Virus record (IMG/VR): IMGVR_UViG_3300008448_006895 | Location: 1-25,217 of that record | Reading direction: 5' to 3' (one strand) | DNA length: 25,217 bases | Source of the DNA: a virus | Part shown: positions 1 through 25,217 of the stretch, piece after piece | Numbering within the stretch: the stretch's first letter is position 1 | Layout of the letters: each line of letters starts with the position of its first letter | Made by a program: the position numbers and the translations under genes | Notes under the pieces: generated by a model | Told to the model about the DNA's origin: nothing | Databases searched by the model: none | The model's input: the letters and a program-made list of their open reading frames with translations, nothing else

Positions 1-197
1 CCTTCAAACTTTTCTTTTACTCTGATACCACAGATTTCATCAATATAAACCCAAGGATAGTTACCCACAAGTTTAACTTCAATACCAATCTTTTTTAATC
101 TCTCTACGAATACCTTGATTTTATCACCGGTTAATTCTGTATTACTTTTTGCTTCCATATCTATATAGGTTCCAAATTTAGTTTTTATTTCTTTCAT
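1..197 (-). CDS. Partial unknown phage protein (N-terminal 65 residues)
   Basis: An open frame starts at the ATG at 197-195 and runs off the left edge of the window, so the C-terminus is missing. Its ATG overlaps the TGA of the upstream gene (ATGA), which indicates translational coupling in one operon. Near residues 48-58 it reads NYPWVYIDEICG, a pattern I recall from small unknown proteins of large environmental and Bacteroidota phages; that is memory, not a search. The predicted fold would be mixed alpha/beta and there is no signal peptide. Function unknown. Confidence 0.7.
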   Translation of the reverse strand, partial: MKEIKTKFGTYIDMEAKSNTELTGDKIKVFVERLKKIGIEVKLVGNYPWVYIDEICGIRVKEKFE

Positions 198-475
198 TTT
201 AATATTTCAAAAAATATAATGGTTATTAATGAACCAATCAAGTAACCAAAACCTGAACATAATGCAAGTTTTAATCTTTCTTTCCATGTTTTTGAGTCGA
301 CCATATATCCAACAAACGGAAGTCCCAAAAATGGCCCAATGAACGCAAAAAATAACATTCCAAGATAATTCTTATCAGATACCACACTGATATAAAAAGT
401 ACTTCCCATCTCAAGAATACCAGCACTAAAAAAAACAATAAGATATTTTTTATTATCTACTTTTTTTACTTCCAT
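194..475 (-). CDS. Small integral membrane protein, three predicted TM helices
   Basis: This is a 93-residue protein. I chose the ATG at 475 over a TTG three codons upstream, because no ribosome signal favours TTG. Hydrophobic stretches at about residues 10-30, 37-58 and 71-90 suggest three membrane helices, with the charged loop VDSKTWKERLK between helices 2 and 3. The start overlaps the end of the upstream Cys/His mini-protein by 23 bases, and the stop overlaps the next ATG, so the three genes form one operon. The size and topology would also suit a holin-like protein, but nothing specific supports that. Function unknown. Confidence 0.75.
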   Translation of the reverse strand: MEVKKVDNKKYLIVFFSAGILEMGSTFYISVVSDKNYLGMLFFAFIGPFLGLPFVGYMVDSKTWKERLKLALCSGFGYLIGSLITIIFFEILK

Positions 476-632
476 AACATTCAAGTTTCTTATCCGTCAC
501 ATTCCATAAATCTTTAACACCATCTGTCATATGACAATTGTGACGTTTACCAGTTCTACGACCGAACTCAACAATCATATCATTGTGCCGATTTTTAATA
601 AAATGAGGACATTCCTTACATGGTTTTTTCAT
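453..632 (-). CDS. Cys/His mini-protein, resembles DUF6283
   Basis: A 59-residue protein begins MKKPCKECPHF and continues with a HNCHM motif near residues 31-35 and a final ECYGS. The C-x-x-C-P, C-H and C-x-G pattern resembles the DUF6283 family of small phage proteins, probably metal binding. That assignment is by pattern only. The gene lies just downstream of a TATCTTTG host-type element at 640-647, and only 7 nt separate that element from the ATG, so the transcript would have almost no leader. It overlaps the membrane protein gene downstream by 23 bases. The role is unknown; a small protein made early against a host target would be plausible but is inference. Confidence 0.7.
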   Translation of the reverse strand: MKKPCKECPHFIKNRHNDMIVEFGRRTGKRHNCHMTDGVKDLWNVTDKKLECYGSKKSR

Positions 633-639
633 ATAAGAA

Positions 640-670
640 CAAAGATAATAAAAAAATTTTGATTAATTTA
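640..670 (-). promoter_or_regulatory. Possible host-type promoter (TATCTTTG, weak -33)
   Basis: On the minus strand 640-647 reads TATCTTTG, a perfect match to the Bacteroidota -7 element TAnnTTTG. Nineteen bases further upstream the sequence is TAAA instead of TTTG, so the -33 element is poor. It would drive the 632, 475 and 197 genes and sits directly after the stop of the HExxH gene. Confidence 0.45.
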
Positions 671-1909
671 CTTTAAAAAAGAAAATTTTGTAAGTATTGG
701 TCTTTTTCCGTATTTTTTTTCCATTAACTTCTGATGAAGTTCCCAATTAATTATGGATTCATTAACCGGATCATCATCTTTTGCCATAGCATAAAGTTTA
801 CCAATTTTTTTCAACATTTTTGTTGCAATGTAATTATATTTTTCACATTCATCCTGAAAAAATTTTAAAGGGTCATTCTCATATTTAATAATACTATTTA
901 TAATTTTTCTTCTCACTTTGTCAACATTTTCTTCATCGTCATCATCTTTCATAAATGAAGGTACGTGACCCATCATTTGTTTGAAAAGGTCTTTTAACAT
1001 ATCTACCTTATTACTAACCATTTTGTCAAATGTCTCTACCTTTATATTTGCAAGATTGACAAACACAAGCTCTAATACTCTTTTAATTTTTTCTTGATCT
1101 GTCATTTCATCCGTATCTTCTCCAATATGATCAAGTAATGCATCTACTCTGTCCATCCTTTCATATAAACCTTCAATAAGTTTTTCATATGTGAAATTTT
1201 TTATTTCAACTAATTCTTTATAAACTCTATTGTTTTCTAAAAATTCTCTAAACTGAGATTTTGTAATATTTTCACTTTTAAGTTTAGAAGCAATTTCAGT
1301 TGGTCTCACTAAATTTTCCGCAATAGAAATATAATACATATACCTGAAAAACTTTTGATCTATTACAGGTATCCCAAACGTTGAGATTTTTTGTGTTGCA
1401 GTATATTTTACATCCCGACCAATTAAATCAATTTGTTTCGCCTGCTTATCGTACTTATGTTTTATTTCGTGAGCCAATGAAGCTATATGCTCATTTTTTT
1501 CTCTCATTAAAGTTTCGTACAACTGATTAGGTTCCCAAGATGATGATACCGCATATGTTATTGATAAAGAAGCATTCGTTGATGGTTTAATTTTCTTCAT
1601 CATAATTTTTCTATCAAACATAAATGTCTGAGCCATCCCCATCGATAAAATATCTGGTTCACCATCATATTCATCAAATTCTTTTACGTTAACTGTTAAT
1701 TCATAATGATCAATAACTATTTTTTTATTATAACCTAACTCAATGTCTAAATCACCATCAAAATTATATTCTTCTTGTTTGGTATTAATTGATTGAATAT
1801 CTTTAGATACTATCTCAAATAATTTTTCGGCAGCATCAAGAATGTTATCAGGAACACCTAACGCTTCATTAATAATTTTACACTGACTTTCTGTTATAAT
1901 AATTTTCAT
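668..1909 (-). CDS. Putative HExxH zinc metallopeptidase with MKIIITESQ leader
   Basis: This 413-residue protein has no family I can name with certainty. Around residues 145-152 it reads LAHEIKHK, a HExxH zinc-binding motif (H147, E148, H151). An AENL segment follows at 197-200, and E198 or E205 could be the third ligand, as in gluzincin peptidases. The rest is helical and charged, with an acidic patch (DDDDEE) near residues 325. The N-terminus MKIIITESQ closely matches that of the sigma factor at 3962, which suggests a shared leader or tag. A TATTTATT motif (1913-1920) lies 3 nt before the ATG. A phage prohead or virion-associated protease is possible, but no homologue was checked. The alternative is that HExxH is fortuitous in a helical structural protein. 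Confidence 0.8.
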   Translation of the reverse strand: MKIIITESQCKIINEALGVPDNILDAAEKLFEIVSKDIQSINTKQEEYNFDGDLDIELGYNKKIVIDHYELTVNVKEFDEYDGEPDILSMGMAQTFMFDRKIMMKKIKPSTNASLSITYAVSSSWEPNQLYETLMREKNEHIASLAHEIKHKYDKQAKQIDLIGRDVKYTATQKISTFGIPVIDQKFFRYMYYISIAENLVRPTEIASKLKSENITKSQFREFLENNRVYKELVEIKNFTYEKLIEGLYERMDRVDALLDHIGEDTDEMTDQEKIKRVLELVFVNLANIKVETFDKMVSNKVDMLKDLFKQMMGHVPSFMKDDDDEENVDKVRRKIINSIIKYENDPLKFFQDECEKYNYIATKMLKKIGKLYAMAKDDDPVNESIINWELHQKLMEKKYGKRPILTKFSFLK

Positions 1910-1912
1910 ATT

Positions 1913-1920
1913 AATAAATA
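1913..1920 (-). promoter_or_regulatory. TATTTATT motif before the HExxH gene
   Basis: On the minus strand TATTTATT ends 3 nt before the ATG at 1909. The same motif at the same spacing precedes the sigma-factor ATG at 3962. It is either a phage promoter element giving a leaderless mRNA or a translation-initiation element. Confidence 0.4.
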
Positions 1921-1922
1921 TA

Positions 1923-1953
1923 TTGGGGTTATTAAATTATCCAATAACCCCAA
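1923..1953 (-). terminator. Hairpin over the stop codon of the phosphoesterase gene
   Basis: A perfect 11-bp inverted repeat (TTGGGGTTATT and AATAACCCCAA) encloses a 9-nt loop. On the minus strand it covers the last codons and TAA of the metallophosphoesterase gene and is followed by the AT-rich TATATTTATT, not a pure T run. It probably ends the upstream operon just before the next gene's start element. Confidence 0.65.
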
Positions 1954-2590
1954 CTAAATCATCTAAATGGTGATCACCTTCCATTTCAGGAACAATTTTT
2001 CTTTTATCCATCATATGTACAATTTCAGTTATACTATATGGATATAGATTGTTACCATCAACGCCAACATCTAATCTTTTACCCTTACCCCATTTTCTAC
2101 TTGCAGGTAAGTGAACGTGACCATGAAGATGTATAACACCTTTATTAAGACCATTCCAACTTTCAAACGGATAATGTGTCATAACAAAATCAGCACCATC
2201 TATGTGGACTTGGAGGTAATCACTTACAGATAAAAACATATCTCTTATGTTTTCTCTATTATTTCTTATATGTTGATCATGATTACCCATCACTAAATGA
2301 ATATTCTTACACACCAATCGATCCAAGAAAATCCTAATACTTTCAAAACCACCGAATGCAACATCACCCAACATAATTAATGTGTCGTTTTGTCCAACTT
2401 TTGAATTTATGTTATCCACTAAAACATTATTCATTAGATCTATTGTATGAAAATCTCTTGTATTATTAAGAGGAATCTCACCATCTTGGGTTCTCCAATT
2501 TGTTACACCTCTACAAATATTTTTATGGTTATAATGCGGATCCGATGTAACCCACACTCTACCTGTTGTTAATATTTTATCAAATTTCAT
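1937..2590 (-). CDS. Calcineurin-like metallophosphoesterase
   Basis: A 217-residue single-domain enzyme carries the complete motif set of the calcineurin-like phosphoesterase superfamily: SDPHYNH at 16-22 (D17, H19), LGDVAFGG at 74-81, GNHDQ at 102-106, THYP at 138-141 and HGHVH at 156-160. All metal ligands for a two-metal site are present. Phages commonly encode short stand-alone members; substrates are usually unknown but are phosphomono- or diesters such as nucleotides or nucleic-acid ends. It lies in a minus-strand run 11 nt downstream of the WC-domain gene and close to the PNK-like kinase, so a role in nucleic-acid end processing is plausible inference. The stop codon is inside the terminator hairpin. 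Confidence 0.93.
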   Translation of the reverse strand: MKFDKILTTGRVWVTSDPHYNHKNICRGVTNWRTQDGEIPLNNTRDFHTIDLMNNVLVDNINSKVGQNDTLIMLGDVAFGGFESIRIFLDRLVCKNIHLVMGNHDQHIRNNRENIRDMFLSVSDYLQVHIDGADFVMTHYPFESWNGLNKGVIHLHGHVHLPASRKWGKGKRLDVGVDGNNLYPYSITEIVHMMDKRKIVPEMEGDHHLDDLVGVIG

Positions 2591-2601
2591 ATTCTTTTTA
2601 T

Positions 2602-3510
2602 TTAAGGTAAATCAATTGATTCATCTGACGTATACATATATTCTCTTAGATACTTTTCAAAATCAACATAATCGGGAGAACTGTAAGTTCTATATACATC
2701 ATTATGGGAATCAGTATTTATGTAACCCATATAACCTCCGGTCAAATTTAGTGGACCCGTACTATTGCTGTTTAATAAATTTCTCACTCTATCAAGAATG
2801 TTATCCGAACCCAAATTATGTGGGATAATCTTATTATTATCCGGTAGTAAATCCCATATTGATTCTTCTTTTTGTAATTCAGGTATTACCACTGACCATA
2901 TTTCCTGAGGTATATTTAATAATAATGGACTTGTCTCACTATCATCAGACAACCACGCCTTTAAATCTTTATTATCCGTTTTATCTCTAGAGATCGCATA
3001 TTTAACATCCGTACTTCTATTGATCACATAAATAATTTTATAATTCTCAACATAGTTATTCCAATATTTTTCTTCAGTTATACACCATTTAGTATTTGCA
3101 CCATATAACTTTGCCGCCTCATAACTTAATGGTATCATAACTAACCATTCCCCATATTCAAGTAATTTTTTGGTTTGTTTTTCCAACTCTTTTAATCTGA
3201 CAATTTCTTTAGCCTTATTAACCTCATTTTTTAAAGTCCTAAAGTCGGTATGTTGACTAATATCGTTTTTCTCAATTCTTTTTGCCTTACAATGTATTTC
3301 AAACTCATTTAAAGTTTCAACATTTTCTTCACCAAAAAAATCAACCCCAATACCATATCGTATGTCAATATTATCATACCACGTTTTTAATTTTTTAATT
3401 AAAAACTCAGAATATTTATACGTATCGGTAGGATCTATCATACCAATAAGATCTATAATGGTAATGTTTAATTCAGGATGTTGTTCTTTTAATCTATCTA
3501 ATCTACTCAT
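2602..3510 (-). CDS. Unknown protein with 'WC' domain (GANTKWC)
   Basis: This is a 302-residue protein. Residues about 100-120 are a lysine/glutamate-rich helix. It is followed by a compact domain at about 121-190: EWLVMIPLSYEAA, then GANTKWCITEE (137-147), a WNNY aromatic patch, IIYVIN (159-164), KYAIS (170-174) and AWLSDD (185-190). The 649-residue protein at 18689-20638 carries an equivalent RRWCTSW ... LYYVIS ... YAV block, so the two share a domain. I remember similar domains in other large phages with no assigned function. The gene starts 2 nt after the stop of the PNK-like kinase gene, so the two are probably co-transcribed. The C-terminal ~100 residues are polar and not recognised. 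Confidence 0.8.
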   Translation of the reverse strand: MSRLDRLKEQHPELNITIIDLIGMIDPTDTYKYSEFLIKKLKTWYDNIDIRYGIGVDFFGEENVETLNEFEIHCKAKRIEKNDISQHTDFRTLKNEVNKAKEIVRLKELEKQTKKLLEYGEWLVMIPLSYEAAKLYGANTKWCITEEKYWNNYVENYKIIYVINRSTDVKYAISRDKTDNKDLKAWLSDDSETSPLLLNIPQEIWSVVIPELQKEESIWDLLPDNNKIIPHNLGSDNILDRVRNLLNSNSTGPLNLTGGYMGYINTDSHNDVYRTYSSPDYVDFEKYLREYMYTSDESIDLP

Positions 3511-3512
3511 AA

Positions 3513-3914
3513 CTACAAATTTATTTCAAAACGATTTCTCATCGAGGTTAATGTTTCTTCGGGTACATTGTGTTTGTTAACACCTCCGTGTCTATTTTCC
3601 ACAACTATGGAAAAAACTTTATATTCAAAATATTCCGCCATTTCAAAATATGGTTTCATTTCCCATTCTTGAGTGAATGTGTTTGAAACAACAATTACAT
3701 TATTTAATAACGCAGTATGATTTAATAACATTGCAGTATAAACACTATCTTGACACCATTTATGGGCTTCTTTAATTTTAGATATATCAAATTTATATTC
3801 CCCATCTTTCATAAAAAACATATCAGTTTCAAAATGAGTACCACCTAAAGATTTAGCAAATGTGGATTTACCAGATCCCGGAATTCCACGAACTATATAC
3901 AATATTTTTTCCAT
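3513..3914 (-). CDS. P-loop kinase, polynucleotide 5'-kinase-like
   Basis: A 133-residue P-loop protein has Walker A GIPGSGKST at residues 10-18. An ETDMFF strand end at 29-34 fits the acidic substrate/metal position of polynucleotide kinase-type ATPases. It also has SNTFTQEWEM near 77-86 and the ending HNVPEETLTSMRNRFE, which matches the lid and C-terminal pattern of the PNK / N4BP2-like kinase group. It is shorter than T4 PNK and has no phosphatase domain. The likely reaction is ATP-dependent 5'-phosphorylation of a nucleic acid or small substrate. A near-perfect host-type TATCTTTG lies only 4 nt before the ATG, implying a leaderless early transcript. It is followed after 2 nt by the WC-domain gene. 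Confidence 0.88.
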   Translation of the reverse strand: MEKILYIVRGIPGSGKSTFAKSLGGTHFETDMFFMKDGEYKFDISKIKEAHKWCQDSVYTAMLLNHTALLNNVIVVSNTFTQEWEMKPYFEMAEYFEYKVFSIVVENRHGGVNKHNVPEETLTSMRNRFEINL

Positions 3915-3918
3915 ATCA

Positions 3919-3949
3919 CAAAGATATGAATTTTTTTTTCAATAAACAA
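3919..3949 (-). promoter_or_regulatory. Host-type promoter for the PNK-like kinase gene
   Basis: The minus strand has TATCTTTG at 3919-3926 with GTTG 20 nt upstream (TTG at 3947-3949), close to the Bacteroidota consensus. The -7 element ends 4 nt before the ATG, so the mRNA should be leaderless or nearly so. The -33 region abuts the plus-strand TATTTATT in front of the divergent sigma gene. Confidence 0.65.
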
Positions 3950-3950
3950 C

Positions 3951-3958
3951 TATTTATT
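3951..3958 (+). promoter_or_regulatory. TATTTATT motif before the sigma-factor gene
   Basis: TATTTATT is followed by GTT and then the ATG at 3962. The arrangement TATTTATTGTTAT also precedes the start at 14431. If it is a promoter element, the sigma gene could be autoregulated. Confidence 0.4.
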
Positions 3959-3961
3959 GTT

Positions 3962-4522
3962 ATGAAAATCATTTTAACTGAGTCACAATATGAACACTTA
4001 ATAAGTGAAGGATTTAATTTTGATCTTGAATATAAAAGGTTATACCCAAAAATATTTAGACAGATTTGTTTAAGATATGCAAACGGAGACAAAGAAAAAG
4101 CAAATGATTTTTGTCAATTAGGTTTTATAAAGGTTCACCAAAAAATGGGAATGTATGACGGTTCAGGTAGCCTTGAAGGTTGGATTCAACGTATTATAAA
4201 AAATACAATTATTGATGAATTAAGAAAAGAAAAAAGATCTCCAAAAAGAAAAGATGTTGATTTCGGTCGTGAAGATTTAGGTCTTGAGGATATGCCAAAT
4301 GAAGAACCTATGTTTTCTATGTCCGATATTAAAGATGCTATGGAAACTTTATCACCATCATATAAAAGAATTTTTAATATGTATTATTTTGAAGATATGT
4401 CTCACCAAGAAATTGCAGATGAATTAGGAATTAGCGATGGTACATCAAAATCAAATTTATTTAAAGCAAAAGCCAACGTTAAATCTTATTTGGAAAAGTT
4501 AAATAAAAAAAGGGAAGGTTAA
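3962..4522 (+). CDS. Phage-encoded sigma-70 family (ECF-like) sigma factor
   Basis: I chose the ATG at 3962 (186 residues). An upstream in-frame ATG at 3860 would overlap the divergent kinase gene and its promoter. Region 2 spans about residues 22-92 (DFCQLGFIKVHQKM, then GSLEGWIQRIIKNTIIDELR). A short linker leads to region 4 at about 121-180, with the helix-turn-helix MSHQEIADELGISDGTSKS. This two-domain layout without regions 1 or 3, and the wording of both regions, match Bacteroidota ECF-type sigma factors. The first residues MKIILTESQ are not part of any sigma domain and match the start of the HExxH protein at 1909. It likely redirects host RNA polymerase to phage promoters; the TATTTAT(A/T) elements in this window are candidates. 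Confidence 0.93.
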   Translation: MKIILTESQYEHLISEGFNFDLEYKRLYPKIFRQICLRYANGDKEKANDFCQLGFIKVHQKMGMYDGSGSLEGWIQRIIKNTIIDELRKEKRSPKRKDVDFGREDLGLEDMPNEEPMFSMSDIKDAMETLSPSYKRIFNMYYFEDMSHQEIADELGISDGTSKSNLFKAKANVKSYLEKLNKKREG

Positions 4523-4533
4523 CCCCTCCCTTT
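4509..4533 (-). terminator. Bidirectional terminator hairpin after the sigma gene
   Basis: AAAGGGA and TCCCTTT pair, extended by two G-C pairs after an A/C mismatch, around the loop TTAA. On the minus strand it is followed by seven T, a good intrinsic terminator for the 5809-4590 genes. On the plus strand the T run is only three. It overlaps the last codons and stop of the sigma gene. Confidence 0.75.
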
Positions 4534-4537
4534 AAAG

Positions 4538-4585
4538 GTCGACAATGAATTGTCCGACTCCACCACCTTGTTTTACTAAACAAGG
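4538..4585. other. Two further tandem hairpins in the convergent gap
   Basis: Positions 4538-4558 form a stem (GTC + GACAA with TTGTC + GAC, one bulged C). Positions 4566-4585 form a perfect 8-bp stem CCTTGTTT/AAACAAGG with loop TACT. With the preceding terminator they make three adjacent stem-loops. No long open frame explains them. Confidence 0.6.
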
Positions 4586-4589
4586 AAAA

Positions 4590-5069
4590 TTAACTAAAGT
4601 TTGTTGAATCCGATATTCTTAATCCATCCACACAACGTTCAGGTTTACTCCAATAAGTTCTACGTTCAGGATATTCCAAACTGTATGACTCAATATCATA
4701 ACCATCTTCCTTACCCCAAGAAAGAGCCATATCAATGAATTTTTCCTGATTCATCTCATTTCCGTATTCATCCACAATACGTCCTGATCTAATGAATTTA
4801 AATAGAGATTCTTTATCCTTAAAATACTTATCATCATTAAAATTCCAAAGGAACTTCCACCCCATACTACGTTTACCTAAATGAACCTTTACACTATCAC
4901 TAAACTCATCCCAAGGTGTCCAATCCTCAAATACTTCTGGGTTTTCTATCGCAAAATTACTATTAACCGATGATGGAGATAACTCCATTCGTCTAACTCT
5001 AGCCATAAGACGATTACGTCTTGTTTCTAACTCATTAACAGATGGTATTCTATAAAAATTTGTTCCCAT
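4590..5069 (-). CDS. Unknown phage protein, MGTNFYRIP family
   Basis: A 159-residue soluble protein. It starts MGTNFYRIP and contains HLGKRSMGWKFLWNFND near residues 63-79, ESLFKFIRSGRIVDEYG near 87-103 and FIDMALSWGK near 110-119. I recall proteins with this same order of segments from many phages of diverse bacteria, always without assigned function. No catalytic motif, signal peptide or membrane helix is visible. It is the last gene of the run that starts at 5809; two nt separate it from the lipoprotein gene, and it reads into the terminator at 4509-4533. An early accessory role is inferred from the host-type promoter of the run. Confidence 0.8.
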   Translation of the reverse strand: MGTNFYRIPSVNELETRRNRLMARVRRMELSPSSVNSNFAIENPEVFEDWTPWDEFSDSVKVHLGKRSMGWKFLWNFNDDKYFKDKESLFKFIRSGRIVDEYGNEMNQEKFIDMALSWGKEDGYDIESYSLEYPERRTYWSKPERCVDGLRISDSTNFS

Positions 5070-5071
5070 GT

Positions 5072-5521
5072 TTATAATCTTTCAATCCAAAGGTAGTAGT
5101 TCGGAGGATTAACCACACCTATTGAAATATCCGTAAATTTTCCTCCGATTATATATCCCATTTCTAAATTGACCTTATTCACATTACCAGTCAAATATCC
5201 AAAGATTGTGTAATTCAAAGTTAAAGAATATACAGTCCCGACTGAATTAAACCCATAGTTATATGGACCAATTGAATTATACTTATATACACTCTTTGTA
5301 ATAAACTTGATAGTGTCAGGTGGAAGCATTTCAGATGGTAATCCCATTTCACCAATACGATATTGTTTAATTACCCAAGTTTGTCCCGCCAAAGAATATG
5401 TACTATCCTGTGGATTTGGATTAGTGGGAACTGGTGGTTGATACACTCCTGGTTCAATTACTTGTTTCTCACAGGATATCATTCCTAACACTAATACTAA
5501 TAAAAAAAATATTCTTTTCAT
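5072..5521 (-). CDS. Phage-encoded lipoprotein
   Basis: The 149-residue product begins MKRIFFLLVLVLGMISC, a type II signal peptide: two basic residues, a hydrophobic core and a lipobox with the lipidated cysteine at C17. A proline-rich linker (PPVPTNPNPQ) follows, then a domain of beta-strand character starting SLAGQTWVIKQYR near residues 43-55, which resembles small lipocalin-like or META-type host lipoproteins only in general style. It lies 3 nt after the 94-residue gene and 2 nt before the MGTNFYRIP gene. Its location would be the periplasmic or outer-membrane face. Superinfection exclusion is a known job of phage lipoproteins, but here it is inference; a spanin-like role is less likely because no partner is seen. 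Confidence 0.85.
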   Translation of the reverse strand: MKRIFFLLVLVLGMISCEKQVIEPGVYQPPVPTNPNPQDSTYSLAGQTWVIKQYRIGEMGLPSEMLPPDTIKFITKSVYKYNSIGPYNYGFNSVGTVYSLTLNYTIFGYLTGNVNKVNLEMGYIIGGKFTDISIGVVNPPNYYLWIERL

Positions 5522-5524
5522 AAT

Positions 5525-5809
5525 TTATTTTGTTACTAACGATTCAATTTTACTTTTAATTTGTTCAGTCATTAAAATATCACTTTCGTTACTAATAATT
5601 ACCGAGTTAACTAATATTTTATTTGGGATGTGAACCAAAAATGTATTACCATTATAAAAACTTAAGTTATGACCCAATTCAATCGCCCCGTGAATCATCT
5701 TAACGAATAATTTGAATTGAATCTGATCCATAAACGTCTCATCAATCAGCACTCCCATATTCTCATTGATGACTTTTAACGTATATCCTGTAATTGTTGG
5801 CTTTGACAT
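5525..5809 (-). CDS. Unknown 94-residue phage protein
   Basis: The protein begins MSKPTITGYTLKVINENMG and is rich in alternating hydrophobic residues, suggesting an alpha/beta fold. There is no Cys cluster, membrane helix or known motif. It is the first gene behind the perfect host-type promoter at 5826-5856 and is followed after 3 nt by the lipoprotein gene, so it is probably expressed early by unmodified host polymerase. I do not recognise the family. Confidence 0.72.
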   Translation of the reverse strand: MSKPTITGYTLKVINENMGVLIDETFMDQIQFKLFVKMIHGAIELGHNLSFYNGNTFLVHIPNKILVNSVIISNESDILMTEQIKSKIESLVTK

Positions 5810-5825
5810 ATTCTATAATTTTAGA

Positions 5826-5856
5826 CAAAGATAGTAAACTATTTTAATATAACAAA
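5826..5856 (-). promoter_or_regulatory. Perfect Bacteroidota promoter (TTTG-19-TATCTTTG)
   Basis: The minus strand has TTTG at 5853-5856, exactly 19 nt, then TATCTTTG at 5826-5833, a full match to the Bacteroidota housekeeping consensus. The leader to the ATG at 5809 is about 12-16 nt. It should drive the 5809, 5521 and 5069 genes. Confidence 0.85.
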
Positions 5857-5859
5857 TTT

Positions 5860-6315
5860 TTATAATAGAAAATTATCTTCGTGTGTAAATCCTGATGAAT
5901 CAATTTGTGGTCCATTATCAATTAAAACTTCAACTTTTATTTCACCATCAATAAATCTTGAAACCGAACAAAACTCAATTTCAACATCTTCTTGAATACT
6001 TTGTTTAAGTTCATTATATTGATCCTCATTTTCTAATGATCCACATTGTGTTGCCGGTGAATGATAAACTTTTATTCTATATGAACCGTATGGATTTTCT
6101 AACGTATTGGTATCCCAAATTAAATTTTCAAAATCATAATTTTCAGAACCATCTTTAGTTAAAAATTTACCATCACTATCTCTTTTCCAAACCTGTGAAT
6201 GATGGAATCCACAATTATTACAGATCACATATTCTTCACCTGTTTTATAATAAAAATCAGAAAATGCCTCTTGTTTGCAATTTGGACATTCTAAATAATC
6301 AATTACGCTTCCCAT
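5860..6315 (-). CDS. Zinc-ribbon protein of unknown function
   Basis: A 151-residue protein has an N-terminal zinc ribbon: YLECPNC (C10, C13) and ICNNCG (C32, C35), spaced as in rubredoxin-like knuckles. The remainder is acidic, with an aromatic patch FENLIWDTN and a segment YGSYRIKVYHSPATQC near residues 76-91. The ribbon could contact nucleic acid or protein; nothing decides this. It begins 1 nt after the stop of the 6646 gene, so the two are co-transcribed. The promoter of the next run lies just past its stop. Similar ribbon proteins occur in phages, usually unnamed. Confidence 0.78.
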   Translation of the reverse strand: MGSVIDYLECPNCKQEAFSDFYYKTGEEYVICNNCGFHHSQVWKRDSDGKFLTKDGSENYDFENLIWDTNTLENPYGSYRIKVYHSPATQCGSLENEDQYNELKQSIQEDVEIEFCSVSRFIDGEIKVEVLIDNGPQIDSSGFTHEDNFLL

Positions 6316-6316
6316 A

Positions 6317-6646
6317 TTATTTTGTTATTATATATTTTTTACCTTGCTTTTCCAACTTACCAACATAGTCGTTTTTGTAATCAATTCCTGACCAAAAACC
6401 ACTACCATCACTCCAAAGACCACGTTTATTATTTTTATAAACTTCTTCACCAAATGTGATATAATCAGGTTGATCGTGATCAACCAAACAACTCGCTCTT
6501 GTCATTTCTCGTTTTTCTGTTGGTGTGTAATTACCAGACCAATCTTGTTTACATAAGAAAGTCGCTTCTCCAACAATAACTTCTTGTCCATCAAGAGTTG
6601 CCTTCTTATCTAATTTTTTCTTGTATGTGTATATGTAAGATCCCAT
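6317..6646 (-). CDS. Unknown 109-residue phage protein
   Basis: The product starts MGSYIYTYKKKLDKK. It has a mid segment TFLCKQDWSGNYTP and an aromatic, glycine-rich stretch RGLWSDGSGFWSGIDYKND near residues 75-93. It is soluble, with no recognised domain. It shares the MG(S/T) opening with the 6315 and 5069 products, which may reflect related small phage proteins or only a start-codon context. A strong terminator lies directly upstream (6661-6680) and I see no clear promoter in the 14 nt between, so expression probably depends on readthrough. Confidence 0.72.
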   Translation of the reverse strand: MGSYIYTYKKKLDKKATLDGQEVIVGEATFLCKQDWSGNYTPTEKREMTRASCLVDHDQPDYITFGEEVYKNNKRGLWSDGSGFWSGIDYKNDYVGKLEKQGKKYIITK

Positions 6647-6660
6647 ATTTAAAAATTTTA

Positions 6661-6680
6661 TCCCCCCAATTAAGGGGGGA
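6661..6680 (-). terminator. Intrinsic terminator after the 7146 gene
   Basis: Six C and six G separated by AATTAA, plus a closing T-A pair, form a very GC-rich stem in an AT-rich genome. On the minus strand it is followed by ATAAAATTTTT. It should end transcription of the 6688-7146 gene. Confidence 0.8.
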
Positions 6681-6687
6681 AGATTAA

Positions 6688-7146
6688 TTAATTTTGAGTA
6701 AACGCTTTATCAGCCCAAGTTTTTGCTCCCATTCGGGTCCAAATATTCATATCACACATATCAGGAAATGATTCTCTCATTGTTCCTACTGTCAACACAT
6801 CCAAAAATCCTTTGTCTATGGAATACCATTTACCACCTTTAGTTGTATAAACATTCATCCAATGACCAAACTCATTTTTCATTTGGATGTTAATCAATAC
6901 GTTTTTTTTATATCCACGAATAACACTAGAAGGTGTCCCTTTAGTGTCGTGAATATTAATAAAACCCGCTCTACATTTTCCCGCTATACGGAATTCATAT
7001 TCTTTATTAATATCTTTAAGGTGATTGGACACTTGGACCGTAGTTACCTTATTTTTAACGATTGTTTTAAAGGATCCATAGAATACGTCACCTGACATTG
7101 TTCCTTCATTAACTGAGATAATTGTGTTGGTTTTTGTAGTTGTCAT
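6688..7146 (-). CDS. Unknown 152-residue protein with its own promoter and terminator
   Basis: The protein begins MTTTKTNTIISVNEG. It contains strand-rich segments (GDVFYGSFKTIVKNKVTTVQVSN; FGHWMNVYTTKGGKWYS) and ends IWTRMGAKTWADKAF. There is no membrane helix or recognised catalytic motif. The gene is a single transcription unit: a perfect TTTG-19-TACCTTTG promoter upstream and a GC-rich hairpin downstream. That isolation suggests strong, early, independent expression from host polymerase, a pattern often seen for phage proteins that act on the host; this last step is inference. Family not recognised. Confidence 0.78.
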   Translation of the reverse strand: MTTTKTNTIISVNEGTMSGDVFYGSFKTIVKNKVTTVQVSNHLKDINKEYEFRIAGKCRAGFINIHDTKGTPSSVIRGYKKNVLINIQMKNEFGHWMNVYTTKGGKWYSIDKGFLDVLTVGTMRESFPDMCDMNIWTRMGAKTWADKAFTQN

Positions 7147-7172
7147 AACTGTTTATGTTTTTAATTACAATA

Positions 7173-7203
7173 CAAAGGTAATGCTTTTTTTTAAACTGCC
7201 AAA
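7173..7203 (-). promoter_or_regulatory. Perfect Bacteroidota promoter (TTTG-19-TACCTTTG)
   Basis: The minus strand has TTTG at 7200-7203, 19 nt, then TACCTTTG at 7173-7180, matching the host consensus exactly. The leader to the ATG at 7146 is about 20-25 nt. The -33 element follows closely behind the terminator of the Nudix gene. Confidence 0.85.
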
Positions 7204-7214
7204 CAAAAACAAAA

Positions 7215-7250
7215 AATCCCACAACTTTTTTTTAAAAAAATTATGGGATT
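7215..7250 (-). terminator. Intrinsic terminator downstream of the Nudix gene
   Basis: AATCCCA and TGGGATT pair around a T-run/A-run inner stem. On the minus strand the stem is followed by TTTTTTGTTTTTG, a typical U tract. It ends the Nudix transcript and insulates the next promoter. Confidence 0.75.
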
Positions 7251-7341
7251 ATGTTTTGATTAACCATTAAATAACTGAGAAGGGGGATTTTGGTTGTTTT
7301 TTGTATGATATAAATATATTATTGTTTACCAAAATTCAATT

Positions 7342-7761
7342 TTATTTTAAATTTTTTACAATAATTTTGTAAAATTCATCATTTTTTTTGTCTAAAGGTA
7401 AATTATCAATACTAAAATAACCACATTCACTATGTTCACCACCATCTTTGGCATTTTCTAAATCAGGATAGATCTCCTCATCAACCTCTAAAGAATATAC
7501 ATACATAAATCCTTTTAAATAGGTTCCATCTTTATTAAAACGATCAATAAACCCAACTAAATCTAAATTACCATTAACTTTAAGATTTGTTTCCTCATAA
7601 AACTCTCTACGAGCCGCCTCTTCAGGACTTTCCCCTTCTTCTATCCCTCCACCGGGTATTGACCAAACTCCAGGTAAAGTATTATCATTACTTCTTTTAC
7701 ATAACAATACCTTATCATTACATTTAACCAATATACCGGAAAATCTTTTGTTTTTCTTCAT
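7342..7761 (-). CDS. Nudix hydrolase (MutT-like)
   Basis: I chose the ATG at 7761 (139 residues): an upstream extension would run through the shared promoter and the divergent gene. The Nudix box spans about residues 38-60: GGIEEGESPEEAARREFYEE with its REFYEE core, so the metal-binding glutamates are present. The usual G near the end of the box is N59. Upstream, LLCKRSN and PGVWSIPGG are typical of the MutT/NUDT1 subgroup. The likely substrate is an (oxidised) nucleoside triphosphate or a nucleotide sugar. It diverges from the DUF192 gene with only 19 nt between starts. Confidence 0.92.
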   Translation of the reverse strand: MKKNKRFSGILVKCNDKVLLCKRSNDNTLPGVWSIPGGGIEEGESPEEAARREFYEETNLKVNGNLDLVGFIDRFNKDGTYLKGFMYVYSLEVDEEIYPDLENAKDGGEHSECGYFSIDNLPLDKKNDEFYKIIVKNLK

Positions 7762-7768
7762 ACCTTCT

Positions 7769-7782
7769 ATATTTATAAATAT
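7769..7782. promoter_or_regulatory. 14-nt palindrome shared by divergent Nudix and DUF192 genes
   Basis: ATATTTATAAATAT is a perfect palindrome covering the whole space between the two divergent starts. It presents TATTTATA in both directions, 3 nt before the plus-strand ATG and 12 nt before the minus-strand ATG. It probably serves both genes as promoter or operator. Confidence 0.5.
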
Positions 7783-8137
7783 GGAAATAATAATAAACAA
7801 TAATCTCTTTAATGTCAAATCTGCAATTACAGATAAAGACATTCAAGAAGGAATGAAAGGTAAAAAATTTGACGATACTTTTAACGGAATGTTATTCATA
7901 ATGAACGAAGGGTACCATTCCTTTTGGATGAAGGATTGTTTAATCTCTTTGGATATCATTTATATATCAGACGGTAAAATTCAAAAAATTTACAGTGACT
8001 GTCCTCCATGTAGGGAACAAGACGATACGAAATGTCCCCACTATGAAGGTGTTGGTGATATGATCTTAGAGATCAATGGTGGTGATTGTATTAAATACGA
8101 TATCACCGAAGGAGATTCAATTTTGATTAAAGAGTGA
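7781..8137 (+). CDS. DUF192 (UPF0127) family protein
   Basis: I chose the ATG at 7781 (118 residues); the upstream in-frame ATG lies inside the divergent Nudix gene. Family signatures are clear: FNGMLFIMNEG near 34-44, HSFWMKDCLISLDIIYIS at 46-63, CPPC at 74-77, CPHY at 85-88, GDMILEINGGDC near 92-103 and EGDSI near 110-114. The known family fold is a small beta-barrel of unknown function, usually exported in bacteria with a signal peptide. Here no signal peptide is present, so this copy is cytoplasmic or virion bound. It ends inside the convergent methyltransferase gene (21-nt overlap). Confidence 0.88.
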   Translation: MEIIINNNLFNVKSAITDKDIQEGMKGKKFDDTFNGMLFIMNEGYHSFWMKDCLISLDIIYISDGKIQKIYSDCPPCREQDDTKCPHYEGVGDMILEINGGDCIKYDITEGDSILIKE

Positions 8138-8962
8138 TTTTTGTTCAACAAAAGGTTTAACTCTATCTTCCGCAATTTTCATATAATTAGGACTTAATTC
8201 AATACCTAACCATCTACGATTTAATATCTCCGCAGCAACTAATGTGGTTCCAGATCCTGCAAATGGATCTAATACTACATCGTTTTTGTAGGATAATATC
8301 TTAATTGCCTTCGTTGGTATATCCATTGAGAAGGTCGCCTTGGTGAGTGATTTTGTATCTGCAAAATAATTCCACTGACCAAAAACAAGCTCCATAAATT
8401 CTTTCTTATCCGTCTCCTCATAAACTACTTTTTTCTTTGAACTACCATCCTCTTGTTCAACATCTGTTGGTACTCCAACCCATTGTGGTTCTCCTTTTAT
8501 TTTTTTGATGTGCTGTTTTTTATAAGCCAAAATGACACATTCCTTAGGGTTGTAAATGTAAGGGCTTGATGGACTCATCCAAGATCCCCATGCTGTTGTT
8601 TTACTCCTGTGTGGAGAATCTTCTTCAAGATCCACAATACCAAAAAATCCGTAACCAATTTCTTTCATAATTTGCCACATCTCAGAAACAAAAAATATTC
8701 GACCACCTTTCTTTTGTCTATTAATTTCATAAGGAATATTCAAAGCAATTCTTCCATCATCTTTTAATAATCTATATGATTCAGTTAACCAATTTTTTGC
8801 GAACTCAATATATTCGTCAAATTCCACATCATCTTCGTGAACGTCATAATCAATACCAACACCATAGGGTGGTGATGTTACAATTAAATCTACTGTTCCT
8901 TCGGGTAGTGTTTTCATTATTTCAACACAATCACCATTTAAAATTTTTCCTGTTTCAATCAT
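8117..8962 (-). CDS. DNA methyltransferase, beta class (N4-cytosine or N6-adenine)
   Basis: A 281-residue enzyme has the catalytic motif IV TSPPYG at 29-34 before the AdoMet-binding motif I LDPFAGSGTT at 231-240, so it belongs to the beta class. NGDCVEIMKTLPEG at 9-22 and LGIELSPNYMKIAEDR near the C-terminus are typical flanking segments. SPPY rather than DPPY points somewhat to N4-cytosine or to CcrM-like adenine enzymes; the sequence alone does not settle it. No restriction endonuclease is nearby, so it is probably an orphan enzyme that protects or marks phage DNA. It starts 15 nt after the small TM gene and is the last gene of the long minus-strand run. Confidence 0.93.
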   Translation of the reverse strand: MIETGKILNGDCVEIMKTLPEGTVDLIVTSPPYGVGIDYDVHEDDVEFDEYIEFAKNWLTESYRLLKDDGRIALNIPYEINRQKKGGRIFFVSEMWQIMKEIGYGFFGIVDLEEDSPHRSKTTAWGSWMSPSSPYIYNPKECVILAYKKQHIKKIKGEPQWVGVPTDVEQEDGSSKKKVVYEETDKKEFMELVFGQWNYFADTKSLTKATFSMDIPTKAIKILSYKNDVVLDPFAGSGTTLVAAEILNRRWLGIELSPNYMKIAEDRVKPFVEQKSLFNQN

Positions 8963-8977
8963 TTTTTTTTGTTTTTT

Positions 8978-9115
8978 TTATAATAATAGTAAATAAATAA
9001 TTAAAAGTCCAGTAGTAATAATTGAAATCCCTATCATAGCCATTCCAAATACTTTATTATTACGATCAACCTGCTCTTTAGATCTTCCTTGCCATTCATT
9101 TCTGTCCCATTTCAT
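8978..9115 (-). CDS. 45-residue single-TM mini-protein
   Basis: A short open frame begins MKWDRNEWQGRSKEQV, a charged head with two Trp, followed by one hydrophobic helix from about residue 22 to the end (KVFGMAMIGISIITTGLLII). The layout fits an inner-membrane protein with its N-terminus in the cytoplasm, by the positive-inside rule. Its start lies inside the end of the RmlB-like gene (20-nt overlap), so translation is coupled. Function unknown. Confidence 0.7.
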   Translation of the reverse strand: MKWDRNEWQGRSKEQVDRNNKVFGMAMIGISIITTGLLIIYLLLL

Positions 9116-10040
9116 ATCCATACATTTTTTTTAGATAATCAAATAAATTTAAAAAATTAGGAAATTGTCCGTGTTTTTGTCTATAATAATTTTCCATTTT
9201 TGATGAATTAAGACCATATTTTTTATCATGCCCCAATCTATCTTCAACGTGTTTTATTTTAACTTTTTTATTTAATATAACTCCAATTTGATTTATAATA
9301 TCTAAATTAGTTACTCTGAATCGAGTTCCAATGTTAAAAACTTGGTTTATGACCTCATCGTCAAACATAAGATCACATATGACTTTAACGTTGTCATAAA
9401 CATACATCCACTCTCTAATTTGTTTTCCATCACCATAAACCGGTATCGATTTACCTTTATTAATTGATCGTGTAATCGTTGGGAGAAATTTTTCCTCAAA
9501 TTGATGTTCTCCAAAATTATTACAAGTTCTTGTAATTAAGTACGGTAAACCATATGTTCTATTTGCCGAAAATACTAACATATCAGAAGCCGCCTTAGTT
9601 GATGAATAATATGAACTTGGTTTAATATTATCATCCTCTGTTGCAGTATGATTTATCGCAAAATGATCATCCATATCACCATAAACCTCGTCAGTTGAGA
9701 TATGAATAAATTTTTTCAAGTTCTTATTTTTTCTTGAAATCTCTAAAAGATTAAAGGTCCCCTCCACATTAGTTCTAACAAAAGGTAAACCATTTTTAAT
9801 TGAGTTATCAACGTGAGATTCGGCAGCAAAATGAACTATATAATCAAAATCACCAAGATCATTATCGGTTACATCACAAATGTCTTTTTGTAGAAATGAA
9901 ACATTGTGTTTGATATTTTCTTTTTTACCTGCATAAGTCAATTTATCTACACAAAGAACATCACAATCAAAGTTATCTAATAGGTGATTTATAAATGCGG
10001 AACCTATAAAACCCGCCCCTCCTGTTACTACTATTTTCAT
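9096..10040 (-). CDS. rfbB: dTDP-glucose 4,6-dehydratase-like (RmlB/RfbB) enzyme
   Basis: A 314-residue short-chain dehydrogenase/reductase of the extended class. The NAD-binding site is GGAGFIG (7-13). HFAAESHVDNSI at 70-81, ISTDEVYGD at 114-122 (the T-D-E catalytic set of dehydratases) and YYSSTKAASD (catalytic Y145, K149) follow, then NNFGEHQFEEKFLP and GDGKQIREWMYV. These match RmlB closely. The reaction would convert an NDP-glucose, normally dTDP-glucose, to the 4-keto-6-deoxy sugar. The rest of the rhamnose pathway is absent here, so it must feed host enzymes or genes elsewhere in the phage. It overlaps its upstream neighbour by an ATGA and lies in the same run as glutamine synthetase. 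Confidence 0.93.
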   Translation of the reverse strand: MKIVVTGGAGFIGSAFINHLLDNFDCDVLCVDKLTYAGKKENIKHNVSFLQKDICDVTDNDLGDFDYIVHFAAESHVDNSIKNGLPFVRTNVEGTFNLLEISRKNKNLKKFIHISTDEVYGDMDDHFAINHTATEDDNIKPSSYYSSTKAASDMLVFSANRTYGLPYLITRTCNNFGEHQFEEKFLPTITRSINKGKSIPVYGDGKQIREWMYVYDNVKVICDLMFDDEVINQVFNIGTRFRVTNLDIINQIGVILNKKVKIKHVEDRLGHDKKYGLNSSKMENYYRQKHGQFPNFLNLFDYLKKMYGYEMGQK

Positions 10041-10357
10041 AATGAACTTGATATTAATTGTGCAATCTTATAACCTGTGTAAGCCCCAATAGCCGCAGAT
10101 CCTGGAAGTACAATAAATTTACCTAACATAGTTTCATATTTTTTTCTATTCACAATGTACGAGATTAAAATGTAATATAAAATATAGTTAATTAAAACCA
10201 TAAAATCCATTTCTTTAGATACAAAAACCACTACCGAATTACCCAACAATCCCCAAGCAAAATTAATAACAGTTTCTCTTATAAGTTCACCAGGACTTGT
10301 TATAGCATCTAAAACAACAATTTCTTTTTCTAAACCTTTTTTAGTTTTTTTATCCAT
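10037..10357 (-). CDS. Small membrane protein, about three TM segments
   Basis: A 106-residue protein with a charged cytoplasmic head (MDKKTKKGLEKEIVVLD) and hydrophobic segments near 31-47, 51-69 and 81-103. The last is glycine rich (PGSAAIGAYTGYK). It overlaps DUF3310 upstream by 8 nt and the RmlB-like gene downstream by 4 nt. Membrane topology with a short basic tail could fit a holin or a membrane anchor; no lysin is nearby to support holin. Function unknown. Confidence 0.75.
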   Translation of the reverse strand: MDKKTKKGLEKEIVVLDAITSPGELIRETVINFAWGLLGNSVVVFVSKEMDFMVLINYILYYILISYIVNRKKYETMLGKFIVLPGSAAIGAYTGYKIAQLISSSL

Positions 10358-10634
10358 TTTGTTTTTCTAACATTTCAATATGGTGTTCTAAATACCATAA
10401 TGCTTTTTTTAAATCCTGTAACTCTTTGTCCGAATCTTTTTTACCCGCTCTTGAGATATACTTTACTGTATTTCCCAAACTAAATCCTAAATTCCAAGCG
10501 TCAATAACCTTGATGGCTTCATAAGGATTATTTACTCCACCATAATGTAGTGGATGATTAACTTGTTCTACTTTTATTGGGGGACACTTACAATCGCCAG
10601 TACCCCCACATAAACATACTTTTATATTATCCAT
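10350..10634 (-). CDS. DUF3310 family protein
   Basis: Ninety-four residues; the core VNHPLHYGGVNNPYEAIKVI near 25-44, then AWNLGFSLGNTVKYISRAGK near 46-65 and KKALWYLEHHIE near 76-87, is a textbook DUF3310 domain, a very common phage family that includes T7 gp1.7, a nucleotide kinase. The N-terminal extension carries four cysteines (CLCGGTGDCKC, C7, C9, C15, C17), which may bind a metal and are not part of the usual domain. It shares one base with the end of the glutamine synthetase gene. A role in nucleotide metabolism is inferred from the family. Confidence 0.92.
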   Translation of the reverse strand: MDNIKVCLCGGTGDCKCPPIKVEQVNHPLHYGGVNNPYEAIKVIDAWNLGFSLGNTVKYISRAGKKDSDKELQDLKKALWYLEHHIEMLEKQNG

Positions 10635-11758
10635 TATTCTTCTTCTCTATATACGTTTAATAATTCGTCTCTTGATATAGTATTGTATTTACCACTTAAT
10701 CCATCCATATCAACAAATTTAGTCATCATAATTTTTGTTTCATAAATCTGTTTTGTAACATCAAGAGATTTAACAATCTCACGAATAATTTTATATGGAT
10801 CCGCATTTGATCCCGGTCTACGGTCTTCAATGTAGCCTTTCCATTCTTTTGCCGTATCTTGTGGTACACGAATTGATGCTCCACGATCTGACACACCCCA
10901 ACTGAATTTATCAATTGCCTGTGTTTCGTATTCACCAGTTAGACGTAAATTATTATTAGACCCATACGCTTTGATGTGATCTTGATGTCTTGATTCAAAT
11001 GCATTAAATAAAGCCATAAAATATTTTTCATTTCCATCATTTCTCATAGTATCGGTTGAGAAATTAGTGTGAAGTCCAGATCCATTCCACTCACCGTGTG
11101 TTAATGGTTTAGGGTGTAATTCAATATGATAACCATATTTTTCTGCCATTTTGAATAAGAAATAACGAGTCATCCAAAGATCGTCACCACCTTTTAATTT
11201 TCCTTTTGAAAAAACTTGATATTCCCATTGTCCTAAAGCAACCTCAGCATTAGTACCGGTAATATCAATCCCATAATTTAGACACATATCTAAGTGTGAT
11301 TCAACAAAATCACGACCAACAACATTATGTCCTACACCACAATAATATTCTCCCTGTCCTTTAAGGATGTTTCTTTTATGACCTAAAATGTTTCCGTTAA
11401 TCTCTTCACGTATGAAGTATTCTTGTTCAAACCCAAACCAAAGATCTTCAAAGTTATCACCAATCTGAGATCTTTTATTTGATTCATGTGGGGTCCCATC
11501 AGGATTTAATACTTCACATAATACATATACAGTATCATTTACGAATGGGAACCCATGTGTTGTATACTGTCTAACAGGTTTTAAAAGACGATCTGAATTT
11601 CCTGTTTCCGCTTGAGAAGTGGATGATCCATCAAAATTCCATACCGGAATATTATTTAATTCCATAGGAACTTCACTTTCAACAATTTTAACTTTACTTC
11701 TAAGGTTTGGCTCCGGTCTATATCCATCAAGCCAAACATATTCTAATTTAATTTTCAT
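10634..11758 (-). CDS. glnA: Glutamine synthetase, type II (GSII)
   Basis: This 374-residue enzyme would make glutamine from glutamate, ammonia and ATP. The beta-grasp part has LEYVWLDGYRPEPNLRSK and VWNFDGSSTSQAE (39-51). The catalytic part has WFGFEQEYF (E111, E113), GQGEYYCGVG (134-143), NAEVALGQWEYQ (E172, E179), NGSGLHTNFS (H230), RLTGEYETQ (E278), WGVSDRGASIRVP (R297) and EDRRPGSNADPY (E311). These match the flavobacterial/eukaryotic GSII type, and all metal and ATP site residues I can identify are kept. One oddity is RLTGEYET where cellular enzymes have RLTG-x-HET. The length is about 35 residues above many bacterial GSII. It sits mid-operon, coupled to the 60-residue gene (ATGA overlap) and to DUF3310. 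Confidence 0.95.
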   Translation of the reverse strand: MKIKLEYVWLDGYRPEPNLRSKVKIVESEVPMELNNIPVWNFDGSSTSQAETGNSDRLLKPVRQYTTHGFPFVNDTVYVLCEVLNPDGTPHESNKRSQIGDNFEDLWFGFEQEYFIREEINGNILGHKRNILKGQGEYYCGVGHNVVGRDFVESHLDMCLNYGIDITGTNAEVALGQWEYQVFSKGKLKGGDDLWMTRYFLFKMAEKYGYHIELHPKPLTHGEWNGSGLHTNFSTDTMRNDGNEKYFMALFNAFESRHQDHIKAYGSNNNLRLTGEYETQAIDKFSWGVSDRGASIRVPQDTAKEWKGYIEDRRPGSNADPYKIIREIVKSLDVTKQIYETKIMMTKFVDMDGLSGKYNTISRDELLNVYREEE

Positions 11759-11937
11759 TTGTTTTCGTTTATGTATTTTATTATTTCTTCTTTGGATTTT
11801 CCTTCATTAAATAACCGATAAACATCTCTTGAGAATTTATCAGTTAAAAATGCAGCATCGACATCAAGATATTTTTCTATATCATCTAAATGTCTTAAAA
11901 TATGTTTTTTTGTGAAAATTCTCTTATTGAACCCCAT
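11755..11937 (-). CDS. Unknown 60-residue phage protein
   Basis: A short, charged, helical protein (KKHILRHLDDIEKYLDVDAAF near 10-30; GKSKEEIIKYINENK at the end). No cysteines or membrane helices. Its start lies within the end of the 12076 gene (14-nt overlap) and its end overlaps the glutamine synthetase start by 4 nt, so it is firmly inside the run. The KEEIIKYI tail looks like a small helical module. Function unknown; I recall similar small proteins from other Bacteroidota phages. Confidence 0.75.
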   Translation of the reverse strand: MGFNKRIFTKKHILRHLDDIEKYLDVDAAFLTDKFSRDVYRLFNEGKSKEEIIKYINENK

Positions 11938-12076
11938 TTGAATTAGATTTAAGGGTTTGGGAATTTTTTTGACCGATAATTTTAATATAAACTTTTCTGA
12001 CTTCTTTACCTAAATCCATATCGTTTGGTAGGTCCTTAATTAATTTTTCAATCAATTTTTCGAAATTTTTATCCAT
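11924..12076 (-). CDS. Unknown 50-residue protein
   Basis: A short frame from ATG 12076 begins MDKNFEKLIEKLIKDLPNDM and continues with VRKVYIKIIG, then a polar tail. It is charged and probably helical. The start is 1 nt after the stop of the 12860 gene and the end overlaps the next gene by 14 nt; this tight packing and lack of any other explanation for the gap support it as real. Function unknown. Confidence 0.65.
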   Translation of the reverse strand: MDKNFEKLIEKLIKDLPNDMDLGKEVRKVYIKIIGQKNSQTLKSNSNGVQ

Positions 12077-12077
12077 A

Positions 12078-12860
12078 TTAAGAATTTAATTGTTCTTTGT
12101 TTTTCTTGTAGTTTTCTAACATCTGTACTTGGTTAACATAACTAATCAATTTTCTTTTAAAAAGAGGTAAAAGTGTTTCATTAATTGGGAACTCACCTTC
12201 ACAACTCATTTCAAATAGAGGTAGTTTTGATTTATTATCTATGTTCCATTGACTAAATGTATTTATAATTTTTGTGATTGTCAAATTATTTTTCTTATCA
12301 GAATAAATTAAATTAACTAAAGTTTTACTCTCAGGTGATTTTTTATTGACTGGTTTTACATCATATTCCCAAACATAATACATTTCATCCTTAGGATTAA
12401 TGTAATAAAAATATCCTTTTTTTTCTAAAACCGAATCTTTATTTTTCTTTAGTTTCATTATGATACTATCAAATACTATTTCCCAAACAGATTTAGCAAT
12501 ATTAAAATATTCTAACATTCTTGGAGCACTATACGATAATATTTTAGTGAATTCACCCATCTCCTCATTGTCTAAAGTTGGGATTTCTTTAATCTTTAAA
12601 TCTTTTACAAGTAACTCATCGTCTATAGTTGAAAATTTCTTATCCGTGTAGATAATTTTCTTATCCTTAATAAGAGTTTGAATATTCGCTAAATGTAGTG
12701 ATAATTCAATGAAACTTGGATACAGTTCCATGTTGTCTAATTTTTCCCCCATTTTTTGGAAGTACGACAATAATTTGTATTCTTTGTGTTCTTGGTCAAT
12801 AGGTTTTTCAAACATCCATTCGGTGTTCATTAAAAACTCTATTTTTTTCTTTCTTCCCAT
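12078..12860 (-). CDS. Unknown 260-residue phage protein
   Basis: I chose the ATG at 12860 over the GTG immediately before it. The protein starts MGRKKKIEFLMNTEWMFEKP, is lysine rich and mostly helical in the first half, and has a beta-rich aromatic block KKGYFYYINPKDEMYYVWEY near residues 146-165. No catalytic motif, signal peptide or coiled-coil heptads are evident. It follows the beta-repeat protein and precedes the small-protein/glutamine synthetase run, so it is probably co-transcribed with them. Size and composition would allow a structural or assembly role, but I do not recognise it. Confidence 0.8.
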   Translation of the reverse strand: MGRKKKIEFLMNTEWMFEKPIDQEHKEYKLLSYFQKMGEKLDNMELYPSFIELSLHLANIQTLIKDKKIIYTDKKFSTIDDELLVKDLKIKEIPTLDNEEMGEFTKILSYSAPRMLEYFNIAKSVWEIVFDSIIMKLKKNKDSVLEKKGYFYYINPKDEMYYVWEYDVKPVNKKSPESKTLVNLIYSDKKNNLTITKIINTFSQWNIDNKSKLPLFEMSCEGEFPINETLLPLFKRKLISYVNQVQMLENYKKNKEQLNS

Positions 12861-12901
12861 CACACATAAACATAATAATATTTTTCTATTCTGTAAAGAT
12901 A

Positions 12902-14431
12902 TTAATCAACTCTAAAGACAACGTAATTTGTATCGTTGATTCTAATTTCATCGTAAGTCCCATCATAATTTGCTAATATACCGTAATCTGAATCACGAAT
13001 TAAATCTTCTTCTAATGATCTTTTATCCACAAAATTTTCATAATCCATACCATAATCGTCTAACCATCTAATCGGGTCGTCTTTAATTTCATCTAATCTT
13101 TCTTCTACCTCTCTTTCAACATCATCTTCATCAGGATCTCCTTCAGGATTATCTTTAATAGTTTCTATGTCATCTTCAATATCCACAAAACGATCCTCAA
13201 TTTCACTTATTCTTTCCGCAATATTTTCAGACATTTCATCCCAATCTATATCTTTGTATACGGGATTTTTTAAAGTTGGTGTCCCATTTAGTAAAACAGT
13301 TTTACTTCCGTCTTGATTGGCAATTAAATTAATTTTGTTACCCGCACCATCTTTATATTCCCAATTATTCTCTCTATTAACAACAAATTCTAATGGTGGT
13401 ATTATCCCATAATTAATTAAAAATAACTCACCCTGTAATTCAACTCTCTCAAATTTTAAATCATCTATTTGTTGTTCCTGATATCCAGATATATCTCTTC
13501 TTACATCATAATTACTCGGATCATCATAGATCCATTGTCTTATCATATCCTCAAAATATTCCGCAACATCATCCCCGTCAATGTGATAAGATAAAGTGTC
13601 TTTACTAAAATTACTTAAGTCATCTATCATATCTTTATAATAGTCCTGAAGAGATGTGTCGGCATCGTATTCCGTACCAACTGCATATACATGACCATCA
13701 GCATCGGGATGAATTGATCTAAATGTATCCATTTCATAATGACTACCAAGAGGAATTAAACCATATACATCATTATTTTTAGATTTAAGTTCATCAATAT
13801 CATATTGTAATTCATCATAATCATTTGTTAACTCATCAACCAAATCCGGATCTTCTTCAACATCAATTCTATCTTCGAGTTCCTGTAGTTTTTGTTCTAA
13901 ACTTTTTAACTCTTCAATTTCATTCTCTTCTAACTCATCAATATCACCCTCATTAACCATAAATCGGAATACCGCATGAGCTCTTTCACCAGTATTATCG
14001 GTATCATTTAAATTCCATTCATCATCAATTCTTCTTTGATCCGCATCATCTCTTTCTTTTTGTCTTTTACGTCTTTCAATTTCTTCAGCATATGGTGTAT
14101 TATAGTATGCACCAAGAGAATTGTATTCAACACCATTTAAACTTTTTATTTGTGTTCCAGCAATCGTGAGCTGACCATTTATGGTAATTTCACCCAAACT
14201 TTTTATTGGTTTACCGTTTATATTTACAGGACCATTAACTCTAAGTTTTTTACCTTTAAACATAGGTAATTTAGGTATTGCCTGAGCTTGATAATTAACA
14301 GATCTTAATAACATATAATACTGATCAGGTGTGATATCATAATATTGATCATCACCTTCAGTTTCTTCAAATATTATAGTTTTAATTAAATTAACTAAAT
14401 CACCACCTTTTATTTCTACTATTCTTGACAT
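12902..14431 (-). CDS. Large acidic protein with beta-repeat and coiled coil
   Basis: I chose the ATG at 14431 (509 residues) because the longer TTG start would include the TATTTATT element. The N-terminal ~60 residues (SRIVEIKGGDLVNLIK ...) are followed by two degenerate 20-residue repeats: VNGPVNINGKPIKSLGEIT and INGQLTIAGTQIKSLNGVE (about 65-102). These suggest short leucine-rich or beta-solenoid turns. Then comes a basic stretch (EERRKRQKERDD type) and an acidic coiled coil at about 168-215. The remainder is very acidic (many DD, DE), ending YVVFRVD. I recall related proteins in other large phages with longer repeat arrays. Function unknown; a virion or adhesion-related role is possible. 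Confidence 0.85.
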   Translation of the reverse strand: MSRIVEIKGGDLVNLIKTIIFEETEGDDQYYDITPDQYYMLLRSVNYQAQAIPKLPMFKGKKLRVNGPVNINGKPIKSLGEITINGQLTIAGTQIKSLNGVEYNSLGAYYNTPYAEEIERRKRQKERDDADQRRIDDEWNLNDTDNTGERAHAVFRFMVNEGDIDELEENEIEELKSLEQKLQELEDRIDVEEDPDLVDELTNDYDELQYDIDELKSKNNDVYGLIPLGSHYEMDTFRSIHPDADGHVYAVGTEYDADTSLQDYYKDMIDDLSNFSKDTLSYHIDGDDVAEYFEDMIRQWIYDDPSNYDVRRDISGYQEQQIDDLKFERVELQGELFLINYGIIPPLEFVVNRENNWEYKDGAGNKINLIANQDGSKTVLLNGTPTLKNPVYKDIDWDEMSENIAERISEIEDRFVDIEDDIETIKDNPEGDPDEDDVEREVEERLDEIKDDPIRWLDDYGMDYENFVDKRSLEEDLIRDSDYGILANYDGTYDEIRINDTNYVVFRVD

Positions 14432-14436
14432 ATAAC

Positions 14437-14492
14437 AATAAATATTCAATTCTTTACAAATATAATAATCTTTAGATATTTATAGATAAATA
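14437..14492. promoter_or_regulatory. Divergent TATTTAT(A/T) motifs between the 14431 and 14515 genes
   Basis: On the minus strand TATTTATT (14437-14444) ends 5 nt before the ATG at 14431. On the plus strand TATTTATAGATAAATA (14477-14492) is a near-palindrome with TATTTATA 30 nt before the ATG at 14515. Together they form a divergent control region. Confidence 0.45.
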
Positions 14493-14514
14493 AACCTAAT
14501 AAAAACAAATTACC

Positions 14515-14649
14515 ATGGGATGCGGATGTAAAAAAAATCAAGCACAAGCGGCACCTCAACCACAAGCACAACCTCAACCAGCACAACAAAATGCTACGGT
14601 TCAGGAATCTGTGAAAAAAATTGTTGAGAAATATTACAAGAATAAGTAA
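14515..14649 (+). CDS. MGCGC mini-protein (44 residues)
   Basis: The frame encodes MGCGCKKNQAQ, then a low-complexity A/P/Q stretch (PQPQAQPQPAQQ) and a helical basic tail (VQESVKKIVEKYYKNK). The gene has TATTTATA upstream and a clear intrinsic terminator downstream, so it is a single transcription unit. The two cysteines and Gly2 could support metal binding or a disulphide; nothing else is known. I remember similar MGCGCKK-type mini-proteins from other environmental phages, which suggests conservation. A small virion decoration protein is one possible reading. Confidence 0.75.
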   Translation: MGCGCKKNQAQAAPQPQAQPQPAQQNATVQESVKKIVEKYYKNK

Positions 14650-14670
14650 TAGGTGTTATGCGAATTGTTG

Positions 14671-14700
14671 AGGTGGAGAATTATTTTTCCACCTTTTTTT
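14671..14700 (+). terminator. Intrinsic terminator after the MGCGC gene
   Basis: AGGTGGA and TCCACCT form a stem extended by GAA/TTT around the loop TTAT, followed by seven T. Classic plus-strand terminator. Confidence 0.85.
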
Positions 14701-14701
14701 A

Positions 14702-14709
14702 TATTTATT
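14702..14709 (+). promoter_or_regulatory. TATTTATT motif before the 14718 gene
   Basis: TATTTATT directly follows the terminator T run and lies 8 nt before the ATG at 14718, supporting an independent start of transcription there. Confidence 0.4.
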
Positions 14710-14717
14710 AGTTAGAT

Positions 14718-15800
14718 ATGGACTTAAAACAAATAATACAAAATTTTAACGATGGTGATTGGGATGACATATCACCTATTTTTAATCGTAAAACTACCAC
14801 ATTTTTAAAATTTTTAAAAAGTAAAAATTTATTAGATAGAATTGATATAAATCAATTACCGGAAGATGATTTTCCTGAAATGGAGTTTTTAGATTCTTTA
14901 GGTATTTTAGATGGGTTAGAATATAAATCAGTACCAGATGAACAATCTAATAGATATCTTTTGTATATGTTAGAAAAAAACCCATCGGAAACTTTAAAAT
15001 TTATTTGTGATAACCTATTAACAGATGTTGAGTTGAGAGGTGAGGATTATTATCTCAAATTAAAGGATAGAGAAGAATTATCCGAATTTTTTAAAGATTC
15101 TCGTCAATCAACATCACCTAAAGATGTTGCTAAATCAATTTTAGGTGAAGATTCTTGGGACCCATATTGGGACACAACTGATGATGTTTATCGTGATGTA
15201 ATTGAAGTGTTAGATAAAGAAAACTTGAGTCACCTTTCACAATATATAATTGAACATATTGGTAATCAGATTTTATCAATAGATGATTACGACACTCAAT
15301 TTTTTGATGAAATTTCAAATGAATTGGGAGAATTTACAATCACATCAGAAAATGTTGAAGGACTACTCAGAGATGAAGAATCAATGAAACTACTTTTAAA
15401 AAATGATCTTATTGATTTAAAATCCGAATTATACTCATTACACGATAGTTCATATAATTCAGCATATGAAAATGAAATATATTCTAGTGTTATGTCAGAA
15501 TTAGAAAGATTATTTGTTGGTAATATAATTGAAGAACCATTAACAAGAAACGAAAAAACTTATTATAGACCATATATTAAAATCCGAGATTTTTATGGAA
15601 ATGTTAAATTATTTTTATCCACGTTTGTAGGTTCAGGTTATAACGATGACAATCTTGATTATCACGGATCATACACCGAAATGATTAAACATTTAATGGG
15701 TGAAGATGAAATACAGTATTTAGATTTTAGAATACCAGATTATCCTGACTACCGTGAAGTTGAGAAAAATATAAATGATATGTTAACCTCTTACATTTAA
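14718..15800 (+). CDS. Unknown acidic 360-residue protein
   Basis: The protein starts MDLKQIIQNFNDGDWDDI. It is strongly acidic and helical, with repeated short Asp/Glu-rich segments (EDDFPEMEFLDSLG; GEDSWDPYWDTTDDVYRD) and a Tyr/Ser-rich region near residues 240-260. A C-terminal part has mixed beta character (YYRPYIKIRDFYGNVKLFLS). No enzyme motif, membrane helix or signal peptide is visible. Very acidic phage proteins can be DNA mimics or virion proteins; both are speculation here. It is preceded by a terminator and a TATTTATT element and followed 61 nt later by another plus-strand unknown. Confidence 0.8.
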   Translation: MDLKQIIQNFNDGDWDDISPIFNRKTTTFLKFLKSKNLLDRIDINQLPEDDFPEMEFLDSLGILDGLEYKSVPDEQSNRYLLYMLEKNPSETLKFICDNLLTDVELRGEDYYLKLKDREELSEFFKDSRQSTSPKDVAKSILGEDSWDPYWDTTDDVYRDVIEVLDKENLSHLSQYIIEHIGNQILSIDDYDTQFFDEISNELGEFTITSENVEGLLRDEESMKLLLKNDLIDLKSELYSLHDSSYNSAYENEIYSSVMSELERLFVGNIIEEPLTRNEKTYYRPYIKIRDFYGNVKLFLSTFVGSGYNDDNLDYHGSYTEMIKHLMGEDEIQYLDFRIPDYPDYREVEKNINDMLTSYI

Positions 15801-15816
15801 GTAAAAATACCTTAAC

Positions 15817-15824
15817 TATTTATA
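15817..15824 (+). promoter_or_regulatory. TATTTATA motif upstream of the 15862 gene
   Basis: TATTTATA lies in the only intergenic gap before the 15862 gene, 37 nt from its ATG, which leaves room for a short leader. Confidence 0.4.
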
Positions 15825-15861
15825 TATTCATTTAAAATCCATATCAATTGTAAAAAAAGAT

Positions 15862-16557
15862 ATGAGATTAATTAATAAAAATTCAAAAAGAGGCATTGTT
15901 AATCTATTTGCCGATTTCATTTTATCTAAGATTGATAAAAATGAAAATTCAATTATACAAGTTTCAGATGTTGGTTCTTTTTATGTAATTAATGGAATTA
16001 CAACGAGTGAAACATTTTTAGATATAAATTCAATAAGAGATGAATTTACCGAAAAATTCCAAGATATATTAACGTCATTGGAGATTAAATCACTTAACGT
16101 TATCGATATTATCAAATACAATCAAGAAATTGGAAATATTGAGAAGGGATGGATTAAAGTTAATAAAATTCCTTTTATTGAGGAACCTGAACCTTTAAGT
16201 GAGATTTCAATTAATTCTGAATTCCCATATGGTCATAGTTTAAACTGCGGTAGATTAATGGTTTATTACACCCACTATATGTTTAATCAAGTTTATAGTA
16301 CAATAATGACCAATGAAGTTCATTTTTTCTTCACCAAAAAAATTGATTCTAATGAAGATTTTAAAATTAAAGTAGTAACAGATAAAGGACTACATAAAGA
16401 TATTATCAAATCACTTATCTTAGACGTATTTAACTTCGATTTGGAAGAGTTTTCATCCAAAGTGGTAAGTTATGACTTAACTCAAGATATATTAGATCCT
16501 ATGGGAGAAAAACCATATTTAATACAAGATAGATTGGAAGACGTAATTGTCTTCTAA
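15862..16557 (+). CDS. Unknown 231-residue phage protein
   Basis: The product starts MRLINKNSKRGIVNLFADFI. It is alpha/beta in character, with several Ile/Lys-rich strands and a segment FPYGHSLNCGRLMVYYTHYM near residues 119-138. No known domain is seen. Its last codons and stop lie in a 16-bp inverted repeat that separates it from the convergent glutaredoxin gene by only 1 nt. It is probably expressed with the same timing as the 14718 gene, judged by strand and motif. Function unknown. Confidence 0.78.
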   Translation: MRLINKNSKRGIVNLFADFILSKIDKNENSIIQVSDVGSFYVINGITTSETFLDINSIRDEFTEKFQDILTSLEIKSLNVIDIIKYNQEIGNIEKGWIKVNKIPFIEEPEPLSEISINSEFPYGHSLNCGRLMVYYTHYMFNQVYSTIMTNEVHFFFTKKIDSNEDFKIKVVTDKGLHKDIIKSLILDVFNFDLEEFSSKVVSYDLTQDILDPMGEKPYLIQDRLEDVIVF

Positions 16558-16564
16558 TCTATCT
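16527..16564. terminator. 16-bp bidirectional hairpin between convergent genes
   Basis: AGATAGATTGGAAGAC pairs with GTCTTCTAATCTATCT (15 Watson-Crick pairs and one G-T) around the loop GTAATT. The stem overlaps the last codons of the plus-strand 16557 gene and the end of the minus-strand glutaredoxin gene. The plus strand continues TTT; the minus strand has only a weak T run. Probably a bidirectional terminator. Confidence 0.7.
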
Positions 16565-16843
16565 TTTAAAAAATTCTTTAATTATTTTAGCGCCTTGTTC
16601 AATATCTTCAAAATCTCGGTCAGGAGCAAACAATTTAGTCACAGGATTATCTTCAGGTGATTCAATTAACATAAATGCCGGAACAAATTCATTTTCTGTT
16701 ACCTCAACAAATAAGTTATACTCTTCTTCATATTCGTGAATATCACGATCCACGTATTCAATACCCTCTTTGTCTAACATTTCTTTTAACATATGACAAA
16801 AAGGGCATTGTTTCATCGTAAAAAGAACCGCAACCTTATCCAT
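16559..16843 (-). CDS. Glutaredoxin-like protein
   Basis: Ninety-four residues; strand-turn-helix FTMKQCPFCHMLKEML with the redox pair C13-P-F-C16, the usual glutaredoxin active site being CPYC/CPFC. Residues 51-60 (ENEFVPAFML) supply the cis-proline turn after a valine. It then departs from the standard glutaredoxin ending, having an acidic loop (ESPEDNPVTKLFAPDRDFED) before a final helix. It likely reduces disulphides with glutathione or another thiol and may serve a ribonucleotide reductase. Its start overlaps the thioredoxin stop by 8 nt, so both come from one message. Confidence 0.88.
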   Translation of the reverse strand: MDKVAVLFTMKQCPFCHMLKEMLDKEGIEYVDRDIHEYEEEYNLFVEVTENEFVPAFMLIESPEDNPVTKLFAPDRDFEDIEQGAKIIKEFFKR

Positions 16844-17150
16844 TGATTAATTCGGTTAACATATCTTTTAATTGACCTTCGTTAAGTACCCCAACTTTTG
16901 TATCAATAACTTCACCAGAATTAATCACTTTAATCGTTGGTATACTTCTAATACCTAATGACGCTCCAACTTCTCTATTTAAATCTACATTCATTGTATA
17001 CATCTTAACATCAGATGTATTTTCATTTGATATTCTTTCAAATATTGGTTTCATCATTCTACATGGTCCACACCATTCAGCCCAAAATTCAACAATTAAT
17101 TTTTCACCATTGTTAATTTTTTCTTTTAATTCTACACTTGTAATTTCCAT
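16836..17150 (-). CDS. trxA: Thioredoxin
   Basis: A 104-residue protein with the full thioredoxin layout: LIVEFWAEWCGPCRMMKP with active site W26-C27-G28-P29-C30. The later LGIRSIPTIKVI carries the cis-proline near residue 75. The length is that of bacterial thioredoxin 1. In phages thioredoxin commonly supplies electrons to ribonucleotide reductase or, as in T7, acts as a polymerase processivity factor using the host copy. Here the phage brings its own copy, coupled to a glutaredoxin. The 25 nt before the start are almost pure A/T with no Shine-Dalgarno sequence. Confidence 0.95.
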   Translation of the reverse strand: MEITSVELKEKINNGEKLIVEFWAEWCGPCRMMKPIFERISNENTSDVKMYTMNVDLNREVGASLGIRSIPTIKVINSGEVIDTKVGVLNEGQLKDMLTELING

Positions 17151-17175
17151 TTTTTTATTTTTTTATTTTATATGA

Positions 17176-17520
17176 TCAATGACCACTGTTCAACTTTGAT
17201 AAATTTTTTATAAAGAATTTAACTTCATCATATTGATCCACATCGTAATAAACTTTCACATTATAATTTAGTTCAGATAAATCAATCTTAGATAAATATA
17301 AGTAAAACCCGGATCTATGTTTAAAAATTCCTTCGGTATGTTTTATTTCCCCACCATATTCCTCACCTTTAAGATATTCTATCAAAAAGTTTTTATGTAT
17401 TAAAACGTCTGGTGTTAAATTTAAAGGACTATTAATTTTTAAAACACCATATAATTTTTGATGTCTATCTTTAAGGATATCCAAAAAGTTATTTTCGTTT
17501 AAAAAATATTTATCTTCCAT
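17176..17520 (-). CDS. Unknown 114-residue phage protein
   Basis: The protein begins MEDKYFLNENNFLDILKDR. It has alternating hydrophobic strands (SGFYLYLSKIDLSELNYNVKV region, near 70-92) suggesting an alpha/beta fold. No cysteine pair or known motif. It starts 12 nt after the strong terminator of the DUF932 gene and is followed 25 nt later by thioredoxin, with which it may be co-transcribed. Function unknown. Confidence 0.72.
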   Translation of the reverse strand: MEDKYFLNENNFLDILKDRHQKLYGVLKINSPLNLTPDVLIHKNFLIEYLKGEEYGGEIKHTEGIFKHRSGFYLYLSKIDLSELNYNVKVYYDVDQYDEVKFFIKNLSKLNSGH

Positions 17521-17524
17521 AATT

Positions 17525-17548
17525 TAAAAAAAGGGGTCCGTAGACCCC
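17525..17548 (-). terminator. Intrinsic terminator of the DUF932 gene
   Basis: On the minus strand GGGGTC, loop TACG, GACCCC, then seven T. The C(TACG)G loop is one of the most stable tetraloop types. It lies 8 nt past the DUF932 stop. Confidence 0.88.
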
Positions 17549-17555
17549 GTAGTAG

Positions 17556-18311
17556 TTATAACATTGATTCTGCGGTTTCCCAAAGTTTTGTGTTAACATA
17601 ATTCAAACTTGATATGTTTTTCAAACTTCTCAAGCTTGACTTGCGACCAGTTTTTGTTTTATACTCAATACCTCCTCGGACAAATTTTTCCTGAACCATG
17701 TTGAATGTAGACCAAAGGTCGTCACCAGAGTCCTCATGTCTTAAAGGTGTTAAAATTTCTTCGATGTTTAACTCCGCAGGAACAGAACCAATAGCCCATC
17801 TAAACTTAGAAGATTTCTCAACAAAATCAATCTTTTCGTCAATTGTTAATTTTCTTTCCATCATTCTACCAACAGAATGTTCAATCTTAGGTAATTTCTT
17901 ACTAAAACTTTCAGTTAGTTCTTTTACCTCATCTAAGGTAAATGCCTTATGACGAATATTAAATCTTTCAGATACAGACGTAGGAACAACAAGACCATTA
18001 CTACAAACTAGTCGGTAAAGACCAGCACCTAAAGAAAAACCTGAAGTACCATTGTGTGAGTTACGAACAATCGCCTCAACTAAAGTATCACCAACCGCAG
18101 GTAATTGTTTGTTACGAAACTTAACCTCGTGTAACGCATGAATACCTTTACCCGTTTGATGTGCTGAGGAAACATCCCAACCTTCTCTCAAAAAATATTC
18201 AATTACCTGATCCGTAGGTACGAATGAATATTTGTTAGTCAACTTACTTGAAGGTTCCGTTGCAAACACCGATGGTGCCACTTTTTTAATTAATTCTGGT
18301 GTGTAAATCAT
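17556..18311 (-). CDS. DUF932 domain protein
   Basis: A 251-residue protein with the pattern of the DUF932 phage/plasmid family: KYSFVPTDQVIEYFLREGWD near 27-46, HALHEVKF near 58-65, RNSHNGTSGFSLGAGLYRLV near 82-101 and CSNGLVVPT near 102-110. The helical C-terminal half is also usual. The function of the family is unknown; members occur in phages, plasmids and ICEs and are often expressed early. This copy is a stand-alone unit with a near-perfect host promoter and a strong terminator, which supports early expression by unmodified host polymerase. The start ATG at 18311 gives the family's normal N-terminus. Confidence 0.88.
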   Translation of the reverse strand: MIYTPELIKKVAPSVFATEPSSKLTNKYSFVPTDQVIEYFLREGWDVSSAHQTGKGIHALHEVKFRNKQLPAVGDTLVEAIVRNSHNGTSGFSLGAGLYRLVCSNGLVVPTSVSERFNIRHKAFTLDEVKELTESFSKKLPKIEHSVGRMMERKLTIDEKIDFVEKSSKFRWAIGSVPAELNIEEILTPLRHEDSGDDLWSTFNMVQEKFVRGGIEYKTKTGRKSSLRSLKNISSLNYVNTKLWETAESML

Positions 18312-18334
18312 AAGTATAAAATTTAATTATACCA

Positions 18335-18364
18335 CAAAGATAACACTTTTTTTATAAACCACAA
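18335..18364 (-). promoter_or_regulatory. Bacteroidota promoter for DUF932 (TTG-19-TATCTTTG)
   Basis: The minus strand has TATCTTTG at 18335-18342 with TTG (18362-18364) exactly 19 nt upstream. The leader to the ATG at 18311 is about 18-22 nt. Confidence 0.82.
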
Positions 18365-18381
18365 TAATTTTTTGATTTTTT

Positions 18382-18678
18382 TTAATTTAAAAATATATCA
18401 CCGAATTTTGTTTTCATTATATGTTGTTCAATTTTTTCTATTGATGCCAACTTTTCAAATAATTCAGGTGCCTTTAACTCTAAAACAATATCTAATATTT
18501 GTTGTTTTGTTAAAATATAATCTTCCCCCTTTTCCACATTTTCCAATGATTTTTCTTTCATCTTTTGGTAGAACAAATCTTTTTGTGCTGTACCCACTAA
18601 ATCCATAAAATCACCGGGGTTATTTTCAAAAAAAGTTATCATTTGTCTTATGTATACTTCAACATCTATATTTTTCAT
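18382..18678 (-). CDS. Unknown 98-residue protein
   Basis: The protein starts MKNIDVEVYIRQMITFFENN and ends KTKFGDIFLN. The middle DLFYQKMKEKSLENVEKGED and the LTKQQILDIVLEL helix give an all-helical profile. I recall near-identical opening and closing segments (VEVYIRQMITFFENNP; KTKFGEIFLN) from unknown proteins of other environmental phages, so it is probably a conserved phage protein. No enzyme motif. It starts 10 nt after the stop of the 649-residue gene and may be co-transcribed with it. Confidence 0.78.
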   Translation of the reverse strand: MKNIDVEVYIRQMITFFENNPGDFMDLVGTAQKDLFYQKMKEKSLENVEKGEDYILTKQQILDIVLELKAPELFEKLASIEKIEQHIMKTKFGDIFLN

Positions 18679-18688
18679 ATTTTATATT

Positions 18689-20638
18689 TTAGAATTTCCC
18701 TAATCCAGTACAGTGTTGTTTCATATCTTCAGGGAAATGAATAAACCAAAAATCCTCATCAGGTGTCATATATTCTTCTAATTTTTTAGGTATCTTGATA
18801 TTAGGATTTGATCCCATAATTGAAAAGAATTCTAAACAAGTTAATTTAGAAATAGATTCAGGTAACTTATCTAACTCAGGGTTGTTTGTTAAATTTAAAA
18901 ATGATAATTGTCTACAGTTTCCAATACTTTCAGGTATCGACTTAACCATATTATCAATTACCAAAGTTGTAAGTTCAGTAAATTTTCCAATACTTTCGGG
19001 TAGATCCATTGCGATGACATCATTTGATTTATTTTCCATATTAATGAATTCAACATTATCAGGAATTGAATCAAAATATTCCTCAAAACCAAATAGTGCA
19101 ATGTATTTAGATGCATCATCTTTAGGATATTCCAATTGAACAAATGTTCCTGTATCCTTAGATGTTAACTCTTGAGCGTATTTTCTTTTAAGTTGTCTGA
19201 AATACGGTCTCATTTCTTTGGTTTTAATTGTCTCAATATCGCTTGAAGTTAACTGACTTAATGTTTTTGTAAGTAATTTTTCTTTTTTCTTTGAAACATA
19301 ATAAGACATAGCCCCATCTTTAAGGACCTTAACCATTCCACCATTTAACTCAGTTCCTAAACCAATATATTTCTTTTGTAGTTCTTCAGGTAAATTAGCA
19401 AATATTTCAACACCGTTACTCATGTTAGTGAAATCGGGACCTCTTAATTCCATCCATAATTCAACTTCTTCAACACTACCTAACTCTTGTATCGGATCGT
19501 TAGTTCTTAGGTTATAAGATTTATATCTCTGCATTTTTTCTTGATCCTCATTACTAAATGGTTTTGGTTCAAGATATTCTTTTTTACCTTGTAATGCCGG
19601 AACCTTTCTAGTAATTTCGTCCCAATCAATTTCTGTAGCTCCGGCATATCTACCTGAATTGGTACCATCCGCCAATCTCATTCCTCCCCATCTATCAACA
19701 AGGACAACAACAGCATAATTAACATCTGATTCAGGTAAATTCTTACTAATAACATAATATAATGTTAAGTTTTGATTTAATCTATAATTGTAGTAGTAAT
19801 TACTTGATCCTTCCCAAGATGTACACCATCTTCTATCTGGAGCGTGTTTTTTTCTAATATTAATACATTGTTGTTTTTCATCAGGAGCAAAAATTAATAT
19901 GTTATCATCTTCATATGCAATATCAACGTCATCTAAATCAATATCAGGTAAACTATATTCATCTTCACCCATTGGTGTGTAACCATCAACCAAATGCTCA
20001 AACTCATCAAATGTCATAAACGCAGTTAATTTAGCATTTAATGGAATTGATTCGAAGTGTCTCACAAATCTTTTAACCCTAGGAAGAATAACTGTTAATG
20101 GATCATCATCAGGATTATCCTTCATAAATTTTTCTGTCATTCTTTTTGTTAATTCATTCTCACCATTGTCATCAAATCTACCAAAAAATCTATTAACTAA
20201 ATCATTTAATTGAGATGGGTTTAAATCGGTAACATCTCTTTTGAATAACTTTTGATCGGGGAATAATGTTTTTAACTCAAAATATTTTTTAATATTTGTT
20301 TTAACTAATTGTAAGTCAACACCTTTGTGTTTAGTCACAAATTCTTGTGCAATACTCTCAAGATCTTTTTTGGTTTTTTGCTTTGTGGATTTATCCGCAA
20401 CAAGTTGCTTTACTTTTTCATAACTATGTTTGAATATATCTTTATCTTCATTATCAAATGCCGCTTTAAATCTTTCAAAATCAGATATTGTTTTCTTGAT
20501 TTCATCCTCAGTATCATCAGTTTCTTTAGTAAACTTATCCAATAATTTCTTTACTGTGGATTCAGGATACTCCAATAATATTTTTTTAATATTTACGTTT
20601 TCTTTAACGACTTTTGATAAAATTCCAACTAATTCCAT
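18689..20638 (-). CDS. WC-domain protein with C-terminal leucine-rich repeats
   Basis: A 649-residue multi-part protein. Residues 1-230 are helical and charged, with several Lys/Asp-rich segments. About 240-335 holds the WC domain: NILIFAPDEKQQCINI, then DRRWCTSWEGSSNYYYN (268-284), LTLYYVIS (291-298), NYAVVVLVD (307-315). This corresponds to the domain at 121-190 of the 3510 product. Residues about 540-630 are at least three LRR units of the type LPESIG-x-x-TELTTL, IPESIG-x-x-RQLSFLNL and LPESIS-x-LTCLEFF, which in other proteins form curved binding surfaces. A TATTTATA element lies 15 nt before the start. Function unknown; a binding or effector role is inference. Confidence 0.85.
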   Translation of the reverse strand: MELVGILSKVVKENVNIKKILLEYPESTVKKLLDKFTKETDDTEDEIKKTISDFERFKAAFDNEDKDIFKHSYEKVKQLVADKSTKQKTKKDLESIAQEFVTKHKGVDLQLVKTNIKKYFELKTLFPDQKLFKRDVTDLNPSQLNDLVNRFFGRFDDNGENELTKRMTEKFMKDNPDDDPLTVILPRVKRFVRHFESIPLNAKLTAFMTFDEFEHLVDGYTPMGEDEYSLPDIDLDDVDIAYEDDNILIFAPDEKQQCINIRKKHAPDRRWCTSWEGSSNYYYNYRLNQNLTLYYVISKNLPESDVNYAVVVLVDRWGGMRLADGTNSGRYAGATEIDWDEITRKVPALQGKKEYLEPKPFSNEDQEKMQRYKSYNLRTNDPIQELGSVEEVELWMELRGPDFTNMSNGVEIFANLPEELQKKYIGLGTELNGGMVKVLKDGAMSYYVSKKKEKLLTKTLSQLTSSDIETIKTKEMRPYFRQLKRKYAQELTSKDTGTFVQLEYPKDDASKYIALFGFEEYFDSIPDNVEFINMENKSNDVIAMDLPESIGKFTELTTLVIDNMVKSIPESIGNCRQLSFLNLTNNPELDKLPESISKLTCLEFFSIMGSNPNIKIPKKLEEYMTPDEDFWFIHFPEDMKQHCTGLGKF

Positions 20639-20653
20639 ATTGACTTTTTTTAA

Positions 20654-20661
20654 TATAAATA
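20654..20661 (-). promoter_or_regulatory. TATTTATA motif before the WC/LRR gene
   Basis: On the minus strand TATTTATA lies 15 nt before the ATG at 20638, in the only gap between this gene and the Dam-type gene. Confidence 0.4.
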
Positions 20662-20679
20662 TCCAAGAAATAAAAAAAA

Positions 20680-21519
20680 TTAGTAATTCATTATAAGTAA
20701 CTCCTCACCCATATTTTGTTTCTCACCTTTCTTAGCTGCGGCAGCCTTAGCAAACTCTTTTCTTACCCAACTATAACGATCTTCAGGGAACCATTCACGA
20801 AGTAAATCAAAGTCATAATAAGACAATGAAAACTTACCTTGGACTCCGTGTAGAACGTTTGCCAATCTCTCGTGATCATTACGGTCGAAATCGTGGTTGG
20901 AGTAATAGTTCTCTGTCTTCCAATATGGTGGATCCAAATAAATGTATGTTGATGGTGAGTCATATTTATTAATTACATCTGAGAAATCCATATTCTCAAC
21001 ATCTGTGATCTTTAAGAAATGATCTACCCAATCAGGTTTCATCAACTTGTCTCTAAAGGTAAGATATTTTGACTTATATTTACCTTTCAAATCAATAAAT
21101 TTTGATGTCTCAGGTTTTGATCCACTAAATACCTGAGTAAGAATGTAGACATACTTTGCTGCGGTCTCATAATCATATTCAGGTATTGTAATATCTTTGG
21201 TAAACAACTCGCTTTGGAAACTTACAAATTGATTACGATAAATCTCAGGGGTTTGTTCCACCCCAAATTTTTGACAATCAATTGAATTTATTGCCTTTAA
21301 TAATTCGTTAGGGTTTTGAGCACATTTAAACAAATTATAATTTAATGGATTAAAGTCATTGTACACAACTTTATTAAGGTTCGGGAATTCTTTAAGATCC
21401 ATATTAAAGAAACACCAAAACATACCCCCAAATGTTTCAAGATATGTTTCCATATCCTTATCATAGAAAGGTACAATCCACTTTCCAATCTTACTTTTAC
21501 CTCCAATGTATGATAGCAT
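20680..21519 (-). CDS. dam: Dam-type (D12 class) DNA adenine methyltransferase
   Basis: A 279-residue alpha-class N6-adenine methyltransferase. The AdoMet-side N-terminus is MLSYIGGKSKIGKWI (typically Y-x-GGK), followed by YLETFGGMFW (26-35, motif I region). The catalytic motif IV is YLDPPYWKTENYY at 194-206. The pattern matches T4/E. coli Dam-like D12 enzymes, though motif I is drifted compared with the usual EPF-GGG. Target is probably a short adenine-containing site. No endonuclease is next to it, so it is an orphan methylase serving defence evasion or marking. The C-terminus FAKAAAAKKGEKQNMGEELL is a low-complexity tail. It is the second DNA methyltransferase in the window. Confidence 0.92.
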   Translation of the reverse strand: MLSYIGGKSKIGKWIVPFYDKDMETYLETFGGMFWCFFNMDLKEFPNLNKVVYNDFNPLNYNLFKCAQNPNELLKAINSIDCQKFGVEQTPEIYRNQFVSFQSELFTKDITIPEYDYETAAKYVYILTQVFSGSKPETSKFIDLKGKYKSKYLTFRDKLMKPDWVDHFLKITDVENMDFSDVINKYDSPSTYIYLDPPYWKTENYYSNHDFDRNDHERLANVLHGVQGKFSLSYYDFDLLREWFPEDRYSWVRKEFAKAAAAKKGEKQNMGEELLIMNY

Positions 21520-21549
21520 AATTTTTTTATTTTAAAAATAGTTATTTTA

Positions 21550-21578
21550 TATTTATATGTCAATCAGTAATATTTATT
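21550..21578 (+). promoter_or_regulatory. TATTTATA and TATTTATT upstream of the 21597 mini-gene
   Basis: Two copies of the motif lie at 21550-21557 and 21571-21578 in the divergent gap between the Dam-type gene and the mini-gene. The first reads TATAAATA on the minus strand, the T4-type late-promoter sequence, 31 nt before the ATG of the Dam-type gene. Confidence 0.4.
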
Positions 21579-21596
21579 ATTAATAAAAAAGAAAAC

Positions 21597-21764
21597 ATGG
21601 AAGAAGATATGAAAACCGAAGCAACTCAAGTTACAGGGTGTAGAAAATGTAATCAAACAACAGGTAAAACTCAAAAATTTGTTTTTATAAGTGGAGCCTT
21701 AATGTTTGCCTTATCCATATATGGTTTAGTTTCATTAATTTACGATATTAAATCTCTTTTTTAA
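21597..21764 (+). CDS. 55-residue CxxC single-TM mini-protein
   Basis: The frame reads MEEDMKTEATQVTGCRKC, a polar head with one C-x-x-C (C15, C18), then a single hydrophobic helix at about residues 28-49 (FVFISGALMFALSIYGLVSL) and a short basic end. It is too short for default gene callers but has its own TATTTAT(A/T) motifs and divergent position, and its stop overlaps the convergent dnaJ stop by 4 nt. A membrane-bound metal or redox knuckle is possible. Function unknown. Confidence 0.7.
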   Translation: MEEDMKTEATQVTGCRKCNQTTGKTQKFVFISGALMFALSIYGLVSLIYDIKSLF

Positions 21765-22690
21765 TTTCTCGTATATTTAAGATACTGATTAATTAGTAAA
21801 TCCCCATTTTGTTGACCTCTAAAACCTTTGTTCTTAACTCTTAGTGATGTTGATGTATCTATATTATCAGGGAATTTAATATTCATTACCCCATCAGGAT
21901 GTGGTACATCAAACGTTCCTCTTTGAAAATCCTCGATCTTTAAAAACGCATTATATATTAAATGTGGTCCCGACTTTTCAAAATTACTTTCATTTATAGT
22001 TTTAACTCTTACAACTAAATTACCATAACCACCATTTCTATAATCTCCAAGACCTTGTAATCTTAAAAATTGACCATCATCTATACCGTGTGGTAATTGT
22101 ACGTCTACGGTATTAATTTTATTTATCGCACCTTGTCCACCACAAGCATAACAAGCTGCGGTTGTTACTTTACCAACACCATTACAGGTTCCACAGGCAA
22201 CTTGTACGATTTGAATGAACATACCGGATCCCATTTGTTTAACTGTGAATCCTTGACCCCCACAAGTTTGACATACTTTCTTTTCTCCACCAGTACCATT
22301 ACAAGGATTACACTTGTCTTTTCTATTATATGTAATTGTTTTCTTACCCCCTCTGTAAGATTCTAATACACCAATATGAACATCAATAACGGTATCGTGT
22401 ACTCTGTTTTGTTGTCTACGATTACCACCAAACATATTATTTAACATATCCTCCATTGACGCTCCACCAAATCCTCCCATATTACCAAATGGATTGTTTT
22501 TTTGTTGGTCATATTGTTTACGTTTATTTTCATCTCCAATGGTGTCATACGCAGTTGAGATCTTTTTGAACTTCTCCTCGTCACCCCCTTTGTCCGGATG
22601 GTTTTCTTTAACCAACTCCCTATATTTTCTTTTAATCTCTTCTTGGGTCGCATTTTCAGTAACCCCCAAAACACTATAATAATCTTCCAT
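21761..22690 (-). CDS. dnaJ: DnaJ (Hsp40) co-chaperone, type I, shortened C-terminus
   Basis: A 309-residue type I J-protein. The J domain is at 1-65 with YSVLGV and the HPD motif at 31-33. A short G/F linker follows (NPFGNMGGFGGASM). The zinc domain has four C-x-x-C repeats: C127/C130, C140/C143, C166/C169, C180/C183. The substrate-binding barrels run to the end (GDYRNGGYGNLVVRVK; VKNKGFRGQQNGDLLINQ). Cellular DnaJ is about 370 residues; the last dimerisation helix region seems to be missing. It would recruit host DnaK to phage protein folding or replication complexes. It diverges from the 22741 gene with 50 nt between starts. Horizontal acquisition from a host is likely. Confidence 0.95.
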   Translation of the reverse strand: MEDYYSVLGVTENATQEEIKRKYRELVKENHPDKGGDEEKFKKISTAYDTIGDENKRKQYDQQKNNPFGNMGGFGGASMEDMLNNMFGGNRRQQNRVHDTVIDVHIGVLESYRGGKKTITYNRKDKCNPCNGTGGEKKVCQTCGGQGFTVKQMGSGMFIQIVQVACGTCNGVGKVTTAACYACGGQGAINKINTVDVQLPHGIDDGQFLRLQGLGDYRNGGYGNLVVRVKTINESNFEKSGPHLIYNAFLKIEDFQRGTFDVPHPDGVMNIKFPDNIDTSTSLRVKNKGFRGQQNGDLLINQYLKYTRN

Positions 22691-22740
22691 ATTTATTTTA
22701 ACTGATTTATAATTATACTTAACAAATATATAATAATCAA

Positions 22741-23376
22741 ATGGATAACTATATAATCGTATTGTTTAAAAATAAAACAAAAAAGAAAATTATCAAGAAA
22801 TTCAAAACATTTGATAGAGCAAAAAAATTCTACGATAATTTGGTAAAGGAAAGTGAATCCGTAATATTCAGAATGGAAACTGAGAATGGTAAACCGTGTG
22901 TATATGAAATAGGATTTTTAGAACGGATTATTAGTCACAGACCTTATTTTGTAAGAGACCAATTTGGTAGACAAATTAAAATTGATCTTGATGATCCTGA
23001 CTTTAATATTACCCTAATCAACAATTATAATAAAGAAGAATTAATATATGATGTCAGTAAGTCGAAAAAAATAACTGTACCTACTATGTTAAAACAATAT
23101 TTACCAAAAGTTGGGGTTAAACTGGTTTCCAAACTTAACAACAAAATTGTTATACAAAACGATGAAAAAATATATTTGTTTTCACTTAAAAGTGAGGATG
23201 ATTGTGATAGATTAATGGATTGTCTTTCTTCACATATGATAAATGAAGGGAGGATTGATTGTATTTTGGTAAAAGATTCATCAAAAGAACAAAAAAAATA
23301 TATGTATGATCTTTTATCGGAAAATGGATATTCTAAATCAATTCTTTACCGTAGATTTACGACTTATAAACGATAG
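22741..23376 (+). CDS. Unknown 211-residue phage protein
   Basis: The protein starts MDNYIIVLFKNKTKKKIIKK and is rich in Lys and Ile. It has a mid segment YLPKVGVKLVSKLNNKIVIQ and an ending GYSKSILYRRFTTYK. An alpha/beta fold is likely; no catalytic signature. I recall the segments SKLNNKI(V/I)IQ and LYRRFTT from unknown proteins of related environmental phages, so it is probably conserved. It lies divergent from dnaJ and its end overlaps the convergent 23658 gene by 39 nt. Function unknown. Confidence 0.78.
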   Translation: MDNYIIVLFKNKTKKKIIKKFKTFDRAKKFYDNLVKESESVIFRMETENGKPCVYEIGFLERIISHRPYFVRDQFGRQIKIDLDDPDFNITLINNYNKEELIYDVSKSKKITVPTMLKQYLPKVGVKLVSKLNNKIVIQNDEKIYLFSLKSEDDCDRLMDCLSSHMINEGRIDCILVKDSSKEQKKYMYDLLSENGYSKSILYRRFTTYKR

Positions 23377-23658
23377 TATTTTACTAAATAAATTTTCTTT
23401 TTTAATTTCTTTTGGTGGTTCAACTATTTTAAACGTACCATCTAAAATAAAAATGACTTCAACACCAGATAAATCTATCTTAAACTGAGTAAATCCTTGA
23501 TCGATTTGTCTGAAGTTTGATTGTACCTTTTTAAAATCTTCAAATGGTAGTTCAAGTACGATCGCACTTTTACCGTTTGGGAACAATGTTTGTGTGGCAT
23601 CTGTTATCAACGCTAATTTTTCAATTATCCCATCAATACTTTTTTGATTTTCTGCCAT
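23338..23658 (-). CDS. Unknown 106-residue phage protein
   Basis: The protein starts MAENQKSIDGIIEKLALITD. It contains a strand-rich core (KSAIVLELPFEDFKKVQSNF; LSGVEVIFILDGTFKIV) and a basic C-terminus. Its start lies inside the end of the 23831 gene (34-nt overlap), so translation is coupled. Its 3' end overlaps the convergent 22741 gene by 39 nt. It looks like a small alpha/beta protein. No function can be given; position in a conserved-looking block suggests a virion or replication accessory role at most. Confidence 0.76.
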   Translation of the reverse strand: MAENQKSIDGIIEKLALITDATQTLFPNGKSAIVLELPFEDFKKVQSNFRQIDQGFTQFKIDLSGVEVIFILDGTFKIVEPPKEIKKENLFSKILSFISRKSTVKN

Positions 23659-23831
23659 AATGTTAATTTTATTTCCTGTTTAACAGGAATTATTTCCTCT
23701 TTTTTTATTTTTTTAATTTGATCAATAAAACGATTTTTTTCGTTTACTAAATCAATTTGGTCTTTTTCAATTTCATTATTTAGCCATTGTTGCATTCCCT
23801 CCAACCGGCTTGATGGTTTCTTCTGTGTCAT
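23625..23831 (-). CDS. Unknown 68-residue basic coiled-coil protein
   Basis: A lysine-rich, fully helical protein (SSRLEGMQQWLNNEIEKDQI, then NRFIDQIKKIKKEE). The profile is that of a coiled coil or amphipathic helix. It overlaps the upstream 24213 gene by 56 nt and the downstream 23658 gene by 34 nt, an unusually deep overlap for three genes in a row. An internal Met at residue 13 would shorten the overlap but would cut the helix. Function unknown. Confidence 0.7.
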   Translation of the reverse strand: MTQKKPSSRLEGMQQWLNNEIEKDQIDLVNEKNRFIDQIKKIKKEEIIPVKQEIKLTLWQKIKKVLMG

Positions 23832-24213
23832 CTAACTTAATTTTTTCTTCAGTGATTTCAAATTTTAAGGCTTGTAGATCATCCAACTTTTCTTTTTCAA
23901 ACATCTTTTTAAGTTCATCCACTTTGACTTGGAATAACCTTTCCTTTTCTTCTCTTTCTTTATTATATGCGATTATATTTTTAATATTTGATATAATCTC
24001 ATCAACTGATTTCTCATCAAATTCTGAAACAAATGAAAAGAATCTAAAACCTTGTTTAGATTTATCATTCTCAACCACTTTTTCCTCATTTACATATTTT
24101 TTAGGTAATTTCCAAGTGTCAGGAAATTCAATATCAAAAGATAAATAATTTTTTAACTTTCTTACTGATTGTAAATATGGAAATAGTATCGTAAATTCCT
24201 TAAATAAGCTCAT
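23776..24213 (-). CDS. Unknown 145-residue phage protein
   Basis: The protein starts MSLFKEFTILFPYLQSVRKL and contains LSFDIEFPDTWKLPKKYV near 24-41 and SFVSEFDEKSVDEIISNIKN near 60-79. A long charged coiled coil follows at about 81-115 (REEKERLFQVKVDELKKMFE). I recall this domain order from unknown proteins of several large Bacteroidota-type phages. The first part may be a small globular domain, the second an oligomerising helix. It abuts the 24402 gene (stop and start adjacent) and overlaps the next by 56 nt. Function unknown. Confidence 0.78.
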   Translation of the reverse strand: MSLFKEFTILFPYLQSVRKLKNYLSFDIEFPDTWKLPKKYVNEEKVVENDKSKQGFRFFSFVSEFDEKSVDEIISNIKNIIAYNKEREEKERLFQVKVDELKKMFEKEKLDDLQALKFEITEEKIKLDDTEETIKPVGGNATMAK

Positions 24214-24402
24214 TTATATTTGTATTAGATATGTTATTAAATAACTTAATGCCAAACCATTAAATAAAATCTCCCTACTACTTAGAACCATTCTTTCAGG
24301 ATTTGCTTGTAGTAGGGAAATAATAAATTTGAACGTTGTTCTCATCAATAAAATTGCGGAGAAAACAAAAACAAATAAATATATTGTATTAATATTAGTC
24401 AT
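24214..24402 (-). CDS. Small membrane protein, two TM helices
   Basis: I chose the ATG at 24402 (62 residues), which overlaps the histone stop as ATGACTAA; a GTG start 8 codons upstream is less likely. Hydrophobic helices lie at about residues 5-24 (YLFVFVFSAILLM region) and 44-60 (LFNGLALSYLITYLI), with a short loop between. It sits between the mini-histone and the 24213 gene in one operon. Function unknown. Confidence 0.7.
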   Translation of the reverse strand: MTNINTIYLFVFVFSAILLMRTTFKFIISLLQANPERMVLSSREILFNGLALSYLITYLIQI

Positions 24403-24568
24403 TTTTTCTTGCTTCCAAAATCTCACCTCTAAGTGTTTGTAACAACGATTTCAATTCTTGCGATGTTTTTCTAGCACGTGTTCCAGCACTTTTGTTACCC
24501 GCATTAAATTTAGTAACATCAACACTTAATTCTTCCGTCAACGTTTTAATTTTTTCTAAAGTTTCCAT
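24395..24568 (-). CDS. Histone H1-like mini-protein (Bacteroidota type)
   Basis: A 57-residue basic protein. The core NAGNKSAGTRARKTSQELKS (22-41) followed by LLQTLRGEILEARK matches the short histone-H1-like proteins of Bacteroidota, about 57-60 residues with the same GNK-x-AGTR-x-RK-x-x-x-EL signature. The family is thought to bind DNA non-specifically. In a phage it could compact phage DNA or displace host chromatin proteins. It is too short for standard ORF cut-offs, but the signature is specific. The stop overlaps the next start (ATGACTAA). Possibly acquired from a host. Confidence 0.8.
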   Translation of the reverse strand: METLEKIKTLTEELSVDVTKFNAGNKSAGTRARKTSQELKSLLQTLRGEILEARKND

Positions 24569-24635
24569 TGTGTAAAATAATAATTGTTTATTTTTATATA
24601 ATCAAATCTAAATCAATAAATCTCGTTTGTAAATA

Positions 24636-25103
24636 CTACAGGACCATATTTTTATCTAACGACTTATATATACTAGATATCATATCTAAATCAGATTTAG
24701 TAAACGGTTTTTTTCTATCGAAAACATCCGTAAAAAACGTACCTATTGAATTTTTTATTTTATCTTCTTTTTGTAAATAAAAAATCTCCATAAAAAACTC
24801 CATAAAGTAATCAAGGTGATCACCCTTCTCATTAAAAACGATACTTTCCTTATTAAAATTTTGAATTGTTTTTTTCCAACACCATTGAAAATGGTTTTTT
24901 TTATCTTCATCCGACATAACAATTTTTGTTTCGGATTTATTGTCATCATCACCTAAATATGTTTCAACAATGAGATAATATAATGAAAAGGTGAAATCAT
25001 AATATAAATCCATTTTTTCAGGAATTATATTATTAATCCTAAACCAAATATCAACATCTTCCGGTTTCATTGGTTGGGTTATATAGTTAAAAAAATTCTC
25101 CAT
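24636..25103 (-). CDS. Unknown 155-residue phage protein with start codon in a hairpin
   Basis: The protein starts MENFFNYITQPMKPEDVD. It has acidic and aromatic segments (FSLYYLIVETYLGDDDN; NHFQWCWKKTIQNFNKES) and ends KSDLDMISSIYKSLDKNM. I recall proteins with this segment order (YLGD ... NHF-WCW-KTI ... FTKSDL) from other environmental phages; the family is conserved and unnamed. No catalytic motif is visible. The AUG lies in the 3' arm of a perfect 11-bp hairpin, which implies translational control. It is followed by a 67-nt gap before the mini-histone. Confidence 0.8.
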   Translation of the reverse strand: MENFFNYITQPMKPEDVDIWFRINNIIPEKMDLYYDFTFSLYYLIVETYLGDDDNKSETKIVMSDEDKKNHFQWCWKKTIQNFNKESIVFNEKGDHLDYFMEFFMEIFYLQKEDKIKNSIGTFFTDVFDRKKPFTKSDLDMISSIYKSLDKNMVL

Positions 25104-25123
25104 AGATTTATGTCTATGGAGAA
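25096..25123 (-). promoter_or_regulatory. Perfect 11-bp hairpin sequestering a start codon
   Basis: TTCTCCATAGA and TCTATGGAGAA pair perfectly around a 6-nt loop. In the minus-strand mRNA the AUG of the 25103 gene is in the 3' arm (UCUAUGGAGAA), so a full-length transcript would hide its start. A transcript starting inside the loop or 3' arm would not. Confidence 0.7.
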
Positions 25124-25151
25124 ATTATAATAAAGTTATGATATATGTAAA

Positions 25152-25217
25152 TTATTGTGTTTTTTGATTATATCCCATTAAACTTTTCATTCTATTAAAT
25201 TCTTCATTTAATTTTTG
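25152..25217 (-). CDS. C-terminal end of a partial unknown gene
   Basis: An open frame from the right edge to the TAA at 25154-25152 reads KLNEEFNRMKSLMGYNQKTQ. Only 21 residues are in the window. The E-x-x-R-M-K-x-L-M-G ending resembles C-termini I recall in several unknown phage proteins. Partial at its 5' end. Confidence 0.55.
   Translation of the reverse strand, partial: QKLNEEFNRMKSLMGYNQKTQ

Follow-up and report, generated by a model that had tools for sequence, protein, structure and literature searches.

The virus appears to use two signals to start transcription, a host-like one and a second, TATTTAT, that stands before particle-building genes. We consider it probable that TATTTAT followed by A or T (TATTTATW) is the -10 box of late promoters in a T4-related jumbo-phage lineage of Bacteroidota, in which a gp55-type sigma factor would act on the host core RNA polymerase; that the boxes mark start sites, that their timing is late and that their reader is gp55-like rather than RpoD-like is what we infer from the sequences. 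To our knowledge, this widespread aquatic lineage of jumbo phages is known only from metagenomes. Under the proposed scheme, early genes would be expected to be transcribed from TTTG-19/20-TAnnTTTG promoters by the RNA polymerase and sigma factor of the host; a gp55-type phage sigma factor would later bring that core enzyme to TATTTATW boxes, which lack a -35 partner. Transcription would start approximately 4–5 nt after the box, and many late mRNAs would therefore begin at the ATG or a few nucleotides before it. The upstream sequence would then be a readable code by which many genes are assignable as early-like or late-like. According to the accessible part of PMC6847099, the distance between -7 box and transcript start is 4–5 nt in many promoters of F. 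johnsoniae.

Late-Class Boxes in the Window

The window, i.e., the whole stretch of DNA analysed here (25,217 nt), comprises positions 1 to 25,217 of IMGVR_UViG_3300008448_006895, and was compared with a set of related contigs including G001, G005, G008, G009, G010 and G012, of which G009 and G010 are near-complete relatives. Gene starts were taken from our own simple caller and left uncorrected in the relatives. For a corrected test of the window with 26 upstream regions, we manually added or re-started five genes (3914, 3962, 7761, 7781 and 14515), in part guided by the original prediction; the test was repeated with the uncorrected gene calls (24 regions). Upstream counts were set against 200 dinucleotide shuffles. 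The TATTTATW and TAnnTTTG sites listed in the original prediction were all present in sense orientation, and their spacing to the ATG was calculated anew. The late-class boxes, with two additions to that list, are the following.

1913..1920, minus strand: late-class box TATTTATT, 3 nt before start 1909 (tagged protein MKIIITESQ...)
3951..3958, plus strand: late-class box TATTTATT, 3 nt before the ECF-like sigma gene 3962
7770..7777, plus strand: late-class box TATTTATA, 3 nt before 7781 (DUF192 gene)
7774..7781, minus strand: late-class box TATTTATA, 12 nt before 7761 (NUDIX gene)
8992..8999, minus strand: possible late-class box TATTTATT, 29 nt before 8962 (DNA methylase gene); an addition
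14437..14444, minus strand: late-class box TATTTATT, 5 nt before 14431
14477..14484, plus strand: late-class box TATTTATA, 30 nt before small ORF 14515
14702..14709, plus strand: late-class box TATTTATT, 8 nt before 14718
15817..15824, plus strand: late-class box TATTTATA, 37 nt before 15862
20654..20661, minus strand: late-class box TATTTATA, 15 nt before 20638
21550..21557, plus strand: late-class box TATTTATA, first of two before 21597, 39 nt
21571..21578, plus strand: late-class box TATTTATT, second of two before 21597, 18 nt
22690..22697, plus strand: late-class box TATTTATT, 43 nt before 22741; an addition

Two of these boxes, at 1913–1920 and 14702–14709, directly follow terminator-like hairpins (1954–1922 and 14670–14695, respectively). 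The box before 1909 has orthologous sites in G008 (15745, minus strand, 3 nt) and G010 (130482, 5 nt); those at 14437–14444 and 14702–14709 are kept in G005, G008 and G010, that at 20654–20661 in G005 and G010, and both boxes before 21597 in G005, which also keeps, at 44 nt, the box at 22690–22697 that overlaps the DnaJ gene start on the opposite strand. The overlapping pair at 7770–7777 (plus) and 7774–7781 (minus) recurs in G008 (19239/19243) and G010 (before 126398 and 126764), and G010 likewise has a small gene with a box at 30 nt (118755). The box at 15817–15824 is weaker, since G005 has TATTTAGA there.

Over the whole window, TATTTATW was not enriched (19 sites vs. 17.9 expected). In sense upstream regions it occurred in 10 of 26 vs. 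2.1 (sd 1.3), a count reached by none of the 200 shuffles, with 5 in antisense; the uncorrected gene calls gave 7/24 vs. 1.8, again with 0/200. The boxes of 7761 and 22741, which overlap a neighbouring start, were excluded from both window counts.

Host-Class Sites and the Separation of the Two Sets

Four sites make up the first class as originally described, all with a TTTG or TTG at 19–20 nt.

3919..3926, minus strand: host-class -7 box TATCTTTG, 4 nt before 3914; TTG at 3947–3949, 20 nt away
5826..5833, minus strand: host-class box TATCTTTG, before 5809; TTTG 19 nt upstream
7173..7180, minus strand: host-class box TACCTTTG, before 7146; TTTG 19 nt upstream
18335..18342, minus strand: host-class box TATCTTTG, before 18311 (DUF932 gene); TTG 19 nt upstream

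The TTG at 3947–3949 sits 1 nt from the opposite-strand late box at 3951–3958. TAnnTTTG was not enriched over the whole window either (44 vs. 43.4 expected), and was present in 8 of the 26 sense upstream regions vs. 1.7 (0/200 shuffles; antisense 4), or 8/24 vs. 1.7 with uncorrected calls (0/200 shuffles). The eight regions are those of the four genes above together with 578, 14431, 22690 and 24568. A TTG at 19 or 20 nt accompanied 40 of 86 TAnnTTTG sites, every other spacing from 14 to 29 being represented by only 0–4 sites, and the distance to the start peaked at 4 nt (23/86 sites). Box, 19–20 nt spacing and distance are shared with the Bacteroidota housekeeping promoter (TTTG/TAnnTTTG, sigma-ABfr) with no notable difference, which bears out the host-like character originally proposed for this class; the putative TAnnTTTG promoters are of this ordinary housekeeping type.

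The claim that the two sets do not overlap held nearly throughout and failed in one of the 24 regions of at least 25 nt, that of 14431, which has TATATTTG (14457–14464) in addition to its late-class box. Only G009 (p = 0.0012) and G010 (p = 1.4e-7), which are larger, showed a significant mutual exclusion of the two motifs.

The TATTTAT Signal across the Relatives

Upstream of starts, TATTTAT was found in 108 of 214 regions in G009 (vs. 17.9 in shuffles), 101/193 in G010 (vs. 14.3) and 39/83 in G012 (vs. 6.7), with 0/200 shuffles reaching each count; antisense counts were above shuffles too (47/214 in G009). The motif was the top sense-intergenic 7-mer (45 vs. 14.1) in a non-redundant set, from which we had removed whatever in the window or in G005 aligned to G001, and also the duplicates G002, G003, G004, G006 and G007. 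By contig, it ranked first among sense-intergenic 7-mers in G009, G012, G001 and G005, second in G010 and fourth in G008, where the signal was weak (TATTTAT was reached by 4/200 shuffles, TATTTATW by 0). A strand- and position-specific excess was seen in 7/7 contigs tested, with TATTTATW reached by 0/200 shuffles in each; these contigs are related and hence not independent. The motif therefore beats shuffled sequence upstream of starts in both the window (as TATTTATW) and the relatives, in the kind of comparison that the original prediction had called for. Chance occurrence in AT-rich DNA, with which the whole-window count of TATTTATW agrees, is contradicted by this excess and by the conserved place of the boxes, and we give it next to no probability.

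The geometry was examined at 281 sites. The box lay 3–5 nt from the start at 76, 11–16 nt at 93 and less than 3 nt at 4 of them. No -35 partner of TATTTAT was found at these sites, and the sequence just downstream of the box was AT-rich. A weak AT-rich patch 13–16 nt upstream of the box was present in all three distance classes, and is therefore tied to the box and not to the ATG. Because the distances vary, a search that required exactly 6 nt ahead of the ATG gave no matches. In G010, a box preceded 59 of the 125 tandem genes whose upstream gap was at least 25 nt vs. 5 of the 135 whose gap was below 15 nt, and 30 of 52 divergent genes. Among G009/G010 orthologues, the box was in both members of 45 pairs and in neither of 23, with 18 discordant (p = 4e-7); in 30 of the 45 pairs that share it, its position differs by no more than 2 nt.

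With its position, its lack of a -35 partner, its rarity within operons and its conservation at orthologues, TATTTAT behaves as a putative -10 box. We regard it as highly improbable that the motif is no promoter and instead serves Bacteroidota-type mRNAs as a signal for translation start or as part of the leader. Such a role would suit its nearness to start codons and hosts without Shine-Dalgarno sequences, as these are described in the available text of PMC6847099; however, the motif is rare before the operon-internal genes of G010 counted above, which need translation too, its distances run from 3 to more than 100 nt, and it excludes the host promoter box.

The functions behind each class were checked in G010 with hand-picked large genes, not a random sample. 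Nine genes with a box comprised four virion families (tail sheath, neck adaptor, large terminase and head protease), one DnaB and four without a match, and none of ten host-class genes was a virion gene. The exceptions, among the matches listed, were the DnaB helicase with a box and a portal gene without one. Enrichment, geometry, mutual exclusion, conservation and gene functions together give good support to two promoter classes, a host-like one and a second that is the phage's own and precedes virion genes.

Candidate Readers of the TATTTAT Boxes

Both a gp55-like and an RpoD-like sigma factor are encoded in G009, G010, G011 and G033. These are better candidate readers than the ECF-like sigma factor of the window, and we favour the gp55-like one. 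Its gene is not on the window record and had no match in G001 or G005. The gp55-like set (n = 44) consisted of the G009 sequence and 43 others of 80 loci kept from 468 relatives; 44/44 members matched phrog_234 'late sigma' at E values up to 10 (best 1.1e-4), and profile-profile comparison with eight annotated gp55 proteins gave E 9e-5 (probability 59.5). The structural model matched T4 gp55 (7d7c_F) with Z 10.5 over 132 residues at rmsd 5.5; other sigma factors score equally, and for helical models such a Z may reflect merely a common arrangement. Further matches were remote (PDB profile, E 0.46; Foldseek, E 1.5, rank 40). At 41 loci, the 90 nt upstream of the gp55-like gene resemble by eye the coding sequence of the preceding gene, and the gene therefore seems to lie inside an operon; 6 of the 41 have TATTTAT upstream, apparently as codons of that preceding gene.

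The boxes would be late promoters just the same if an RpoD-like phage sigma factor read them, a reading that we consider possible and rather unlikely. This protein is well conserved, and in G005 it is found as follows.

G005:49890-50690: RpoD-like sigma factor with regions 1.2, 2 and 4

There it starts 4 nt behind a gene (50694–51185) with a host-class box at 25 nt, as expected for an early-made regulator. The Bacteroidota promoters described in the part of PMC6847099 at hand have a weak -33 element, and near -18 and -28 they carry AT-rich motifs that resemble the patch upstream of the TATTTAT boxes. However, a sigma factor with region 4 should prefer a -35 box, and none was found, and T4-type late genes with a gp55-like sigma factor are a precedent that fits the architecture.

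The gp55-type reading, which we prefer, also involves the polymerase itself. No multisubunit phage RNA polymerase (beta subunit, PF00562) was found in any of 10 records, and therefore the host core would have to be used.

Comparison with T4 and Other Phages

The T4 late promoter has an AT box at -10, AT-rich sequence just downstream and no -35 box, as far as PMC2988020 is available, and the boxes described here share these traits with the T4 system (TATAAATA; gp55, gp33 and the gp45 clamp). Further likenesses are boxes before head and tail genes, an encoded candidate gp55-like sigma factor (of remote homology) and the lack of a detected phage RNA polymerase. In contrast, the box here, TATTTATA/T, stands in sense orientation and is the reverse complement of the T4 box. 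In tandem gaps, TATAAATA was counted twice in sense and 18 times in antisense. Distances to the ATG also differ, peaking here at 3–5 and 11–16 nt vs. 14–28 nt for 12/13 T4 sites. The gp45 clamp was not found, PF02916 being matched in 0/9 records and PF09116 in none of 6 over the cut-off, searches that divergent clamps can escape. As a control, 50 kb of T4 passed through the same pipeline returned TATAAATA; TATTTAT scored in this stretch too (8 sense, 6 antisense). The layout of these putative promoters is the T4-type late plan with TATTTATA where T4 has TATAAATA, and such a plan with a new box sequence makes the co-evolution of box and late sigma factor testable.

The window and its relatives fit the published description of moraphages, by which this likeness was judged: aquatic phages of up to 307 kb with mostly Bacteroidota hosts and T4-type virion genes, which carry glutamine synthetase, DnaK, DnaJ and a core sigma factor and no RNA polymerase (PMC12619734, available in part). 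That part of the paper contains no promoter analysis and does not name gp55. Two further phages were considered and set aside. In Flavobacterium phage immuto, of which the first 100 kb out of 160 kb were analysed, TATTTAT stands before some genes, and the leading motif is a different, TATTTAGGTATC-like one. Microcystis phage Mel-JY01, the only named one of two phages with a gp55-like match (E 1e-5), gave no strong TATTTAT signal in one 50 kb stretch (tenth 7-mer, 8 sites).

The ECF-Like Sigma Factor of the Window

According to the original prediction, the sigma factor encoded in the window carries the second motif itself and reads it.

3962..4522, plus strand: ECF-like sigma factor (regions 2 and 4; Pfam Sigma70_r2 and r4_2; phrog_1740), N-terminus MKIILTESQYEHLISEG

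The first part proved correct, as the gene has a box 3 nt before its start, in the same place in G005 and G008, and its G012 homologue has a box within at most 60 nt. That this sigma factor reads TATTTAT and drives its own gene is very unlikely. A search of 24 related records, which were picked among those with an RpoD-like sigma factor and many of which are fragments, detected it in 3, and it had no match in G009, G010 or G011, where PF04542 detected only the RpoD-like sigma factor and, weakly, the gp55-like gene of G009. Since G009 and G010 have the strongest TATTTAT signal measured, this second part of the prediction is probably wrong; the late box suggests a client of the second class, and the ECF-like sigma factor is probably served by the late system and not likely its driver.

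A further role can be put forward tentatively. The ECF-like sigma factor, made from a late TATTTAT promoter, might enter the head by means of its N-terminal tag (MKII[IL]TESQ type), be injected with the DNA and, as the next infection begins, programme the RNA polymerase of the host. It would do so alongside a late system of T4 type that has shifted its box to TATTTATA. If the tag is read correctly, the sigma factor of the window would be a packaged regulator. Packaging of a regulator in the virion is a known strategy for phage RNA polymerases; we know of no sigma factor that follows it, and a narrow literature search found no report of a packaged one.

Internal proteins of T4 carry capsid-targeting sequences (PMC7411985, in the part available). 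Like these, the putative targeting tags are short N-terminal peptides, belong to many late-class genes and occur in phages with a T4-type head protease; one carrier here, unlike in T4, is a sigma factor. The ECF-like sigma factor, having both a late box and a tag that resembles a capsid-targeting sequence, may therefore be packaged and injected. The T4-type prohead protease (Peptidase_S77) was found in 5/9 records, including G009, G010 and G033; the 4/9 without a match were shorter ones or, for G011, 274 kb. The tag, a short peptide common to otherwise different late proteins, stood at 59 of the 681 N-termini in G009 and G010 vs. 16 of 2380 internal Met controls, with patterns written after viewing N-termini of the same lineage. 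A box lay within 60 nt of 38 of the 59 tagged genes vs. 176 of the 622 untagged ones (p = 8e-8).

Enrichment of two motifs upstream of gene starts

All sites named in the original prediction were found in the sequence. Over the entire window, TATTTATW showed no excess (19 occurrences vs. 17.9 expected). The proposed enrichment upstream of starts withstood the comparison with shuffled sequence: on the sense strand, 10 of 26 upstream regions carried TATTTATW, compared to 2.1 in shuffles (0/200 shuffles reached this count), and TAnnTTTG was present in 8 of 26 (1.7 expected; 0/200). With uncorrected gene calls, the values were 7/24 and 8/24 regions, respectively, still with 0/200 shuffles.

This 25,217-base virus record is 100% identical over 20.8 kb to G001, a 72 kb record, and the two are, judging by sequence, the same phage. 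Its relatives include G005 (75 kb, 87%) and G008 (26 kb, 70% over 4 kb aligned), and the larger G009 (296 kb), G010 (291 kb) and G012 (160 kb) were found via a second sigma gene. Across 183 reciprocal best hits, of which every sixth was listed, G009 and G010 matched as mutual circular permutations that differ by some rearrangements, and for this reason both are probably near complete. In a ranking of every 7-mer in the non-redundant set, TATTTAT led, followed by TCTTTGT, which is part of TATCTTTG.

Table. TATTTAT in sense upstream regions of related records; the contigs are kin, so the statistics are not independent.
Record; regions with motif; shuffled; shuffles reaching count; 7-mer rank
G009; 108/214; 17.9; 0/200; 1
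G010; 101/193; 14.3; 0/200; 2 (after a word from the tRNA array)
G012; 39/83; 6.7; 0/200; 1
G001; 20/49; 3.9; 0/200; 1
G005; 14/49; 3.8; 0/200; 1
G008; 5/28; 1.6; 4/200 (TATTTATW, 0/200); 4

Antisense TATTTAT counts were below the sense counts yet exceeded shuffles (47/214 in G009), which may be due to divergent regions. The tRNA array of G010 comprises 22 genes (221,915-228,107, i.e., L147:1915-8107).

In its T4-type head protease, tail sheath, neck adaptor, terminase, portal, glutamine synthetase, DnaJ and DnaK (the last encoded on G001), the lineage agrees with the moraphages as described in PMC12619734, a likeness by description; the hosts predicted there are mainly Bacteroidota. Of these genes, the window carries:
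10634-11758, glutamine synthetase
21761-22690, DnaJ

Geometry of the TATTTAT box

Among 281 sites in G009, G010 and G012, the distance from TATTTAT to the start codon was 3-5 nt in 76, 11-16 nt in 93 and below 3 nt in only 4; the host-class box peaked at 4 nt (23/86 sites). In Flavobacterium johnsoniae, transcription begins 4-5 nt away from many -7 boxes (PMC6847099); with this geometry applied, transcripts from TATTTAT would start with the A of ATG or close to it, or within an A-rich run 4-6 nt past the box. In the 11-16 nt class, these downstream positions were 84-96% A. No -35 box partnering TATTTAT was found; an AT-rich patch 13-16 nt upstream appeared in all three distance classes and is therefore regarded as part of the box.

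In G010, TATTTAT preceded 30/52 divergent genes and 59/125 tandem genes with a gap of at least 25 nt, vs. 5/135 without a gap (<15 nt). Between G009 and G010 orthologues, box presence was concordant (p=4e-7) and position agreed within 2 nt in 30/45. In these sequence tests, TATTTAT behaves as a promoter element.

Terminator-like hairpins lie directly 5' of two late boxes of the window (14670-14709 and 1913-1954), so that the end of one transcript may coincide with the start of another. At 7342-8137, NUDIX and DUF192 genes diverge from an overlapping palindromic late-box pair, which is kept in G008 and G010.

Two proposed promoter classes and their genes

The host-like character proposed for TAnnTTTG was borne out: across six records, 40 of 86 sites had TTG 19 or 20 nt upstream, compared to 0-4 at each other spacing from 14 to 29, and by these features they are ordinary Bacteroidota promoters. 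That the two sets do not overlap held as significant exclusion in G010 (both motifs 3, TATTTAT only 89, TAnnTTTG only 27, neither 56; p=1.4e-7) and G009 (7, 92, 23 and 70; p=0.0012); in the window itself and in G001, G005 and G012 the tendency was similar but not significant (p 0.15 to 0.24). Beside the sigma gene of the window, the classes face each other, with the TTG box of gene 3914 (3947-3949) separated by 1 nt from the TATTTATT box of 3962 (3951-3958). This arrangement is kept in G008; G005 retains the late box with a degenerate host box.

Of ten hand-picked large G010 proteins, nine were encoded behind a TATTTAT box (tail sheath, head-tail adaptor, large terminase, head protease, DnaB helicase and four without match), the tenth being the portal, without a box. 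None of ten host-class proteins matched virion families; they comprised an RNA ligase, a peptidase, four families of unknown function and four without match. Based on family matches in both hand-picked sets, the box favours virion genes, although DnaB departs from this pattern.

Candidate readers of TATTTAT

The proposal that the window's own sigma factor reads the second motif is probably wrong, as the ECF-like sigma had no match in G009, G010 or G011; overall, 21 of the 24 records searched, many of them fragments, lacked a match. A sigma region 2 search returned an RpoD-like sigma alone in G010 and G011 and an extra weak match in G009. The latter is a 268-codon open frame, for which viral contigs yielded 468 relatives. 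With E up to 10 allowed, each of the 44 aligned members of this family matched phrog_234 (late sigma transcription factor), the best at 1.1e-4. Against the PDB, this gp55-like profile reached T4 gp55 at no better than E 0.46; compared profile to profile with eight annotated gp55 proteins, it scored E 9e-5 (probability 59.5). Its predicted structure (pLDDT 75) aligned to sigma region 2, T4 gp55 (7d7c_F) being tied top (Z 10.5, 132 residues, rmsd 5.5), a Z that helical models can reach by arrangement alone.

Both the gp55-like gene and the RpoD-like sigma, for which 341 relatives in viral contigs were confirmed and 80 kept, are present in G009, G010, G011 and G033. The RpoD-like protein at G005:49890-50690 has regions 1.2, 2 and 4. 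T4 late promoters carry a TATA box at -10, AT-rich sequence downstream and nothing at -35 (PMC2988020), a plan with which the lineage's box agrees; as a pipeline control, TATAAATA was recovered from 50 kb of T4. Given this fit and the gp55-like matches, we favour the gp55-like sigma as the probable reader, and consider it rather unlikely that the RpoD-like sigma fills this role. RNA polymerase beta subunit (PF00562) was detected in 0/10 records, and the T4 clamp was not found in the records searched.

The ECF-like sigma and N-terminal tags

As predicted, the ECF-like sigma gene of the window (3962-4522, +) itself lies behind a late box. Its product begins with MKIILTESQYEHLISEG (window 3962-4013), the G012 homologue (136740-137291) with MKLVLSENQYRVLLFES and that of G008 (16851-17864) with MKIIISESQYSRL followed by a long extension, region 2 being matched from residue 187 vs. 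26. The tag (MKII.TESQ type) is thus kept, and the stretch to region 2 is very variable (~155 residues difference in G008).

Related N-termini (MKIIITESQ, KxxRLTESDLTRIVKRVIKE, IRRILREE) occur on many otherwise different proteins; in G009 and G010, a family of peptides such as the second is spread over dozens of them. With patterns written after inspection of such N-termini, 59/681 proteins of these two records were tagged, compared to 16/2380 internal Met controls, and the late box preceded 38/59 tagged vs. 176/622 untagged genes (p=8e-8). A literature search for LTESDLTRIV found no paper. In T4, targeting peptides ~10-20 residues long are present on internal proteins and cut off by the head protease (PMC7411985), and this lineage likewise has a T4-type head protease. 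The tag together with this protease makes it possible, though less likely than not, that the ECF sigma is packaged and injected.

Other motifs

Literature searches did not find TATTTATA together with promoter and phage, and those for TATTTAT with the same terms returned nothing about phage promoters, judged by title. The covered parts of the moraphage paper (PMC12619734) mention a sigma factor, and neither a promoter motif nor gp55. In Flavobacterium phage immuto (L236, L237), a long motif, approximately AATTAAATATTTAGGTATCAA as assembled from overlapping 7-mers, recurs upstream and is unlike both classes.
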